From an uncultured Pelagibacteraceae bacterium (GTDB taxonomy: Bacteria > Pseudomonadota > Alphaproteobacteria > Pelagibacterales > Pelagibacteraceae): DNA of 62,321 bases. How positions within the stretch are numbered: the first letter of the stretch is position 1; every line of letters begins with the position of its first letter. Below, one piece after another: positions 1 to 62,321 of the stretch. The notes under the pieces were generated by a model, which saw only the letters and a list, made by a program, of their open reading frames with translations, did not search any database and had not been told where the DNA came from. A program made the position numbers and the translations under genes. The DNA is taken from the NCBI GenBank assembly GCA_902552345.1, contig CACDGO010000005.1:1-62321 (forward strand), given 5' to 3'.

Positions 1-22
1 AAATATATTATAAGTTTATACC

Positions 23-1168
23 ATGAGTTTTTCTTTAATTATTCTTGCTGGAGGTAATAGCCATAGATTTAGGTCTAATATAGGCAAACCATATCAAAAA
101 ATAGCAGGCAAATCATTAATTGAAATAAACCTAAATAAAGCAACTAAATTTAAACAAATTAAAAAGTTCGTTCTTGTTTATAATAAAAAAGACTTAAAAC
201 GAGTGAAATCTCTTAAACTTAAAAATGTAAAACTTGTTGTCGGAGGAAATAATAGACAACAATCTACTTATAATGCTCTAAAATACTTAGCAAGTCAAAA
301 AGGGGTATCTAAAGTATTAATACATGATGTAGCTAGACCAAATTTTTCGACAAAACTTTTAAAAGCCATATTAAGAAATATGAGAAATCACAGAGCAGTT
401 GTTCCCAAATTAAAAATACAAGATGCAATAAAACAAAAAATAGACTCTAGTAACGAAGAATACATAGTAGGGAAAAAAAGAGATGATTTATTTTTAACTC
501 AAACACCACAAGCATTTAATTTAAAGGAAATATATTATCTGCATAAAACTAACTTTGGCAAATATAAAGATGATGATATCTCTTTGTATATGGATCTTAA
601 TAAAGTTAAGTTTATTGATGGAGAAAAAAATAATTTTAAAATTACTGACAAATTAGATTTTGAAAATTTAAGGAACATTTATAAATCCAAACAAAGTGTT
701 GGAATAGGTTTTGACGTTCATAGATTAGTTCCTAAAAGAAAACTTTTTTTAGCTGGTTTAAAAATTAAGTCTAAATTAGGAACACTGGGTCATTCTGATG
801 GTGATCCTGTTCTACATTCTATTACGGATGCAATTTTAGGAGCTTGTAAAATGGGAGATATAGGCCAATTATTTTCTGACAAAAGTAAAAAATTTAAAAA
901 CATAAGATCAACTGTTTTGCTTAAAAAGGTAATAGATAAGACTAAGTCTAAAGGATATTTTACGAATAATATTGATATAAACATTATAACTCAAACACCT
1001 AAGATAAAATACTTAAAAAATAAAATGATTGATAGTATTTCTAGGCTCTGTGAAATTTCTAAAGATCAAATTAATATAAAAGGGAAAACAACCGAAAAAT
1101 TAGGTGTTATCGGAAAAGAAAAAGCAATAGCGTGCGAAGTTATATGTTCGGTCATTAAATATGATTAA
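23..1168 (+). CDS. ispDF: IspDF, bifunctional MEP-pathway enzyme
   Basis: A fusion of two isoprenoid enzymes. The N-terminal IspD half (about 1-220) makes CDP-methylerythritol from MEP and CTP; it shows the nucleotide-binding segment LAGGNSHRFR (8-17) with Lys22, and HDVARP at 101-106. The C-terminal IspF half (about 225-381) makes MEcPP; it shows the zinc-binding D231-V-H233, H265 in a GHSDGDPVLH segment, and a KGKTTEKLG motif at 353-361. Fused IspDF is common in alphaproteobacteria and 381 aa is normal. It overlaps pgpA by 8 bases. dxr and uppS lie far away in the same window. Cytoplasmic. Confidence 0.96.
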   Translation: MSFSLIILAGGNSHRFRSNIGKPYQKIAGKSLIEINLNKATKFKQIKKFVLVYNKKDLKRVKSLKLKNVKLVVGGNNRQQSTYNALKYLASQKGVSKVLIHDVARPNFSTKLLKAILRNMRNHRAVVPKLKIQDAIKQKIDSSNEEYIVGKKRDDLFLTQTPQAFNLKEIYYLHKTNFGKYKDDDISLYMDLNKVKFIDGEKNNFKITDKLDFENLRNIYKSKQSVGIGFDVHRLVPKRKLFLAGLKIKSKLGTLGHSDGDPVLHSITDAILGACKMGDIGQLFSDKSKKFKNIRSTVLLKKVIDKTKSKGYFTNNIDINIITQTPKIKYLKNKMIDSISRLCEISKDQINIKGKTTEKLGVIGKEKAIACEVICSVIKYD

Positions 1169-1664
1169 AACCATAAATTATTTATTTGTAACATGTTTTG
1201 GTATTGGATCTTTTAGATTTGCTCCAGGAACTATAACCTCTTTAGTTACAACAATTTTTTTATACAGCCTATTCCATATAGTTAATCTATCTAGCGGTAT
1301 TATATTACTAATTTTATTTTTAGTTTTTATATATTCATTTTATGCAGTGTCCGAATATATAAAATATAATGAAAACAAAGACCCTAAAGAAGTTGTTGTA
1401 GATGAGTTTATTGGCCAATCCATTCCAATTTATCTTTATGAAATCGCACACGGAACTACGAAAGCCCCGCAGGAGTCAGTTCTATTCTATCTATATATTT
1501 TTATTTTATTCAGATTTTTTGACATCAAAAAACCATTTCCGGTAAGTTTTTTTGATAAAAAATTTAAAAATAGTTTTGGAGTAATAATAGACGACGTAGT
1601 TGCAGGTTTATATGTGGTTCTTACATTGATAATATTTATGGTAATTAAATCAAAGTTTTTCTAA
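1161..1664 (+). CDS. pgpA: Phosphatidylglycerophosphatase A
   Basis: An inner-membrane phosphatase that converts phosphatidylglycerophosphate to phosphatidylglycerol. The N-terminal GIGSFRFAPGT (14-24) and the acidic VVVDEFIGQ motif (D81, E82) with following DDVVAG segment are family hallmarks. Hydrophobic stretches at about 25-62, 105-117 and 140-162 fit a small multi-pass protein; 167 aa is typical. It sits between ispDF and pncC with overlaps of 8 bases and 1 base, so the three are probably cotranscribed. Confidence 0.93.
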   Translation: MIKTINYLFVTCFGIGSFRFAPGTITSLVTTIFLYSLFHIVNLSSGIILLILFLVFIYSFYAVSEYIKYNENKDPKEVVVDEFIGQSIPIYLYEIAHGTTKAPQESVLFYLYIFILFRFFDIKKPFPVSFFDKKFKNSFGVIIDDVVAGLYVVLTLIIFMVIKSKFF

Positions 1665-2143
1665 TGAGTTTAAATAAAAAGATAATCTCATTAATTAAAA
1701 GAAAAAAGATGAAACTTGCAATAGCGGAGTCTTGTACTGGAGGAATGTTGTCTAGCGCTATTACCTCTGTGAACGGATCATCTAAAGTATTTACTATGGG
1801 ATTAGTCACTTACTCAAATCAAGCCAAAACAACTATATTAAAAGTACCTAAAAAACTAATAAAAAAAAATGGTGCCGTAAGTGTTCATTGTTGTTTGGCT
1901 ATGGTCAATAATTTAAGTAAAATTAGTAAATCAAAAATTTGTGTTTCAATAACAGGAATAGCTGGCCCTAAAGGAGGATCTAAACAAAAACCAGTTGGAT
2001 TAGTTTATATTGGAATTAGAGTTGGAAGAAAAGTTATTGTTAATAAATGTAATTTTAAGAACAAAGGAAGAAATTTTATTCAAAAGCAAACTGTAAAAAA
2101 AACTCTGAATTTATTAGCGCAATTGATTAAACGGGATAGCTAA
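1664..2143 (+). CDS. pncC: CinA C-terminal domain protein, NMN amidase (PncC)
   Basis: Probably deamidates nicotinamide mononucleotide in pyridine nucleotide salvage. The AESCTGG motif (21-27), the GLVTYSN segment (46-52) and TGIAGPKGGS (about 107) are characteristic of the CinA C-terminal domain. At 159 aa it is the stand-alone form without the N-terminal MoCF/COG1058 domain. The start follows the pgpA stop with a 1-base overlap. The 3' end converges on and overlaps a minus-strand gene by 17 bases. Confidence 0.9.
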   Translation: MSLNKKIISLIKRKKMKLAIAESCTGGMLSSAITSVNGSSKVFTMGLVTYSNQAKTTILKVPKKLIKKNGAVSVHCCLAMVNNLSKISKSKICVSITGIAGPKGGSKQKPVGLVYIGIRVGRKVIVNKCNFKNKGRNFIQKQTVKKTLNLLAQLIKRDS

Positions 2144-2438
2144 ACTCTGGATTAACTATTACATCTAAAAGATGAGCAGTAAAACTGTTAAGTAACAAAA
2201 AAATACCAAAAGCAATTAAATAGAGTATAAAAACTAAAAAATTTCTAGCCCGTTTTTTTTTCAATAGCTGTTTGTCTTCCGGTACCCATTCTTTACTTTT
2301 AGACTTAAAATCATAGGAAAACATCCAATAAGTTAGGTCAGTTTCGTTAGGATCACCTGTTCTTATTGTTTTAATATATGAAGATAAAAATTTAAAAGTT
2401 AAAATAAATAAGATTAATAAAGATGATATTGTAAACAT
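2127..2438 (-). CDS. Small two-TM membrane protein of unknown function
   Basis: I do not recognise this 103-aa protein. It has a hydrophobic N-terminal segment (about 3-22), a soluble middle with a cluster of basic residues (KKKRARN, 61-67), and a second hydrophobic segment (about 68-90), so it is probably an inner-membrane protein with two helices. It begins at the stop codon of the upstream Coq10/RatA-like gene and is the last gene of the minus-strand operon. It overlaps the convergent pncC by 17 bases. Tight coupling and an uninterrupted frame support it as a real gene. Confidence 0.7.
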   Translation of the reverse strand: MFTISSLLILFILTFKFLSSYIKTIRTGDPNETDLTYWMFSYDFKSKSKEWVPEDKQLLKKKRARNFLVFILYLIAFGIFLLLNSFTAHLLDVIVNPEFSYPV

Positions 2439-2881
2439 TATTTATATAATTTAATTGCTCTTTCTTCAAAAGCCTTGGCAATTTTATTTAAACCAAGCTC
2501 AAAAGATTTATTCATTATTCCATTCAAAATCGGATTTTTCAATTCAAAATCAATAAAAAATTCCAACTGTGTCGAATTGTTTACTTCCTTAAATTTCCAC
2601 TCATTTTTCAGATGTTTTAATGGTCCATCAAGATTAGTTACAATAATTGTATCTTTTTCTTTATAATAAGACACATGACTTGAGAAAGTTTCATTCAAGA
2701 TGCTCTTACCTACTTTTAAATCTCCATTAAAGGTAATAAGATCTGCACTTTCATTTCTCTCATAAATTTTACCTTCGATGCACCATGGAACAAATTCTGG
2801 ATATTTTTCAATATCTAGAACCATTTCCACTAATTGCTCTTTTTTACAAGGAATAATTTTTTTTATTGATGCGGAAGACAT
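2438..2881 (-). CDS. Coq10/RatA-type START-domain protein
   Basis: A 147-aa protein of the polyketide-cyclase/START family that includes eukaryotic Coq10 (ubiquinone-binding) and E. coli RatA. It shows the typical N-terminus in which a Cys-Lys-Lys-Glu-Gln segment leads into [13 protein letters not shown] (22-34), then alternating strands and a C-terminal amphipathic helix (about 120-140). In alphaproteobacteria this gene usually follows lipA, as here (overlap 19 bases), which favours a respiratory quinone role over a toxin role. That functional choice is inference. Confidence 0.85.
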
Positions 2882-3807
2882 TCAAACTGTTTATTTCTTG
2901 CATCTTGTAATTTTCTAAAATCTTCATCTGCGTGATAAGAAGATCTTGTAAGAGGTGATGAAGAAACAAGAAGAAAACCTTTTGTCTTTGCAATTTGCTC
3001 GAACTCTTTAAATTCATCAGGATGATAATAACGATTAAGTGGATGATGTTTGGGAGATGGTTGTAAGTATTGACCGATAGTAATAAAATCAACTTCGGCA
3101 GATTTAAGATCGTCCATAACTTGAATTACTTCTTCTTTGTTTTCACCCAAGCCAACCATAATTCCTGATTTAGTAAAAACTTTTTTGTTAAATTTTTTTG
3201 CATTTTTTAAAAGTTCTAATGAAGCAAAATAACGTGCTCCTGGTCTTACAGTAGTATAAAGTCTAGGTACTGTCTCTATATTATGGTTAAATACGTCTAA
3301 ATCAGCTTTTAAAATTATTTTGTAAGAATCTCCTTTTCTCAAAAAGTCAGGAGTTAAGACTTCTATAGATGTTTTTGGATTTTTATCTCTTGTAGCTTTA
3401 ACAACTTTGTAAAAATGTTCTGATCCCCCATCATCTAAATCATCTCTGTCTACAGATGTAATTACAACATGTTTCAAATTTAAATTTTGAACAGCTCTTG
3501 CGATTTTAGCTGGTTCAAAAATATCTAGCTCTGTTGGTTTCCCAGTTTTGACATCACAAAATGCACATGCTCTGGTACACGTGTCTCCCATAATCATAAA
3601 TGTGGCATGTTTTTTACTCCAACACTCAGTTATATTTGGGCAATTAGCTTCCTGACAGACAGTGACTAGATTATTTTGATTAACAACTTGTTTAGTTTGA
3701 AAGAAAATTTGAGAATCTACTATTTTTGACCTTATCCATTCAGGTTTCTTTTTGATTGGGTTAAAAGGTTTATTAATTTTTTCTGGATGTCTTGGTTTTG
3801 AGCTCAT
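2863..3807 (-). CDS. lipA: Lipoyl synthase
   Basis: A radical-SAM enzyme that inserts two sulfurs into octanoyl groups on E2 and GcvH proteins. Both Fe-S clusters are visible: the auxiliary cluster Cys51, Cys56, Cys62 ([12 protein letters not shown]) and the radical-SAM CxxxCxxC at Cys77, Cys81, Cys84. The C-terminal R288-S-S-Y, whose Ser caps the auxiliary cluster, is present. Length 314 aa is typical. It lies between ftsB (4-base overlap) and the Coq10/RatA homologue. The pdhABC-lpd genes that often sit here in other alphaproteobacteria are not present. Confidence 0.97.
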
Positions 3808-4097
3808 TTTAACTTAATAATAATTTCGTCTTTTGTACCATATCTAAATTTTTCCCTATAAAGCATATCTAAATAATCCAAATCATTATTTTTAACTAAT
3901 GATATTTTTTTTTCCAAGTCTTGTAATTTATCAGTCAATATTTTTTCATCAATTTCTAATTCTTGAAATAATTTTTTTTTATCAAAATAAGAAATTAATC
4001 CTCTTTCACCTCCAATTAAATTAATTCCAATATAAAGAGTTAAAAAAATATTTAATAATATAAATTTTTTTTTCTTTAAACTTTCAATAAGTCGCAT
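3804..4097 (-). CDS. ftsB: FtsB/DivIC-type septum formation initiator
   Basis: A 97-aa single-pass membrane protein with one N-terminal transmembrane helix (about 12-30) and a following coiled coil (about 38-70) rich in Leu, Lys and Glu. The C-terminal end, containing [13 protein letters not shown] (75-87), resembles the conserved region of the DivIC/FtsB family that links FtsL and FtsQ at the division septum. Its place directly after eno (3-base gap) is the usual alphaproteobacterial and gammaproteobacterial position. Sequence similarity alone is weak; the call leans on topology and synteny. Confidence 0.82.
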
Positions 4098-4100
4098 GAG

Positions 4101-5357
4101 TTAGATTCTAGCCATTTTTGCTTGATTTCCAAGTTCTTCTTCAATGCGTAATAACCTATTGTATTTTGCTACTCTTTCAGATCTTGCCAAAGATCCAGTT
4201 TTAATTTGAGAGGACATTGTCGCGGAGGCCAAATCAGCAATAAATGTATCTTCGGTATCCCCTGATCTGTGAGAAATGATAGTATTAAAATCTGCATCTT
4301 TTGCCATTGAAATTACCTGTAAAGTTTCAGTCAAAGTGCCTATTTGATTTGGTTTTACTAAAATACAATTTGCTGACTTTTCTTTTATTCCCTTGCTTAA
4401 GCGTTTTGCATTTGTAACAAACAAATCATCTCCAACAATTTGAATATTTTTACCTAATTCATTTGTAATTTTTTTCCACGATTCCCAATCCTCTTCAGCA
4501 AAAGGATCCTCAATTGATTTAATTGGATAACTAGATATAAGTTTTTTATAATAATTAATATTATCTTCAACTGATGTGTAATTTTTAGATTGAATTGAGT
4601 ACTCTCCTTTTTCATTAATTAATTCATTAGCAGCTACATCGAGACAAATAACTATATCTTTTCCTGGTTTTAAATTTGACTTTTCTATTGCATTTACAAT
4701 TAACTCCAAGGCTTGCTCATTTGTATTAATTGATGGGGCAAATCCCCCTTCATCGCCAACATTTGTAAGCATTTTGTTTGATTTTAATAATTTCTTCAAA
4801 TTTTGTATGACAACATAACATTTTTCAATAGCATCCATAAAATTTTTAGCTGAGTCAGGTCTAATCATAAATTCTTGAATATTTAGGTCATTATCAGCAT
4901 GCGCGCCACCATTAATAATATTCATTAACGGTATGGGTAAAGAAAAAGTGTTACCTAAATATTTAAATAATGATTTTTTATTTGATATAGCTGAACATTT
5001 TGAATTAGCTAGTGAGACTGCTAGAGTAGCATTAGCTCCCAAATTTTTTTTATTCTCACTTCCATCTAAATCTAATAAAGCTTTATCAATTTTTTTTTGG
5101 TCATCTGACTCGAAACCTTGAAGTTTATCTGAAATTTTATTATTTATATTTTCAACTGCTATATTTACACTTTTGCCTAAAAATTTATTCTTGTCCTGAT
5201 CTCTTAATTCGTGTGCTTCAAATGCACCGGTCGATGCACCTGATGGAGAAATTGCACTGGCAGAAATATTATTTTCTAAAAAAACTTCTGCTTCCACCGT
5301 TGGATTTCCTCTGCTATCAAAAACCTGTCTGCCTTTTATACTTTTAATTTTTGCCAT
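4101..5357 (-). CDS. eno: Enolase
   Basis: Converts 2-phosphoglycerate to phosphoenolpyruvate. It shows the N-terminal RQVFDSRGNPTVE segment (10-22), the metal-ligand motifs IEDPFAEEDW and GDDLFVTN, the catalytic Lys in KPNQIGT, and SHRSGDTED near the C-terminus. At 418 aa it is near family length. It sits two bases after kdsA, which consumes the product PEP. Cytoplasmic; probably one operon from tpiA onward. Confidence 0.97.
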   Translation of the reverse strand: MAKIKSIKGRQVFDSRGNPTVEAEVFLENNISASAISPSGASTGAFEAHELRDQDKNKFLGKSVNIAVENINNKISDKLQGFESDDQKKIDKALLDLDGSENKKNLGANATLAVSLANSKCSAISNKKSLFKYLGNTFSLPIPLMNIINGGAHADNDLNIQEFMIRPDSAKNFMDAIEKCYVVIQNLKKLLKSNKMLTNVGDEGGFAPSINTNEQALELIVNAIEKSNLKPGKDIVICLDVAANELINEKGEYSIQSKNYTSVEDNINYYKKLISSYPIKSIEDPFAEEDWESWKKITNELGKNIQIVGDDLFVTNAKRLSKGIKEKSANCILVKPNQIGTLTETLQVISMAKDADFNTIISHRSGDTEDTFIADLASATMSSQIKTGSLARSERVAKYNRLLRIEEELGNQAKMARI

Positions 5358-5359
5358 TA

Positions 5360-6181
5360 TTATTTTACTATCTTATCGATCTCAGTAAGTTTTTTTAACA
5401 AAGTTTTTACTTCATTTAATGGAACCATGTTTGGACCATCTGAAGGTGCATTATCTGGATCCTCATGCGTTTCCATGAAAATTGCTCCTACACCAACAGC
5501 AATAGCTGCACTAGCCAAATAAGGAACAAATTCTCTTTGTCCACCACTTTTCTCTCCCATGCCACCTGGTTGTTGTACTGAATGAGTTGCATCAAATACA
5601 ATTGGAAATCCGAATTTCGACATTATAGGTATGGCTCTCATGTCTGAAACAAGAGTATTGTAACCAAAGCTCGCTCCTCTTTCTGTAATTAAAATATTTT
5701 TATTCCCGGAGTCTTCTATTTTTTTTATTACATTAGCCATATCCCACGGAGCTAAAAATTGTCCTTTTTTAACATTAATTATTTTACCAGTTTTTGCTGC
5801 AGCAACTAATAAATCGGTTTGTCTACATAAGAATGCTGGAATTTGAAGTACATCCACATGATTAGAAACTACAGAGCATTGTTCGACTGTATGAACGTCA
5901 GTTAAAACTGGGACACCAACTTCTTTTCTAATTTTATCGAAAATGGGAAGTGATTTTTCCAAACCTAATCCTCTTTTTCCTTTTAAACTCGTTCTATTAG
6001 CTTTATCAAAAGAAGTTTTGTAAATAAGATTAATACCTAATTCGCTTGTAATTTTTTTAAGTTCCTTTGAAATCTTTATAGCGTGCTCTTCGCTTTCAAG
6101 CTGACAAGGGCCAGCAATTAGAGTAAATGGTTTATTGTTAGCGATCTCAAAATTAGAACATTTTACTTTATGATTATTCAT
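5360..6181 (-). CDS. kdsA: KDO-8-phosphate synthase
   Basis: Condenses PEP with arabinose 5-phosphate to KDO 8-phosphate for LPS inner core. The segments [10 protein letters not shown] (21-30), [32 protein letters not shown] and [11 protein letters not shown] are family hallmarks. A Cys is present in the AGPCQLE segment. At 273 aa it is full length. It starts 4 bases inside the pyrG end (ATGA-type overlap) and is followed by eno, so carbon flow and gene order match. Confidence 0.97.
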
Positions 6182-7800
6182 TTTGTCTTATTAATTTTTG
6201 CGGCCTTTATAAATGATGAGAATAAAGGATGTGGTGATAAAGGTCTAGATTTAAATTCAGGATGAAACTGAACGCCAATAAACCAAGGATGGTTTTTCAA
6301 TTCTATAATTTCTGGTAATTTGTTGTCTGGAGATAAACCTGAAAAAATCATACCTTTGTTTTCAAAATCTTTTTTATAGTTTATGTTAACTTCATATCTA
6401 TGACGGTGTCTTTCATTTATTTTCACTGAATTGTAAATTTTGCTTATTTTTGTGTCTTTTTTAAGTCTTGCTTCATAACTACCTAAACGCATTGTTCCGC
6501 CTAAATCTTTGTCAGTGCCCTTCATCAATTTTCCATCTTTTGTCCATTCACTCATAAGTCCAACTACTGATGCTTTAGATGGTCCAAATTCACTTGATGT
6601 TGCTTTTTTTATATTTAATTCATTTCTAGCGAATTCAATCACTGCCATTTGCATGCCAAAGCAGATTCCTAAGAAAGGAATTTTGTTCAATCTTGCATAA
6701 TTAATAGCTGCTATTTTTCCTTCTGTGCCTCTTTTACCAAATCCTCCTGGTATCAAAATTCCAGATACTCCTTTAAGTTTATTTTTAATTTCACTTGGTT
6801 TTAAAAAGTCAGACTCAATTCTTATTAAATTCACTTTTAAATTATTTGCTATTCCACCATGTGTTAAAGCCTCATCTAAAGATTTATATGCATCTTTAAG
6901 CTCAACATACTTACCAATTAATGCTATGTTAACTTTATTTTTTGCGTTCAAAACTAAATGGGTAATTTTTTTCCAAGGAGAAAGATTAACTTTTTTCTTA
7001 AATTTAATTTTAAAAAATCTTAATACTCTTTCATCTAATTTCTCTTTATTAAAACTTATCGGAGCTTCATAAATTGTTTTTACGTCCACAGTTTCTGTAA
7101 CATTTTCTATTTCAACGTTGCAAAATAATGAAATTTTCTTTCTTTGATCTAAAGGTATAGATCTTTCAGATCTGCAAATAATAATATCTGGTTGAATACC
7201 TATGCTCCTTAATTCTTTTACTGAATGTTGGGTTGGTTTTGTTTTTATCTCATCAGAGGCCTTCATGTAAGGAACTAAAGTTAGGTGAATGAATAGTGTA
7301 TTTTTTTTGCCAATTTCATTAGAAAATTGTCTTATAGCTTCTAAAAAAGGTAGACTTTCAATGTCTCCAACAGTGCCTCCTATTTCACAAATTACAAAAT
7401 CTTCTTTATTAGCGTCGTTTCTTATAAACTCTTTAATTCTATTAGTAATGTGGGGAATTACTTGAACAGTTTTACCTAAATATCTTCCTTGTCGTTCTCT
7501 TTTTAAAACGTCATTGTATATTTTTCCTGTAGTAATATTGTCTGACTTTTTTGCTGAAATTCCTGAAAATCTTTCATAGTGGCCTAAATCTAAATCAGTT
7601 TCCGCACCGTCATCTGTAACGAAAACTTCACCGTGCTGAAAAGGACTCATTGTTCCAGGATCAACATTCAAATATGGATCTAATTTTCTAATTCTTACTT
7701 TATAACCTCGAGATTGAAGTAAATAAGCTAATGATGCTGATGATAATCCTTTTCCTAAAGATGAGACCACGCCGCCAGTTACGAATATGTATCGCGCCAT
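6178..7800 (-). CDS. pyrG: CTP synthase
   Basis: Makes CTP from UTP, ATP and glutamine. The N-terminal synthetase domain starts with [13 protein letters not shown] (6-18, P-loop) and continues through [21 protein letters not shown]. The C-terminal glutamine amidotransferase domain has the nucleophile Cys in FLGICFGMQ and the His-Glu pair in FHPEF. At 540 aa it is normal. It is second or third in the tpiA-secG-pyrG-kdsA-eno operon. Confidence 0.97.
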
Positions 7801-7844
7801 GGAAGTATGTTATACTCTATATTTCTATAATTACAAAGTCTAAA

Positions 7845-8144
7845 TTACTTTGATTGAGGTATTTGTGGAAGGTTTGAATTTTTTTCCTCCTCTTTTTCTA
7901 AAACGGACTGTGTTTCACGAAACTCATCTCTAGAGATGGCTACAATCGCAATGCTGCAAATTATAAATAAAGCAGCAATTATAGAAGTGAATTTAGTTAA
8001 AAAAGTTCCAACTGATCTTGCAGATGTGAAATTATCTTGTGAAACACCTAGACCTAAAGCTCCACCCTCTGATCTTTGAAGTAAAATTACAATAATTAAT
8101 ATTACTGCTAAAATGATATTAATTAGTACCAGTAAACTTTCCAT
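7845..8144 (-). CDS. secG: SecG, Sec translocon subunit
   Basis: A 99-aa inner-membrane protein with two hydrophobic helices (about 2-22 and 51-70) separated by the conserved loop QRSEGGALGLG (23-33), the SecG signature. It has an acidic, Glu-rich tail. It helps SecYE and SecA move proteins across the membrane. The gene order tpiA-secG-pyrG is common in proteobacteria. There is a 44-base gap before pyrG. Confidence 0.93.
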   Translation of the reverse strand: MESLLVLINIILAVILIIVILLQRSEGGALGLGVSQDNFTSARSVGTFLTKFTSIIAALFIICSIAIVAISRDEFRETQSVLEKEEEKNSNLPQIPQSK

Positions 8145-8149
8145 GATGT

Positions 8150-8893
8150 CTATCTATAGTAATTCTTTATTATATCAATAAATTTTTTTGAAGATTTAGA
8201 AGCTCCACCAATCAAAAATCCATCAATTTCATGAATTTCCTTAAACATTTGGACATTGTTGCCATCAACTGATCCGCCATAAAGAACTGTAAAATTTTTT
8301 TTCTTAAATAATTTTTTTAATACTTTTTTTATGTGTATAATTGTTTTTTCAAGCTCACTTTTACTTGGTATTTTCCCTGTTCCAATAGACCAAATAGGCT
8401 CATAAGCAACAATTATGTTATTAATGTTAAATTTTTTTTTCAATACTTTGGAAATTTGATTTTGTAAAACGCTGAAGGTTTTTTTATTCTTTTTGTCTTT
8501 TTTATTTTCACCAATACAAAAAATAACTCTTAAATTATTTTTTAAAGCAAATTGAACTTTATTTTTTAACATTTCGTTTGTATCTCCCTCACTTCTATTA
8601 TCTGAATGACCTACTAAGGTATATTTAGCGCCAACACTTTTAATCATAAAAGGACTTATAGCGGCAGTATTGGAAGAGAACTGCTCCTTTTGATAACAAT
8701 TTTGAGAACCAATAGAAATACTCTTATTTTTAAAGTAATTAGCAAAAGTTTCTATAAGCGTATATGGGGGAGTAATAATAACTCTATATTTTTTACGATT
8801 TTTATCTTTTGAGTGAAAAGAATTAATTTTATTGAGTATATTTATAGATTTTGGGACACCAAACATTTTCCAGTTTCCGATAAAATATCTCAT
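8150..8893 (-). CDS. tpiA: Triosephosphate isomerase
   Basis: Interconverts dihydroxyacetone phosphate and glyceraldehyde 3-phosphate. Catalytic residues are all in place: N7 and K9 in GNWKMF, H96 in LVGHSDNR, and E165 in AYEPIWSIGTG, followed by the phosphate-binding LYGGSV. At 247 aa it is standard length. It is the first gene of the minus-strand operon and is divergent from the PpiD-like gene. It uses HSDNRSEG where most have HSERR. Confidence 0.97.
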   Translation of the reverse strand: MRYFIGNWKMFGVPKSINILNKINSFHSKDKNRKKYRVIITPPYTLIETFANYFKNKSISIGSQNCYQKEQFSSNTAAISPFMIKSVGAKYTLVGHSDNRSEGDTNEMLKNKVQFALKNNLRVIFCIGENKKDKKNKKTFSVLQNQISKVLKKKFNINNIIVAYEPIWSIGTGKIPSKSELEKTIIHIKKVLKKLFKKKNFTVLYGGSVDGNNVQMFKEIHEIDGFLIGGASKSSKKFIDIIKNYYR

Positions 8894-8921
8894 TATTTGC
8901 CTTACTATTAAATTTAATCTA

Positions 8922-8933
8922 TAGGTGTATAAT
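8922..8933 (+). promoter_or_regulatory. Candidate -10 region for the PpiD-like/trp run
   Basis: The 65-base divergent gap between tpiA and the PpiD-like gene holds a perfect TATAAT at 8928-8933, 25 bases before the ATG at 8959. No convincing -35 hexamer stands 16-18 bases upstream. The opposite strand has a TATAGAT-like box that could serve tpiA. No start site has been mapped. Confidence 0.35.
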
Positions 8934-8958
8934 TTTTAAAACTTAATAAATTATAATA

Positions 8959-10413
8959 ATGCTAAGTTCAATAGGTAAATTTTCTAAGTCTTTTTTATTA
9001 AAACTTTTTGTAGGTATTATCATTCTACCATTTGTTTTTTGGGGTATGGGTGACGTATTTAGAGGTGGAAATCAAAATGTAATAGCCACAATTGACTCTG
9101 AAAAAATAAGCACTCAAGAATTTGTAGACCATTTAAGAAGATTTAATTTAAGTGAAAAGCAAATAAAAGATTTACCAAAAACAGACTTGGTTGATAAAAT
9201 TCTCTCTGAATATATTGGTAAAAAAGTTATGGCATTAGAAATTGAGGAGTTAGGAATAATTATTAATGACAATTCACTAAGGAATATCATTAAAAATGAT
9301 AAGACATTTTTTAAGAACAATAAGTTCTCAAGAACTGAATACGAAAAATTTTTATTAAAAAGTGGAATTAATGCTCCTCTATTTGAAAAAAATTTAGTTG
9401 AGCAAGAAAAAAGACGACAATTTCTTACCTCTTTATCAGGGGGTATTATTATTCCTGAAAATTTAGTCAAAAAAGAGTATGGAAAAGAGAATCAGATCAA
9501 AAATATTAAGTTTATTGATTTGGAAAAATACCATTCTAGTAAAAAACCATCAGAAAAAAATAAAAAAGAATTATATGAGAGAAACAAGGACGTTTTCTTT
9601 AAAGAATTTAGGACTGTAAAATATGCTGAAGTCTCACCTGATAAAGTTACTGGGATGAAAGAATATAATGAGAGTTTTTTTAAAGAATTAGATATTATTG
9701 AAAATAATTTACTCGATGGTCAATCATTTGATGAAACTGTAGAAAAATACAATTTAAAAATTAATTTAATAAATAAGATAAATGCTAATAAAGAGAATGA
9801 AAAAAAAATAAAAATTGAAACGTTTCCAGATAATTTGTTTAAAAAAATTTATAATTTAAAAAAAATAAAGTCACCTCAGATTTTTAATGAAGATAGTAAA
9901 TATTTTATCGGTGAAGTTACTGATATTGAGAAGAAGAATAAGTCCTATAATGATCCGGAAGTTCAAGAGGCGTTGAATGCTCAACTAAGCTTCAAAGATA
10001 AAATTGAAAGCAATACATCTATAATTAAGGATATAAGTATGGGGGCGTATAATAAGGAAAAGTTTGAACAATTTGCATTGGATAATAATCTAGTTATTCA
10101 AGATTATAAAATTAAAAACCTTAAACAAAATGAAATTTTTTCAGAGGAGATAATAAAAAGGATATTTTTAACTAAAGATGGAGAGGTGGATTTAATCACA
10201 AATAACACCTTAACTAAAAGTTTCTTAGTTTTTATTATCAAAACTGAGTATAAAACTCTTAAAAAAGAAAGTAATGAATATGAAAAATATGAGGCAAAAG
10301 CTCGTTTAAATTTAATCAATAAAATTTATCAATCTCATGATAGTAATCTTAATACGAAATATAATGTTGAGCTAAATAAGCGGACAATTGAAAGAGTAAA
10401 AAATTCATTTTAA
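8959..10413 (+). CDS. PpiD/SurA-like periplasmic peptidyl-prolyl isomerase
   Basis: A 484-aa envelope folding factor of the SurA_N_3/PpiD type. One N-terminal transmembrane helix (about 14-30) with the GMGDVFRGG segment after it anchors a periplasmic chaperone region (about 40-180, Lys/Glu-rich helices). A divergent parvulin-like middle follows (about 195-320), then a helical C-terminal part. Parvulin catalytic residues cannot be assigned with confidence, so it may act mainly as a chaperone. Its stop overlaps the trpE start (TAATG), so it is probably cotranscribed with the trp genes, an order seen in other alphaproteobacteria. Confidence 0.85.
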   Translation: MLSSIGKFSKSFLLKLFVGIIILPFVFWGMGDVFRGGNQNVIATIDSEKISTQEFVDHLRRFNLSEKQIKDLPKTDLVDKILSEYIGKKVMALEIEELGIIINDNSLRNIIKNDKTFFKNNKFSRTEYEKFLLKSGINAPLFEKNLVEQEKRRQFLTSLSGGIIIPENLVKKEYGKENQIKNIKFIDLEKYHSSKKPSEKNKKELYERNKDVFFKEFRTVKYAEVSPDKVTGMKEYNESFFKELDIIENNLLDGQSFDETVEKYNLKINLINKINANKENEKKIKIETFPDNLFKKIYNLKKIKSPQIFNEDSKYFIGEVTDIEKKNKSYNDPEVQEALNAQLSFKDKIESNTSIIKDISMGAYNKEKFEQFALDNNLVIQDYKIKNLKQNEIFSEEIIKRIFLTKDGEVDLITNNTLTKSFLVFIIKTEYKTLKKESNEYEKYEAKARLNLINKIYQSHDSNLNTKYNVELNKRTIERVKNSF

Positions 10414-11870
10414 TGCGTATAAATATAAGTTTTAACGACTTCAAAAAAAATCATTTAAAAAAGAAACACCAAATACTATTTAAATCTTTAAATTGTAAAG
10501 ATTATTATAAAATTGAAAATCTTTATAAATTTCTTTTAGCGGAAAAAAATAGTTTTATTTTTGAGTCTGTTGAGAGAGGAACTACTAGAGGAAGATTCAC
10601 AATAATTGGTCTCAATCCAGATAAAATATGGGATATTCAAAATAACGTTATTTCTATAAAAAGCGGTAAAAAAATAACTAATATAAAAGCAAATCCTTTG
10701 AAATATTTAAATAAATTAATTAATGAATTTAAAATTAAATTGCCAAGTCAATTACCATCAATGGCTTCTATGTTAGTTGGATATTTTTCTTATGATATAA
10801 TTCGTTATATTGAAAAAATCCCAAACAAATGTAGGGATGATTTGAAAATTCCTGATGTGAGACTTTCACGACCAAAAAATTTAATCATATATGATAATTT
10901 AAAGAAAAAAATTTTTTATGTTGAAAATATTTATGCAGATACAAAAATTAAAAATTATAGAGAAACATATAGTTCGATACTAAAGAAATTTGAATTGTAT
11001 GAAAGTTTCGAAAATATAAAGCTTCCTGATCAATTTACATTTAAATCTAATAAAAATATTATTAAATCTAACATTTCAAAAAATAAATTTAAAAGTCTTG
11101 TAACGAAAGCTAAAACCTACATTAAAAAAGGTGACATCTTTCAAGTTGTTTTAAGTCAAAGATTTGAGAGAAAAATAAATAAAAAACCAATTGAGATATA
11201 TAATTACTTGAGGAAATCAAATCCCTCTCCGTTTATGTTTTATTTTAACTACAATGATTTCAATGTTCTTGGAAGTAGCCCAGAAATATTAGTAAGACTT
11301 AGGAGTGGTGAAGTTACTATAAGGCCAATCGCAGGAACAAGACCCAGAGGTAAAACTGATAAAGAGGATAAAAAATATGTAAAAGATCTTCTCAAAGATA
11401 AAAAAGAGCTAGCAGAACATCTCATGCTTTTGGATCTTGGAAGAAATGATGTTGGAAAAGTTGCAAAAATCAACACTGTAAAAGTAACTGAGAGATTCAA
11501 AGTAGAAAAATATTCTCATGTAATGCATATCGTTTCAAATGTTATAGGAAAGTTTGACGACAAAACCTCAATTTTTGAAACACTTTTATCAGGTTTTCCA
11601 GCCGGTACTGTGAGTGGGGCACCAAAAATTAGAGCAATGGAAATAATTGATGAACTAGAAAAAAATAAAAGAAAATTATACGCTGGAGGAATAGGCTACT
11701 TTACACCGAATGGAGAATTTGACACTTGCATTGCTTTAAGAACAGGTCTTATAAAAAATAATAAACTTTACGTTCAAGCTGGTGCAGGAATTGTTGCAGA
11801 TAGCAAACCAGATAAAGAATTTGCGGAGACAGTCAATAAAGCAAAAGCTTTAATGAAAGCAGTAGATTAG
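10413..11870 (+). CDS. trpE: Anthranilate synthase component I
   Basis: Converts chorismate to anthranilate with ammonia from TrpG. The chorismate-binding C-terminal half shows GSSPEILVR, RPIAGTRPRG, LDLGRNDVGKVA, FPAGTVSGAPK and the final VQAGAGIVADSKPDKE. At 485 aa it is normal. It starts inside the upstream stop and is followed at once by trpG. No trp leader peptide or attenuator is visible, because there is no noncoding space upstream; any control must act at the upstream promoter or on the enzyme. Confidence 0.96.
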   Translation: MRINISFNDFKKNHLKKKHQILFKSLNCKDYYKIENLYKFLLAEKNSFIFESVERGTTRGRFTIIGLNPDKIWDIQNNVISIKSGKKITNIKANPLKYLNKLINEFKIKLPSQLPSMASMLVGYFSYDIIRYIEKIPNKCRDDLKIPDVRLSRPKNLIIYDNLKKKIFYVENIYADTKIKNYRETYSSILKKFELYESFENIKLPDQFTFKSNKNIIKSNISKNKFKSLVTKAKTYIKKGDIFQVVLSQRFERKINKKPIEIYNYLRKSNPSPFMFYFNYNDFNVLGSSPEILVRLRSGEVTIRPIAGTRPRGKTDKEDKKYVKDLLKDKKELAEHLMLLDLGRNDVGKVAKINTVKVTERFKVEKYSHVMHIVSNVIGKFDDKTSIFETLLSGFPAGTVSGAPKIRAMEIIDELEKNKRKLYAGGIGYFTPNGEFDTCIALRTGLIKNNKLYVQAGAGIVADSKPDKEFAETVNKAKALMKAVD

Positions 11871-12437
11871 ATGAGGATTTTATTGATAGATAATTACGAT
11901 AGTTTTACTTACAACTTATTTCATTATATTTCAAAAATTAAGAAAAATGTAGAAGTAATTCGTAATGATAAGATTGATGTAAAAAGTGTTTTAAAAAAAA
12001 AGTATGACAAAATTGTAATATCGCCAGGACCTGGTAATCCCGATCAAGCAGGTAATTGTCTTAAAATCGTAAGAGAAGTTCATAAAAGAATTCCTATTCT
12101 TGGAGTTTGTTTAGGACATCAAATCATAGGTCAAGTTTTTGGTGGTAGGATTATTAACGCTAAGAATTTAATGCATGGCAAAACAAGTAGAATTAGACAT
12201 AATAAAAAGGGTTTATTCAAGAATATACAAAATAACTTTGAAGCTACTAGATATCATAGCTTAGTCGTCGATCGTAAAAAATTCCCAAAAAAACTATTAA
12301 TAACCGCCGAAACTAAAAATAAGACAATAATGGGATTAATGCATAAAGAATATGATATTCATGGGTTTCAATTTCATCCTGAAAGTATAAATACTAAGGT
12401 AGGTATGAAATTAATTAAAAACTTTATAACTAATTAA
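11871..12437 (+). CDS. trpG: Anthranilate synthase component II (glutamine amidotransferase)
   Basis: Supplies ammonia to TrpE from glutamine. It is a class I amidotransferase with the oxyanion segment ISPGPGNPDQAG, the nucleophile Cys in LGVCLGHQ, and the His-Glu pair in FQFHPES. At 188 aa it is a stand-alone TrpG, not fused to TrpD. It begins on the base after the trpE stop codon and ends directly before trpD. Confidence 0.95.
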   Translation: MRILLIDNYDSFTYNLFHYISKIKKNVEVIRNDKIDVKSVLKKKYDKIVISPGPGNPDQAGNCLKIVREVHKRIPILGVCLGHQIIGQVFGGRIINAKNLMHGKTSRIRHNKKGLFKNIQNNFEATRYHSLVVDRKKFPKKLLITAETKNKTIMGLMHKEYDIHGFQFHPESINTKVGMKLIKNFITN

Positions 12438-13433
12438 ATGTCAAATTTCGTTGAAACTTTAAAAAAAGGTAAAAACCTTTCCTTAGAAGAAAGTAAAGCT
12501 CTATTCAATGAACTTATGGAGGGTAAATATAATGAAAATTCTATTATAGAAATTTTAGAGTCTCTAATAAAAAAAGGGGAAACTAAAGATGAGTTAGCTG
12601 GAGGGATATTTGTTTTAAGGGAAAAAGCTACTAAAGTAAAAGCTGATCAAAATACAATAGATACATGCGGAACAGGTGGAGACGGGCAGAACTCTTTAAA
12701 TATTTCTACTGCTGCAGCTATAGTTTTAGCAAGTATGGGTGTTAAAGTTGCCAAGCATGGTAATAAAGCTGTTTCTTCAAATTGTGGGTCTGCAGACGTA
12801 TTAGAAGCTTTAAAAATAAATATTAATTTAAAACCAAATGAAGCTGAGGAAAGTATTAAAAAATTTAATTTTGCTTTTATGTTTGCACCTAATTATCATT
12901 CAGCAATGAAACACGTGGGACCTGCTAGAAAAAAAATAGGAAAGAAAACAATCTTTAACTTAATTGGTCCTTTAAGTAGTCCTGCGCAAGTAAAAAGACA
13001 GGTAATAGGAGTATTTAATAAAAAATGGATGAAACCTTTTGCAGAAGCACTTAAAGAAAATGGAGTTATTCACGCATTTATCGTTCATAGCGAAGATGGA
13101 ATGGATGAGATATCTCCATTTGAAAAAACAAATGTGGTTGAACTTAAAGACTCAATTATTAAAGAATTTATAATTGATCCAAAAACCTTAGGAATTGACT
13201 CTGCAAATAAGGAAAATTTAAAAGGAAAAAATGCAGTGTATAATTCTGAAAAAATTATTGAAATATTTAAAGGGAAAAATAATGAGTTTTCTCAATCTGT
13301 TGCTCTTAATGTAGCAGCAGGTCTAATAGTTTCTGGTAAAGAAAGTGATTTTAAGATGTCCTATGAAAAGGCGAGAAAACATTTAAGTTCAGGGCAGGTA
13401 TTTGAGCACTTAGTAAAAATTCAATCAAATTAA
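12438..13433 (+). CDS. trpD: Anthranilate phosphoribosyltransferase
   Basis: Transfers phosphoribose from PRPP to anthranilate. It has the PRPP-binding DTCGTGGDG motif with following NISTAAAIVLA, KHGNKAVSSNCGSADVLEALG-like segment (reading LEALKIN here), and RKKIGKKTIFNLIGPLSSP. Length 331 aa is typical. It lies between trpG and trpC with no gaps, the third reaction partner of the tryptophan block. The later genes trpF, trpB and trpA are not in the window. Confidence 0.96.
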   Translation: MSNFVETLKKGKNLSLEESKALFNELMEGKYNENSIIEILESLIKKGETKDELAGGIFVLREKATKVKADQNTIDTCGTGGDGQNSLNISTAAAIVLASMGVKVAKHGNKAVSSNCGSADVLEALKININLKPNEAEESIKKFNFAFMFAPNYHSAMKHVGPARKKIGKKTIFNLIGPLSSPAQVKRQVIGVFNKKWMKPFAEALKENGVIHAFIVHSEDGMDEISPFEKTNVVELKDSIIKEFIIDPKTLGIDSANKENLKGKNAVYNSEKIIEIFKGKNNEFSQSVALNVAAGLIVSGKESDFKMSYEKARKHLSSGQVFEHLVKIQSN

Positions 13434-14224
13434 TGACAAATATTTTAGAAAAAATTATCGAGGAAAAAAGATACTCTTTGGACCTGATTAAAAAAGAAAA
13501 ATCTTTAGATTTTTTAGAAAAAAATATCAAAGGGCAAAGTTTTTTAAATTTTAAAGAAACCATCCAAAATAATAGGAATGTTTCTTTAATAACCGAAATT
13601 AAAAAAGCTAGCCCATCTGCTGGCGTTCTTGTAAATAATTTTGATCATTTAAACATTGCAAAAATGTATATAGATAACGGTGCTACTTGCCTTTCGGTTT
13701 TGACAGAAGAAAAGCATTTTTTAGGAAAACTAGATTATATTCAAGATATTAAAAAACAATTTAAAATACCAGTTCTAGCTAAAGATTTTTTTATTGATCC
13801 TTATCAAATCGCTTTATCAAAAAGCTATGGTTGCGATTGTGTTTTGTTAATAATCGCAGCACTTAATGGATCCCAAGCAGATGAGATTTATTCTGAGGCA
13901 TTAAAACATAATTTATCAGTCATAGTTGAAGTGCATAATCAAAAAGAAGCTGAAATAGCCTTAAAATTTGATCAAGCATTAATTGGAATAAATAATAGAA
14001 ATTTAAAAACACTTGAGGTTTCATTAAATAATACTATTTCAATGTTTGAAGTAATTAAAACACACAAAGGGCCTATTATTTCTGAAAGCGGAATTAAAAC
14101 TGCAAATGACGCAAAATATATTTATGAAAAAACCGGAATTAAAAATTTTCTTATTGGAGAATCACTTTTAAAATCCGACAATCCTGGTGGATTAATGAAA
14201 AAATTAATTCAAATTACCCAATAA
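13433..14224 (+). CDS. trpC: Indole-3-glycerol phosphate synthase
   Basis: Closes the indole ring in tryptophan synthesis. The (beta/alpha)8 barrel shows ITEIKKASPSAG with catalytic Lys, CLSVLTEEKHFLG, PVLAKDFFIDPYQI, VIVEVH, GINNRNLKT and ISESGI. At 263 aa it is the monofunctional form without a TrpF domain. It overlaps trpD by 1 base and is followed 70 bases later by lexA. Confidence 0.96.
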   Translation: MTNILEKIIEEKRYSLDLIKKEKSLDFLEKNIKGQSFLNFKETIQNNRNVSLITEIKKASPSAGVLVNNFDHLNIAKMYIDNGATCLSVLTEEKHFLGKLDYIQDIKKQFKIPVLAKDFFIDPYQIALSKSYGCDCVLLIIAALNGSQADEIYSEALKHNLSVIVEVHNQKEAEIALKFDQALIGINNRNLKTLEVSLNNTISMFEVIKTHKGPIISESGIKTANDAKYIYEKTGIKNFLIGESLLKSDNPGGLMKKLIQITQ

Positions 14225-14257
14225 TTTAGCCATTTATTTGAAGTTGTAATTCAAAAA

Positions 14258-14272
14258 GAACTTTTATAGAAC
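14258..14272 (+). promoter_or_regulatory. SOS box upstream of lexA
   Basis: A perfect GAAC-N7-GAAC direct repeat, which on the other strand is GTTC-N7-GTTC, the alphaproteobacterial LexA operator. It lies 23 bases before the lexA start at 14295. Autoregulation of lexA is well established in the group; binding here is inferred from the match. Confidence 0.8.
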
Positions 14273-14278
14273 ATAAAT

Positions 14279-14293
14279 GTACGAGGTTTGTTC
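14279..14293 (+). promoter_or_regulatory. Second, degenerate SOS box touching the lexA start
   Basis: GTAC-N7-GTTC differs from the consensus GTTC-N7-GTTC at one of eight defined bases and ends one base before the lexA ATG. It overlaps the GAGG ribosome-binding site (14283-14286). A bound repressor here would block initiation directly. It is in the opposite repeat orientation to the box at 14258. Confidence 0.55.
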
Positions 14294-14294
14294 T

Positions 14295-14969
14295 ATGCTA
14301 ACAAGAAAACAAAAAAACTTATTAATATTCATCAATAAGAAGATCAGATCTTCAGGTATTTCTCCGTCTTATGAGGAAATGAAGAATTCACTCAACCTTA
14401 AGTCGAAATCAGGAATACATAGATTAATTTCTGCATTAGAAGAAAGAGGTTTTGTTAAGCGATTAGCACATAAAGCAAGAGCGTTGGAAGTGGTGAAATT
14501 ACCTGAAAACGCGAGCGCAAATGATATATTTAATACATTTACACCAAGCGTAATCAAAGGCGGATTAGATAAAAATGTTAAAAAATCTACTGATGTATCA
14601 GTATTAGGAAGTATTGCCGCTGGTACACCAATTGAAGCTATTCAACAAGAAGTTGATAGAGTTGCTTTACCAGAAGATCTTCAAAATAATGGTGAGCACT
14701 TTGGTCTTAAAGTAAAAGGTGACTCAATGATTGAAGCAGGTATTTCTGACGGTGATACAGTTATCATAAAAAAAGTTTCAAATGTGGATAACGGTCAAAT
14801 TGCGGTTGTCTTAATAGACGATCAAGAAGCTACTTTGAAAAGAGTAAGAAAAAAAGGAAACACTATCGCTTTAGAAGCAGCAAACCGAAATTACGGAACT
14901 AAAATTTACGCTGCAAATAGAATAAAAATCCAAGGTAAACTTGTTTCTTTATATAGAAACTTTCATTAA
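14295..14969 (+). CDS. lexA: LexA, SOS-response repressor
   Basis: Represses DNA-damage genes and self-cleaves when RecA is active. An N-terminal winged helix ([13 protein letters not shown] onward) is followed by the peptidase domain: cleavage site A109-G110 in SIAAGTP, Ser144 in [10 protein letters not shown] and Lys182 in ATLKRV, in the numbering of this start. I chose the ATG at 14295 because the family starts MLT(R/K)KQ, a GAGG lies 8 bases before it, and the upstream ATG at 14277 falls between or within the SOS boxes. Length 224 aa. gltX follows after 19 bases. Confidence 0.95.
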
Positions 14970-14988
14970 AATAGTCTAATTAATATTA

Positions 14989-16377
14989 ATGTCTTTTAAT
15001 TGTAGGTTTGCCCCCTCTCCTACTGGGCCTCTTCATATTGGTGGAGTTCGAACAGCCTTATTCAATTGGCTTTTAGCTAAAAAAAATAAGGGTAAATATT
15101 TTCTTAGGATAGAGGACACTGATAAAGAGAGATCTAAAGAAGAATTCAAAAAACAAATTATTACATCATTAGCTTGGCTTGGTATTGAACATGATGGAGA
15201 CGAGTATATTCAATCTAAAAAAATATTTAAACACGTTGCAGTTGCAGAAGAATTGCTTAAAAAAGGTTTTGCTTACAAATGTTATTGCTCAGAGGAAGAA
15301 ATTAATGAGCAAAAAGAAAAATGTAAAAAACAAGGAATGCCATATGTTTATAATAGAAAATGGAGAGATGCTAAAGATTTAAAAATTCCAGAAGGAGTAA
15401 AACCGGTATTAAGATTTAAAAGTAAAATATCAGGAAATACAATTATTAAAGATTTAGTTCAAGGTGATAGAAATATTTCAAATTCAACTATTGAGGATTT
15501 TGTAATATTAAGAAAAGATAATACTCCGACATACCAGCTCTCAGCCACGGTTGATGATCATGAAATGAAAATAACGCATGTAATTAGAGGAGACGATCAT
15601 ATGATTAACTCTTTTAAACAGAGACAAATTTACGAGGCCATGGGTTGGGAGGTTCCAAACTTTGCGCACATTCCTTTAATTCATAGTGAACAAGGAAAAA
15701 AATTATCAAAAAGAGATAATGCTTCCACTCTTGAAGATTATATTAAAATAGGGGTTATATCAGATGCATTAAGAAATTATTTATTAAGATTAGGATGGTC
15801 TTACAAAGATAAAGAAATTTTTACAAAGCAGGAAAGTATAGATTTATTTGATCTAAGCGGTGTTGGAAAATCACCTTCAAAATTAGATATGAATAGGATT
15901 TATTCAATAAATGAAACTTACATAAAAACAATAGATGAAAAAAATCTTTTTAATTTTTTTAAAGAATATGTTTCGAATTACAAAAAGCCTATAGATCAAG
16001 CAAAAGAAAATATTCTTTTAAAATCTATGGGATTTTTAAAAAATAAGGCGAAAACTCTAGAGGATATTTGGAACAACGCTCAGTATATTATTAACGATAA
16101 AATTGAGATTAGTGCAGACGATAAAAAATTAATTGATGAATTATCAAAGAAAGTAATTAGTAATTTTGCCTCTGAATATGAAAAACTTTCTTCTTTATCA
16201 AGAGAAACATTAGAACCCGTAATTAAATCTCTAATTGATAAACACAAGACCAATTTTAAAGGTGTGGGACAACCTTTAAGAATAGCCTTAGTAGGTTCAA
16301 GATTTGGGCCAGGTATATACGATGTTATTTTGTCTTTGGATAAATCAGAAGTAATTAAAAGACTTAAACAAATTTAG
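14989..16377 (+). CDS. gltX: Glutamyl-tRNA synthetase
   Basis: Charges tRNA-Glu (and in many alphaproteobacteria also tRNA-Gln for later amidation). Class I motifs: a HIGH-type PSPTGPLHIGG (10-19) and a KMSKS-type GKKLSKRDNAS near residue 240. DDHEMKITHVIRGDDHMIN is the conserved middle region. At 462 aa it is full length. It follows lexA and directly abuts a Cas4-like nuclease gene. Whether a second GltX copy exists elsewhere cannot be seen here. Confidence 0.96.
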   Translation: MSFNCRFAPSPTGPLHIGGVRTALFNWLLAKKNKGKYFLRIEDTDKERSKEEFKKQIITSLAWLGIEHDGDEYIQSKKIFKHVAVAEELLKKGFAYKCYCSEEEINEQKEKCKKQGMPYVYNRKWRDAKDLKIPEGVKPVLRFKSKISGNTIIKDLVQGDRNISNSTIEDFVILRKDNTPTYQLSATVDDHEMKITHVIRGDDHMINSFKQRQIYEAMGWEVPNFAHIPLIHSEQGKKLSKRDNASTLEDYIKIGVISDALRNYLLRLGWSYKDKEIFTKQESIDLFDLSGVGKSPSKLDMNRIYSINETYIKTIDEKNLFNFFKEYVSNYKKPIDQAKENILLKSMGFLKNKAKTLEDIWNNAQYIINDKIEISADDKKLIDELSKKVISNFASEYEKLSSLSRETLEPVIKSLIDKHKTNFKGVGQPLRIALVGSRFGPGIYDVILSLDKSEVIKRLKQI

Positions 16378-17145
16378 ATGAAAGACGCTGTATCTTTCAG
16401 AACTAGAAAAACATCAATTTATGATAAGAAATCAAACAATCCTTTTAAAATAAGTAGGTCAAAATTTTTCAATTTTCTTAGTTGTAAAAGATGCTTTTAT
16501 TTAGATCGAGTAAAAGGGTTAAAAGAACCCTCAATGCCTGGATGGGCTCTAAACGTTGCTGTAGATGAGCTTTTAAAGAAGGAGTTTGATCTTTACAGAA
16601 AAGAAAAAAAACCTCATCCAATTATGGTTAAGCATAATTTAAATTTTGTGCCTTACCAGCATAAAGATTTAGATACCTGGAGAAATTCTTTAAAAGGTGG
16701 AATTTCATATTTAGATAAAAAAACTAATCTTATAATTCACGGAGGTATCGATGATCTCTGGTTTGATTTGAATGAAAAAAAAATAGTTGTAGTGGATTAT
16801 AAAGCTCAATCATCAACTTATCCTGTAACAGTTTCATCCTATCTCGATGCTGAATGGCATCTTAGCTATAAATTACAAATGGATATTTACGTACATATTT
16901 TAAGAAAAATGAATTTTGATGTCTCTGACCGAACATTTTTTTATGTTTGTAATGGAGAAAAAACAAATGATAAATTTGATAACAAAATAGATTTCAAAAC
17001 TACACTAATACCTTACAGAGTGAAAACGTCTTGGATTGAAGAAAAATTAATTGAAATGAAAAATGTTTTAAATCTTGATCAACCACCTGAAATTGAAAAA
17101 ACTTGTGAAAAGTGTGCTTATCTAGAAGGCGGAAAAAAATTTTAA
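16378..17145 (+). CDS. Cas4/RecB-like PD-(D/E)XK family protein
   Basis: A 255-aa protein with the core of the PD-(D/E)XK nuclease superfamily: GGIDD (122-126), VVDYKA (138-143, D140 and K142) and QMDIY (Q167, Y171). Two cysteine pairs, C36-x-x-C39 near the N-terminus and C243-x-x-C246 near the C-terminus, bracket the nuclease core, as in Fe-S-containing Cas4 and AddB relatives. No cas genes or CRISPR array are near. It starts on the base after the gltX stop, so it is probably cotranscribed. Substrate and pathway are unknown; a DNA-repair exonuclease is a reasonable guess. Confidence 0.7.
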   Translation: MKDAVSFRTRKTSIYDKKSNNPFKISRSKFFNFLSCKRCFYLDRVKGLKEPSMPGWALNVAVDELLKKEFDLYRKEKKPHPIMVKHNLNFVPYQHKDLDTWRNSLKGGISYLDKKTNLIIHGGIDDLWFDLNEKKIVVVDYKAQSSTYPVTVSSYLDAEWHLSYKLQMDIYVHILRKMNFDVSDRTFFYVCNGEKTNDKFDNKIDFKTTLIPYRVKTSWIEEKLIEMKNVLNLDQPPEIEKTCEKCAYLEGGKKF

Positions 17146-17155
17146 TTATTTGGAA

Positions 17156-18481
17156 TTATTTTAATGCGCTAAGGGCAATCTTGTGCCAATTATAATTCAT
17201 ATGAATGCCGTTAGTTGCTACTATTTTAAAATTATCCATATCTATAAGGATAGATTGTCCGTAAGCCCCATCTAAAACAAAAATTTTTCTATCTTTAAAA
17301 CCGCCAAAATCAAAATGAAATTGTCCTCCATAAGATTTTCCAAATGTATAAGCATTTGTTTTATCATATTTTTTTCTAAGTTTTGCTATTCTTCTTTCAT
17401 AAATTGTTTTTAAATATTTTCCTTCACAAGTGTCATTTTTCCAATCATCCATCATTGCTTTTGCTATTCTTAAATGATCATATCTTGTAGCTTCCATAGA
17501 ATATCTTAAAGGTCCATCTTCATCTTTTACTTCATATCTATATCTAATACCATTATCTCTACCTTGTGTTTTGCTTCTATCAATTTTTAAAAAATATACT
17601 TGATCTTTAATTTTTGCTTTTTCTTTAAAAACTTTATTGGTGAGTTTTTGAAAGTTACCTTCAGACTTAAACCAAATATAGTTCAAGATTATGTTTGCAA
17701 CGAGATTACTATAGTTATATCGATTTTTACTAGGTTTTGATCCTTTGAAGTAACCCTCCATATGATACTTCAGAGTATTTACATTTGGATTTTTTTCTAT
17801 TCCTTTCCCTTTAGCTAAATCATTATTTTTAACTAGTTTCTGGTCTCCTGCCGCCATATTTAAAAGATCAATTAATTTTACATTTTCATAAAGAGTATTT
17901 TTAAGTAATGGCCAATCGTTCAATCTAACATCAACATTTTTTATATATCCATCGCAAATAGCATGCCCTAATAAATAAGAAGTATAACTCTTGCCGACAG
18001 AAGCCGTAGTCCATTTAGTTTCACTATTGTATAAAGTTCCAAGTCTATTTTTGGGAGATATTTTATCAATTACAATTTCATCGTTTTCAAATAATAAATA
18101 ACTCAATAAACCTGTTTTTTGCATTTCTTTGTCAATACTTTTTATCAAATCTCCTTTATCTTTACTTAAATTGATTTTAAATTTATATGGATTATTATTG
18201 TGCATAATAACATGCTTGTCCCAGTTTTTATGTTGTTGTTTAAAATGAAAAACTTGATAATGTAATCTCTCTAAACTCGGATTTGACTTCCATTTAAATC
18301 TTTCTCCTAACTGATTTTTTTTATTTATGCTTATGAGCTCTTTACTTACATTTCCATCTTTATCCAAAAATTGATTTTGTTTATTTACAATAAGCCAATT
18401 TCTATACTCGCTTAAATAATCAGCATTTAAATCATTTAAAAAGACAAATAATAAAATGAAAACTAAATAAGTTTTTTTCAT
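17156..18481 (-). CDS. Secreted serine hydrolase, beta-lactamase/transpeptidase fold
   Basis: A 441-aa protein with an N-terminal signal peptide (about 1-20, ending NA before D21). It has the class C beta-lactamase/esterase catalytic set: Ser161-V-G-Lys164, Y257-S-N259, and a Gly-rich KSYGGQFHFDFGG strand near the C-terminus in place of KTG. The family includes 6-aminohexanoate-dimer hydrolases, esterases and DD-peptidases, so the substrate cannot be set from sequence. It is probably periplasmic. It converges with the Cas4-like gene and follows the EP-repeat protein gene by 28 bases. Confidence 0.8.
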   Translation of the reverse strand: MKKTYLVFILLFVFLNDLNADYLSEYRNWLIVNKQNQFLDKDGNVSKELISINKKNQLGERFKWKSNPSLERLHYQVFHFKQQHKNWDKHVIMHNNNPYKFKINLSKDKGDLIKSIDKEMQKTGLLSYLLFENDEIVIDKISPKNRLGTLYNSETKWTTASVGKSYTSYLLGHAICDGYIKNVDVRLNDWPLLKNTLYENVKLIDLLNMAAGDQKLVKNNDLAKGKGIEKNPNVNTLKYHMEGYFKGSKPSKNRYNYSNLVANIILNYIWFKSEGNFQKLTNKVFKEKAKIKDQVYFLKIDRSKTQGRDNGIRYRYEVKDEDGPLRYSMEATRYDHLRIAKAMMDDWKNDTCEGKYLKTIYERRIAKLRKKYDKTNAYTFGKSYGGQFHFDFGGFKDRKIFVLDGAYGQSILIDMDNFKIVATNGIHMNYNWHKIALSALK

Positions 18482-18509
18482 TTAATTATATTAATTTGAA
18501 TAATAAAGA

Positions 18510-19184
18510 TTACCTATTATTATTTTCATCTTCACTATTAGATGATTGATCATTATTTTCTGATTGAGGTTCTTCTTGAGTAGTTTCTGTTTGAGTTTCC
18601 TCTTGAACTGGCTGTTCAGGTTGTGGCTGCGGTTCAGCTGTTGGTTCCTGTGATTGAGCTCTTGCAATATCTGCTGCACTTTGTGCTGGCTCTCTTCTCA
18701 TAAAGAAGTATATTCCAGCAGAAATAACTGCAATAGCGCCTAGAATGTACAACATGATGTTTACAATACTTAATCCCTCTTTTTCTTCTTCAATTGGTGT
18801 TTGTTCTGTAACTGGTTTCACTTCCTCTTCTTCAGGTTTAGCGTCTTGTTCTTGGTTGGCTTCAGCGTTAACTTGTTCTTTTGGCTCTTCAGTTTGAGGA
18901 GCTGGCTCAGGCTCAGGTTCTGGCTCTGGCTCTGGCTCTGGTTCTGGCTCCGGTTCTTTAGCTGGTTTTGGCTCTGGCTCCGGTTCTTTAGCTGGTTCTG
19001 GTTCTGGCTCAGGTTCTTTAGCTGGTTCTGGTTCTGGCTCTGGTTCCTTTTTAGGCTCAGGAGCAGACGTTGAGACTTCAGTTTTAGGAGCTTCGGCTAC
19101 GTCTTCTTTATTCTTAATTAGAGGATCTAATGCCCCTGTTACTACAAGAATTATACCAGCAGCTATAACTATAATTGGATCCAT
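18510..19184 (-). CDS. Two-TM membrane protein with Glu-Pro repeats
   Basis: A 224-aa protein that I do not recognise as a family. It has a short hydrophobic N-terminal segment (about 4-18), a Glu-Pro/Ala-Lys repeat region (43-95) made of 10-residue units of the type [10 protein letters not shown] and then a pure EP run, an acidic linker, a second transmembrane helix (about 139-162, ending FFMRR), and a Gln/Glu/Pro-rich tail. EP repeats form stiff rods, as in TonB, so it may span or space the envelope. The frame is uninterrupted and codon use fits the neighbours. Confidence 0.75.
18907..19050 (-). repeat. In-gene tandem repeats (6-bp and 30-bp units)
   Basis: Three adjacent 30-base units (18961-18990, 18991-19020, 19021-19050) each encode ten residues of the form KEPEPEPxPA with only a few base changes. 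Next to them (about 18907-18960) lies a run of 6-base Glu-Pro units. The near-identity of units at DNA level indicates recent slippage or unequal exchange. Units are in frame, so copy-number change would lengthen or shorten the protein without a frameshift. Confidence 0.85.
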
Positions 19185-19316
19185 GAGTCGGATTCTAAAC
19201 TTTTGGTTTATTAAATCACCTTTTTATGTGAACGATTTGGGTGCAGTGTGAATAAAAAAATGAGAAAATTGAGATTTTAATGATAAAATTTACTCAAAAT
19301 TTGATAATATTAATTA

Positions 19317-19439
19317 ATGAATTCAATTTTTCTATTTTTTTTAACGGCATATATTATTTATTATCTTTTTAGACCTGTAACAAAAAAGGAAATTGAGAAA
19401 TTTGAAAATCCTGATAATTGGTCAAATATGGGTCTTTAA
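19317..19439 (+). CDS. Candidate 40-residue membrane microprotein
   Basis: An open frame from ATG 19317 to TAA 19437-19439 encodes 40 residues: a hydrophobic helix (about 3-18, rich in Phe, Ile and Tyr) followed by a charged tail with KKEIEKFENPDNW. Hydrophobic helix plus charged tail is typical of real small membrane proteins and it ends with a clean stop. It overlaps the 3' end of the convergent HDAC-like gene by 18 bases. There is no clear Shine-Dalgarno sequence. It may instead be chance in AT-rich DNA. Confidence 0.4.
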   Translation: MNSIFLFFLTAYIIYYLFRPVTKKEIEKFENPDNWSNMGL

Positions 19440-20351
19440 CCCTTTAAGGTGCTCAATTATACTTTCAGATAAAGCTTTTAAATCATAACCGCCTTCCAGA
19501 AAAGAAATTACTCTTCCTTTTGAATGAATGTTAGCAATTTCAATTATTTTTTTTGTAATCGTAAAAAAATCTCTAGATTCTAAGTTTATATTTGCTAGAG
19601 GGTCTCTTTTATGAGCATCAAAACCAGCAGAAATTAAAATAACTTCTGGCTTAAACTTTTCTACGGGAGTTAAAACTTTTTTTTCGAAAATATCGATAAA
19701 TTCTTCACTTTTTATTCCAGCTTTCAAAGTAGCGTTATAAATATTACCTACACCAGTTTCATTTTCAGCTCCAGTACCTGGAAATAACGGAAATTCATGA
19801 GAAGATCCATAAGCAACAGACTTATCTTTATAAAATATTTCTTGGGTTCCGTTGCCATGGTGAACATCAAAGTCAATGATAGCTACTTTTCCTATATCAT
19901 ATTTTTTTTGTAAATATCGTGCCGCAACTGCTACATTATTTATGAAACAAAAACCGTTAGCACGAACAGTTTCTGCATGATGTCCTGGAGGTCTAACTGC
20001 ACAAAAAACTCGCTCGTTATTTTTAATTAAATCATCACAAGCGGCAATACCTGAACCACAAGATCTTAAAATTGCATTTTCACTATCAGGACATAACATT
20101 GTATCTGCGTAGGGTTCTTTCTCGACACCAATAATTCCATCTTTTGGATTATTAGCAAATATCTGTTCAATATGTTTCTTAGGATGTACTAAGGAAACTG
20201 TTTCTAAATTAACCTTAGGAGCCTCTTTAAACTTTACTTTTAACTCGGATGATTTTATAGATTTTAAAATACTATCTAATCTTTCTTTTCTCTCTGGATG
20301 ACCTTGTCCATTAAATTTCAGTAAACAATCTGGATGACTGTACACAATCAT
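19422..20351 (-). CDS. Histone-deacetylase/acetylpolyamine-amidohydrolase family protein
   Basis: A 309-aa zinc-dependent deacetylase of the HDAC/AcuC/AphA superfamily. It shows RPPGHHA (catalytic His pair), IDFDVHHGNGT (Asp and His zinc ligands) and SAGFDAHKRDP (Asp zinc ligand), then a final FLEGGYDL. Bacterial members act on acetylpolyamines, acetoin metabolism proteins or small amides; which one is unknown here. It overlaps the upstream SDR gene by 4 bases and shares an operon with it and the hydratase homologue. Confidence 0.88.
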   Translation of the reverse strand: MIVYSHPDCLLKFNGQGHPERKERLDSILKSIKSSELKVKFKEAPKVNLETVSLVHPKKHIEQIFANNPKDGIIGVEKEPYADTMLCPDSENAILRSCGSGIAACDDLIKNNERVFCAVRPPGHHAETVRANGFCFINNVAVAARYLQKKYDIGKVAIIDFDVHHGNGTQEIFYKDKSVAYGSSHEFPLFPGTGAENETGVGNIYNATLKAGIKSEEFIDIFEKKVLTPVEKFKPEVILISAGFDAHKRDPLANINLESRDFFTITKKIIEIANIHSKGRVISFLEGGYDLKALSESIIEHLKGLKTHI

Positions 20352-21094
20352 CTTAAGTTTTTAATTTTGCCACCGTCTATTGAAATATTTTTGAAATTTG
20401 AATTTTTATCTTTAATCAGTTTATAAACTAAATTTGCAACTTCTTCAGGTTTTGTGGGTCTTTTAATATTTTCAGCTTTACATCTTTGTTTTAAGATTTG
20501 TTTAACACTTCTTTTAAATATTTTTGCATCAGTTTTTAATAGTTTTTCTAATCTGCTTGTTAAAGTCATACCTGGATGAATTATCGATACAGAAACTTTA
20601 TCAATTTTACCTTGCATAGCTAAAGCTTTTGAAAAATTATTTAACGCTGAATTAACAGCGCCGCCTATCATAAATGTATTTGAAGGATTTCTAGCGGCCC
20701 CTCCTCCAATATTAATAACTTTTCCTTTGCTTTTTTTGAGAGCAGGCCAAAAAGCTCTGCTTAATCTTACTGCAGCTTTAAATTTTAAATTAAATCCATC
20801 TTCCCAGATATTGTCATTCAAATTTAAAAATTTTCCTCCCTTTGTTGCCCCTGCTACATTTATGAGGTAATCCAATTTTTTAATTTTTTTAGCAACTGAA
20901 TTACATGCAGATAATGATCTCAAGTCTTTAGAAATTATTAAAGAATTTTTAGGAAATTTTAAATTCTTTTGAAAAGTTTTTAATTTACTTTTTGATCTTG
21001 AAACTAAAATAACTTTAATTTTTTTATCATTAAGCTTATCAGCTATCGCTGCTCCGATGCCTTGGCTAGCTCCTGTGATTAATGCTGTTTTCAT
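20348..21094 (-). CDS. Short-chain dehydrogenase/reductase homologue lacking the catalytic Tyr and Lys
   Basis: A 248-aa Rossmann protein of the SDR superfamily with TGASQGIG (7-14), NVAGATKG (79-86), N102, and the post-active-site IIHPGMTLT segment. Aligned by eye, the catalytic Ser strand reads NIGGGA (128-133) and the Tyr-x-x-x-Lys motif is absent: the region FMIGGAVNSALNNF (141-154) has Gly at the Tyr position and Asn148 at the Lys position. NAD(P) binding is likely kept; ordinary dehydrogenase chemistry is doubtful. It overlaps both neighbours by 4 bases. Confidence 0.8.
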   Translation of the reverse strand: MKTALITGASQGIGAAIADKLNDKKIKVILVSRSKSKLKTFQKNLKFPKNSLIISKDLRSLSACNSVAKKIKKLDYLINVAGATKGGKFLNLNDNIWEDGFNLKFKAAVRLSRAFWPALKKSKGKVINIGGGAARNPSNTFMIGGAVNSALNNFSKALAMQGKIDKVSVSIIHPGMTLTSRLEKLLKTDAKIFKRSVKQILKQRCKAENIKRPTKPEEVANLVYKLIKDKNSNFKNISIDGGKIKNLR

Positions 21095-21870
21095 AAGATC
21101 TGAATATTAATATCTCTTAAATTTTCGTAAGTCACAATAATTTTGTCTTTCATATTAATTTTGTATGGTTGAGTCAAAGATCCACAAAGTAGATAATCTC
21201 CTTTTTTAAAGCTAATATTTTTATCTTTAAACTCATCAACAAAAGCCTTTAATGAGTCTCTAGGATCTATTCTCTTTGTTCCAGTGAAATAAGGTTCAGT
21301 AACATTACCGTTGATTTTTAATTTTATTTTAATTTTATTAATGTCTGTAGTATGCCAGTTCTTTATCTCTTCTCCTATAATAATCTTACCTCCATTTCCA
21401 TGATCAGAAATTCCAAGATACATTTGAACTAGTTTATCAAATTTATTTTTTGAACTTTGTAAATATCTAGATGATGTAATATCAATAGCTGTATATAATT
21501 TAAAATTATTTATTTTATTTAGTAATTCGCTATCAATTTTTACATCTTGATCAATTTCAAATGCATATTCACATTCCAAGTTGGAGTAAGGGATTTCTGA
21601 ATATTTTATAGAGCAATTAGATTGTAAAATAGTTTCTTTAAAAATTTTACCTGGAACAGGCCCATCAAAGCCTTCCTCTTTTTGAACTTCTTTTGCGACT
21701 GCCCCTATTTTCCAACCTACTGTTTTTTTATCCAATTCTTTATAAAATAAATTTAAAGCTTTATATGCTTCATCCCGATTTTTTGGAATTTCATTTTCGC
21801 TGAACCCATTTAGATCAACTAAAGTTTTCTTCATCCACGCGTTTGCTAGTTCTGTGCCCAACTTGTTCAT
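21091..21870 (-). CDS. 2-keto-4-pentenoate hydratase/MhpD family protein
   Basis: A 259-aa protein of the FAH-superfamily branch that hydrates 2-hydroxypenta-2,4-dienoates or decarboxylates oxalocrotonate. It shows VGWKIGA (51-57), the metal-binding LECEYAF (98-104, E99 and E101) and a later DITSSR segment. It is the first gene of a three-gene minus-strand operon with the SDR and HDAC-like genes. No extradiol dioxygenase is near, so a classical meta-cleavage pathway is not supported. The role is open. Confidence 0.8.
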   Translation of the reverse strand: MNKLGTELANAWMKKTLVDLNGFSENEIPKNRDEAYKALNLFYKELDKKTVGWKIGAVAKEVQKEEGFDGPVPGKIFKETILQSNCSIKYSEIPYSNLECEYAFEIDQDVKIDSELLNKINNFKLYTAIDITSSRYLQSSKNKFDKLVQMYLGISDHGNGGKIIIGEEIKNWHTTDINKIKIKLKINGNVTEPYFTGTKRIDPRDSLKAFVDEFKDKNISFKKGDYLLCGSLTQPYKINMKDKIIVTYENLRDINIQIL

Positions 21871-21888
21871 AATAAAAATTATATTTAA

Positions 21889-21915
21889 TTGATAAACTTC
21901 TTTAAATGATATTAA
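21889..21915 (+). promoter_or_regulatory. Weak candidate promoter for the DUF1907 gene
   Basis: In the 51-base divergent gap, TTGATA (21889-21894) stands 15 bases before TATTAA (21910-21915), which is only 7 bases before the ATG at 21922. If used, the transcript would be nearly leaderless. The spacing is short and AT-rich DNA gives such matches by chance. Confidence 0.25.
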
Positions 21916-21921
21916 TAGATT

Positions 21922-22881
21922 ATGGAATTAACAATCGAAAAAGCTAAGTTTCATCAAATTTCCTTAAAACAAGTAAGCGAAGCTTTGAAAAAAGGTTTAT
22001 CAAAAAACTATATTGAAGTTGATGTTTCGATTGTTGAATGCCCTGATCTAAGAAAATGGGATTGCCCTGCTGAAGGTATAAGTGGAAACCAAAGAATTAT
22101 AGATGTTGGAGGTGAACCATATATGCACGATAAAAGGTTCATAGGTACAGAATTTGATTATGAAGAGATAGCAAAAATAATAGGCTCTGAAAAATCATAT
22201 GCATTAGGTGCAGGTTCAGGAGCAATGTCGTGTTTAGAGGGTCGCTGTGGAGAGCTTATCATCAATGAGAATTTAATTACTAATGAGTCAAAATCTATAA
22301 TTGCTCAGGTAGATAAAAATAATAAATGCAAATCAACTTCTTACAATCACCGAAAGCATGGTGGACTAGGAAATATCTATTACTCTGAGGGGAAAAAAGG
22401 AGATGTTATAAAAATTAAAATTAAAGGAAGGTCAGGTGAGCAAGGCTCTTTACCTCAATCTATGAGAACTGCTCTAATTGAAAATTTACAAAATGTAAGT
22501 GTTGCTTTGGGAGGTGTTTTTAGAATTTTAAATGGTAAGATTAAATCCCATGTCCAACCAGACTATGCAGATATAAAACACGAATATTATGATCCAAAAC
22601 AAATGAAATGTGTTAAAGATTTTTTACAATTTTACGAACCTATAGGACCACATTTTCAATGCTATTCAGTTTTATGGACTAATGATCCCTCTGGAGGAAA
22701 ATTAGATTTAAGGGGGTCAGGCGAACACACTCATTTTCATTCTTATAAAGGAACTCAGGATGCAGGTCATTATCATTTCGATGTAACCCCTAATGAAATT
22801 GAATATGAATGCTATTTCAATACCGCCGAAGAAGTTCATAGAGTAAACAATATTTACAAGGAATTGAAAAATACTAATTAG
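21922..22881 (+). CDS. DUF1907 (C11orf54/PTD012-like) putative zinc hydrolase
   Basis: A 319-aa homologue of the family typified by human C11orf54, a zinc protein with ester hydrolase activity in vitro. The C-terminal GSGEHTHFH (265-273) and GHYHFD (282-287) carry the histidine cluster that binds zinc in the family (from His269/271/273 and His283/285). A Gly-rich LGAGSGAMSCLEG (95-107) is also typical. It is divergent from the MhpD-like operon and is followed after 17 bases by the PanB-fold gene. The natural substrate is unknown. Confidence 0.82.
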   Translation: MELTIEKAKFHQISLKQVSEALKKGLSKNYIEVDVSIVECPDLRKWDCPAEGISGNQRIIDVGGEPYMHDKRFIGTEFDYEEIAKIIGSEKSYALGAGSGAMSCLEGRCGELIINENLITNESKSIIAQVDKNNKCKSTSYNHRKHGGLGNIYYSEGKKGDVIKIKIKGRSGEQGSLPQSMRTALIENLQNVSVALGGVFRILNGKIKSHVQPDYADIKHEYYDPKQMKCVKDFLQFYEPIGPHFQCYSVLWTNDPSGGKLDLRGSGEHTHFHSYKGTQDAGHYHFDVTPNEIEYECYFNTAEEVHRVNNIYKELKNTN

Positions 22882-22898
22882 TTTGATTAAATGTAAAT

Positions 22899-23711
22899 AT
22901 GAAAAATATTTATACTTGGGCGGCTAATCCTGCAAAAAGAACTGTTACTGTAGGTGATATTATTGAAGCTAAAGGAAAAAAAATTCTTACACAAGTAACT
23001 GCAAATAATTCATTAGAGGCAAAAGCAGCTGAAGAGGCAGGTTTTGACATGATAATAGGAAGTGCTTCAAATGTTAAGAAGGTTCGGGAAGGATCCAAGT
23101 CTCTTTTTTATACGGCAGCACTCGAGCTACATAATTATCCTACAGCCGAGGATGTGTTACGTGGAGCTTTTAAAGCTTTAGAGAATGGTGCTGACGCTGT
23201 TATGACTGCAAGAAGTATGGATGTTGTTTCTATGCTTGCAAAAGAAGATGTTCCAGTTATGGGTCATTTAGGTTTGGTTCCTAGAAAATCTACATGGATT
23301 GGTGGCTTAAGAGCTGTAGGTAAAACTGCTGATGAAGCATACGAACTATTTAAAAAATTTAAACGTTTAGAGGATGCTGGGGCCTTTTCAGCCGAATGTG
23401 AAGTTATTCCTGAAAATATTATGGGGGAAATATCAAAAAGGACGAGTATTGTAACTGTATCTCTAGGATCTGGAAAAAAAGCTGATGTTATGTATCTATT
23501 CATGAATGATATCTGTGGAGAGCAAGAAAAGTCCCCTAGACATGCAAAAGCTTATACAAATTTAAAAAAGATGAAAGATGAAATTGAAATCGAAAGAGTT
23601 AAAGCCTTAAAAGCATTTATCAAAGATAGTTTAGAGGGGAAATTTCCTGGGCCTGAAAATTCAGTAAATGTTAGTGAAGAAATTTTAGAAAATTTTAAAA
23701 AGAAACTTTAA
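22899..23711 (+). CDS. PanB-fold protein without canonical PanB metal ligands
   Basis: A 270-aa TIM-barrel protein of the PanB/PEP-mutase superfamily. VMGHLGLVPRKS (120-131), GGLRAVGKT (135-143) and LEDAGAFSAECEVIP (157-171) clearly match ketopantoate hydroxymethyltransferase. Yet the Mg ligands and catalytic Lys do not: TAYD becomes T34-A-N-N37, VGDS becomes IGSA (53-56), and VKxEG becomes V101-M-T-A-R105. It is therefore unlikely to be a normal PanB; a related lyase or aldolase activity is possible. It probably shares a transcript with the DUF1907 gene. Confidence 0.78.
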   Translation: MKNIYTWAANPAKRTVTVGDIIEAKGKKILTQVTANNSLEAKAAEEAGFDMIIGSASNVKKVREGSKSLFYTAALELHNYPTAEDVLRGAFKALENGADAVMTARSMDVVSMLAKEDVPVMGHLGLVPRKSTWIGGLRAVGKTADEAYELFKKFKRLEDAGAFSAECEVIPENIMGEISKRTSIVTVSLGSGKKADVMYLFMNDICGEQEKSPRHAKAYTNLKKMKDEIEIERVKALKAFIKDSLEGKFPGPENSVNVSEEILENFKKKL

Positions 23712-24634
23712 TCTTTTTTAATAGGAATAGTTGGGTGTCTTGCTGTTGAAGTAACGATGTTTTTCTTTAATTTTACTTCTCTCAAAACGATATATACACC
23801 TGCTGCAATTATTATAAAGTTTCCTATATAATTATTAATTGTAGGTATCTCATTAAAAATAACATAACCCAAAAATACACCTGCAAAAATTTGAGTGTAT
23901 AAAATTGATCCAAAAATAGCTCCAGGCAGGTGTCTAGCGGCATTGATGACAAATATCATGGCTGTTCCCCTTGAAATTCCAGAAATGGCGTTCAACACTA
24001 AATCATTAAAAGTCATCTCTTTGAAAACAAAGAATACAAATATACCAGAAAACAATATCATAAAAATTTTTCCGAATATTAAAAATGAGAACAAACTCTC
24101 TTCATAACCATATTTTCTGACTATTAAATAACTGGCAGATGCAAAAATTGGACACAACAAAGCTATAAATGCGTAACTATTAATTTCGGCTCCAAAAGGA
24201 TTAATAGAAATAAGTGTTCCAATAAAACCAATTACTATAGCAGTAAATCTTTTCCATCTAACGACTTCACCTAAAAATAAAACCGATCCAATAGTAATTA
24301 ATAATGGAATTAAAAATACAATACTGTACATAGTAACCATTGGTAATAAATAGAATCCTGTGTAGGCAAAAAAAACAGCCAATACCATCGTTAAAGTTCT
24401 AAAAAAATGAATTTTTAAATTAGCACCCTTTAATTCTTTCCAGCCATCGAGGGTTTGGGTGTACAAAATAATAGGTATCAGAGCAAACAAGGAGTTAACA
24501 AAAATTATCTGTATTATGTCGTAATCTTCAGCAATATATTTTACTATTGCGTCTTGAGTTACAAATAAAAAATATCCAAGACAAGCTAGAAAAAATTCGG
24601 GAAGATAATTCTTCTCCGATAATTTTGAATTCAT
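23708..24634 (-). CDS. EamA/DMT-family permease
   Basis: A 308-aa inner-membrane protein with about ten hydrophobic helices in two EamA halves, typical of drug/metabolite transporter superfamily exporters (such as RhaT/YdcZ/S-adenosylmethionine-carrier types). The start overlaps the stop of the PhyH-like dioxygenase by 1 base, and the 3' end overlaps the convergent PanB-fold gene by 4 bases. It may export or import a substrate or product of the locus; the cargo cannot be read from sequence. Confidence 0.88.
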   Translation of the reverse strand: MNSKLSEKNYLPEFFLACLGYFLFVTQDAIVKYIAEDYDIIQIIFVNSLFALIPIILYTQTLDGWKELKGANLKIHFFRTLTMVLAVFFAYTGFYLLPMVTMYSIVFLIPLLITIGSVLFLGEVVRWKRFTAIVIGFIGTLISINPFGAEINSYAFIALLCPIFASASYLIVRKYGYEESLFSFLIFGKIFMILFSGIFVFFVFKEMTFNDLVLNAISGISRGTAMIFVINAARHLPGAIFGSILYTQIFAGVFLGYVIFNEIPTINNYIGNFIIIAAGVYIVLREVKLKKNIVTSTARHPTIPIKKD

Positions 24635-25617
24635 TAAATAATATTTGCTAGATCTCTTTTAGTTCCTTTGAAAGTAGGAAGAGGATATTTATAAGACCAT
24701 TTTCTTGGAATGCATTTTACTTTAGCTTTTTCCCATAAAGCTATCCATTGTTTGTAATTTTGTACTTTTATATTTTTTTTGTTTTTACTTTTAACAATAA
24801 AATTAGGCAATGGATCTCTTCCTGAAGGCTGACCTGCTTTATTATATCTTAAGTCCATACTTATTCTAAAATTTTTTGATTTATTTGGTAGTGAACAATG
24901 AAGTAGATATCTATTTAATAATATTATATCGCCGACATCAGCTTCGAGAGGCACGGTTGATAATTTATCGATTATTTCTTTGTCTCTAACTTCTACTTGT
25001 CCCTTACTTCCAAAATCGTGGTTAACAAGTCCAAATTTATGGCTTTCTTTTACAGCAAGCATACAACCATTTTCTATTCTTGTTTTAGTAAAAGGTATCC
25101 AACACGTTACTAATTCAGTGCCGTTCTGTCCTTTTTTATTCATAACGCCAGCATCTTGATGCCAAGGAGTTCTTCCAACAAGGCCGTCATTTAAATTCTT
25201 TTTTGCAACACCTTTTTCAGGTTGTTTGATTCTTGAATTTTGACAAGGATTAGAAGCTATCTCGGGACCTAGAATTTTTTCAATCTTATCTAAAATCTTT
25301 TTATTTTTAATTAAATTCCATATTGATTGACTTGCAAAAAAATCACTATTAGCGTTTATGTTTTTTTCAGGAAGTCTAATGTTAAAATATTGATCAAGTT
25401 CAGGAATATCTAAAGAAACCAAATATGAGTATTTTTTCTTAAACTCATAATTTAGTACTTTTACTTTGTCACTTTTAGGAACAAATCTATGAATGAGCCT
25501 ATCCATGATAAAAGCCATATCATTTAAAATTGGTTCTAAATCCTCTTTATAATCTAAAACACCCTTTAATCTGATGAAACCTTGTTTCTTAAAAATTTTT
25601 TTAATATTTTGGCTCAT
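24634..25617 (-). CDS. Phytanoyl-CoA dioxygenase (PhyH) family Fe(II)/2OG oxygenase
   Basis: A 327-aa non-haem iron oxygenase. The facial triad is visible as H153-Q-D155 and H240, with R251 for 2-oxoglutarate in NFRISMDLRY. PhyH-family bacterial enzymes hydroxylate diverse small molecules, including ectoine, phosphonates and amino acids, so the substrate is not fixed. It follows livG after a 38-base gap on the same strand and is coupled to the DMT permease. It is one of two Fe/2OG oxygenases in this transporter locus. Confidence 0.88.
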   Translation of the reverse strand: MSQNIKKIFKKQGFIRLKGVLDYKEDLEPILNDMAFIMDRLIHRFVPKSDKVKVLNYEFKKKYSYLVSLDIPELDQYFNIRLPEKNINANSDFFASQSIWNLIKNKKILDKIEKILGPEIASNPCQNSRIKQPEKGVAKKNLNDGLVGRTPWHQDAGVMNKKGQNGTELVTCWIPFTKTRIENGCMLAVKESHKFGLVNHDFGSKGQVEVRDKEIIDKLSTVPLEADVGDIILLNRYLLHCSLPNKSKNFRISMDLRYNKAGQPSGRDPLPNFIVKSKNKKNIKVQNYKQWIALWEKAKVKCIPRKWSYKYPLPTFKGTKRDLANII

Positions 25618-25655
25618 TGAATCGTAATGAATGGGAAAATATTATCAAATTCATT

Positions 25656-26453
25656 TTAGACTGCAAGTGCTTTTCTCATCTCTTCATCGTCCATTTTTTT
25701 ACCCAAATATGCCTCGATTACCGCATTATCATCTTTAACTTGAGCTGGAGTACCCTCTGCAATTTTCTGACCATGGTCAAAAACAGTTACTGAATTACAA
25801 GTATCCATTACGACTTTTAAAATATGCTCTATAATAATAAGAGTAAGGCCATATTTTTCTTTTAGCTGCATAATAATTTTCATTAAATTGTCTACGTTGA
25901 CTGGGGATAAACCTGCAGCTGGTTCGTCTAACATTAGTAATTTTGGTTTCATAGCGATTGCTCTTGCTAAAACTAATAATCTTCTCTGACCGCCAGAAAG
26001 CTCACTAGCATTTAACTCTGCATAGTCTGCTAATCCTACAAAAGAAAGGAGTTCCATCATTTCCTCTTTGATAGCTCTTTCTTGATCCCAGATTTTTTTT
26101 CTTCCTATAACTGCATCGAAAAACTTGTAAGGCACTCTAGTATGATATCCCGACATAACATTATCTATAACTGTCATATCTTGGTAAAGTCTTAGTAATT
26201 GGAACGTTCTTGATAAACCATAGGTAGCAATCTCATGTGGAGGTGCAAAAGTAATATCATGACCATCAAACTCAATATAGCTTCCAGGATCGCTATCATA
26301 GATTCCTGAAACTAAATTAAAAAATGTACTTTTACCTGAGCCATTGGGTCCAATTATTCCTCTAATTTCATTTTTTGGGAGTTCAAAATCAACTTTATTA
26401 ATAGCTTTCAAACCACCGAATGATTTAGATAATTGTTTAGTTTTTAAAATCAT
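25656..26453 (-). CDS. livG: LivG-type ABC transporter ATPase
   Basis: A 265-aa ATPase with Walker A GPNGSGKST (36-44), signature LSGGQRRL, Walker B LLMLDEPAAGLS and the H-switch IEHILKVV. The C-terminal AEGTPAQVKDDNAVIEAYLG is the LivG-type ending. It works with LivF, LivH and LivM in branched-chain-amino-acid-family (HAAT) uptake. It overlaps livM by 4 bases. The partner genes livF and livH are on the opposite strand 3 kb away. Confidence 0.93.
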   Translation of the reverse strand: MILKTKQLSKSFGGLKAINKVDFELPKNEIRGIIGPNGSGKSTFFNLVSGIYDSDPGSYIEFDGHDITFAPPHEIATYGLSRTFQLLRLYQDMTVIDNVMSGYHTRVPYKFFDAVIGRKKIWDQERAIKEEMMELLSFVGLADYAELNASELSGGQRRLLVLARAIAMKPKLLMLDEPAAGLSPVNVDNLMKIIMQLKEKYGLTLIIIEHILKVVMDTCNSVTVFDHGQKIAEGTPAQVKDDNAVIEAYLGKKMDDEEMRKALAV

Positions 26454-27442
26454 GTTGTTTTTTCTGTTCCAGTTTTCTTTTTAAATCTCTTTTCTAGGAA
26501 ATATCTATCAATAAAACCGCCTAAACCCTTAGGCATAAATAAAATAGTTAAGACTATTGTTAAACCAAATATTAAAAGCTGATATTTATATAATGGTCTA
26601 GTTAGGTCATAAACAATTGTAATTACTATAGCGCCAATAATTCCACCCCAAATATGACCAAGACCTCCTAGAACAACCATAGCTAAGAATGTTACCATTT
26701 CTATAACTGTGTAATTATTAGGATGTATGTATCCTGGAGGCATGTGAGCGTAAACTGCACCTGCCGCACCAGCAAACATAGCGCTAAGAATAAAAGCTAA
26801 GATCTTATATTTTTTTACATTAATTCCAGCGGCTGCAGCACAAATTGGATCCTCCCTGATAGACATAAACGCTCTTCCAACTCCAGATCTTAAAATACTG
26901 AATGAGAAGTAAACCGCTATAATCATTATTGTCATTGAGATGAAATAATATCTATCCGGAGAGTCGAAGTTGTAACCCATTAAAGAGGGTGTTGGAATAT
27001 CAGAAATACCAAATGTAGATCTAAAAAAGTTTCCGTTTTCAATAAATAATCTTATTGCCTCACCTCCACCTAATGTCGCTAAGGCTAAATAAGGACCTTC
27101 CAATCTAAAAGATGGAATTCCCATTGCTACTCCAAAAAATGCGGTAACTATTATAGCTATGGGTAAAGTTGCCCAAAAACCAAGTCCTAAATATAAAAAC
27201 AATGTTCCAGCGGTATAAGAACCTACTGCAAATAAACCAACGTGTCCTACTGTAACTTGACCGCAATAACCCTTAACAATGTTTAGTCCTGCGGCAACCA
27301 CAATGTTCACAAATATTAAAGTAGCTAAATGTGATTGATAAACATCCGTGAAAACTACTGACGGTACAAAAGCTAAGATGACGAAAGCTATAATAAAAGC
27401 AATAAAAGGATAATCTCTGATAATCGATTTAAATTTTTCCAT
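26450..27442 (-). CDS. livM: LivM-type ABC transporter permease
   Basis: A 330-aa inner-membrane permease with about eight to ten hydrophobic segments. The conserved NIVKGYCGQVTVGHVGLFAVGSYT stretch near 54 and FMSIREDPICAAAAGINV (the EAA-like loop) are typical of LivM, as is FLAMVVLGGLGHIWGGIIGA. It is placed between an Fe/2OG oxygenase gene (1-base overlap) and livG (4-base overlap). Substrate range of this transporter family is wide (amino acids, amides, urea, carboxylates). Confidence 0.92.
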   Translation of the reverse strand: MEKFKSIIRDYPFIAFIIAFVILAFVPSVVFTDVYQSHLATLIFVNIVVAAGLNIVKGYCGQVTVGHVGLFAVGSYTAGTLFLYLGLGFWATLPIAIIVTAFFGVAMGIPSFRLEGPYLALATLGGGEAIRLFIENGNFFRSTFGISDIPTPSLMGYNFDSPDRYYFISMTIMIIAVYFSFSILRSGVGRAFMSIREDPICAAAAGINVKKYKILAFILSAMFAGAAGAVYAHMPPGYIHPNNYTVIEMVTFLAMVVLGGLGHIWGGIIGAIVITIVYDLTRPLYKYQLLIFGLTIVLTILFMPKGLGGFIDRYFLEKRFKKKTGTEKTT

Positions 27443-28308
27443 TATCCAACTTCTCTCATTAAATAATCTGAGTCATGTGAAGATGTGAGCATTCTTTTGT
27501 TTGTTTTCTTAATTTTGGGTAAATAGCTAACGTTTTTATATCTCCATACAACAGGTTTGCTTAAAGCATAACTTCCATAAATGAAAAATCTTTTCTTACC
27601 TTTGATTTCTCTAAATAAAGATACACCATGGTAAGAGTTAGGCGTGGATTGAAAAAAAATTACACTCCCTTTTGACGGAGTAAATTCTTTAACTTTTGCT
27701 AGTTCAGAAATACCAGGAAATCTTTTAAAACTTTTTCTATATTTCATATCAGTTTTCTTTTTAAAAATTGATAAAGCTCCTCCATTTTTTTTTGGTATAT
27801 CGTTTAAATAAATAAGAAAATTATAAAGTCTTGTTACATCATCTCTGTGGGGCCTTAATCTATAACCGCCCCTAGAAACAGAAAAATCTATGTCTAAATT
27901 TACATTCGGGTTTTTATAAGTTTTACCTAACATTTTCATTAATTCTTTTGAATTCATCAATTTTTTATTTGTAAATTTTTCTCGCAAAAATTTGCTAGGC
28001 AAGTATGCATTAGACCAACCATAATCCTTAAAAGTTTTTTTAAATCTATTTTCAACTTTTTTGTAAAAAGATTGGCTATTAAATTGTTTATATAATTTGT
28101 TAGATAATTTTGATTTTTTTAAATAATTTTTAAAATTACTTGACCCTTTGTTAATTCTATTTCTACCGCCTTGTATTAAATCATCAAATGATTTTGCATT
28201 TCGAATTTCGTCTATAAGTTTTTCACAATCTTTTTCTGAAATAGCACTTTTGCCAACCATTACAGGAAAGTTGCTTTTTACTTTCTTCAATTTATTAACG
28301 TTTATCAT
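27442..28308 (-). CDS. 2OG-Fe(II) oxygenase, prolyl-hydroxylase-like
   Basis: A 288-aa protein with the double-stranded beta-helix motif set of Fe/2OG oxygenases: H154-R-D156 in RPHRDDVTRLYNF, the LIYLND strand, H227 in SYHGVS, and Arg239 or Arg240 for the co-substrate. It resembles the P4H/PKHD branch more than PhyH. It sits inside a transport operon, between the binding-protein gene and livM, and its stop overlaps the livM start. That placement suggests it acts on the imported compound or a derivative. Substrate unknown. Confidence 0.82.
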   Translation of the reverse strand: MINVNKLKKVKSNFPVMVGKSAISEKDCEKLIDEIRNAKSFDDLIQGGRNRINKGSSNFKNYLKKSKLSNKLYKQFNSQSFYKKVENRFKKTFKDYGWSNAYLPSKFLREKFTNKKLMNSKELMKMLGKTYKNPNVNLDIDFSVSRGGYRLRPHRDDVTRLYNFLIYLNDIPKKNGGALSIFKKKTDMKYRKSFKRFPGISELAKVKEFTPSKGSVIFFQSTPNSYHGVSLFREIKGKKRFFIYGSYALSKPVVWRYKNVSYLPKIKKTNKRMLTSSHDSDYLMREVG

Positions 28309-28324
28309 TTTTGTGGTTTCCTTG

Positions 28325-28356
28325 AAAAAATGAGCGGTAGTTTTACCTACCGCTCA
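28325..28356 (-). terminator. Intrinsic terminator after the binding-protein gene
   Basis: A perfect 10-bp stem, TGAGCGGTAG (28331-28340 on the plus strand) against CTACCGCTCA (28347-28356), with a 6-base loop. On the minus strand it is followed by TTTTTT. It starts 16 bases past the stop of the binding-protein gene and ends about 17 bases before the next gene in the same direction. The reverse strand also has a T-run, less directly placed. Read-through would give low expression of the oxygenase, livM and livG. Confidence 0.88.
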
Positions 28357-28371
28357 CAATTTTTTTAACTA

Positions 28372-29562
28372 TTATAAACCAGCGCTAGCATTAAATGTTA
28401 CAGTACCAGCAACTTTTGTTTTAAAGTTTTTTCCACCTTTAGTGTACTCAATCATAACAGGAGTTCTGTTACCATCTCTACACTCAGGCGTTCCTGATTT
28501 ACAGAAATTGATTGGACCAGAAGCTAAACCTCTGAAGTCAGTTGTCGCAGCAATTGCGTCTCTAACTTTATTTCTGTCAACTGCTAGATCTCCAGTGAAT
28601 TTAACTTTTTTAAGAGCTATCTCTAGAATATCTAGTAAGTCCATCATTTGTGAAAAGTCGTGACCAGGTACAACACCATATTTGTCTTTTACCATTTTCA
28701 CAAATTTCTTAGCTTCAGGTCTAGTGTCAGATGCAGCGAATGCAGCTGAGAAAGTTACACCTTTTGCAGCAGAACCAGCATTTATTGGTATCTCTACTTT
28801 AGAACCAATAGAAGCTGTTACTCTGTGAACAGATTTTGGTATTCCAACTTCATACGATTGTACAAGTCCTCTAACTGTTTCATCCAATAAAGCTGAAATT
28901 ACAAGAACTTCTGGATTAGTAGCTTTAGCTTTAGTTAAGTAACTTCTAAAGTCAGTTTCTTTTTCTCCAGATTGAACCATATAAGTTGGCTCAACGTTGT
29001 AGTTCTCTCTCATGTAGTCAGCTAAAGATAATGCAAAATCTTTACCAGCAGCATCTGGACCATAGATATAAGCTATCTTAGTACCTTGATTTTCTGCAGT
29101 AAATTTACCTTGTACAATTTTGTAAAATCTTGATGATACAGGTACTCTAAAAATGTATTCACTACCTTTTTTAGTAATGTCAGCATTTGTTGAGTGAGGT
29201 ATGATTTGTGGAACTTTAGCTTTAGCTGAAACAGGTACCATAGGTAATGTTACAGAACTACAGCTAGATCCAATTATAACGTGAACTTTATCTTGGTAAG
29301 CAAGTTTTGTTGCGTTTGCTACACCTTTTTCAGATTTACACTCATCGTTATAAAGTGTTAAGTCGATTTTTTGACCGTTGATAGTGCCTTCTTTATTCCA
29401 CTTTGCAACAGTATCAGTAATTAACTCTCCGTGTTTATAACCAACATCTGATAGCATTCTAAAAGAAACACCAATTTTGATTGTTTCTGCTTGAGCTAAA
29501 GTCGTGATTACTAAACCTGCGGAAAAGACAATTGCTGAAAAAACAAATTTAAGTTTATTCAT
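28372..29562 (-). CDS. LivK/AmiC-type periplasmic substrate-binding protein
   Basis: The 396-aa binding protein of the HAAT-family ABC transporter. It has a signal peptide (about 1-25, ending LAQA before ETIKIG) and the type I periplasmic fold starting IKIGVSFRMLSDVG. VHVIIGSSCSSVTLPM and FRVPVSSRFYK are typical of the Peripla_BP_6 family. I chose the ATG at 29562 over the one at 29574 because the upstream codons form a strong GGGGGAA ribosome-binding site. A terminator follows directly. It is divergent from livF. Confidence 0.92.
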   Translation of the reverse strand: MNKLKFVFSAIVFSAGLVITTLAQAETIKIGVSFRMLSDVGYKHGELITDTVAKWNKEGTINGQKIDLTLYNDECKSEKGVANATKLAYQDKVHVIIGSSCSSVTLPMVPVSAKAKVPQIIPHSTNADITKKGSEYIFRVPVSSRFYKIVQGKFTAENQGTKIAYIYGPDAAGKDFALSLADYMRENYNVEPTYMVQSGEKETDFRSYLTKAKATNPEVLVISALLDETVRGLVQSYEVGIPKSVHRVTASIGSKVEIPINAGSAAKGVTFSAAFAASDTRPEAKKFVKMVKDKYGVVPGHDFSQMMDLLDILEIALKKVKFTGDLAVDRNKVRDAIAATTDFRGLASGPINFCKSGTPECRDGNRTPVMIEYTKGGKNFKTKVAGTVTFNASAGL

Positions 29563-29588
29563 TATTTCCCCCATTTGTTATTTAATTG

Positions 29589-29618
29589 TTGCTAAGGCTA
29601 TAAAATAATAGTTATAAT
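29589..29618 (+). promoter_or_regulatory. Candidate promoter for the livF operon
   Basis: TTGCTA (29589-29594) and TATAAT (29613-29618) are 18 bases apart in the 111-base divergent gap between the binding-protein gene and livF. The likely start is near 29625, leaving a leader of about 50 bases. The minus-strand promoter for the binding protein must lie in the same gap, so the two operons can share a regulator. I see no clear operator. Confidence 0.5.
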
Positions 29619-29673
29619 GTCTATGACTAATAATTACATTTTTGGTAAATCAGAAAAAAAAATTGGAGGATGA

Positions 29674-30393
29674 TTGCTTAAGATAGATCAATTAATTTCT
29701 GGATATGGCTCTGTACAAATATTAAATGGAGCTAATATGAAAGTTAAAAAACAATCTATAGTTGCATTGCTCGGTGGTAATGGTACAGGCAAATCAACTA
29801 TTCTAAGAGCTGCATCTGGATTAATTAGATCGTGGAAAGGTACAATCGAATTTAACGGTGAGCAAATTCAAAACTTGCCTGCTCACGAAATAGTTGGAAG
29901 AGGATTAGTGCAAGTAACTCAAGGAAAGGATGTTTTCCCTGCAATGTCTGTCACTGAAAATTTAAAATTAGGTGGATTTATTTTAAAAAGCAAACAACAA
30001 CTGTCAGATAATTTAGAAAAGGTTTATAACTATTTTCCAAGATTAAATGAAAGAAAAGATCAATTGGCCGCAACTTTATCAGGTGGAGAGTTGCAAATGT
30101 TATGTATTGGAAGAGGGTTAATGTCTAATCCTAAAATGATAATGCTAGATGAGCCCAGTGCTGCTCTAGCGCCTCAAATAGTTTTAGATATCTTTAAAAA
30201 TATTAATAGAATTAGACAAGACGGATTAACAGTTCTTGTAGTAGAACAAAATGTTAGGATGGCATTATTGCTTGCTGATTACGGATATGTAATTAAAGAC
30301 GGTGTGATCAATGTTGAGGGCGATAGTAAGAAATTAATGTACGATGAAAGTGTAAAAGAGTCATATCTTGGAGGAACTAAAGCTAATGTTTAA
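29674..30393 (+). CDS. livF: LivF-type ABC transporter ATPase
   Basis: A 239-aa ATPase with Walker A GGNGTGKST, signature LSGGELQML and Walker B MIMLDEPSAALA, plus the LivF-type EQNVRMAL switch. The start is TTG, giving MLKIDQLISGYG, the usual LivF beginning. A GGAGGA lies at 29665-29670, only 3 bases before the TTG. An ATG at 29670 in another frame stops after three codons, so TTG is the only reasonable start. It is first in a long plus-strand operon. Confidence 0.92.
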   Translation: MLKIDQLISGYGSVQILNGANMKVKKQSIVALLGGNGTGKSTILRAASGLIRSWKGTIEFNGEQIQNLPAHEIVGRGLVQVTQGKDVFPAMSVTENLKLGGFILKSKQQLSDNLEKVYNYFPRLNERKDQLAATLSGGELQMLCIGRGLMSNPKMIMLDEPSAALAPQIVLDIFKNINRIRQDGLTVLVVEQNVRMALLLADYGYVIKDGVINVEGDSKKLMYDESVKESYLGGTKANV

Positions 30394-31423
30394 TAAACTG
30401 AGAATTGGAAAAAAAGGTGAAAATATCATATTCGGAACATTTGTGCTTCTCTATATCGGTTGGTGTGTGAATAGCCCCGATATGAATATTGAATCGCTCA
30501 AATCAGTTTTAACAATTGGTCTTTCAGTTGGTATTATTTATGGCTTAGTTGCCCTTGGAATTTCGTTAATCTACACAGGTCTAGATGTAGTTAATTTTTC
30601 TCACGGTGAATTTTTCATGATAGGTGCTTTTGCCGGTCTTACCATGTTTAATCTTTTAGGCAATCAAGATTGGATTTTTAATATATTTCCTGATGCTTAC
30701 GGTTGGATAATTTACGTAGTTTGTTTATTTACAGCCTTTGTTTCAATGGGTTTATTTGGGGTTTTTATTGAAAGAGTTTTCTTAAGACCTCTTACAAAAA
30801 AAGGTGGTGGTTACACTGTAGCTGGAATGGGAATAATCATATGTGGATTTGGTCTTTCAGTGGTTTTAATAAACGTTGCTTATTTAATTTGGAATCCAGT
30901 AGCAAAACCTTTCCCTGCTGAATTAGGTTTGCCAATGGAAATTGGAGGACTATTTTTACCGATTACTTATATTTGGATGATTGTAGTTGGTTTGTCTGTG
31001 GCTGCAGGTCTTTGGTTCTTTTTAAATAAAACAAAAATGGGACTAGGTATCAGAGCTGTAGCTTACTCCAAAGATGTTTCAAATCTAGTTGGAATAAATG
31101 TACCACTATACATATCAATTATTTTTGGTATTGCTTGCGCCATAGCAGGTATAGGAGGAACTTTAGTAGGTCCAACTTATCAAGTTGTTGTATTCATGGG
31201 TTATATCATTCTTATGAAAGCTTTTGCTGCTGCGGTCGTAGGTGGTTTTGGTAATCTGCCTGGTGCAATAGTTGGAGGTTTTACAGTTGGAATATTTGAA
31301 ACAGCTTCTTCTTTTTATATTTCTGGAAGTCACAAAGATTTATACGCCTTTTTATTAATGATTGTTGTTTTAATGATCAAGCCAACAGGCTTCTTTGGTG
31401 TTCAAGTTAAAATGAAAGCTTAA
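30386..31423 (+). CDS. livH: LivH-type ABC transporter permease
   Basis: A 345-aa multi-pass permease. GLVALGISLIYTGLDVVNFSHGEF is the LivH hallmark near residue 55, and AFAAAVVGGFGNLPGAIVGG near the C-terminus is typical. I chose ATG 30386 over TTG 30368 because GGAGGA (30370-30375) stands 10 bases upstream of the ATG. It overlaps livF by 8 bases. With LivM, LivG, LivF and the binding protein it completes one HAAT transporter across two divergent operons. Confidence 0.92.
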   Translation: MFNKLRIGKKGENIIFGTFVLLYIGWCVNSPDMNIESLKSVLTIGLSVGIIYGLVALGISLIYTGLDVVNFSHGEFFMIGAFAGLTMFNLLGNQDWIFNIFPDAYGWIIYVVCLFTAFVSMGLFGVFIERVFLRPLTKKGGGYTVAGMGIIICGFGLSVVLINVAYLIWNPVAKPFPAELGLPMEIGGLFLPITYIWMIVVGLSVAAGLWFFLNKTKMGLGIRAVAYSKDVSNLVGINVPLYISIIFGIACAIAGIGGTLVGPTYQVVVFMGYIILMKAFAAAVVGGFGNLPGAIVGGFTVGIFETASSFYISGSHKDLYAFLLMIVVLMIKPTGFFGVQVKMKA

Positions 31424-32367
31424 TGATAAAGAAAGACACAAAAGTTGCAGTATTAGGTGCTGGTGCTATGGGCTGTCTTTTCGGCGGGTTGTTAGCTGAA
31501 AAAGGTTTAGAGGTTCATCTTATTGATGTTTGGAAAGAACATGTAGACGAAATTAATAGTAAAGGTTTAAAAATGATGGGTCATGGCGGAGATAGAACAG
31601 TAAAAATCCATGCTACGACTGATCCAAAAACTTTAAAGCAAGTCGATGCAATAATTATTATGTGTAAAGCTACAGCTTTAGAGCAAGCTTTATCCAATTC
31701 AAAAAATATTATTGGAGATAATACAGTGCTGATGTCATTTCAAAATGGTATTGGGCATGAAGAAATCATGCAAAAAATAGCTGGTAAAGAAAAAGTTTTA
31801 GGTGGATCAACAACACAAGCCTCTAGTATTCAAGGTCCTGGAATAATTCAAAACCACGCAAGTTTGCCATCATGGATTGGTGAATACGAAGGTGGTTTAA
31901 GTGAAAGGGTAAAAGATTTAGCTGAAACTTTTACTGCGCATGGTTTAGAAACTATTGCAGAAGAAAATATCAAAAGAAGAAAATGGATGAAATTATTTGC
32001 TTTAACAGCAATTGGTCCGTTATCGGCAATATTTGATTTACATCATACAGATTTATACATTTCTAATAAAAATCAGACTATGTCTCGAAAATTAGGTAAG
32101 GATATAATCCTTGAAACTAGAGAAGTAGCAAAAGCCGATGGAGTTGATGTTAGTGAAAGTGATTGTTTAGAAATGTTCAACAGAATAGTAGACTCAAGAC
32201 AAACCAATAAATCATCTATGGCATTCGATGTTGTAAAGCATAGAAAAACAGAAATTGATTTCATAAGTGGAGCTGTTTCTAAAATTGGAAAAAAACATGG
32301 GATTAAAACACCTTTAAATGACCTCATGTATAATATTATTAAGATTAAAGAGGGTATGTACGTATAA
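31423..32367 (+). CDS. PanE/ApbA-family reductase, atypical active site
   Basis: A 314-aa NAD(P)-dependent reductase of the ketopantoate reductase family. Rossmann motif VLGAGAMG (10-17), Asn108 in FQNGIG, Lys190 in KWMKL and the KTEIDFISG segment are kept. Two Asn residues that bind ketopantoate in E. coli PanE (usual KLxxNxxxN) are Leu194 and Gly198 here. The substrate is therefore probably another 2-keto acid. It overlaps livH by 1 base, so it is tied to the transporter operon rather than to pantothenate genes. Confidence 0.83.
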   Translation: MIKKDTKVAVLGAGAMGCLFGGLLAEKGLEVHLIDVWKEHVDEINSKGLKMMGHGGDRTVKIHATTDPKTLKQVDAIIIMCKATALEQALSNSKNIIGDNTVLMSFQNGIGHEEIMQKIAGKEKVLGGSTTQASSIQGPGIIQNHASLPSWIGEYEGGLSERVKDLAETFTAHGLETIAEENIKRRKWMKLFALTAIGPLSAIFDLHHTDLYISNKNQTMSRKLGKDIILETREVAKADGVDVSESDCLEMFNRIVDSRQTNKSSMAFDVVKHRKTEIDFISGAVSKIGKKHGIKTPLNDLMYNIIKIKEGMYV

Positions 32368-32372
32368 GACTT

Positions 32373-34286
32373 GTGTCTAAAGAAATTATTTGGCAACCAT
32401 CAAAAGAGCAAATTGAAAATTCAAAGCTAACCAAGTTTATACAGCATTGTAAATTAAATAATTACGATGAGCTTGAGAAAAAAAGTTTTTCTGATCCTGG
32501 ATGGTTATGGGACAATGTAATAAAATTTTCAGATTTAAAATTTTATAAACCTTACTCAAAAATATTAGATGAATCAAAAGGTGTTCCTTGGACAAGGTGG
32601 TGTATTGGAGGAAAAACTAATATAGTTTTAAATTGTATAGATCGACATAAAGATAAAGAATTTTTTAAAAATACTTTTATTTTTGCTGAAAGAGAAGACG
32701 GTAAAGAAAGCTCAATTACTTATGAAGAATTTGATAAGCAAATCTCAAAGGTTGGGAATGCTTTAAAAATAAATGGCTTTAAAAAAGGTGATGTAATCGC
32801 ACTTTACATGCCTCAATTTATAGAAACTTACATTGCTTACTTTGCTATTTTAAAAATTGGGTGTGTAGTGCTACCTTTATTCTCTGGATATGGGTCTAAA
32901 GCAGTTATTGAAAGACTCCAGATAGCAAAAGCTAAAGGTATATTTACTGTTGAGAAAACATTTAGAAAAGCAAAAGAAATAAGAATGTTTGATCAAATCA
33001 AAAATGAATTAGATCAAGTCATTTCTTTAGAAAAAATTTTTTTATTGGGAAAAGAAAAAGGAAAGAAAATCTTTAATTGGGAAAATTTTCAAAATGTTTC
33101 TAATAATTTAAAAACAGAGGAAACCGATGCTGAGGATCCTGCTATTATCCACTTTACATCAGGTACAACCGGAAAACCTAAAGGATGTGTTTATACTCAT
33201 ATTGGTTTAGTTACTAAGATGTCTTTTGATGAAGGAGTTTTAGCAGACTTTAAACAAACCGATATTCATTTGTGTATGGCTGATATGGGATGGATGGTGG
33301 GTTCTAAGTCTGCAACAATAGCTTCTGCACATGGAGCACAAATGGTAATCGCTGAGGGCGTTCCTGATTTTCCTGATGAGGTTCGTTTTTGGAAACTTAT
33401 TGAAAAATACAAGGTTTCCTGGACAGAGCTTTCCCCTGCTCTCATCAGAGCGCAAATGATTAAAAATGAAAAACTTTTTAAAGATTTAGATTTAAGCTCA
33501 CTTAGAATGATTTGTACTGGTGGGGAACCTTGGACGGAAAAACCTTGGAAATGGTTATTTCAAGTCATTGGTAAATCTAAAGTTCCTATTATGAATTCAG
33601 CTGGAGGTACTGAGGTTTCTGGTTCTATTTTACATTGTTGTTTACATCGTCCTTTTAAGGTTGGATCTTTTAATGCTCCCATTCCCGGAATGAGCGCAGA
33701 CATCTTAAATTTAGATGGAAAAAAAGTGTCTACAAGTGAAATGGGTGAATTGGTCATGAGAAAATCATCAATCGGATTAACAAAAAGTTTATGGAATGAC
33801 GATAAGCGTTACATCGATAATTATTGGAGTGTAATAAAAGATTATTGGGTGCATGGTGATCTTGCAAGTAGAGACGCTGATGGCCATTGGTACTTACATG
33901 GAAGATCTGATGATACCATAAAAGTATCAGGCAAAAGAATTGGACCATCGGAACTCGAGAGCGTAATAGTAAAAAGTGGAAAAGCAAAAGAGGTCGCTGC
34001 TGTTGGAATACCTGACGCAAATAAAGGGTCAAAAATTATTTTATCTATCGTTCCTGCAGAAAATAATGATCAAAAAGAAAGTTTTTTTGAAGATTTAGTT
34101 ATAAAAGATTTAGGGAAATCATTTAAGCCTGATAAGGTAATCTTTGTAAAAGATTTACCTAAAACAAGAAATATGAAAATTATGAGAAGAGTTATAAAAT
34201 CATGTTTAGCAAACCAAGACCCGGGTGATTTATCAACGCTATTAAATCCAGAATCTGTAGAGGAGATTAGATCACATGCAATTTAA
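32373..34286 (+). CDS. AMP-forming acyl-CoA synthetase (acetyl/acetoacetyl-CoA synthetase type)
   Basis: A 637-aa adenylate-forming enzyme that would activate a carboxylate to its CoA thioester. It has TSGTTGKPKG (262-271), a WVHGDLA segment with the ATP-binding Asp, the hinge GRSDDTIKVSGKRIGPSE, and the catalytic Lys602 in KTRNMKIMRR. Length and ends resemble acetyl- and acetoacetyl-CoA synthetases, but the substrate is open. The start is GTG at 32373. It lies between the PanE-like and crotonase genes and is the likely entry step of the locus. Confidence 0.9.
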   Translation: MSKEIIWQPSKEQIENSKLTKFIQHCKLNNYDELEKKSFSDPGWLWDNVIKFSDLKFYKPYSKILDESKGVPWTRWCIGGKTNIVLNCIDRHKDKEFFKNTFIFAEREDGKESSITYEEFDKQISKVGNALKINGFKKGDVIALYMPQFIETYIAYFAILKIGCVVLPLFSGYGSKAVIERLQIAKAKGIFTVEKTFRKAKEIRMFDQIKNELDQVISLEKIFLLGKEKGKKIFNWENFQNVSNNLKTEETDAEDPAIIHFTSGTTGKPKGCVYTHIGLVTKMSFDEGVLADFKQTDIHLCMADMGWMVGSKSATIASAHGAQMVIAEGVPDFPDEVRFWKLIEKYKVSWTELSPALIRAQMIKNEKLFKDLDLSSLRMICTGGEPWTEKPWKWLFQVIGKSKVPIMNSAGGTEVSGSILHCCLHRPFKVGSFNAPIPGMSADILNLDGKKVSTSEMGELVMRKSSIGLTKSLWNDDKRYIDNYWSVIKDYWVHGDLASRDADGHWYLHGRSDDTIKVSGKRIGPSELESVIVKSGKAKEVAAVGIPDANKGSKIILSIVPAENNDQKESFFEDLVIKDLGKSFKPDKVIFVKDLPKTRNMKIMRRVIKSCLANQDPGDLSTLLNPESVEEIRSHAI

Positions 34287-35046
34287 AGATATATTATATG
34301 AAGTCAAAGGTGACTACGCTCATGTCACTATAAATAGACCTAAAGTGTTAAATGCTTTTACACCAGTAACTCTTCAAGAACTTAAGACAGCTCTTGATGC
34401 TGCAGAAAAAGATAAAGAAGTTGGAGTAATAGTTTTATCAGGTGCTGGAGATAGAGCCTTTTGCTCTGGTGGCGATATGAATTGGGAAAGTTCTAAAGAA
34501 TTTCAAGATCATGAATACGAATTTCACATTCACTTAACAAAATGTAGTAAACCAATCATAGCTAAAGTTGATGGGTACGCGATTGGTGGTGGAAATCATA
34601 TGGCTTACTTTTGTGATTTAACTATAGCAAGTGAGAATTCTATATTTGGACAAAATGGTCCCAGAGTTGGTTCTCCAGCTGGAGGAGCTATCGTTGCCCA
34701 CTCTGCGAATATTTTAGGACATAAACGAGCAAGAGAAATGTGGATGACTTGTAAAAGATACTCAGCAAAAGAGATGATGAATTGGGGGTTGGTAAATTCA
34801 GTAGTGAAAAAAGATAAATTAGATGAGGAAGTTAAAAAGTATGGCGATGAAATTTTAAAAGCTGCACCAACTTGTTTAAAAATATTAAAGGCCAGTTTTA
34901 GAAAACAATTTGAAGAAATTTTAAAAATTACACAAAAAGGTATGGTTGAAGAAGTTGCTCCTGGTTATTTTAAAACTGGAGAACAGGCAGAAGGCGCAAA
35001 GGCCTTTCTAGAAAAAAGAAAGCCAAATTTCAAAAAATTTAGATAA
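34276..35046 (+). CDS. Crotonase-family enzyme, MenB/BadI-like
   Basis: A 256-aa enoyl-CoA hydratase/isomerase homologue. Oxyanion-hole segments AFCSGGDMNW (61-70) and GYAIGGGNHMA (100-110) are present. The stretch FGQNGPRVGSPAGG (124-137) followed by GHKRAREMWMTCKRYSAKE matches naphthoyl-CoA synthase MenB and ketocyclohexanecarboxyl-CoA hydrolase BadI more than ordinary hydratases. The MenB Ser-Phe-Asp reads Ser133-Pro-Ala135 here, so the MenB acid is missing. It probably cleaves or forms a C-C bond in an acyl-CoA. It overlaps the CoA-ligase gene by 11 bases. Confidence 0.85.
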   Translation: MQFKDILYEVKGDYAHVTINRPKVLNAFTPVTLQELKTALDAAEKDKEVGVIVLSGAGDRAFCSGGDMNWESSKEFQDHEYEFHIHLTKCSKPIIAKVDGYAIGGGNHMAYFCDLTIASENSIFGQNGPRVGSPAGGAIVAHSANILGHKRAREMWMTCKRYSAKEMMNWGLVNSVVKKDKLDEEVKKYGDEILKAAPTCLKILKASFRKQFEEILKITQKGMVEEVAPGYFKTGEQAEGAKAFLEKRKPNFKKFR

Positions 35047-36134
35047 TGAAAATTAAATCAATCAAAGCAATCACTTTGAGTATGCCGTTTAGCCATGGAG
35101 GAAAAAAGGTAATTTTTCATGGAAAAGAATGGAAAAGTTTAGAATTTAACTTAGTAAAAATTGAAACAGATAAAGGTATCACTGGTTGGGGTGAAGCCTT
35201 TGGTTATACAAGTTGGAAAGCAGTAAAAATAGCAATTGAAGAGATGGTGGCTCCTTTACTCGTTGGAAAAGATATGAGTAATATACCAGAACTTCTTTTA
35301 ACTCTTCAAAAATCTTTGCACTTATTTGGTAGATACGGGATAACAATGTTTGCAATATCTGGTGTTGAGATTGCATTATGGGATGCTTTAGGCAAAGAAA
35401 AAAATAAGCCAATTCATGAATTGTTAGGAAAAAAAAATAAAGATCTATTCAAAGCCTATTCAAGTCTTTTTAGATATGGTGATCCAAAAATAATAGAGCA
35501 AAAATGTAAGCAATCATTAGATGATGGTTACCAAGCTATAAAACTTCATGAAATAGAAAATGATTGCATTGAAGCTGGAAGAAAAGGAACAGGTAATCTT
35601 CCTTTAATGTTAGATACTAATTGTCCTTGGACTTATAAAGAAACTATTTCCAAAAAGGATTTTTTAAAAAGTATGAAACTTACTTGGTTAGAAGAACCTA
35701 TTTACCCACCAGAAGATTATGAAATTCTCGCAAAATTAAATAAAGAACTTGAAATACCTATAGCCTGCGGAGAGAATGCGTGCACAGAATTTGAGTTCAA
35801 ATCAATGATTAAACAAAAGGCAGCCACTTTTGTTCAACCATCAGTAATTAAAGTTGGTGGAATTTATGAGATGTTCAAAATAATCCGGCATGCAGAAAAA
35901 AATAATATATCTGTAATGCCACATACTGCTTATTTCGGACCAGGTTTTTTAGCTACACTTCAATTAGCTTCATTAATGGAAAAAGATACCTATATTGAGA
36001 GATTCTATTTAGATATCGATCAAGAATTTTACCCTAATTTTAAAAAAGCATTAAATGGGAAATATAAATTACCTTCAGGACCAGGTCTTGGTATTGACTT
36101 AGATTATAATAAATTAAGTAAATATGAAATATAG
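35046..36134 (+). CDS. Enolase-superfamily enzyme, mandelate racemase/muconate lactonizing type
   Basis: A 362-aa enzyme with the capping domain (about 1-130) and barrel of the MR/MLE group. Metal ligands are D190 in LMLDTN, E216 in WLEEPIYP and E243 in CGEN; catalytic bases are K166-L-H168 and H293 in MPHTAYFGPG. The His in the K-x-H motif and the C-terminal His suggest racemase or dehydratase chemistry on an alpha-hydroxy or sugar acid. Substrate unknown. It overlaps the crotonase gene by 1 base. Confidence 0.87.
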   Translation: MKIKSIKAITLSMPFSHGGKKVIFHGKEWKSLEFNLVKIETDKGITGWGEAFGYTSWKAVKIAIEEMVAPLLVGKDMSNIPELLLTLQKSLHLFGRYGITMFAISGVEIALWDALGKEKNKPIHELLGKKNKDLFKAYSSLFRYGDPKIIEQKCKQSLDDGYQAIKLHEIENDCIEAGRKGTGNLPLMLDTNCPWTYKETISKKDFLKSMKLTWLEEPIYPPEDYEILAKLNKELEIPIACGENACTEFEFKSMIKQKAATFVQPSVIKVGGIYEMFKIIRHAEKNNISVMPHTAYFGPGFLATLQLASLMEKDTYIERFYLDIDQEFYPNFKKALNGKYKLPSGPGLGIDLDYNKLSKYEI

Positions 36135-36774
36135 ATCTGTTTTATTCGTTCCAGGACATGAAGAAAAAAAAATTAAAAAGGCATATACATTAAATGCAGA
36201 TTTAATAGTTCTTGACTTAGAATCAACTGTACCTGAAGATCAGAAAGATCAGGCTAAAAAAATAATAAAAGAATGCAATGTTAATAAAGATCAAACATAT
36301 ATAAGGATAAATAATAATTTAGATTTAGAATTTGTAACATCAGAAAAATTCCCTGGAATATTTCTTCCATTTACAGAAACAAAAAAACAATTAATTGAGA
36401 TAGATATATTATTAAAAAAAACTGAGAAATTGAAAACTGATATAATCCCAATTTTGGAAAGTATAAACGGTCTAGCTAATCTTGAGGAAATTTGTTCTTT
36501 TTCAGAAAGAATTCAAATTATATCTTTTGGCTCTCATGATTTGGCTAAATCTATAAGTCTTAAGATTTCAGAAGATGAAAAAGAAATATTAGAATTTAGA
36601 AAAAATATAGTAAATAAATCTAAAAATATTAAGAGCCCAATAGATACCTCTTATTTAAAATTTAAAGATTTAAATGGATTTGAAATCTCATGTAATTTAG
36701 CAAAAAAATTAGGCTTTGGTGGTAAGGCTTGTATTCATCCAGACCAAGTTCAAATATCCAACAAAATTTTTTAA
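36124..36774 (+). CDS. Short CitE-like lyase (HpcH/HpaI/citrate lyase beta family)
   Basis: A 216-aa protein with the core of the CitE family: SVLFVPG (5-11), LDLE (30-33), R61, metal ligands E112 and D139, and the late GFGGKACIHPDQV. Relatives of about 270-300 aa cleave malyl-, citramalyl- or citryl-CoA. This one is shorter, mainly in the middle and the C-terminal tail, so it may be a minimal stand-alone form. It overlaps the upstream enolase-superfamily gene by 11 bases. Confidence 0.82.
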   Translation: MKYRSVLFVPGHEEKKIKKAYTLNADLIVLDLESTVPEDQKDQAKKIIKECNVNKDQTYIRINNNLDLEFVTSEKFPGIFLPFTETKKQLIEIDILLKKTEKLKTDIIPILESINGLANLEEICSFSERIQIISFGSHDLAKSISLKISEDEKEILEFRKNIVNKSKNIKSPIDTSYLKFKDLNGFEISCNLAKKLGFGGKACIHPDQVQISNKIF

Positions 36775-37178
36775 TGACAAATACTAAAAAACTTTTGTAC
36801 TTTGCTTATGGTACGAATCTTAATAAAAAAATTTTTTTAAAAAAATATAAAAACGCTAAATATCTAAGCAAGCATATTTTAAAGGATTTTGAATTAGTCT
36901 TTAGATCAAAATATAGGGTGCCAGATATACAAAGAAAAAAGGGTTCAAGTGTGAAAGGTATTATCTATGAAATAGATAAAATAACTGAGAAAAAATTAGA
37001 TAGATACGAAGACTATCCTAAGTTATATATAAAAAAATTTTTTAATAAAAAAAATAAAAATATAATGTATTATTTCATGAAAAGAAAAACTCCTATTTTA
37101 AAGCCTGCGAAATACTACCTTAAAGTCATGAAAAGCGGCTATCGACAAAATAACTATAAATTTAATTTCAAATATTAA
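36774..37178 (+). CDS. Gamma-glutamylcyclotransferase-like protein (AIG2/GGCT fold)
   Basis: A 134-aa protein with FAYGTNLN (10-17), the YGxNL binding loop of the fold, and Glu79 in LDRYEDYP at the usual catalytic-acid position. It releases 5-oxoproline in known relatives; the substrate here is unknown. I chose ATG 36774, which overlaps the previous stop in TAATG, because the N-terminal extension from 36729 would lie inside the CitE-like gene. It is very Lys-rich at the C-terminus. Confidence 0.8.
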   Translation: MTNTKKLLYFAYGTNLNKKIFLKKYKNAKYLSKHILKDFELVFRSKYRVPDIQRKKGSSVKGIIYEIDKITEKKLDRYEDYPKLYIKKFFNKKNKNIMYYFMKRKTPILKPAKYYLKVMKSGYRQNNYKFNFKY

Positions 37179-37179
37179 A

Positions 37180-38220
37180 GTGAAAAACAAAATAAAGATT
37201 GCAGTCGTTGGGATTGGCTTGATGGGAAGTCAACATTTAAAAGCTTTAAGTGTTTCAAAAAAAGCAAAGCTCCATTCAATTGTAGATGTAAATAAAAATT
37301 CTATAACACATGCTAAAAAATTTAAAGTTCCATTCTATAGATCGTCGACTGAATTACTTAGTAATAATAAACCAGATGCTGTAATTGTTGCTACACCTAA
37401 TCAGTTTCACGAAAAACATACGATAAGTTTTTTAAATGCAAAAATACCTGTTTTATTAGAAAAACCAATTTCCGATAATATTTCAAAAGCAAAAAAAATT
37501 ATTCAAAGCTCAAAAAAAAATAAAACTCATCTACTTATTGGCTATCATAGAAGACATAACAGTATCGTAACTAAAGTAAAGAAACAAATCGATAGCGGAA
37601 ATCTTGGAAAAATTGTTGCTGCTAATGTTATGTGCTGGTTATACAAAAATAAAGATTGGTACAAAGAAAAATGGCGTATTAAAAAAGGAGGAGGTCCTCT
37701 AGGTATTAATCTAGTACATGATATTGATCTTATTTGTTACTTATTAGGGCCCATAACACATGTTCAAGCAACAACCTCAAATAAAATTAGAAAATATGAA
37801 GTTGAAGATACCGCAATTGTTAATTTTACTTTTAGATCAGGTACTTTATGTACATTAAGTGTTTCTGATACAATTGTAGCTCCTTACAGTTATGAGTTTA
37901 CAGCTGGAGAAAACCCTGCATACCCTATAACAAATCAATCAGCATATTTTATTGGGGGGACAAAAGGCTCGATACAATTTCCTAATTTAAAACATTGGTA
38001 CAATAGAGGTGAGAGAAGTTGGTGGAAACCAATCTATCATAAGGATTTTAATATTCGTTTGAGTAGATTTACTTTAATAAATCAAATTGATCACTTATGC
38101 GATGTTGTGTCTGGAAAAGCTAAACCAAAAGTAAGTGGAAATGATGGCTTGCAATCGCTTAAAATATTTGATGCCATACTAAGAAGTACTAAAACTGGGA
38201 AAAAAATGAGAGTAAACTAA
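37180..38220 (+). CDS. Gfo/Idh/MocA-family oxidoreductase, copy 1
   Basis: A 346-aa NAD(P)-dependent dehydrogenase with Rossmann motif VGIGLMGSQH (10-19) and catalytic E94-K95-P96, then a C-terminal alpha/beta substrate domain containing LVHDIDLICYLLG. Family members oxidise inositols, sugars and sugar acids. The start is GTG at 37180, one base after the previous stop. It is the first of three adjacent but clearly different family members, which suggests successive steps in one sugar-like pathway. Confidence 0.88.
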   Translation: MKNKIKIAVVGIGLMGSQHLKALSVSKKAKLHSIVDVNKNSITHAKKFKVPFYRSSTELLSNNKPDAVIVATPNQFHEKHTISFLNAKIPVLLEKPISDNISKAKKIIQSSKKNKTHLLIGYHRRHNSIVTKVKKQIDSGNLGKIVAANVMCWLYKNKDWYKEKWRIKKGGGPLGINLVHDIDLICYLLGPITHVQATTSNKIRKYEVEDTAIVNFTFRSGTLCTLSVSDTIVAPYSYEFTAGENPAYPITNQSAYFIGGTKGSIQFPNLKHWYNRGERSWWKPIYHKDFNIRLSRFTLINQIDHLCDVVSGKAKPKVSGNDGLQSLKIFDAILRSTKTGKKMRVN

Positions 38221-39350
38221 TGAAAAGACTTAAACTTGGTATCATTGGTGGTGGCCCTAGATCTTGGATTGGTCATGTACATAGAATAGCCTCAAGATTC
38301 GATGATAAATATGAAATTGTAGCTGGCGTTTTTTCAAGAAATTATAAAATCAATCAATCTTTTGGGACAAGTATAGGAATAAAAAAAAATAGATGTTACA
38401 AAAATTATAAAGATTTGTGCTATTCTGAAAAAAAAATTAATAATGGTATTGATGTAGTAGCGATTATGACACCCCCTGGGAGTCATCAAGAAATAGCGGA
38501 ATTATTCATTAAAAATAACTTTCATGTAATATCTGATAAACCATTTGCAGGTTCTCTGCCTCAAGCTAAAAAACTTTATAAAACAATTAAAAGTAATAAA
38601 AAGATTGTTTACGGGCTCACACATAATTATTCGGCCTACCCAATGGTAAGACATGCTAAAAAATTAGTAGAAGATAAGAAGCTTGGAAATATCGAATATA
38701 TTAATGTCGAATATGTTCAGGATTGGTCTAACGGTAAAAAAGTTACCCCGCGTTCTGCAAAAAAAATATTTAAATGGAAATTAGATAAAAAAATAGCTGG
38801 AGTTTCTACTGTGCTTAATGAAATAGGATCTCACGCATATCATTTATGTAATTACATTACTGGTCTTAAAGGAAAAAGCTTATTTGCAGATATCAAGCAA
38901 TACTCAAAAAAAATTAAATTTGATACAAACGCTCAAGTTTTCATAAATTACGAGAATGGAGCAAAGGGTTTATTTTGGGCATCAACTACTGCTAAAGGGG
39001 GTGTTTATGGATTACGAATAAGAATATTTGGTTCGATGGGAAGTTTGGAATGGGTACAGAATGACCCCAACTATCTAAAATATAATGCTGCTAATGGTGC
39101 AACAAAAGTTTTAGAAAGAGGTTTCAATGAAAGTGGTTTTTCAAAAAACTTTTCAAGAATTAAGTACGGGCATCCTGAGGGATATTTAAGTGCCTTTTCA
39201 AATTTATATAAAGAAATTGCATCAAAAATTAATTCAAAAAGTAGTAAGAAAAAGTTTTATTTTCCAACAGCGTATGAAGGTTTGCTTACAGCAAGATTTA
39301 TAGACGGATGTGTAAAGTCATCATCCAAGAAAAAATGGGTAGCTTTTTAA
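38220..39350 (+). CDS. Gfo/Idh/MocA-family oxidoreductase, copy 2
   Basis: A 376-aa member of the family with IIGGGPRSWIGHVHR (8-22) as the dinucleotide-binding loop and D106-K107-P108 in place of the common EKP. The N-terminal loop GGPRSWIG and the late ATTAKGGVYGLRIRIFG are unlike copy 1, so this is another subfamily rather than a recent duplicate. It overlaps copy 1 by 1 base (TAATG) and abuts copy 3. Confidence 0.87.
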   Translation: MKRLKLGIIGGGPRSWIGHVHRIASRFDDKYEIVAGVFSRNYKINQSFGTSIGIKKNRCYKNYKDLCYSEKKINNGIDVVAIMTPPGSHQEIAELFIKNNFHVISDKPFAGSLPQAKKLYKTIKSNKKIVYGLTHNYSAYPMVRHAKKLVEDKKLGNIEYINVEYVQDWSNGKKVTPRSAKKIFKWKLDKKIAGVSTVLNEIGSHAYHLCNYITGLKGKSLFADIKQYSKKIKFDTNAQVFINYENGAKGLFWASTTAKGGVYGLRIRIFGSMGSLEWVQNDPNYLKYNAANGATKVLERGFNESGFSKNFSRIKYGHPEGYLSAFSNLYKEIASKINSKSSKKKFYFPTAYEGLLTARFIDGCVKSSSKKKWVAF

Positions 39351-40262
39351 ATGATTAAATCCTGTGTGATAGGATTATCAAAAGTTGGTTTAATTCATTG
39401 TAAAAGTTTAATAAAAATAAAAAAAACTTCGTTAAATTATATTTTTGATAAAAATTACAATCTGAGCAAAAGACTATCTAAAAAATTTAAATGTAACACT
39501 TCAAGAAACTTCGATAGTATATTAAAAAAAAAAGATATAGAACTGTTTATAATTGCATCACCTACAATTACGCATGATTTTTACATAAAAAAATTAATAA
39601 AATTTAGGAAAATGATCTATTGTGAAAAACCAATTACAAATAATAATAAAAACCTTAATAAACTCAAATACTTAATAAAAAAACATAAAATTAAATTTTG
39701 CGCTGGTTTAAATCGTAGATTTTCAAAGGAATATGTTGCTTTAAAAAAGAAAATTAATAAAAAAAAAGTTAATTATATCCAAATAATATCTAGATCGGCC
39801 AATCATAATATTAATTTATCATTAAGAAACGGAGGTCTTTTTTTTGATAAAGGATTTCATTTTTTTGATTTAGCTTGTTGGTTGAGTAATTCGAAACCAG
39901 AGAAAATGATTGTAATTTCAAAATCAATTAGTTCCGAGGATTTCTTAAATAATGGGGATTTCTCAGATGCAATAATTAATCTAAAACTCAGGAATAGAAT
40001 AGTCGTTGAAATAGTATTTAGTAGAAAGTGCAGATTTGGAAATTTTGAAAAAATTAAAGTGTATGGTGAAAAATTTTCATTAGACTCTGACAACTTTTCT
40101 GACAAAAAGACATTATATGATGACTTTTCTGTAAGACACAGAAAATCATACTTAAATTGTTTAAAAAAATTTATTGAAAGTAAAAATAATCTCTTAATGA
40201 ATGAAGCAATATTAACCCAAAAGATATGTGCTGATGCTTTGAAAAAAGCAAGGTATCAGTAA
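39351..40262 (+). CDS. Gfo/Idh/MocA-family oxidoreductase, copy 3
   Basis: A 303-aa, notably Lys-rich member. The dinucleotide loop is GLSKVGLIHCKSL (8-20) and the catalytic motif is E92-K93-P94. FDKGFHFFDLACWLS marks the usual His in the second domain. It is shorter than copies 1 and 2 by about 40-70 residues and even richer in AAA codons, so it may have a different origin. It is the last gene of the plus-strand operon and converges on lpxB with no gap. Confidence 0.85.
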   Translation: MIKSCVIGLSKVGLIHCKSLIKIKKTSLNYIFDKNYNLSKRLSKKFKCNTSRNFDSILKKKDIELFIIASPTITHDFYIKKLIKFRKMIYCEKPITNNNKNLNKLKYLIKKHKIKFCAGLNRRFSKEYVALKKKINKKKVNYIQIISRSANHNINLSLRNGGLFFDKGFHFFDLACWLSNSKPEKMIVISKSISSEDFLNNGDFSDAIINLKLRNRIVVEIVFSRKCRFGNFEKIKVYGEKFSLDSDNFSDKKTLYDDFSVRHRKSYLNCLKKFIESKNNLLMNEAILTQKICADALKKARYQ

Positions 40263-41393
40263 TTATAAATATTTACTTAAAGCTCTACTTGCAAGTATTG
40301 ATGAGGAAATATCAGTTTTGAATGTATTTAAGATTGATTGAGTCTTTTCAACCTGCTCCTTAATCTTATTTGGGTCATCAATAAAAGAACTTACAGATTT
40401 GAATAAATCTTTTGGATTACACTTAGATTGAAGTAATTCAGGTATTACCTCTTTTCCTGCTGCAATATTAATAATATTTGCGAATTTAACTTTTACCAAA
40501 GATCTAACAATTAAATAGTTTAAAAAATTCATTTTATAGAGAATGATGGACGGAACTTTAGATTTGCAAATTTCAAGAGAGACCGTTCCCGATTTAGCAA
40601 CTGCAAATACAGATTTCTTAAGAGTGTGAGACTTTATTTTATCATCACTAATAATTTCACAGTTACTTATATTCTGAGATTTTACGTAAGATTGAATTAA
40701 ATCATAATGTTGCTTTGTCGAGTGAAATATATAAATAAAATCTTGATAATCTTTATTCATTAATTTTATAAAATTTAAGAGTATAGGCATTAAGACATCA
40801 ATTTCAGTTGTTCTACTTCCTGGAAAAATTGATATTAAAGCTTTATTTTTTTCAAATATTTGATTGATGTCGATTTTACCTTCAGAGGACTCATCTAATA
40901 AGGGATGACCCACAAATTCATTGCTCATATTCTCTTTATCAAAATACTGTTTTTCAAAATTAAATAATAATAATATATGATCAATAAACTTCTTAATTTT
41001 CTTAACTCTCCCTTCTCTCCAAACCCAAACTTGTGGCGCAACGTAATGAATTGTTTTTATATTTAAATTTTGTTTTTTGACACGTTCAGCAACTCTTAAA
41101 GTAAAATCAGGACTATCAACTGTAAATAAAATATCTGGATTAAAATCTTTTATAGCTTTTACAGTTTCATTAATTTTTTTATTAATTTTGAAAATATTTT
41201 TTATAACATTTGTAAAACCTATGTAGGTAATCTCTTTTAAATTATAAATCGATTTTATACCTAAAGCCTCTAAATTTTCACCTCCTACACTTAAATACTC
41301 GATTTCGGAATTATCTTTTTTAAATTCTTTAATTACTTTTGATGCGAGTTTGTCTCCAGACGGCTCACCTGTTAAAATAAATATTTTTTTCAC
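40263..41393 (-). CDS. lpxB: Lipid-A-disaccharide synthase
   Basis: Joins UDP-2,3-diacylglucosamine and lipid X in the inner membrane leaflet. ILTGEPSGDKLASKV at the start, HYVAPQVWVWREGR in the middle and IFPGSRTTE are family hallmarks. I chose GTG 41393, which overlaps the stop of the sugar dehydrogenase (GTGA) and has GGAG 9 bases upstream, over a TTG at 41408; this gives 376 aa starting MKKIFILTG. It ends the lpx cluster. Confidence 0.93.
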   Translation of the reverse strand: MKKIFILTGEPSGDKLASKVIKEFKKDNSEIEYLSVGGENLEALGIKSIYNLKEITYIGFTNVIKNIFKINKKINETVKAIKDFNPDILFTVDSPDFTLRVAERVKKQNLNIKTIHYVAPQVWVWREGRVKKIKKFIDHILLLFNFEKQYFDKENMSNEFVGHPLLDESSEGKIDINQIFEKNKALISIFPGSRTTEIDVLMPILLNFIKLMNKDYQDFIYIFHSTKQHYDLIQSYVKSQNISNCEIISDDKIKSHTLKKSVFAVAKSGTVSLEICKSKVPSIILYKMNFLNYLIVRSLVKVKFANIINIAAGKEVIPELLQSKCNPKDLFKSVSSFIDDPNKIKEQVEKTQSILNTFKTDISSSILASRALSKYL

Positions 41394-42445
41394 TTGTACA
41401 TTCTCCAAAGTTCGCCCTTGTCAGATAGTAAATAAAGATCTCCGCTCTCATGTATTTTTATATCTCTTATTCTTCCTATATCACCTTTAAATAAAATTTT
41501 TTCATCGATAAAATTTGATTTATTAAATCTTATTTTTCTTAAAGATTGATCTTTCAGAGATGTAATTAAAGCTTCACCGTTCCATTCTTCAAATGTTTCA
41601 CCTTTATAAATTGTCATAGCACTTACTGCGATAGAAGGAACCCAGTACTTTATTGCTTTTGTAAATCCAGGTTTCCATTTTGGACCAATTTTAGTTCCAG
41701 AGTAATTAGTTCCTCCCCAACCTAAAATCTTCCAACCATAGTTTTCTCCTAAATTTGCTGTCCCAAACCAATCACCCCCTCTAGCACCATGATTGGTCAA
41801 ATATATTTTGTTATCAAATGGTGAAAGAGACATGCCCTGAGGATTTCTGACTCCAATTTGATAAATTTCAGGTAACCAATCTTTTTTATTAATAAATTTT
41901 GGATTATCTTTTGGTATCGATCCATCTAAGTTAATTCTTATAATACTTCCAGGATGTTTAGTATGATCTTGAGCGATCATCCCCTGGCCTCTCTCACCAG
42001 CGGTTACATACAAATGTTTATTTTTTATGACTAGTCTGGATCCAAAATGATATCCAGAATTGATAGGGGGTTGGGCTTGAAAGATGTTTTTAAAATTAAG
42101 TTTCTCAGTATTAAGTTTTGCTCTTGCAACAGAGGTGCTAGACATTCCGTTTGATCTATTTTCTGAGTATGAAACAAATACAATGCTATCATTGTGAAGT
42201 ATATCTAATAACCCTCCCTGACCATCTTCTAAGACCTTGAGATTATGGCTTATATCTTTTATTTTTTTTTCTTTTAAATTTATAAATTTTATATTTCCTG
42301 GTTTTTCTGTAACCAATAAATTTTGGTTGTCTATAAATGTTAAGCTCCATGGGCTATCAAACCCTTGTACAATTTTCTTTAATTTAAAGTCTGCAGCACT
42401 TAAATTTGTGAATAGTAGAAGAAAAATTGATAATAATTTTTTCAT
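41390..42445 (-). CDS. PQQ-dependent sugar dehydrogenase (GSDH/Asd family), periplasmic
   Basis: A 351-aa six-bladed propeller protein with a signal peptide (about 1-18). It shows FDSPWSLTF (29-37), GQGGLLDI, YHFGSRLV, GVRNPQGMSLSP and NLGENYGW, the conserved positions of soluble glucose/aldose sugar dehydrogenases. Such enzymes oxidise sugars with PQQ; no PQQ synthesis genes are in the window. It sits inside the lipid A cluster, between lpxI (4-base overlap) and lpxB (4-base overlap), which is unusual. Confidence 0.87.
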   Translation of the reverse strand: MKKLLSIFLLLFTNLSAADFKLKKIVQGFDSPWSLTFIDNQNLLVTEKPGNIKFINLKEKKIKDISHNLKVLEDGQGGLLDILHNDSIVFVSYSENRSNGMSSTSVARAKLNTEKLNFKNIFQAQPPINSGYHFGSRLVIKNKHLYVTAGERGQGMIAQDHTKHPGSIIRINLDGSIPKDNPKFINKKDWLPEIYQIGVRNPQGMSLSPFDNKIYLTNHGARGGDWFGTANLGENYGWKILGWGGTNYSGTKIGPKWKPGFTKAIKYWVPSIAVSAMTIYKGETFEEWNGEALITSLKDQSLRKIRFNKSNFIDEKILFKGDIGRIRDIKIHESGDLYLLSDKGELWRMYK

Positions 42446-43233
42446 TTAATTAAAATAAACATTTTATTTCTATTTGCATATTGAACACTTTGACTTTTAT
42501 TTAAAAAAATATTTAATTTATGTTTTAGAACTATTCCTTTTAGTCCTGCCATTTTACATTGTTTCAAAGTTTCTAATCCTACGGTTGGAAGATCGACTCT
42601 CAAGTCTTGTCTTTTTTTTGGGAATTTTATTAGTACTCCATTAGGGAATTTAGTTATTTTTTTCACTTTTTTAATCATTTTTTGTGTTCCGCCACTTCCC
42701 TCAATTGTTAAAATTTTATTATTTCGACAAATTGCGCCTTGAGAAAATGAGAAATTTCCAGACTTCCTAAGTGCTTTTTGTCCGCAAAGTATATCTTTTT
42801 TATCAGAGGCATTTGGTTTAATTGTAGTATAATTTCCTTTAGGCAAACTTATTTCAGGAGTAAATTTGTTTGAGCTCACAGTTTGAATTTTTTCTCTTTT
42901 CAAAATATTTATAATTTGTTTTAATATTGCTGCATCACCTAATTTTGAACTTTTTATAATTTTTGGCATGTAGTAAATTCCTTTTAGGTCTAATTTGACA
43001 GATTTTAAATTTGGTTTAGAGACTCTTCCAGCGAATAAAACTTTTTTACAGTTTCTAGATTTTAGTATTGACAAAATTTTTCCAAATTGACCTACCGATA
43101 CCGAGTGAGAATTTCTATCTTTTTTAAAAATCTTCCGCTTTGTTAAATCTATGATTAAATATTTATATTTTTTTTTTATCTTTTTTAATATGTATTTTGG
43201 AAAATATGTCTCTCCAAAAATTAGCCCTATCAT
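42442..43233 (-). CDS. lpxI: UDP-2,3-diacylglucosamine pyrophosphatase LpxI
   Basis: Hydrolyses UDP-2,3-diacylglucosamine to lipid X, the LpxH-replacing enzyme of alphaproteobacteria. The LIFGETYFPKYI start, SVGQFGKILSILKS, GDAAILKQI and the C-terminal FPKKRQDLRVDLPTVGLET with VLKHK match the family (DUF1009). At 263 aa it is near usual length. It lies four bases after lpxA, the usual position, and is followed by the inserted sugar dehydrogenase rather than by lpxB. Confidence 0.9.
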   Translation of the reverse strand: MIGLIFGETYFPKYILKKIKKKYKYLIIDLTKRKIFKKDRNSHSVSVGQFGKILSILKSRNCKKVLFAGRVSKPNLKSVKLDLKGIYYMPKIIKSSKLGDAAILKQIINILKREKIQTVSSNKFTPEISLPKGNYTTIKPNASDKKDILCGQKALRKSGNFSFSQGAICRNNKILTIEGSGGTQKMIKKVKKITKFPNGVLIKFPKKRQDLRVDLPTVGLETLKQCKMAGLKGIVLKHKLNIFLNKSQSVQYANRNKMFILIK

Positions 43234-43237
43234 AAAT

Positions 43238-44020
43238 CTATTTATTTTCTGGCGAACAAATAGGTCTTCTTTTATCCTTTTCTATAAATTTTATAACTTC
43301 ACCTACTAGTTCGTTGTCTTTATATTGACCATTAATTTTACTTAAGTTTTCATAAAGGTTATTTGAAGAAAATATTTCTTTATAAGCTTTATCTAGTGCT
43401 ATAATTTTTCTATTATCATATTTATGTCTTCTTAAACCTATAAGATTCAATCCTTGTAAAAAATTTCTATTTCCTATTGATAAACCGAAAGGTATTACAT
43501 CTTTTAAAACACCGGTCATCCCACCAATCATCGCCAATCTTCCAATCCTTGTAAACTGCTGAACTGCAGAATTTCCTCCGATCACTACTGAGTCTTCAAT
43601 AATTACATGTCCTCCCAAAGGAACATTGTTTGCTATAATGACATTGTTTCCTATTTTGCAGTCATGGGCAATATGAGACGAAATCATAAATAAACAATTA
43701 TTTCCGATTATTGTTTTTGAACCCCCTCCTTCAGTACCAGGATTAATAGTTACGTATTCTCTAATCAAATTATTTTCTCCTATAACTATATAGTTTTTTT
43801 CACCTTTAAATTTTAAATCTTGAGGCTGAGTACCGATGCTAGCGAAGGGGAAAATTCTAGTTCCCTTTCCAATTTTTGTGTTTCCTTCAAGATGTACGTT
43901 TGAAATTAATTCAACGTTATCAGCCAATTCAACATTTGGTCCTACAAAACAAAAAGGACCAATTTTTACATTTTTAGAAATCTTTGCCTTTTTATCAATT
44001 ACACTTGAGCTATGTATCAT
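43238..44020 (-). CDS. lpxA: UDP-N-acetylglucosamine acyltransferase
   Basis: First committed step of lipid A synthesis, acylating UDP-GlcNAc at O-3. A left-handed beta-helix of hexapeptide repeats (about 1-190) contains the catalytic His in ISSHIAHDCKIGNN, and GLNLIGLRRHKYD begins the helical C-terminal domain. At 260 aa it is typical. It overlaps fabZ by 1 base and is followed by lpxI. Confidence 0.95.
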   Translation of the reverse strand: MIHSSSVIDKKAKISKNVKIGPFCFVGPNVELADNVELISNVHLEGNTKIGKGTRIFPFASIGTQPQDLKFKGEKNYIVIGENNLIREYVTINPGTEGGGSKTIIGNNCLFMISSHIAHDCKIGNNVIIANNVPLGGHVIIEDSVVIGGNSAVQQFTRIGRLAMIGGMTGVLKDVIPFGLSIGNRNFLQGLNLIGLRRHKYDNRKIIALDKAYKEIFSSNNLYENLSKINGQYKDNELVGEVIKFIEKDKRRPICSPENK

Positions 44021-44472
44021 TATTTCCTATCAACAATTGTAGCTGACCACTCAGCATCGGCCATTCTTTTGCCGTCGACCTTTGCCGTTCCCTTATATTT
44101 CCACACTCTGCCATGAGATCTAATAGCCTCTATCTCAAGGTGAAGATCGCAGTCTGGGATTACTGGATTTCTAAATCTAGCCTTATCAATACTCATCAAA
44201 TAAACTAATTTATTTGCGTATTCTTTTGGGTCAATGCCGTGAGCAGTTAAAGCAGCAGCAGCTTGGCCAAATGCTTCAACTATTAAAACTCCAGGCATTA
44301 CTGGTTGATCTGGAAAATGACCTTGAACATAAAATCCATCTTTTTTTACATGCATTACTGCTGTAGCTGATTTCAAAGGAACAATATTTATAAGTTTATC
44401 AATAAGCAACATTGGCTCCCTATGTGGTAATAAACTTTTTATAATTTTTTTATCGATTTCTTTCACACTCAT
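44020..44472 (-). CDS. fabZ: 3-hydroxyacyl-ACP dehydratase FabZ
   Basis: Dehydrates 3-hydroxyacyl-ACP in fatty acid synthesis, competing with LpxA and LpxD for hydroxyacyl chains. Catalytic His in LLPHREPMLLIDK (14-26) and Glu in VMPGVLIVEAFGQ are present, with the HFPDQP loop. At 150 aa it is typical. It lies between lpxD (4-base overlap) and lpxA (1-base overlap), the conserved order. Confidence 0.95.
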   Translation of the reverse strand: MSVKEIDKKIIKSLLPHREPMLLIDKLINIVPLKSATAVMHVKKDGFYVQGHFPDQPVMPGVLIVEAFGQAAAALTAHGIDPKEYANKLVYLMSIDKARFRNPVIPDCDLHLEIEAIRSHGRVWKYKGTAKVDGKRMADAEWSATIVDRK

Positions 44473-45434
44473 TTTTTTGAATTTTTTATGAATTCTTTTA
44501 AGGGAACTGCTGGATATCCCATAACTATTTGATTATCATCTATATTTTTAACTACGCCACTTCCTCCTCCGATTTTTACATTGTTCCCAATTTTAAGATG
44601 ACCTGAAATACCTGCTTGACCACCAATAGAAACATTATTACCAACTACTGTGCTACCAGCAAATCCAACTTGACCTGCGATCATACAATTTGATCCTATC
44701 TTAACATTATGTGCTAAATGTACCTGATTGTCTAAATATGTGTTTCTTCCTATCACAGTATCATCCACTGACCCTCTATCCAAAGTGCAGCCAGATGCTA
44801 TTTCGACATCATCATCAATTATCACTTTGCCTATATGTGGAAATTTAATATTTTTATTTTTTAGGGGAATAAACCCAAAGCCTTTTTGACCTATTTTACA
44901 ACCATCTTGTATCACGACTCTATTTCCTAAAATTGTATTTTTAATTACTACTCCTGAACCAATTACACAGTCACTACCAATAATTACATTATTTTGGATA
45001 ATTGTGTTTGATCCTATTATAGTATTTTTGCCACATTTTATATTTTTACCAACTAAAACATTATTACCAAATTTTACATGTTTAAATTTATTTATGTTAG
45101 GTTTTTTAAGAGTAAGGTCTGGATAATCTATGTCTGAAGTAGGATAAATTTTTTTTAAAACTTTTGCTAACTCTAATAATACACTTTTAACTAAAACTTT
45201 ATCTATTTGTTTAGGTAAATAATCTTTAAGCTTATCTGTGGTAATACAGACGCTTCCTTTTGTATTTTGAGCTTCATTTTTGTACCTTAAAGAATCAAAA
45301 AAAGTTAGATCGTTTTTTTTTGCAGAATGTAATGGCTTCACTTCGTTTATAAGAAAATTATTTTTTATATTCAAGTTAGGAAAAATACTTTTAATCTTCA
45401 CTTTTTTCTTTTGAAAAAAAAAATTTGAATTCAT
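44469..45434 (-). CDS. lpxD: UDP-3-O-acylglucosamine N-acyltransferase
   Basis: Third step of lipid A synthesis. An N-terminal uridine-binding domain (about 1-100) is followed by hexapeptide repeats (about 105-300) with the catalytic His in LDNQVHLAHNVKIG, and GYPAVPLKEFIKNSKK at the end. DGCKIGQKGFGF is a conserved loop. At 321 aa it is slightly shorter than the usual 340. It follows the Skp gene by 6 bases. Confidence 0.94.
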   Translation of the reverse strand: MNSNFFFQKKKVKIKSIFPNLNIKNNFLINEVKPLHSAKKNDLTFFDSLRYKNEAQNTKGSVCITTDKLKDYLPKQIDKVLVKSVLLELAKVLKKIYPTSDIDYPDLTLKKPNINKFKHVKFGNNVLVGKNIKCGKNTIIGSNTIIQNNVIIGSDCVIGSGVVIKNTILGNRVVIQDGCKIGQKGFGFIPLKNKNIKFPHIGKVIIDDDVEIASGCTLDRGSVDDTVIGRNTYLDNQVHLAHNVKIGSNCMIAGQVGFAGSTVVGNNVSIGGQAGISGHLKIGNNVKIGGGSGVVKNIDDNQIVMGYPAVPLKEFIKNSKK

Positions 45435-45440
45435 TAAAAC

Positions 45441-45965
45441 TTATTTTAGATCAATCGATTTAAGTTTGGTATTAAGTAAGGATATGATATCGTCTGTTAT
45501 ATCCAAAGCATCATCAGCTAATAATAAACTTTTTTTATCTACAACCATTCTTATATTTTTTTCTTTCATATAATTTTTAATTATAGGATTTAACTTGCTC
45601 AATAGTTCTTTTCTAGCTTTTGTCCTTTGTTTTGAAACATTTTCTAAAAGATTATTTCTCTCTTTCTGCAACGCAGAGACTTTGCTTCTTAAAGCTGTAA
45701 CATTTTTTTTATACTCTTCAGCCGATATTATCTTTTTTTTTTGAATTAGTTTATTTTCTTCTTCTTGTAATTTTTTTTGCTTATCCTGAATACTTTTTGC
45801 ACCTTTCTCAAGTTTGTTTTTGAGAAAAACTTGAGCTTGTTTGCCAGCGATACTCTCATTAAGAATAAATTTGAAATCAAGAAAATATGGGGTTTCTGCA
45901 ATTAAGTTTTTTGGACTAAATACTATAAAAAAAATAATAATAAATGTCTTTTTAAAAAATTTCAT
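45441..45965 (-). CDS. skp: OmpH/Skp periplasmic chaperone
   Basis: A 174-aa periplasmic holdase for unfolded outer-membrane proteins. It has a signal peptide (about 1-23, ending AET), a strand-forming start, and a long Lys/Glu/Gln-rich coiled coil (about 45-130) that forms the tentacles. The C-terminal IRMVVDKKSLLLADDALDITDDII is typical of OmpH. It stands between bamA and lpxD, the conserved position. Confidence 0.9.
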   Translation of the reverse strand: MKFFKKTFIIIFFIVFSPKNLIAETPYFLDFKFILNESIAGKQAQVFLKNKLEKGAKSIQDKQKKLQEEENKLIQKKKIISAEEYKKNVTALRSKVSALQKERNNLLENVSKQRTKARKELLSKLNPIIKNYMKEKNIRMVVDKKSLLLADDALDITDDIISLLNTKLKSIDLK

Positions 45966-45968
45966 TTT

Positions 45969-48200
45969 TTAAAAGGTTGTACCTATATTAAAACTAAAGC
46001 TTTGTGTTTTATCTGTATCTGCTTTTGAAATATTTTGGGACAAAACAAAAGATAATGGGCCTATTGGCGACATCCAATTAGCAGCTACCCCTGTGCTAGA
46101 TCTGAGGTCTGAGCTTTCATCTAAAGTGCTATCGTAATCTACTCCCCAAACACTTCCAAAATCTAAAAATAAGCTTATATCTGTATTATAATTCTCAGGT
46201 AATAAATTTGGTAAATTAGACTCAAAATTAACTGCTGCAGCATAATTTCCACCAATATGATCGTCTCCATCAACTGGTCCTACTTTACCTTTCTCAAAAC
46301 CTCTTAGCCTTGTGGTGCTTAAATTTTTTCTCTTACTTAATCTTACGTCGTCATTACCTAACCCATTAATTGCAGTTATGTAGAATTTACCAGCACCCAC
46401 AATATTATCATTAAATGATCTATATGAACTCATACTAAGTGTATTCGATATTGATGCTTTGTCTGCATATAAAGGTAAACTCTGATTGAAACTAGTTATT
46501 GATCCACTAGTTGGCATAAATGCTCTATTTCTTTTGTCATAGGAAAAACCATAATTAGCTCTTAGATCAGTATATTCCCCGCTTTGTTTTTTTAATGATG
46601 ATGATGCTGATCCAAACGTTCTGAGATCATCGTAACTTGCGGATAAACCTAAAGAAGCTCTTAAATCTCTGTATTGTTCAAAAGATGTACCCAATGAAGC
46701 GCCGATCACAGTATTTTCATAACCCTGATCTGGTTTATCATTTCCTTGACTTGAGATACTATAATTTAAAGAGTTTCCAAGAAAATCATAATTAGGATTA
46801 GTAAATCTTAGTGTTCCTGCCAGCGACTCCTCATCAATTTGTATATCAAAACCAACTGTCTTCCCCTCTCCCAACCAATTATTTTCTTTAATACCTAAAG
46901 TAAAAGTTCCTCCGCTCGTGCCTACTCCAGCACCTGCGCTTATTTCTCCAGTTGGTTGTTCTTCAACATTAATATCTATTATTTTTAAATCATCTTTGCT
47001 ACCGTCTCTAACATTATAATTTACTTTTCTGAATATATTTCTTGCTTTAATCTCTGCAATAGATTTTTCTAAGTTTAGTTCAGTAAAAGGATCTCCCTCA
47101 TCTAAAATTAATTCGCCTCTAATTACATCTTCATTTGTTATTTTATTACCAAGAATATTAATTCTTTCAACGACAGTTTTCTCTCCCTCGAAAACATTAA
47201 AAATAATATTTATAGAGCTACCATCGATTACTTCTTGAACATTGTGCTCTACAAATTGTAAATTGTTGTTATCGATCAGTTCGTCTAACTCTTCAAGCAT
47301 TTTTTTAATTTTAAATGGTGAATAATAATCACCAATATATTTTTGATATGTTTTATTTAATGGGAAGAATAATTTATTATCATAAACTGGATCAATTTTT
47401 GTTGAAATTTTATCCATCGTATATCTTATTCCTTCATCAATTGAATATATTAATTTTGCTTCACCGGTATTACTTAATTCAGCTAGGTTTGAATTTACTT
47501 TAACGTCATAAAATCCGATTGATCTGTAATAATTGCTAAGAAGTCTTATATCTAAATTTATTAAATTCTCACTTAAAATTGTATTTTTTGAAATTACTTT
47601 CCAAAATTTATCTTCCTCACTAGCTATCACATCTTTTAATCTCATGCTTCTAATATTATTATTGCCGATAAAGCTAATTTTTGAAATCTTGGTTTTTTCA
47701 CCTCGATCAATTTCGATAAGCAAATCAAAATTATTTTTATCTATTTCTCTTAATTTCGCTTCAGCCTTTGCTGAGTTATAACCAAGAGAAGAGTATAATG
47801 ATTCTATTAAATCAATATCTTTTGCTAATCGAGATTTTATTAAAGAACCTTTCTCTTTTGTATCTATAACTTTTTTTATTTGATCTTTATACTTGTTACT
47901 TTGTTCACCAATGATAATTAACTGATTAATAGTCGGATATTCTTTAAGATTAACGATTAATACATTATTTTTAATTGAAACCTTTACGTCTTCAAAAAAA
48001 TCGGTCTGATATAAATCTTTAAGAATTTGATTTAAATCTTTTTCTTGATAATCTTTATTTAACTCTATTTTACCATAGATTTTTACAGTTTCGCTCGAAA
48101 CTCTTTTGTTGCCATCTATTTCAATCTCTTTAACAATTTCAGCTTTAGAAATGGAGAAAAAGATTAGGAAGAATGATATCAATATAAAGATTTTATTCAT
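45969..48200 (-). CDS. bamA: BamA, outer-membrane protein assembly factor
   Basis: A 743-aa outer-membrane protein that inserts beta-barrels. A signal peptide (about 1-20) leads to five POTRA domains (about 23-410), then a barrel that includes the VRGF-type loop, here TTRLRGFEKG, and GGNYAAAVNFESNLP. It ends in Phe (FNIGTTF), the usual C-terminal barrel signal. The start overlaps dxr by 8 bases, so the rseP/mmpA protease gene that normally separates dxr from bamA is absent here. Confidence 0.95.
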   Translation of the reverse strand: MNKIFILISFFLIFFSISKAEIVKEIEIDGNKRVSSETVKIYGKIELNKDYQEKDLNQILKDLYQTDFFEDVKVSIKNNVLIVNLKEYPTINQLIIIGEQSNKYKDQIKKVIDTKEKGSLIKSRLAKDIDLIESLYSSLGYNSAKAEAKLREIDKNNFDLLIEIDRGEKTKISKISFIGNNNIRSMRLKDVIASEEDKFWKVISKNTILSENLINLDIRLLSNYYRSIGFYDVKVNSNLAELSNTGEAKLIYSIDEGIRYTMDKISTKIDPVYDNKLFFPLNKTYQKYIGDYYSPFKIKKMLEELDELIDNNNLQFVEHNVQEVIDGSSINIIFNVFEGEKTVVERINILGNKITNEDVIRGELILDEGDPFTELNLEKSIAEIKARNIFRKVNYNVRDGSKDDLKIIDINVEEQPTGEISAGAGVGTSGGTFTLGIKENNWLGEGKTVGFDIQIDEESLAGTLRFTNPNYDFLGNSLNYSISSQGNDKPDQGYENTVIGASLGTSFEQYRDLRASLGLSASYDDLRTFGSASSSLKKQSGEYTDLRANYGFSYDKRNRAFMPTSGSITSFNQSLPLYADKASISNTLSMSSYRSFNDNIVGAGKFYITAINGLGNDDVRLSKRKNLSTTRLRGFEKGKVGPVDGDDHIGGNYAAAVNFESNLPNLLPENYNTDISLFLDFGSVWGVDYDSTLDESSDLRSSTGVAANWMSPIGPLSFVLSQNISKADTDKTQSFSFNIGTTF

Positions 48201-49368
48201 GATTCAATTTTTTCATCGTTAAATTTCTTGCCCAAGTGTCTACCTTCTTAATTTGATAAATATTTTTAGGTTTTTTTATAGCATATTTTCTATAATTTCT
48301 ATCATTAAGAATGTTCATAATGATTTTAGAAATAGTTAAAAAAGGTATCTTTTTTTGGAGAAATTGATCAACTAATATTTCATTAGCTGCATTTATAATA
48401 ATCGAAGTTGAGGCAAATTCATTAGCTCTACTTTTAATTCTTAAAATTGGGAATTTTCTAAAATCTACCTTTCTGAACTCTAAATTATGTAACATTTTTT
48501 CCTTTTTTTTTAGTTTATAAAAATTTTCAATATTTAACTTTCCATCAAAGATAGCATTAGCAAGCGGAATTATCATAGAGGTTTGGTGGTAAATTAATTT
48601 AGATAAGCCGTTTTTTAATTCTATTATTGCATGAACAAGAGAGTTGGGATGTATAATTATATCAAGTTTTTTTTCTGGAATATTAAATAATTTTTGTGCT
48701 TCTATTATTTCTAAAATTTTATTAACAAGTGTAGCTGAGTCTATTGATATTTTTTTTCCCATTTTCCATTTTGGATGTTTTAAAGCATTAATAGGCTTAA
48801 TATTTTTAAATTGACTTACTTTGTAATTTAAAAAGGGACCACCTGATGCAGTAATGTAAATTTTTTTAATTTCATTTAATTTATTATCTTTTAAAAGTTG
48901 AAATAGTGAGAAGTGTTCTGAGTCTATTGGAATAATTTTTGTATTGTATTTTAATGCGCTATTCTTAATTAAAGTCCATCCACATATTATTGACTCTTTA
49001 TTTGCTATTAAAATTTTTTTACTAATTTTGATAATAGATAAAGTCGGCTCTAATCCTGCTATTCCTGGAATTGCTATAATAGAAACGTCTGATTTTTCTT
49101 TTTTTTTTAATTTTGTAAAAAAATCAAAATTATTTAATATTTTAGTATTTTTTTTTTTAAACTTTTTTTTTATCTTTTCATATATATTAAGATCGGTAAT
49201 TACAAAATATTTTGGTTTATATTTTATAATTTGTTTTTTTATTATCTTATAATTTTTATTTGCTGCGAGTACATGAAGACTTATATCTTTTTTTCTTTTG
49301 TCAACTATTTTAAGAGCTGATAAACCAATCGATCCTGTAGATCCTATTATAGAAATTTTTAAATTCAT
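48193..49368 (-). CDS. dxr: 1-deoxy-D-xylulose 5-phosphate reductoisomerase
   Basis: Second step of the MEP isoprenoid pathway. It has the NADPH-binding GSTGSIGLSALKI (9-21), ANKESIICGW, IPIDSEHFSLFQ with metal ligands, TASGGPF, HPKWKMGKKISIDSATLVNK and the later IIHPNSLVHA. At 391 aa it is standard. It lies next to cdsA (0-base gap) and bamA. Together with ispDF and uppS it shows this organism makes isoprenoids by the MEP route. Confidence 0.96.
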   Translation of the reverse strand: MNLKISIIGSTGSIGLSALKIVDKRKKDISLHVLAANKNYKIIKKQIIKYKPKYFVITDLNIYEKIKKKFKKKNTKILNNFDFFTKLKKKEKSDVSIIAIPGIAGLEPTLSIIKISKKILIANKESIICGWTLIKNSALKYNTKIIPIDSEHFSLFQLLKDNKLNEIKKIYITASGGPFLNYKVSQFKNIKPINALKHPKWKMGKKISIDSATLVNKILEIIEAQKLFNIPEKKLDIIIHPNSLVHAIIELKNGLSKLIYHQTSMIIPLANAIFDGKLNIENFYKLKKKEKMLHNLEFRKVDFRKFPILRIKSRANEFASTSIIINAANEILVDQFLQKKIPFLTISKIIMNILNDRNYRKYAIKKPKNIYQIKKVDTWARNLTMKKLNHE

Positions 49369-50016
49369 TTATAGTAAGGTAATTGATGTGATAAATCCTG
49401 TTGGTATTCCAATAAATATTCCATCTAACCTATCTAGTACTCCTCCGTGTCCAGGGAAGATATTTCCTGTATCCTTTACTTTAGCCTTTCTTTTTAAAAA
49501 TGAAAAAAACAAATCACCTATTTGACATGAAATTGAAACAGATAACCCTATTAATAAAATTTTAATACTCGTAATCCCAATAAAATTAAAAAATAAAGTA
49601 TAGATTACTAAACAAGAAAGTATTAGTGATCCAATAGCACCTGAAATTGTTTTGTTAGGACTTATCTTTGTCAATTTTGGACCTTTAAAATATTTTCCAA
49701 TGATAAAACCGCCTATATCAGAAGCCACACAACCACATATAATCATAAATATTAATATTTTAAGATCTATAAAGTTCATAAAGTTGATAATTGTTAAACA
49801 AAAAAATGAAACATATGTAATAAATAATAAATTCATTATTGTTTTATAATATTTGTTATTAAAAATTCTTTTAGTGAGATTTAAAAATTCTATGATTGAT
49901 AAAACTCCTAATACAGTAAAACAGTAAACTAAGATAGGTTTGTATTTAAAAATTAAGACTAATGATAAAAAAAGCCCTATTGAAGTTAAAACTCTTTTTT
50001 TTAAATTAATTGACAT
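49369..50016 (-). CDS. cdsA: Phosphatidate cytidylyltransferase
   Basis: A 215-aa inner-membrane enzyme that makes CDP-diacylglycerol. The CDS signature is complete near the C-terminus: SFLKRKAKVKDTGNIFPGHG then GVLDRLDG. About six hydrophobic helices precede and follow it. It is shorter than E. coli CdsA (285 aa), but similar to other alphaproteobacterial forms. It feeds the same pathway as pgpA at the other end of the window. Confidence 0.94.
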   Translation of the reverse strand: MSINLKKRVLTSIGLFLSLVLIFKYKPILVYCFTVLGVLSIIEFLNLTKRIFNNKYYKTIMNLLFITYVSFFCLTIINFMNFIDLKILIFMIICGCVASDIGGFIIGKYFKGPKLTKISPNKTISGAIGSLILSCLVIYTLFFNFIGITSIKILLIGLSVSISCQIGDLFFSFLKRKAKVKDTGNIFPGHGGVLDRLDGIFIGIPTGFITSITLL

Positions 50017-50019
50017 TAT

Positions 50020-50688
50020 TTATATGGCTCCAAAATTTCTTTTTCTTTTATAATACTTTTCAATTATATTTCTTAAATCTGAAGATTTAAAATCTGGCCA
50101 TAATTTTTTAACAAAAAAAAGCTCTGAATACGCTAATTGCCATAACATGAAATTACTTAATCTTTTTTGACCTCCTGTTCTAATTAAAATATCTGGATCT
50201 GGCATATTATTTGTATAAAGTTTTTTTTCAAAATTTTTTAACGTAGTTTTTTTCTTGGTATTGTTTATAGCGTTCAAAATTTCATTTTTTGAACCATAAT
50301 TTATTGCTAAATTTACAGTAATACTTTTATTTTTTTTTGTAAGTTCTATTGTCTCGTTCAAGGTTTTTTTTATATCAGATGATAATTTCTTAATATCACC
50401 AATAATATTTATTTTAATACCCTGAGAAATTACTCTTTCAATTTCATCCGTAAAATATCTTTTTATGAGTTTAAATAAGAAGGAAATTTCTTTTTTTGGA
50501 CGTCTCCAATTTTCTGAAGAAAATACGTAAAACGTTACGATTGGTATTTTTAATTTAATTGCATATGAAACAATTTTTTTTACTGTATCAACTCCTTTTA
50601 AGTGACCAAAATTTCTACTTTTTTTTTTTTTCATACCCCAACGCCCATTGCCATCCATGATAAAGGCAATGTGATTGAGTTGGTTCAT
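50020..50688 (-). CDS. uppS: Undecaprenyl diphosphate synthase (cis-prenyltransferase)
   Basis: Builds the C55 carrier for peptidoglycan and other envelope glycans. It has HIAFIMDGNGRW (6-17) with the catalytic Asp12, the FYVFSSENWRRP stretch, and DILIRTGGQKRLSNFMLWQLAYSE split over the usual positions, ending with a SELFFVKKLWPDF segment. At 222 aa it is a little short of the usual 240. It overlaps frr by 4 bases. Confidence 0.95.
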   Translation of the reverse strand: MNQLNHIAFIMDGNGRWGMKKKKSRNFGHLKGVDTVKKIVSYAIKLKIPIVTFYVFSSENWRRPKKEISFLFKLIKRYFTDEIERVISQGIKINIIGDIKKLSSDIKKTLNETIELTKKNKSITVNLAINYGSKNEILNAINNTKKKTTLKNFEKKLYTNNMPDPDILIRTGGQKRLSNFMLWQLAYSELFFVKKLWPDFKSSDLRNIIEKYYKRKRNFGAI

Positions 50689-51260
50689 ATTTGGCTTATC
50701 TCTTTTTCTTTTTGGGCGAGAATATTTTCAATTGATTGAATATAATTATCTGTTAATTTTTGAATACTTTTCTCAAAGTTTTTATTTTGATCTTCAGAAA
50801 TTTGTTTTTCTTTTAATTTTTTTTTTAAATCTTCATTTGCTTCTCGTCTAATATTTCTGATCGCAACCTTTCCTTTTTCTCCCATATTTTTAAGAATCTT
50901 AATTAATTCTTTCCTACGATCCTCTGTTAGATCGGGTATTCTCAATCTTATTATTTGTCCATCAGTTTGAGGATTTATACCTAGTTCTGATTTTTGAATA
51001 GCTGACTCAATTATGTTTATATTTGCTTTATCCCAAACCTGGATAGAAATTAATCTTGCTTCGGGTGTACTTACTGTTGCTAATTGATCAATTGGCATTA
51101 ATTGACCATAAACATCAGCTTTAATTGTATCTAACATACTTGTGTTTGCTCTACCAGTTCTTAAAGTCGAGATATCTTTTTTTAATGATTGGATACTTTT
51201 ATCCATTTTTGCAGAATAATTGCTTTCATTAAATTCGCTACTCACTTTAAACTCCTTCAC
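50685..51260 (-). CDS. frr: Ribosome recycling factor
   Basis: Splits post-termination ribosomes together with EF-G. Hallmarks are LRTGRANTSMLD (33-44), PEARLISIQVWD, GINPQTDGQIIRLRIPDLTEDRR and VAIRNIRREANE. At 191 aa it is typical. It overlaps tsf by 14 bases. pyrH, which normally lies between tsf and frr, is absent here. Confidence 0.95.
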   Translation of the reverse strand: MKEFKVSSEFNESNYSAKMDKSIQSLKKDISTLRTGRANTSMLDTIKADVYGQLMPIDQLATVSTPEARLISIQVWDKANINIIESAIQKSELGINPQTDGQIIRLRIPDLTEDRRKELIKILKNMGEKGKVAIRNIRREANEDLKKKLKEKQISEDQNKNFEKSIQKLTDNYIQSIENILAQKEKEISQI

Positions 51261-52113
51261 CTACTTTAAATCTTACAAAGTCTACAATTTTAATTTTTTT
51301 ATTTTGTGAATTTTCTTTTAAAACATCCTCAACTTTTTTTTTAGGATCAAGTATCCAAATTTGATTTAAAAGAGAATTATCGTCTAAAAATTTTGATAAT
51401 TTTCCTTTAGCTATTTTTTCTGCTATTTCTTTTGGTTTTCCAGAGTTAGTTATTTCAGCTTGAATAATTTCAAGTTCTTTATTTATAATTTTTTTATCTA
51501 TTCCATTTTTATCAATTGCTAGGGGGTTTGAGGCTGCAATATGCATAGCAATCTTTGTTCCGAGATCGGTGTTTTTACTTTCTGATATTTCGTCTATTTT
51601 AACTATTGATACTATTTTACCAATATTTTTTTCTAATGCAGAATGAACATAAAAAAAATTTTTTCCGTTCTCTCCATCAAAAAATTTAGTTCTTCTGATA
51701 GTTATTTTTTCTCCAATTTTTGCAATTAAATTTACGAGATTATCTTTTACAATAATTCCATTTTTCATTTTTGAATTGTTTAAATTCTCTAAATTTCCTC
51801 TTGTTGAAAAATTAATTTCTGAAAGTTCTTTACAAAAATTTATAAAATCTAAATTTTTTGCAACAAAATCTGTCTCGCTGTTTATTTCAATGACCGAAAT
51901 TTGGTTTTTTGACTCTTTAACCAAAGCTAATCCCTCATTTGCCGTTCTGCTCATCTTTTTGGAGGCCTTTGCTATTCCTTTTTTTCTTAAATATTCAACT
52001 GATTTTTCTATATTTCCACCTGTTTCATCCAATGCTGCTTTGCAATCTTTAAAGCCGACACCAGTCATCTCTCTTAATTTTTTAATATTTTCTAATAAAT
52101 CTTTACCTGACAT
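51247..52113 (-). CDS. tsf: Elongation factor Ts
   Basis: Nucleotide exchange factor for EF-Tu. The N-terminal UBA-like domain KLREMTGVGFKDCKAALDE (12-30) is diagnostic, followed by EINSETDFVAKN (75-86) and two EF-Tu-binding subdomains with AMHIAASNP. At 288 aa it is typical. It follows rpsB after 12 bases, in the conserved rpsB-tsf operon. Confidence 0.96.
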   Translation of the reverse strand: MSGKDLLENIKKLREMTGVGFKDCKAALDETGGNIEKSVEYLRKKGIAKASKKMSRTANEGLALVKESKNQISVIEINSETDFVAKNLDFINFCKELSEINFSTRGNLENLNNSKMKNGIIVKDNLVNLIAKIGEKITIRRTKFFDGENGKNFFYVHSALEKNIGKIVSIVKIDEISESKNTDLGTKIAMHIAASNPLAIDKNGIDKKIINKELEIIQAEITNSGKPKEIAEKIAKGKLSKFLDDNSLLNQIWILDPKKKVEDVLKENSQNKKIKIVDFVRFKVGEGV

Positions 52114-52125
52114 GAGAAGATTGCT

Positions 52126-52875
52126 TTATTTTTTTTTCTTTTTTATTTCAGTCTTTTCACTATTATCTTCTTTTTCTTCTGGTCCTTTGATAAATTTTTC
52201 AGCATCTTTAATTGTGGCTTTAATTAATTCACAGTAAAGATTAATTGATCTTCGTGCATCATCATTTCCTGGAACTGGAAAATCAATACCAGTTGGATCA
52301 GAATTTGTATCAAGAACGGCAATAATTGGAATTCCCAACTTTTTAGCTTCAGCAACAGCTAAAGACTCAATATTGGTATCAATTATAAAAATTAAATCAG
52401 GTGTTTTTTTCATCTCTGATATTCCACCTAAGGATCTTTGTAATTTTTCTTTTTCTTTTCCAAATTTAATGATTTCTTTTTTTGTGAAACCTAAATTTTC
52501 TTTTGATAGCTGATCTTCTAATTTTTTAAGCCTTTTAATTGAATTTTGAATTGTATTCCAATTAGTCAACATACCTCCTAACCATCTATAGTTGACATAA
52601 TACTGACCGGTTTCTTTAGCTAAATCACTAACTTGTTCTGAAGCTTGTTTTTTTGTTGAGACTATCAACAACTTTCCTCCACTAGAAATAACTTTATGGA
52701 CTTGAACTAAAGCGTTTTTTAGAAAATCTACTGTTTGCGTTAAATCTATAATATGAATAGAATTTTTTTCTCCAAAAATATATTTTTTCATTTTTGGATT
52801 CCATCTTAATGTTTTATGGCCCAGATGTACTCCGGCCTCTAATAATTGTTTTATATCTACTTTAGGTACATTCAT
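52126..52875 (-). CDS. rpsB: 30S ribosomal protein S2
   Basis: A structural protein of the small subunit. The start [20 protein letters not shown] at 52875 is the normal S2 beginning; an upstream in-frame ATG at 52908 would add 11 unconserved residues and lies in the structured leader. [16 protein letters not shown] and [21 protein letters not shown] are diagnostic. There is a short charged tail ending KKKKK. It heads the rpsB-tsf run and is preceded by a foldable leader. Confidence 0.96.
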
Positions 52876-52883
52876 AATTTTCC

Positions 52884-52956
52884 GGTTAATCCACCACAGT
52901 AACTCCAAAAATGGACCGGTAGGGCAATACCCTTATAACTGTGTGCGAAATTAACC
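52884..52956 (-). promoter_or_regulatory. Structured rpsB leader, likely S2 autoregulatory RNA
   Basis: On the minus strand, reading toward rpsB, the outer GGTTAAT (52956-52950) pairs perfectly with ATTAACC (52890-52884). Inside it, CACAGT (52943-52938) pairs with ACTGTG (52900-52895). Two small hairpins fill the centre: AGGG with CCCT around TATTG, and TCC with GGA around a loop rich in T. The outer stem ends 8 bases before the rpsB ATG, over the ribosome-binding region. S2 control of rpsB-tsf through its leader is known in E. coli; here it is inferred. Confidence 0.75.
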
Positions 52957-52959
52957 ATT

Positions 52960-52987
52960 GATATATACAAACAAACTAAAAAATCAA
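52960..52987 (-). promoter_or_regulatory. Candidate rpsB promoter
   Basis: On the minus strand TTGATT (52987-52982) and TATATC (52965-52960) are 16 bases apart, just past the dnaE stop. The alternative -10 TATATA (52967-52962) would start transcription near 52956, exactly at the first base of the leader stem. Position fits; hexamer matches are modest. Confidence 0.4.
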
Positions 52988-52991
52988 TACT

Positions 52992-55900
52992 CTAAACAAT
53001 AATTTTTGACACGTATTCCTTGGCTTTTAGAGCTTTTAAATGATTTAAATCAAATTTTCGATTATTTTCAAGTGAGAAATTTGCTTTTTGATTTTCGTCT
53101 TTAACTACTAGATTTATTATTGTGTTTCCATTTTTAGATAGTATTCCTTTGATTTCATCAATTTTAAAATTTTCTTTTAATTCAATGATTACTTTTTTGA
53201 AAGGTTCACTTAAAACTTCGTTAAGGCTTAATATTTTTTTTACATTAATCCTCATTTTTGATGTTTCATTATAAGTTTTATCCTTTTGAAGAGTAAGAAC
53301 AAAAGACTCGGACTCTTTTAGTTTATCTCTATTACTAATTAAAAGTTCAGAGAACAGAAATAATTCAAATTCTTCTTGTTTGTCGCTGAATTTTATAATG
53401 GCATATGGTGTGCCTTTAGAACTTTTTTTTTCTTGAATTGACATAATAGTGCCTGCAACTAAGCCTTCTGTGTTATTATCTTTTAAGAATTTATTATAGG
53501 AAATTATTTTTAATTGATTAAAAGTTTCATCATACTCATTTAGTGGATGATTTGAAATATAAAATCCTAGCGACTTAAATTCCTCTGACAGAAGCTCTTT
53601 TTGACTCCACGGACTATAAGGCAAGAAATCAAAGTCATTAGTTAAAAGTTCATTGCTTTCAAATAAACTAGATTGGTGATTGTTTTTATCATCATTTATA
53701 TTTTTAATTTTTTGTATAATTTTAGTGATCGAGGTAAATATTTTATTTCTATCAGTATCAAATTCATCAAAAGCACCCGCTTTTGTTAATCCTTCTAACT
53801 GCAATTTATTTACATCTTTTGAATCTACTCGATTAATAAAATCAATTATTGATTTAAATGCCCCCTTTTTTTCTCTTTCTTTAATAATGTTTGATATAGC
53901 TTCGAATCCAACATTTTTGATGGCTCCAAGACCATAATAAATCGTACCTTCTATGGATTTAAATTCTGCAAAACATTTATTAATAGATGGCCTGATGATT
54001 TTAACTTTAAGTCTTTTTAATTCTTCTACAAACTCTCTCAATTTTGAGGTATTTGTCAATTCAGTAGACATTGTTGCTGCAATAAAATCTTCTTTATAAT
54101 AGGTCTTTAAAAAAGCAGTTTGATAAGCAATTAATGCGTAAGCAGCTGCATGACTTTTATTAAAACCATACTGTGCAAAAGGTTCAATTTTTGTGAAGAC
54201 AAAATTTGCTACATCTTTTGTTATGCCGTTTTTTATTGCTCCATTAATAAATCTCTCTTTTTGTCTATCAAGCTCAGCTTTCTTTTTTTTTCCCATAGCT
54301 CTTCTTAAAATATCTGCTTCACCTGCAGTAAATCCTGCTAATGTTTGAGCTATTTGCATTACTTGTTCTTGGTAAATTATAATTCCATATGTAGGCTTTA
54401 AAATTTCTTTTAAAGTCGGGTGAATGTAATCAGGTTGTTTAAGTCCATTTTTGCAATCGTTATAGATAGGTATATTGCTCATCGGTCCTGGCCTATAGAG
54501 AGCGACAAGAGCAATTATATCATCAAATTTATTTGGCTTCATTTGTTTAATAGCTTCTCTCATTCCTGCACTTTCTAATTGAAACAATCCAGTTGTTTCA
54601 CCTGTTGAAAGGAGTGAGAAAACTTTTTCATCACTTTGATTTATTTTACTTATTTCTAAATTAATATTTTTTGCTTTAAGTCTTTTCAGCGTTTTATCAA
54701 TTACTGTCAGAGTTTTAAGTCCTAGCAAATCAAATTTTACTAATCCTGCATTTTCAGATGAATACATATCGTATTGAGTAGAAGGTAAAATTAAATTTGA
54801 GCTATGATCTACATACAAAGGAAATTGTTCTGCCAATTTATCTCCGGCGATAACAACACCTGCAGCATGTGTTGCCATATTCCTGTTAAGTCCCTCAAGT
54901 TTTAATGATAATTCTAAAAGTTTTTTTACTTTAGGATTATTTTTAACTTCTTGCTTAAATCTTGGTTCTCTGTCGATGGACTCTTGCAAAGTTAATGGTC
55001 GCGATGGATCAAATGGAACCATTTTGCAAAGTTTGTCGACATGTCCATAAGGTAAACCTAAAACTCTTCCAACGTCCCTTAGAGCCATTCTAGCTTTAAG
55101 TTTTCCAAATGTTATAATATGCGCTACACCATCTTTATATTTTGACTTTAGATACTCAAATACTTGGTCTCTTTTTTCCTCACAAAAATCTATGTCAAAA
55201 TCAGGCATTGAAATTCTATCAGGATTTAAAAATCTCTCAAAAATAAGATCATATTCTATAGGATCAAGATCTGTGATATCTAAACAGTAAGCGACTAATG
55301 ATCCTGCACCAGATCCTCTTCCAGGACCAACTGGTATTGAGTTTTTTTTGGCCCATTTAATATAATCTGAAACAATTAAAAAATAACTTGCGTAATCCAT
55401 AGAATTAATAATATTTATTTCATGATTTAATCTGTCTTTATAAATTTTATTTATTTTATCAAGAGATTTTGAATTATCTCTCTTTAATATAAAATTATTA
55501 ATTCGATTATCCAAACCCTCGTTTGCCTGTTTCAAAAGCTCTTCTTCAGGGGAATTTTTTTGGTTATTAGCCACTGAGGGCAAAATTGGTTTTGATTTTT
55601 TTGGTTTATAACTAAATCTTAAATAAAAGTTATAATTATTTTCTAAAGCTTCAGGTATATCGGAATAAATTTTTTCTATTTCTTCGTGGTTTTTTAAAAA
55701 GTGTTGGTCGCTAAATTTAAATCTATTTTTATCATCAATAATATGTTTTTCCCCAATACAGGTAAGAGCATCATGCGCCTCATACATATCTTTTTTCAAA
55801 TAGAAAACTTCTTGTGATGCGATCAAAGGAATTTGTAATGTTTTTGAGATATTTAAAAGATAATTTTCAAAATTTTTCTCATTTTCTTCGTTATGCCTTT

Positions 55901-56408
55901 GAATTTCAAAATAAATTCTGTCATTAAACCTTGTTTTTATTTGATAGATTATCTCCTCAAGATTTTTATGTTTATTGGCCTGAAATAATTTTCCAAAAAA
56001 ATCTCTATAACTCCCTGTTAATAAAATTAAATCTTTATTATTGTTTATTAAATCGATAATTCTACAAGCAGGGTCATCTGTTCCATTGCTTTTTAAGTAG
56101 CTCAAAGAGGAAAGTTTTGTTAAGTTTTTAAATCCTTCCTCTGTCTGAGCATAGAGAGTAATTTTACCGATAATATTATGTTCTTTTACATTTATTTGGG
56201 TTCCAATAATTGGATGAGTTCCTACTTTAGATAGTTTTTCAGAAAATTCTAATGCGCCACATAAATTATAGCTATCAGCTAATCCAAGACATTTTATTTT
56301 ATTAGATTTACAATATTCAGCTAAATCGTCTATTTTTATTGCACCTTCACAAATTGAGTATTGTGTATGAACTTTAATATTGTTAAAATTTTTTTCACTA
56401 ACGACCAT
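52992..56408 (-). CDS. dnaE: DNA polymerase III alpha subunit
   Basis: The replicative polymerase, 1138 aa. An N-terminal PHP domain begins VHTQYSICEGAI (13-24). The C-family palm has PGRGSGAGSLVAY (362-374) and catalytic D403 and D405 in MPDFDIDF, with a third Asp in the FDLLGLKTL region. Fingers, HhH and a C-terminal OB fold (about 960-1040) follow. It is a little shorter than E. coli DnaE (1160). It overlaps lolD by 11 bases, the usual alphaproteobacterial order. Confidence 0.96.
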   Translation of the reverse strand: MVVSEKNFNNIKVHTQYSICEGAIKIDDLAEYCKSNKIKCLGLADSYNLCGALEFSEKLSKVGTHPIIGTQINVKEHNIIGKITLYAQTEEGFKNLTKLSSLSYLKSNGTDDPACRIIDLINNNKDLILLTGSYRDFFGKLFQANKHKNLEEIIYQIKTRFNDRIYFEIQRHNEENEKNFENYLLNISKTLQIPLIASQEVFYLKKDMYEAHDALTCIGEKHIIDDKNRFKFSDQHFLKNHEEIEKIYSDIPEALENNYNFYLRFSYKPKKSKPILPSVANNQKNSPEEELLKQANEGLDNRINNFILKRDNSKSLDKINKIYKDRLNHEINIINSMDYASYFLIVSDYIKWAKKNSIPVGPGRGSGAGSLVAYCLDITDLDPIEYDLIFERFLNPDRISMPDFDIDFCEEKRDQVFEYLKSKYKDGVAHIITFGKLKARMALRDVGRVLGLPYGHVDKLCKMVPFDPSRPLTLQESIDREPRFKQEVKNNPKVKKLLELSLKLEGLNRNMATHAAGVVIAGDKLAEQFPLYVDHSSNLILPSTQYDMYSSENAGLVKFDLLGLKTLTVIDKTLKRLKAKNINLEISKINQSDEKVFSLLSTGETTGLFQLESAGMREAIKQMKPNKFDDIIALVALYRPGPMSNIPIYNDCKNGLKQPDYIHPTLKEILKPTYGIIIYQEQVMQIAQTLAGFTAGEADILRRAMGKKKKAELDRQKERFINGAIKNGITKDVANFVFTKIEPFAQYGFNKSHAAAYALIAYQTAFLKTYYKEDFIAATMSTELTNTSKLREFVEELKRLKVKIIRPSINKCFAEFKSIEGTIYYGLGAIKNVGFEAISNIIKEREKKGAFKSIIDFINRVDSKDVNKLQLEGLTKAGAFDEFDTDRNKIFTSITKIIQKIKNINDDKNNHQSSLFESNELLTNDFDFLPYSPWSQKELLSEEFKSLGFYISNHPLNEYDETFNQLKIISYNKFLKDNNTEGLVAGTIMSIQEKKSSKGTPYAIIKFSDKQEEFELFLFSELLISNRDKLKESESFVLTLQKDKTYNETSKMRINVKKILSLNEVLSEPFKKVIIELKENFKIDEIKGILSKNGNTIINLVVKDENQKANFSLENNRKFDLNHLKALKAKEYVSKIIV

Positions 56409-57084
56409 TTACTCGTTTTATATTACCTTCAGAAATAAACAACTTGTAATCAGCCCTGTTAGCAAGTTCTCTATTATGAGTTGCAAAAATAATTGTCTTT
56501 TTAAGTTTTTTTAATTTTAAAAAAAGAGAGAATATTTCTTTTGAAGTTTTAAAATCTAAATTTCCAGTGGGCTCATCGGCTAAAATTATCTTTGTATTAG
56601 AAATTAAAGCTCTTGCGATGGCAACTCTTTGTTGTTCTCCACCAGAAAGTTCATTAGGAAAATGATTTGACCTTTCAAAAATTTTAACTTCACTAAGCAT
56701 TTTTTTCGCTTTATCAGATGCCAAATTATGATTTTCACCTTTAATTATTAGTGGCATCATTATATTTTCAATAGCAGTAAAATCTGTCAATAAATTATTA
56801 TCTTGAAAGATTATTGATATGTTTTTTCTTCTTAACTCATCTTTTTGCTCATCAGATAAATTTTTAGTTTCTTCTCTATTAATTATTATTTTACCTTTTG
56901 AAGGTTTATCTAACAGTGCTAGTAAATGGAGTAATGATGATTTCCCTGAACCAGATGGACCTACCAATGCAACTAGTTCGCCTTCTTTTAATTTTAAATT
57001 AAAATTGTTAAAAAGGGTTATTTTACCTTTTATATGATCATAACTTTTTTTTAAATTATTGGTCTCTAATATAAATTTATTCAT
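56398..57084 (-). CDS. lolD: Lipoprotein-releasing system ATPase LolD
   Basis: Powers release of lipoproteins from the inner membrane to LolA. Walker A GPSGSGKSS (42-50), signature LSGGEQQRVAIARAL, Walker B IILADEPTGNLD and the FATHN switch are those of the MacB/LolD type. At 228 aa it is typical. It overlaps the LolC/E permease gene by 8 bases, so the two form one unit. Confidence 0.92.
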   Translation of the reverse strand: MNKFILETNNLKKSYDHIKGKITLFNNFNLKLKEGELVALVGPSGSGKSSLLHLLALLDKPSKGKIIINREETKNLSDEQKDELRRKNISIIFQDNNLLTDFTAIENIMMPLIIKGENHNLASDKAKKMLSEVKIFERSNHFPNELSGGEQQRVAIARALISNTKIILADEPTGNLDFKTSKEIFSLFLKLKKLKKTIIFATHNRELANRADYKLFISEGNIKRVNGR

Positions 57085-58309
57085 ATCTTAAAGCTCTAAA
57101 GGTGTTCATTTTAGAGATTTTTGTTGCTGGTAAGTATGAGGCAATTGCCGAAATTGATAATGAGATGATAAAAATAATGATAATTGAGCTTGTATTAATT
57201 TCACTTGGTAATTTATCTAAAAAATAAATATCAGAAGGAAAAATTTCTAAATTGAAAACAGAAGACAAAAATAACCTTAATTTTTCAATATTTAATGAAA
57301 ATACAACTCCTAATATTACACCTGAGAGTGAAGCAAAAAAACCAATTGTTAAACCGGTTAAAAAAAAGGTTTTTTTTATTGATCTGTTACTCAAACCTAA
57401 AGTTTTTAAAATGGCAATTTCTTTTGTTTTATTTTTTATTAATATAGTCAAACCTGAGATAATATTAAAAGCTGCTACAATTACAATTAATGTGAGAATA
57501 ATAAACATTACATTTCTTTCCACCTTTAAAGCGCTGAAAAGTGACTTGTTTAAATCAGACCAGGTATAAATAAAATAGTTTTGATTAATTTCTTGTATCT
57601 TTTTTTTTAAAAAATTTGCTTTTAGTGGATCGTCTAAATATATTTCAATATTTTGATCTTTTCTTTCCTTATTGAATAGTGACAGTGCATCATTAATATT
57701 TAAATAAATAATATTTTGATCAAATTCTAAAAAACCAGTATTAAAAACACCTGCAACTTCAAAATTTTCTTGTTTTGGGAGACTCCCCAATGGAGTATCC
57801 ATAAAGTATGATGACATTAAATTAATAGAATCCCCGACTTCTAAATTTAAATTGAAAGCGAGTTCTGTTCCTATAAATATTCTATTTGAACCAAAATTTT
57901 TTAAGTTACCTTCAGAAATATATTTATTAAAAAATTCAGCTGTATTTTTCTCTTTTTTATCTACTCCTCTAAAAATAACTCCTTTTGTAAAATTTTTGCT
58001 AATAATAATACCCTCGCCAGAGAAAGATTTATTTAGGTTTATCTCTTTAAATTTTTTTTTTAAGTTTAAAATATAATCTTCATTTATATTATAATTGTTA
58101 GGTTGTATTACAATATGTGGATTCAAACCTAAAATTTTGTTAGTTAAATCAGTTTTAAATCCATTCATTACTGACATGACAATAATTAAAATTGCTACTC
58201 CAATCATAATTCCTAAAAATGAAAAAATTGAGATAATTTTCAAAAAACCTTCTCTTTTTTTTGGTTTTAAATTTCTTATAGAAATAAGTCTTTCAGCTTT
58301 TGTAAACAA
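57077..58309 (-). CDS. Lipoprotein-releasing permease LolC/LolE
   Basis: A 410-aa inner-membrane protein with four helices: one near 25-50, a large periplasmic domain (about 55-265), and three C-terminal helices (FtsX fold, about 270-395). FLGIMIGVAILIIVMSVMNGF and KEIAILKTLGLSNRSIKKTF are typical. Only one LolC/E-type permease is here, so a homodimer (LolF-like) or a second gene elsewhere is possible. It sits between proS and lolD. Confidence 0.92.
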   Translation of the reverse strand: MFTKAERLISIRNLKPKKREGFLKIISIFSFLGIMIGVAILIIVMSVMNGFKTDLTNKILGLNPHIVIQPNNYNINEDYILNLKKKFKEINLNKSFSGEGIIISKNFTKGVIFRGVDKKEKNTAEFFNKYISEGNLKNFGSNRIFIGTELAFNLNLEVGDSINLMSSYFMDTPLGSLPKQENFEVAGVFNTGFLEFDQNIIYLNINDALSLFNKERKDQNIEIYLDDPLKANFLKKKIQEINQNYFIYTWSDLNKSLFSALKVERNVMFIILTLIVIVAAFNIISGLTILIKNKTKEIAILKTLGLSNRSIKKTFFLTGLTIGFFASLSGVILGVVFSLNIEKLRLFLSSVFNLEIFPSDIYFLDKLPSEINTSSIIIIFIISLSISAIASYLPATKISKMNTFRALRYE

Positions 58310-58313
58310 TGTA

Positions 58314-59627
58314 TTAGCGATTGAGTTTTAATTTTATCTTTTCAAGACTTAATATTTCACTTTTTGAATTTAACTCTTTGAATTCAAAATTATCGCCCTC
58401 AGATTTAGCACCAATGATTATTTGGTAAGGGACTCCAATTAAGTCGTGTTTTTTAAATTTATTAGACATATTTTCATCAACATCGTCTAACAATACGTCA
58501 ATATTTTGTTTTTTGAGTTGAATATAAACTTTTTCAGCCTTTTCTAAGTTCTCATTATTGTTTTTGCTTACTTTAGGGATAATTACTACATCAAAAGGAC
58601 TTATAGATTTTGGCCATTTCATAATTTCATTATTATATTTTGCCTCTATAATTGCTCCAACTAATCTTGAAACCCCGATGCCATAAGAACCCATTTTAAC
58701 TAATGTTTTTTTTCCATCTTTATCATCTATTAAGCAATTCATAGGTTTAGAGTATTTATTACCAAAATAAAAAATATGACCTACTTCAATACCTTTTGTT
58801 ATGATTTGATTTTCCTTTTTTACTAATTTATTAAAATTATCCTTTTTGTATTTTTCGTCGGTGACTGCATAAATCTTAGTAAAATCTTCTCGCATCTTTT
58901 GAAGTGAAGAGTCGTCAAAATTATATTGAGTTGGGTCAATCTCAAATATTTTTTTGTCTGCATAAATTTTACTTTCACCTGATTCAGCTAATATTACAAA
59001 TTCATGAGAGAGATCTCCTCCTATAGGGCCAGTATCTGCTACCATAGGTATTGCTTTTAAATCTAATCTATTAAATGTTTTCAAATAAGAATAAAACATT
59101 TTATTGTATGATTTTTTTGCTTCCTCATCTGATAAATCAAAAGAATACGCGTCTTTCATATAAAATTCTTTACATCTCATGACTCCAAATCTTGGTCTGA
59201 TTTCGTCTCTAAACTTCCATTGAATGTGATAAAGAAGTTGAGGGAGTGATTTATAAGATTTTACACTTGATCTAAAAACATCCGTAATAAGTTCTTCATT
59301 AGTTGGACCATAAAGCATTTCTCTACCTTGACGATCTTTAATTCTTAACATCTCCTCACCATAATCATCAAATCTGCCGCTCTCTTTCCATATTTCTGAT
59401 GATTGTATAGTAGGCATCAACATCTCATGTGCACCAATAAAATTTTGTTCTTCCCTCACAATTTGCTCAATTTTTTTCATCACTTTAAAACCTAGTGGAA
59501 GCCAAGAATAAATCCCAGCAGAAGACTGTTTGATCATTCCAGCCCTTAACATAAGTTGATGTGATTTTATTTTTGCTTCTGTTGGAAGATCTTTGGTTAT
59601 AGGAATGAAAAATTTTGAAAGATACAT
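58314..59627 (-). CDS. proS: Prolyl-tRNA synthetase, short form without editing domain
   Basis: A class II synthetase of 437 aa. Motifs 1-3 are present (GIYSWLPLGFKVMKKIE; FRDEIRPRFGVMRCKEFYMKDAYS; GSYGIGVSRLVGAI) and an anticodon-binding domain ends it. The roughly 180-residue INS editing insertion of E. coli ProRS is absent, as is usual in alphaproteobacterial and mitochondrial forms. Mischarged Ala-tRNA-Pro would then need a free-standing editor. It lies next to DUF1467 (1-base overlap). Confidence 0.95.
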   Translation of the reverse strand: MYLSKFFIPITKDLPTEAKIKSHQLMLRAGMIKQSSAGIYSWLPLGFKVMKKIEQIVREEQNFIGAHEMLMPTIQSSEIWKESGRFDDYGEEMLRIKDRQGREMLYGPTNEELITDVFRSSVKSYKSLPQLLYHIQWKFRDEIRPRFGVMRCKEFYMKDAYSFDLSDEEAKKSYNKMFYSYLKTFNRLDLKAIPMVADTGPIGGDLSHEFVILAESGESKIYADKKIFEIDPTQYNFDDSSLQKMREDFTKIYAVTDEKYKKDNFNKLVKKENQIITKGIEVGHIFYFGNKYSKPMNCLIDDKDGKKTLVKMGSYGIGVSRLVGAIIEAKYNNEIMKWPKSISPFDVVIIPKVSKNNNENLEKAEKVYIQLKKQNIDVLLDDVDENMSNKFKKHDLIGVPYQIIIGAKSEGDNFEFKELNSKSEILSLEKIKLKLNR

Positions 59628-59881
59628 TATTGTAAAAACTCTCTTAAATTTAATAAATCAAACTTTACAAGATAATATATTACTGCAAAAATTATAGTAG
59701 TAATAAATGTAGTTATTAAAAACTTTTTTCCGATTTCAGGATTTATTGGAGCTCCAGGATCCGCTCCTCCAATTTTTTCCTTAAAAGCTTCTTTTTTTGA
59801 TTGAATTCCAGTTGGTAATACTGCAAAAAATATTATCCACCAAATCATTACATAAATTATAATAGAACCTGTTATACCCAT
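59627..59881 (-). CDS. DUF1467 small membrane protein
   Basis: An 84-aa inner-membrane protein with two hydrophobic helices (about 4-22 and 52-72) joined by a loop with KKEAFKEKIGGADPGAPINP, the conserved feature of DUF1467. The family is nearly confined to alphaproteobacteria and lies next to proS, as here. Its function is unknown. It overlaps both neighbours by 1 base. Confidence 0.87.
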   Translation of the reverse strand: MGITGSIIIYVMIWWIIFFAVLPTGIQSKKEAFKEKIGGADPGAPINPEIGKKFLITTFITTIIFAVIYYLVKFDLLNLREFLQ

Positions 59882-61542
59882 TAAACCCTTGCAATATTAA
59901 TATTTGTATAAGGTTTTTTTCCAGTTTTTTCTCGAACTATTCTTCTACAATTTTGTTTAATGGTCTCAATTAAATTATGTTGTTGTTTTTTATTGTCCAT
60001 AGAAAAAGTTCTACATATATTCATTATTTCATCTTCCATATCGAAGATAAAAGTGTCGTTCTCATCTTTTTCAGGAATTCCCTTGTAGGAAATTACTGGT
60101 TTTTTTATGCTTCCATTATTTGATACGATTAATGTAATTTCTAAATATCCATTTGCAGATAAATTTTTTCTATCTTTTATTGATTGGGCGTCTGTTTCAA
60201 CATTAATATTACCATCAAGATAAACTTTTCCGGATGGCGCTTTATCAATTATTTGAGGTTTGTTTCCAGGTAGAATTTTGATTATATCACCATTTTCAAT
60301 TAATAAAGTCCTTGGAACTTGCATTTCTTTTGCAAACGAAACGTGTTCTGCCATATGACGGTGTTCTCCATGAACCGGTATTACACATTGTGGCTTTACC
60401 CAATTGTACATATCTTTAAGATCATCTCTATTAGGATGACCAGAAACATGGACAAAGGCGTTCTCCTCACTAATCATCTCTATTTTATTTCTAACTATTA
60501 AGTTTTGCAAATGATATAATTTCTTTTCGTTCCCAGGTATTATTTTGGATGAGAAAATAACACAATCGCCACTTTCCAAATTGACATCTGGATGAACACC
60601 ATTAATTATCCTTGTCATCGCTCCCATCGGCTCACCTTGACTGCCAGTAGCTAGGTATAAAATTTTATTTTTTGATACTTTTTTTGCATCCCTAGGCTCT
60701 AAAGGTTCTATAAGTCCTTTTAGATAACCACATTTTTTAGCTGCTTTATAAATTCTTTGCATAGATCTACCAACTAAACAAATATTTCTTTCAGTTTTTT
60801 TAGCACAATAAAAAATAGACTCCATCCTAGCTACATTTGAAGCGAATGATGTAACAAGAATTCTATTAGTTTTAATTTCCATAATTCTTAACAAACTATC
60901 TCTTACTTCTGATTCTGAACCAGCTCTCCCTGGACTAAAAATATTTGTAGAATCACAAATCATTGCTGATACTCCAGCATCACCAATAGATTTTAATTTT
61001 TGCTCGTCAATTTGACCCCCTATTAACGGATTTGGATCAATTTTCCAATCTCCAGTGTGTAGAACTGTTCCTAGCGGAGTTTTTATACTTAAGCCGTTAG
61101 GTTCAAGAATAGAATGTGTGAGGGTAACAAAATCAATTTCGAAACTTCCGAGTTTAATTTTGCTATTTAAAGGAACAATTTCTAAATACGAGGAAATATC
61201 AATTTTTTTTTCTTTAAATTTTTCAAGTATCAAAGCTGCAGTGAAGGGTGTAGCATACATTTTGCATTTTAGACTTGGCCATAAGTGGACTACTGCACCT
61301 ATATGATCTTCATGAGCGTGGGTTAAGACAATTCCAAGAAGATCATCTTTTTTATCAATGATAAAACCTGCATCTGGCATTATAAGGTCAATACCCGGTA
61401 TAGAATCATCAGCAAAAGAAACGCCCATGTCTACTATAATCCATTTTTGATCATCCTCTTTTCCATAGGCATATAAATTCATGTTTCCGCCTATCTCCCC
61501 TGAACCACCTAATGGACAAAAAAGTAATTCTTCTTTACTCAT
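59881..61542 (-). CDS. rnj: Ribonuclease J
   Basis: A 553-aa metallo-beta-lactamase/beta-CASP ribonuclease for RNA processing and decay. Zinc motif HAHEDH (75-80), LHTGDWKIDPNP and DSTN are present, then the beta-CASP part with SQGEPMGAMTR and HVSGHPNRDDLK, and a C-terminal domain. It is about the usual length for alphaproteobacterial RNase J. It starts 4 bases inside the coaX end. Confidence 0.93.
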   Translation of the reverse strand: MSKEELLFCPLGGSGEIGGNMNLYAYGKEDDQKWIIVDMGVSFADDSIPGIDLIMPDAGFIIDKKDDLLGIVLTHAHEDHIGAVVHLWPSLKCKMYATPFTAALILEKFKEKKIDISSYLEIVPLNSKIKLGSFEIDFVTLTHSILEPNGLSIKTPLGTVLHTGDWKIDPNPLIGGQIDEQKLKSIGDAGVSAMICDSTNIFSPGRAGSESEVRDSLLRIMEIKTNRILVTSFASNVARMESIFYCAKKTERNICLVGRSMQRIYKAAKKCGYLKGLIEPLEPRDAKKVSKNKILYLATGSQGEPMGAMTRIINGVHPDVNLESGDCVIFSSKIIPGNEKKLYHLQNLIVRNKIEMISEENAFVHVSGHPNRDDLKDMYNWVKPQCVIPVHGEHRHMAEHVSFAKEMQVPRTLLIENGDIIKILPGNKPQIIDKAPSGKVYLDGNINVETDAQSIKDRKNLSANGYLEITLIVSNNGSIKKPVISYKGIPEKDENDTFIFDMEDEIMNICRTFSMDNKKQQHNLIETIKQNCRRIVREKTGKKPYTNINIARV

Positions 61543-62282
61543 AATAATTCCCTGTAAACTTTTGAAACTCCTTTAATCGTTATATTTTGATCAACTATGG
61601 TTTTCCTTTTAATAATTTTTTTAAATAAATTTGCGTAACCTCCAGTAAGTATTATTTTATAATTCATTTTCCAGTTTCTTGTAATTTTATTCACTATATT
61701 ATTAATTAATCCTTCATAACCCCAAATAAATCCTGCATTTAATGCATCTTTTGTATTCTTTCCATAATTCTTTTTTGTATTTTTTAAATCAAACATTGGA
61801 AGTAAAGCGGTAGATTGACTTAAATTTTTTATAGATAATTTTACACCAGGAGCTATAACACCTCCTTCATATACTCCTTTTTTTACAATATCAAAAGTTG
61901 TAGCAGTTCCAAAGTCGATTATTAAACAATTTTTAAATTTTTTACCCTCTATAGAATTTACTATTCTATCTGATCCTATTTGGTTTATATTTTTAATATT
62001 TAATTTAATTAATTTATTTAACTTAAGGCTTTTGATTTCTAAAACTTTATAATTGGTTTTTTTTAAAATTTTTTTTAATTGTTTAAAAGCTAAGGGAACA
62101 ACACTTGAAAATAAGATGTTTTTTTTTAAGTTTTTTTTAATTAATTTATTAAAGGTTTTTTTTACATTAACATTTATAAAAATATTTTTTGTTTCAAAAA
62201 TAACAGATTTAATAATTTTTGATTTTTTAAATAAACATATTCTTGTCGAACTATTTCCAATATCCCCAACAATATAATACAT
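61539..62282 (-). CDS. coaX: Type III pantothenate kinase
   Basis: First step of CoA synthesis from pantothenate. The ASKHA-fold motifs are present: D7-I-G-N with SSTR (phosphate 1), IGSDRIVN, IDFGTATTFD (phosphate 2) and GGVIAPGV. At 247 aa it is typical. The gene order birA-coaX-rnj is common in alphaproteobacteria. It is one of only a few canonical CoA-pathway genes here; the PanB- and PanE-like proteins of this window look non-canonical. Confidence 0.93.
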   Translation of the reverse strand: MYYIVGDIGNSSTRICLFKKSKIIKSVIFETKNIFINVNVKKTFNKLIKKNLKKNILFSSVVPLAFKQLKKILKKTNYKVLEIKSLKLNKLIKLNIKNINQIGSDRIVNSIEGKKFKNCLIIDFGTATTFDIVKKGVYEGGVIAPGVKLSIKNLSQSTALLPMFDLKNTKKNYGKNTKDALNAGFIWGYEGLINNIVNKITRNWKMNYKIILTGGYANLFKKIIKRKTIVDQNITIKGVSKVYRELL

Positions 62283-62284
62283 GA

Positions 62285-62321
62285 TTATTTATATTTCCTT
62301 TTTAAATCTAAAAAAGACAAA
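62285..62321 (-). CDS. Possible C-terminal end of an upstream gene (birA by synteny)
   Basis: A minus-strand frame enters from the right edge and reads LSFLDLKRKYK before TAA at 62287-62285, two bases before the coaX start. The tight spacing is like other gene pairs here, and birA often precedes coaX in alphaproteobacteria. Only 11 codons are visible and another frame also stays open to 62289, so both the frame and the identity are weak. Confidence 0.3.
   Translation of the reverse strand, partial: LSFLDLKRKYK

Follow-up and report, generated by a model that had tools for sequence, protein, structure and literature searches.

A 21-gene insert between an HDAC-family gene and lpxB

The window analysed here, a 62,321-nucleotide stretch of a contig from an uncultured Pelagibacteraceae bacterium, carries a discrete insert of 19.9 kb and 21 genes at 20348–40262, as revealed by the comparison of occupied with empty sites. 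It lies between an HDAC-family gene (19422–20351, minus strand) and lpxB (40263–41408, minus strand). At the empty sites (L213, L214, L215 and L216) the gene order is gltX–PDDEXK–hyp224–HDAC–lpxB and, since the HDAC gene is found there as well, we rejected it as a member of the island. The same sites put the start of the insert at 20348; we therefore discarded the left boundary of the initial annotation, 24634, which had left out genes for a short-chain dehydrogenase (SDR), an OHED-type hydratase, a DUF1907 protein and a PanB-like protein. Its right end, 40262, was exact. The genes that it had named are all real, being intact ORFs with Pfam matches over the cut-off, but its list of enzymes had overlooked a GGACT-family gene (36729–37178). 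The tight operon packing that it described was also found: gene spacing ranges between −46 and +5 bp on the plus strand and between −4 and +63 bp on the minus strand.

The G+C content of the insert is 0.310 vs 0.283 in the rest of the window. As expected of a genomic island, relatives have an empty site and the position differs elsewhere: in one genome (G018) the island lies on another contig and the empty site is present as well. The SDR–OHED–DUF1907–PanB block sits at the opposite end of the island in L208, L050 and L209, and L133 has an inner inversion. Hallmarks of an integrase/tRNA-type mobile island were not seen: there is no tRNA in the whole window, and the proteins scanned, from 12438 to 43233, include no integrase. 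An Rfam scan of the whole window gave 0 matches at the gathering threshold.

A divergently encoded HAAT transporter

The full Liv-type transporter that had been noticed in two divergent operons is indeed present. LivG (25656–26453; PF00005, PF12399), LivM (26450–27442; PF02653) and LivK (28372–29574; PF13458) are encoded on the minus strand, and LivF (29674–30393; PF00005) and LivH (30368–31423; PF02653) on the plus strand. As in other HAAT (LivKHMGF) systems, all five subunits (a binding protein, two permeases and two ATPases) are found with their Pfam families over the cut-off, but here the genes are split over two divergent operons that also hold oxygenase, ligase and crotonase genes. The subunits stay below the NCBIfam cut-offs of the E. 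coli-type models (LivG 235 vs 362, LivM 209.5 vs 366, LivK 77 vs 477, LivF 223 vs 441, LivH 114 vs 379 bits). The two operons are separated by 99 bp (29575–29673), with a sigma-70-like match toward livF at 29589–29618; such matches numbered 11 in the scanned region vs 7.6 expected, and represent consensus matches only. A conserved, attenuator/terminator-like hairpin lies directly 3' of livK (28330–28357, minus strand), followed in the window by a U tract. The minus strand also encodes an EamA/DMT permease (23708–24634; PF00892).

LivK keeps Ser106, Thr129 and Glu232, presumably contacts for an amino-acid ligand. At the site of Glu232, two solved chains with titles naming them branched-chain amino-acid binders also have Glu, and two further solved chains, presumably aromatic-acid binders, have Pro or Gln. 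From its sequence, LivK thus looks like an amino-acid binder, weighing against a plain carboxylate as the substrate. At odds with such a LivK, none of the annotated island genes encodes an aminotransferase or deaminase.

Oxygenases and the left block

A PhyH-family Fe(II)/2OG oxygenase (24634–25617, minus strand; PF05721) has the His-x-Asp...His triad of its family, with His153, Asp155 and His240 kept in 72/72 covering loci. The second Fe/2OG oxygenase (2OG-FeII_Oxy_3; 27442–28308, minus strand; PF13640), which is not universal among island copies, keeps His154, Asp156 and His227 in 48/48. On the plus strand, a PanE/ApbA-like NAD(P) 2-hydroxyacid/2-ketoacid oxidoreductase (31423–32367) scores 245.5 bits with TIGR00745 (cut-off 141), its best solved relative being 3wfi.

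The left block opens with the SDR gene (20348–21094, minus strand; PF00106) and that of OHED (21091–21870, minus strand), a weak relative of HpaH/DmpE-like 2-oxo-alkenoate hydratases/decarboxylases that has no Pfam match, reaches 52.6 bits with TIGR02312 (cut-off 351.5) and resembles a solved 2-keto-4-pentenoate hydratase (E 2.8e-4). The next protein (21922–22881, plus strand) can be placed by sequence in the DUF1907/C11orf54 family, with 214 bits for PF08925 (cut-off 25), E 2.2e-39 to 1xcr, and metal-type histidines (His269, 271, 283 and 285) kept in 41/41 covering loci. No DUF1907 protein was found in the Pseudomonadota genomes sampled outside the genus. According to the accessible text of a 2025 report, human C11orf54 is a beta-keto-acid decarboxylase with beta-ketogulonate as a substrate (PMC12435205). 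The island protein shares with human C11orf54/PTD012 the Pfam family, the homology to 1xcr and the conserved histidines, but it is bacterial and lies amid candidate oxygenase and dehydrogenase partners, and its decarboxylation activity is putative. On a 4.3-kb contig (G024, L210), DUF1907, PanE, PhyH (61%), DMT (46%) and a Gfo2-like fragment are adjacent, an arrangement that links the candidates for hydroxylation, oxidation and decarboxylation.

The block ends with a non-canonical relative of ketopantoate hydroxymethyltransferase (PanB-like; 22899–23711, plus strand; PF02548), at 113 bits vs an NCBIfam subfamily cut-off of 272. The clusters around its plasmid relatives are different ones: all three annotated records have a sterol-desaturase-family gene there (a fourth is unannotated at this place), and the two rhizobial ones also have ribokinase and Rieske genes. 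The plasmid collection gave 0 matches for DUF1907 (E 1e-20), OHED (1e-25) and PanE (1e-60).

A ligase–crotonase pair and a possible sugar-acid gene set

The acyl-CoA ligase (32373–34286, plus strand; PF00501, PF13193, PF16177) belongs to the acetyl-CoA-synthetase superfamily. It shares with acetyl- and acetoacetyl-CoA synthetases the ACAS_N and AMP-binding domains and the catalytic Lys, but differs in its score (472 bits vs a cut-off of 657) and in having Gly in place of both Val and Trp at positions that we take to form the acetate pocket, so that the acyl pocket appears enlarged. Acetate was rejected as its substrate on the grounds of the NCBIfam score and the lost Val and Trp. The ligase had been proposed to activate an acid, and its altered pocket fits this role with an acid other than acetate.

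The MenB/BadI-like crotonase that follows (34276–35046, plus strand) reads GSPAGG where MenB/BadI crotonases have a GS-x-D motif, whose Asp is presumably a functional residue. Among family models and solved structures alike, MenB and BadI match it best, though it falls below both cut-offs (for BadI TIGR03210, 250 bits vs 467.6). Gln126, Gly128 and Ser133 are kept as in those enzymes, but Ala135 replaces the Asp in 88/88 covering loci; we thus rejected both BadI and MenB as its name. The site holds Asp in two MenB chains and in the BadI-like protein of L172, and Pro-Ala also in L141, L142, Leisingera and L145. In L172, a ligase relative of 43% identity adjoins this near-BadI protein (456 bits vs the cut-off of 467.6), and L173 has the same pair. 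In Leisingera, an acetoacetate-CoA ligase adjoins a 60% relative of the island crotonase.

Further genes on the plus strand encode an MR/MLE enolase-superfamily enzyme of the acid-sugar dehydratase/cycloisomerase type (35046–36134; PF02746, PF13378), a short CitE-like (HpcH_HpaI) C-C lyase (36124–36774; PF03328), the GGACT/AIG2-like relative of gamma-glutamylamine cyclotransferase (PF06094) and three Gfo/Idh oxidoreductases (37180–38220, 38220–39350 and 39351–40262; all PF01408), the third of which is fast-evolving. Lys166, His168, Asp190, Glu216, Glu243 and His293 of the MR/MLE enzyme are kept in 88/88 covering loci; it scores below the cut-off of all 14 NCBIfam models matched, and acid-sugar dehydratases and one cycloisomerase are among the PDB entries related to it. 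The lyase reaches 106 bits for CitE and 97 for RipC (NCBIfam cut-offs 443 and 375). Like acid-sugar catabolic clusters, which combine an MR/MLE dehydratase/cycloisomerase with an SDR/Gfo dehydrogenase and an aldolase, the island has MR/MLE, SDR, Gfo and an HpcH-family lyase, but it adds the CoA ligase, crotonase, PhyH and HAAT transporter. In two genomes (L050 and L204), MR/MLE (59–60%), CitE and Gfo1 lie behind genes identified by eye as an epimerase-like gene, a TRAP transporter and an M24-type protein; MR/MLE, CitE and Gfo1 may thus form a sugar-acid module that can occur apart from the rest.

Distribution and co-inheritance

A ligase ortholog is present in 22/61 genomes of one SAR11 genus and in 0/40 of another family, so about one third of the sampled genomes of this genus carry the island. 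Twelve genes are found in all 40 full-flank loci: the five Liv genes, DMT, PanE, ligase, crotonase, MR/MLE, CitE and Gfo1, the crotonase by construction, as the loci were chosen by it. PhyH is present in 39/40. The variable members are 2OG-FeII_Oxy_3 (24), GGACT (18), Gfo2 (25) and Gfo3 (24), each not found in 15–22 of the 40 loci. PanB is absent from its expected place in L206, and the only SDR at the corresponding position of G044 is a distant one. The genome sets of six genes are nearly identical to that of the ligase (Fisher p 6e-9 to 2e-15, on rows that are not phylogenetically independent); as the genes are linked, their co-inheritance is partly a single event. Only two of the 22 ligase-positive genomes (G038 and G039) have no MR/MLE, and their contigs end inside the cluster.

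The tested active-site residues are intact, and the island genes are under purifying selection: dN/dS is at most 0.27 (itself an upper bound, for OHED in L049) in all comparisons but that of SDR in L051 (0.65), where the match is 32% identical and not an ortholog. The island is thus an accessory yet coherent unit, whose core is kept through block moves, inversion and changed chromosomal position. Independent scatter of the genes in SAR11 genomes, named beforehand in the initial annotation as the outcome that would speak against it, was not found. The full set was absent from the neighbourhoods of 20 of 23 distant ligase places (17 of 18 genomes, covering all but G327 and, in G459 and G365, the second place) and likewise from L141, L142 and L145, which were examined around their crotonase genes; some of these neighbourhoods do have HAAT genes.

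A possible pathway and its alternatives

With a probability of roughly one half for the explanation as a whole, we propose that the island, whose gene content looks suited to the uptake and breakdown of one or a few organic compounds, is a relocatable catabolic unit in a subset of SAR11 cells. These would take up a small acid, oxygenated and possibly zwitterionic or amino-bearing, by means of the HAAT transporter and degrade it. In such a route, PhyH might hydroxylate the substrate and PanE (with Gfo/SDR) oxidize the resulting alcohol to a keto acid; DUF1907 could decarboxylate a beta-keto acid. The large-pocket ligase would form a CoA thioester, to be hydrated, hydrolysed or cleaved by the GSPAGG crotonase. 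The remaining polyhydroxy acid may be dehydrated and split into central metabolites by MR/MLE with CitE and/or the PanB-like protein, and a by-product may leave through DMT. Of the single route suggested earlier, in which a carboxylate is imported, oxygenated, activated with CoA and cleaved, the co-inherited accessory unit and the non-acetate ligase stand; the plain carboxylate is disfavoured by the Glu of LivK, and the separate occurrence of MR/MLE–CitE–Gfo1 behind TRAP counts against a single pathway.

A serious and quite possible rival is that two or more pathways are stacked, one HAAT/CoA-based (Liv, PanE, ligase, crotonase, PhyH, DMT) and one for sugar acids (MR/MLE, CitE, Gfo, possibly SDR/OHED/DUF1907), held together because neighbours are inherited together. 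The TRAP context in L050 and L204, together with the G024 set, which has no visible transporter on its 4.3 kb, indicates that the island may be two pathways; other genes lie between MenB and MR/MLE in L050 and L052, and the PDB relatives of MR/MLE point the same way, as does the sugar acid used by the human DUF1907 protein in the accessible text of PMC12435205. In contrast, MR/MLE overlaps MenB by 1 bp in the window, both halves are present in 40/40 full loci, and in the apparent exceptions, G038 and G039, the contigs stop within the cluster.

A more speculative version, which we consider unlikely, is that SAR11 acquired a eukaryote-like C11orf54-type metal-dependent decarboxylase and built a new aerobic route around it for a common oceanic metabolite, with Fe/2OG hydroxylation, PanE oxidation, DUF1907 decarboxylation, its own HAAT importer and the ligase/GSPAGG-crotonase pair.

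An alicyclic-carboxylate route, drawing on oceanic carboxyl-rich alicyclic matter, in which the acid is ligated to CoA, hydroxylated and oxidized until a cyclic beta-keto acyl-CoA forms and the BadI-like crotonase opens the ring, would agree with the oxygenases, the MenB/BadI affinity of the crotonase and the ligase–near-BadI pair of L172. We regard it as improbable given the BadI score and Ala of the window crotonase, the amino-acid-type Glu of LivK, and MR/MLE and DUF1907, which polyhydroxy acids suit better. Finally, an ordinary branched-chain amino-acid transporter next to unrelated metabolic genes, as the LivK residues might suggest, is very improbable for a discrete insert with a fixed core, 1-bp overlaps (LivH–PanE, LivM–2OG-FeII_Oxy_3) joining transporter to enzyme genes, and Liv subunits below all Liv cut-offs.

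Returning to the proposed import and degradation of an oxygenated acid, a literature search of limited depth on SAR11 and such clusters found no description of this gene set, in line with the earlier remark that no described pathway was known to have it; the accessible part of PMC5395668, which proposes ring oxidation in SAR202, does not describe this SAR11 set.

SAR11 are very common ocean bacteria with strongly streamlined genomes. That genomes so small retain 21 such genes, under purifying selection and in roughly one in three of the genus members sampled, points to a compound of value to cells in the open ocean, and raises a concrete question, namely the ligand of the island's LivK. The island is also, to our knowledge, the first bacterial gene context for C11orf54-type decarboxylases, an activity that a 2025 paper reported (PMC12435205, accessible text).

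A 21-gene insert beside lpxB

The genes named in the initial annotation were all intact and each matched its family; a GGACT-family ORF between CitE and Gfo1 had been overlooked, and the start of the gene set, placed at 24634, had to be revised. In the window, which is contig 5 of a Pelagibacteraceae (SAR11) genome of 997,704 bases (20 contigs, 86% complete), the order is gltX, PDDEXK, the unassigned stretch 17156–18481, hyp224, the HDAC-family gene, SDR through Gfo3, and lpxB. Four insert-free regions (L213, L214, L215 and L216), compared for the order of the window's genes only, read gltX-PDDEXK-hyp224-HDAC-lpxB. The insert therefore spans 20348–40262, that is, 19.9 kb and 21 genes. Most neighbouring genes in its two big operons overlap or are separated by at most 5 bp, with larger gaps between PhyH and LivG (38 bp) and between 2OG3 and LivK (63 bp). 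The G+C content of the island is slightly raised (0.310 vs 0.283). There is no tRNA gene in the window, and no integrase was found.

Gfo3 adjoins lpxB in 11 of the 20 fetched loci, and among the other nine some contigs or stretches stop earlier. Genome G018 has an empty site (L216), yet it carries the island on a different contig (L045), next to a gene that by eye resembles thioredoxin reductase. The portion of the site that is also there without the island includes 18510–19184, whose product contains an extended run of Pro-Glu repeats and is 49–85% identical in relatives.

Core genes stay together through rearrangement

Gene content was compared in the 40 loci with full 10-kb flanks out of 71 SAR11 loci, all of them selected by the crotonase. 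Under a loose presence criterion (tblastn, E 1e-8, 36% identity), DMT, LivG, LivM, LivK, LivF, LivH, PanE, ligase, crotonase, MR/MLE, CitE and Gfo1 were found in 40/40 loci and PhyH in 39, with Gfo2 (25), 2OG3 (24), Gfo3 (24) and GGACT (18) less constant; DUF1907, OHED, SDR and PanB fall partly outside these flanks. Gene order varies: in L109 and others OHED-DUF1907 directly follows Gfo1, in L208, L050 and L209 SDR-OHED-DUF1907-PanB lies behind the Gfo genes, and L133 has an inverted LivK-PanE segment. The co-occurrence within SAR11 implied by the single pathway of the initial annotation thus held for the core genes, which stay together despite changed order, and this is better support for a shared role than mere linkage. 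There are counter-examples, since L206 lacks PanB at the expected place and in genome G044 the SDR place holds only a 32%-identical SDR. Apart from that SDR, and with GGACT left out, dN/dS was at most 0.27 in comparisons with L044, L051 and L049.

Also counting against it, livK of genome G056 (L048:8011–9197; G056:C1:234081–235273) is broken by internal stop codons, reflecting either a decaying gene or a sequencing error. L044 contains an unannotated 128-aa ORF between DUF1907 and PanB (2146–2532), possibly a small regulator.

The island is patchily distributed within the genus

Of the 61 genomes sampled in the genus, 22 have a ligase ortholog (at least 84% identity), counting the window's own genome and G039, where the gene is partial at a contig end; in another family of the order the count was 0/40. 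In that family, an acetyl-CoA-synthetase-like protein at 32–34% was the sole match in 32, and eight had no match at E 1e-80. Among all 101 genomes, the crotonase occurred in 21, each ligase-positive, LivK and PhyH in 22 each, MR/MLE and DUF1907 in 21 each, and PanB in 18. Fisher p values against the ligase ranged from 6e-9 to 2e-15, for related rows and linked genes. Three genomes have some island genes without the ligase: in G026 and G053 the contig stops within the cluster, and G024 has a 4.3-kb contig with DUF1907, PanE, PhyH, DMT and a Gfo2-like fragment. Absences are soft because many genomes are incomplete.

Two short crotonase peptide patterns, which more divergent relatives can escape, were also run against genome_contigs (described as covering 84,980 species) and hit 74 loci: the 71 from SAR11 and three others at 54–58%. 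Scoring up to three candidates in each of 385 alphaproteobacterial genomes gave ligase matches at E ≤ 1e-130 in 19 of them, 36–44% identical outside the own genome; of the 23 other ligase places, 20 were fetched and none contained the whole gene set. In these 385, DUF1907 turned up in the own genome alone. The Pfam model gave the same outcome for 398 Pseudomonadota, a sample sharing genomes with the first, and matched 0/14 control genomes; within the genus, DUF1907 also occurs in 20 further genomes. The protein families are singly known, and their combination is without a match in the open-licence papers searched.

A candidate two-armed catabolic pathway

At the position of LivK Glu232, two structures titled branched-chain amino-acid binders (3td9, 4gnr) also have Glu, and the aromatic-acid binders 3sg0 and 4ey3 have Pro and Gln, respectively. 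Glu232, Ser106 and Thr129 are conserved in their covering loci (79, 80 and 80 loci, respectively). The alignment hints at an amino-bearing ligand instead of the plain carboxylate first proposed. At odds with this hint, there is no obvious deaminase among the annotated island genes; an Fe/2OG oxygenase could possibly release the amine.

The ligase pocket was read by alignment with an acetyl-CoA-synthetase-like protein of the same genome. Gly stands in place of both the Val that precedes GEP and the second Trp in DTWWQTE (V386 and W414 in Salmonella numbering), with the catalytic Lys retained, pointing to a substrate with an acyl group likely larger than acetate. The crotonase is nearest to MenB/BadI, missing both cut-offs, and has Ala for Asp in the S-x-D motif. 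For these two reasons we rejected the name of a ring-forming or ring-cleaving enzyme; it may hydrate or hydrolyse. L172 and L173 each pair a ligase relative (43% in L172) with a near-BadI crotonase. On Salipiger and Celeribacter plasmids (L198 and L199), crotonase relatives at ~50%, with YPTSG at the motif, lie near sigma-54-type regulators and TRAP transporters.

The closest solved relatives of MR/MLE belong to its own family, galactonate dehydratase and anhydrogalactonate cycloisomerase among them, and PanE is closest to 3wfi, a D-2-hydroxyacid dehydrogenase. For DUF1907, all four tested His are conserved in 41/41 covering loci. In a commentary (PMC12435205), human C11orf54 is reported as a 3-dehydro-L-gulonate decarboxylase whose fold resembles acetolactate decarboxylase, and which in rotifers is fused to a 3HCDH dehydrogenase domain.

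One arm would run from import through hydroxylation (PhyH) and oxidation (PanE, Gfo, SDR) to decarboxylation (DUF1907), genes that we group because they adjoin in G024; the other would comprise CoA activation, the crotonase and the lyases. A less probable reading, though a serious one, is that the island stacks two pathways. That the whole island is a single pathway has in our estimate a probability of about 0.5.

A 59–60% MR/MLE paralog followed by CitE and Gfo1 occurs in L050:9943–15944 and L204:1–6899, preceded by genes named by eye as NAD-epimerase-like, TRAP transporter and M24-type; this variant looks like a uronate/aldarate module. The PanB-like gene (22899–23711) has 45–57% paralogs on rhizobial plasmids and a marine alphaproteobacterial plasmid (L200, L201, L202), adjoining a sterol-desaturase-family gene, to which the two rhizobia add ribokinase and Rieske genes; together they form an unassigned PanB subfamily. 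Downstream of livK, a TGAGCGG...CCGCTCA hairpin (28330–28357, minus strand) is present in 9/9 aligned loci including the window, with an invariant outer stem and inner pairs that by eye co-vary, and could allow an excess of livK over the rest of the operon.
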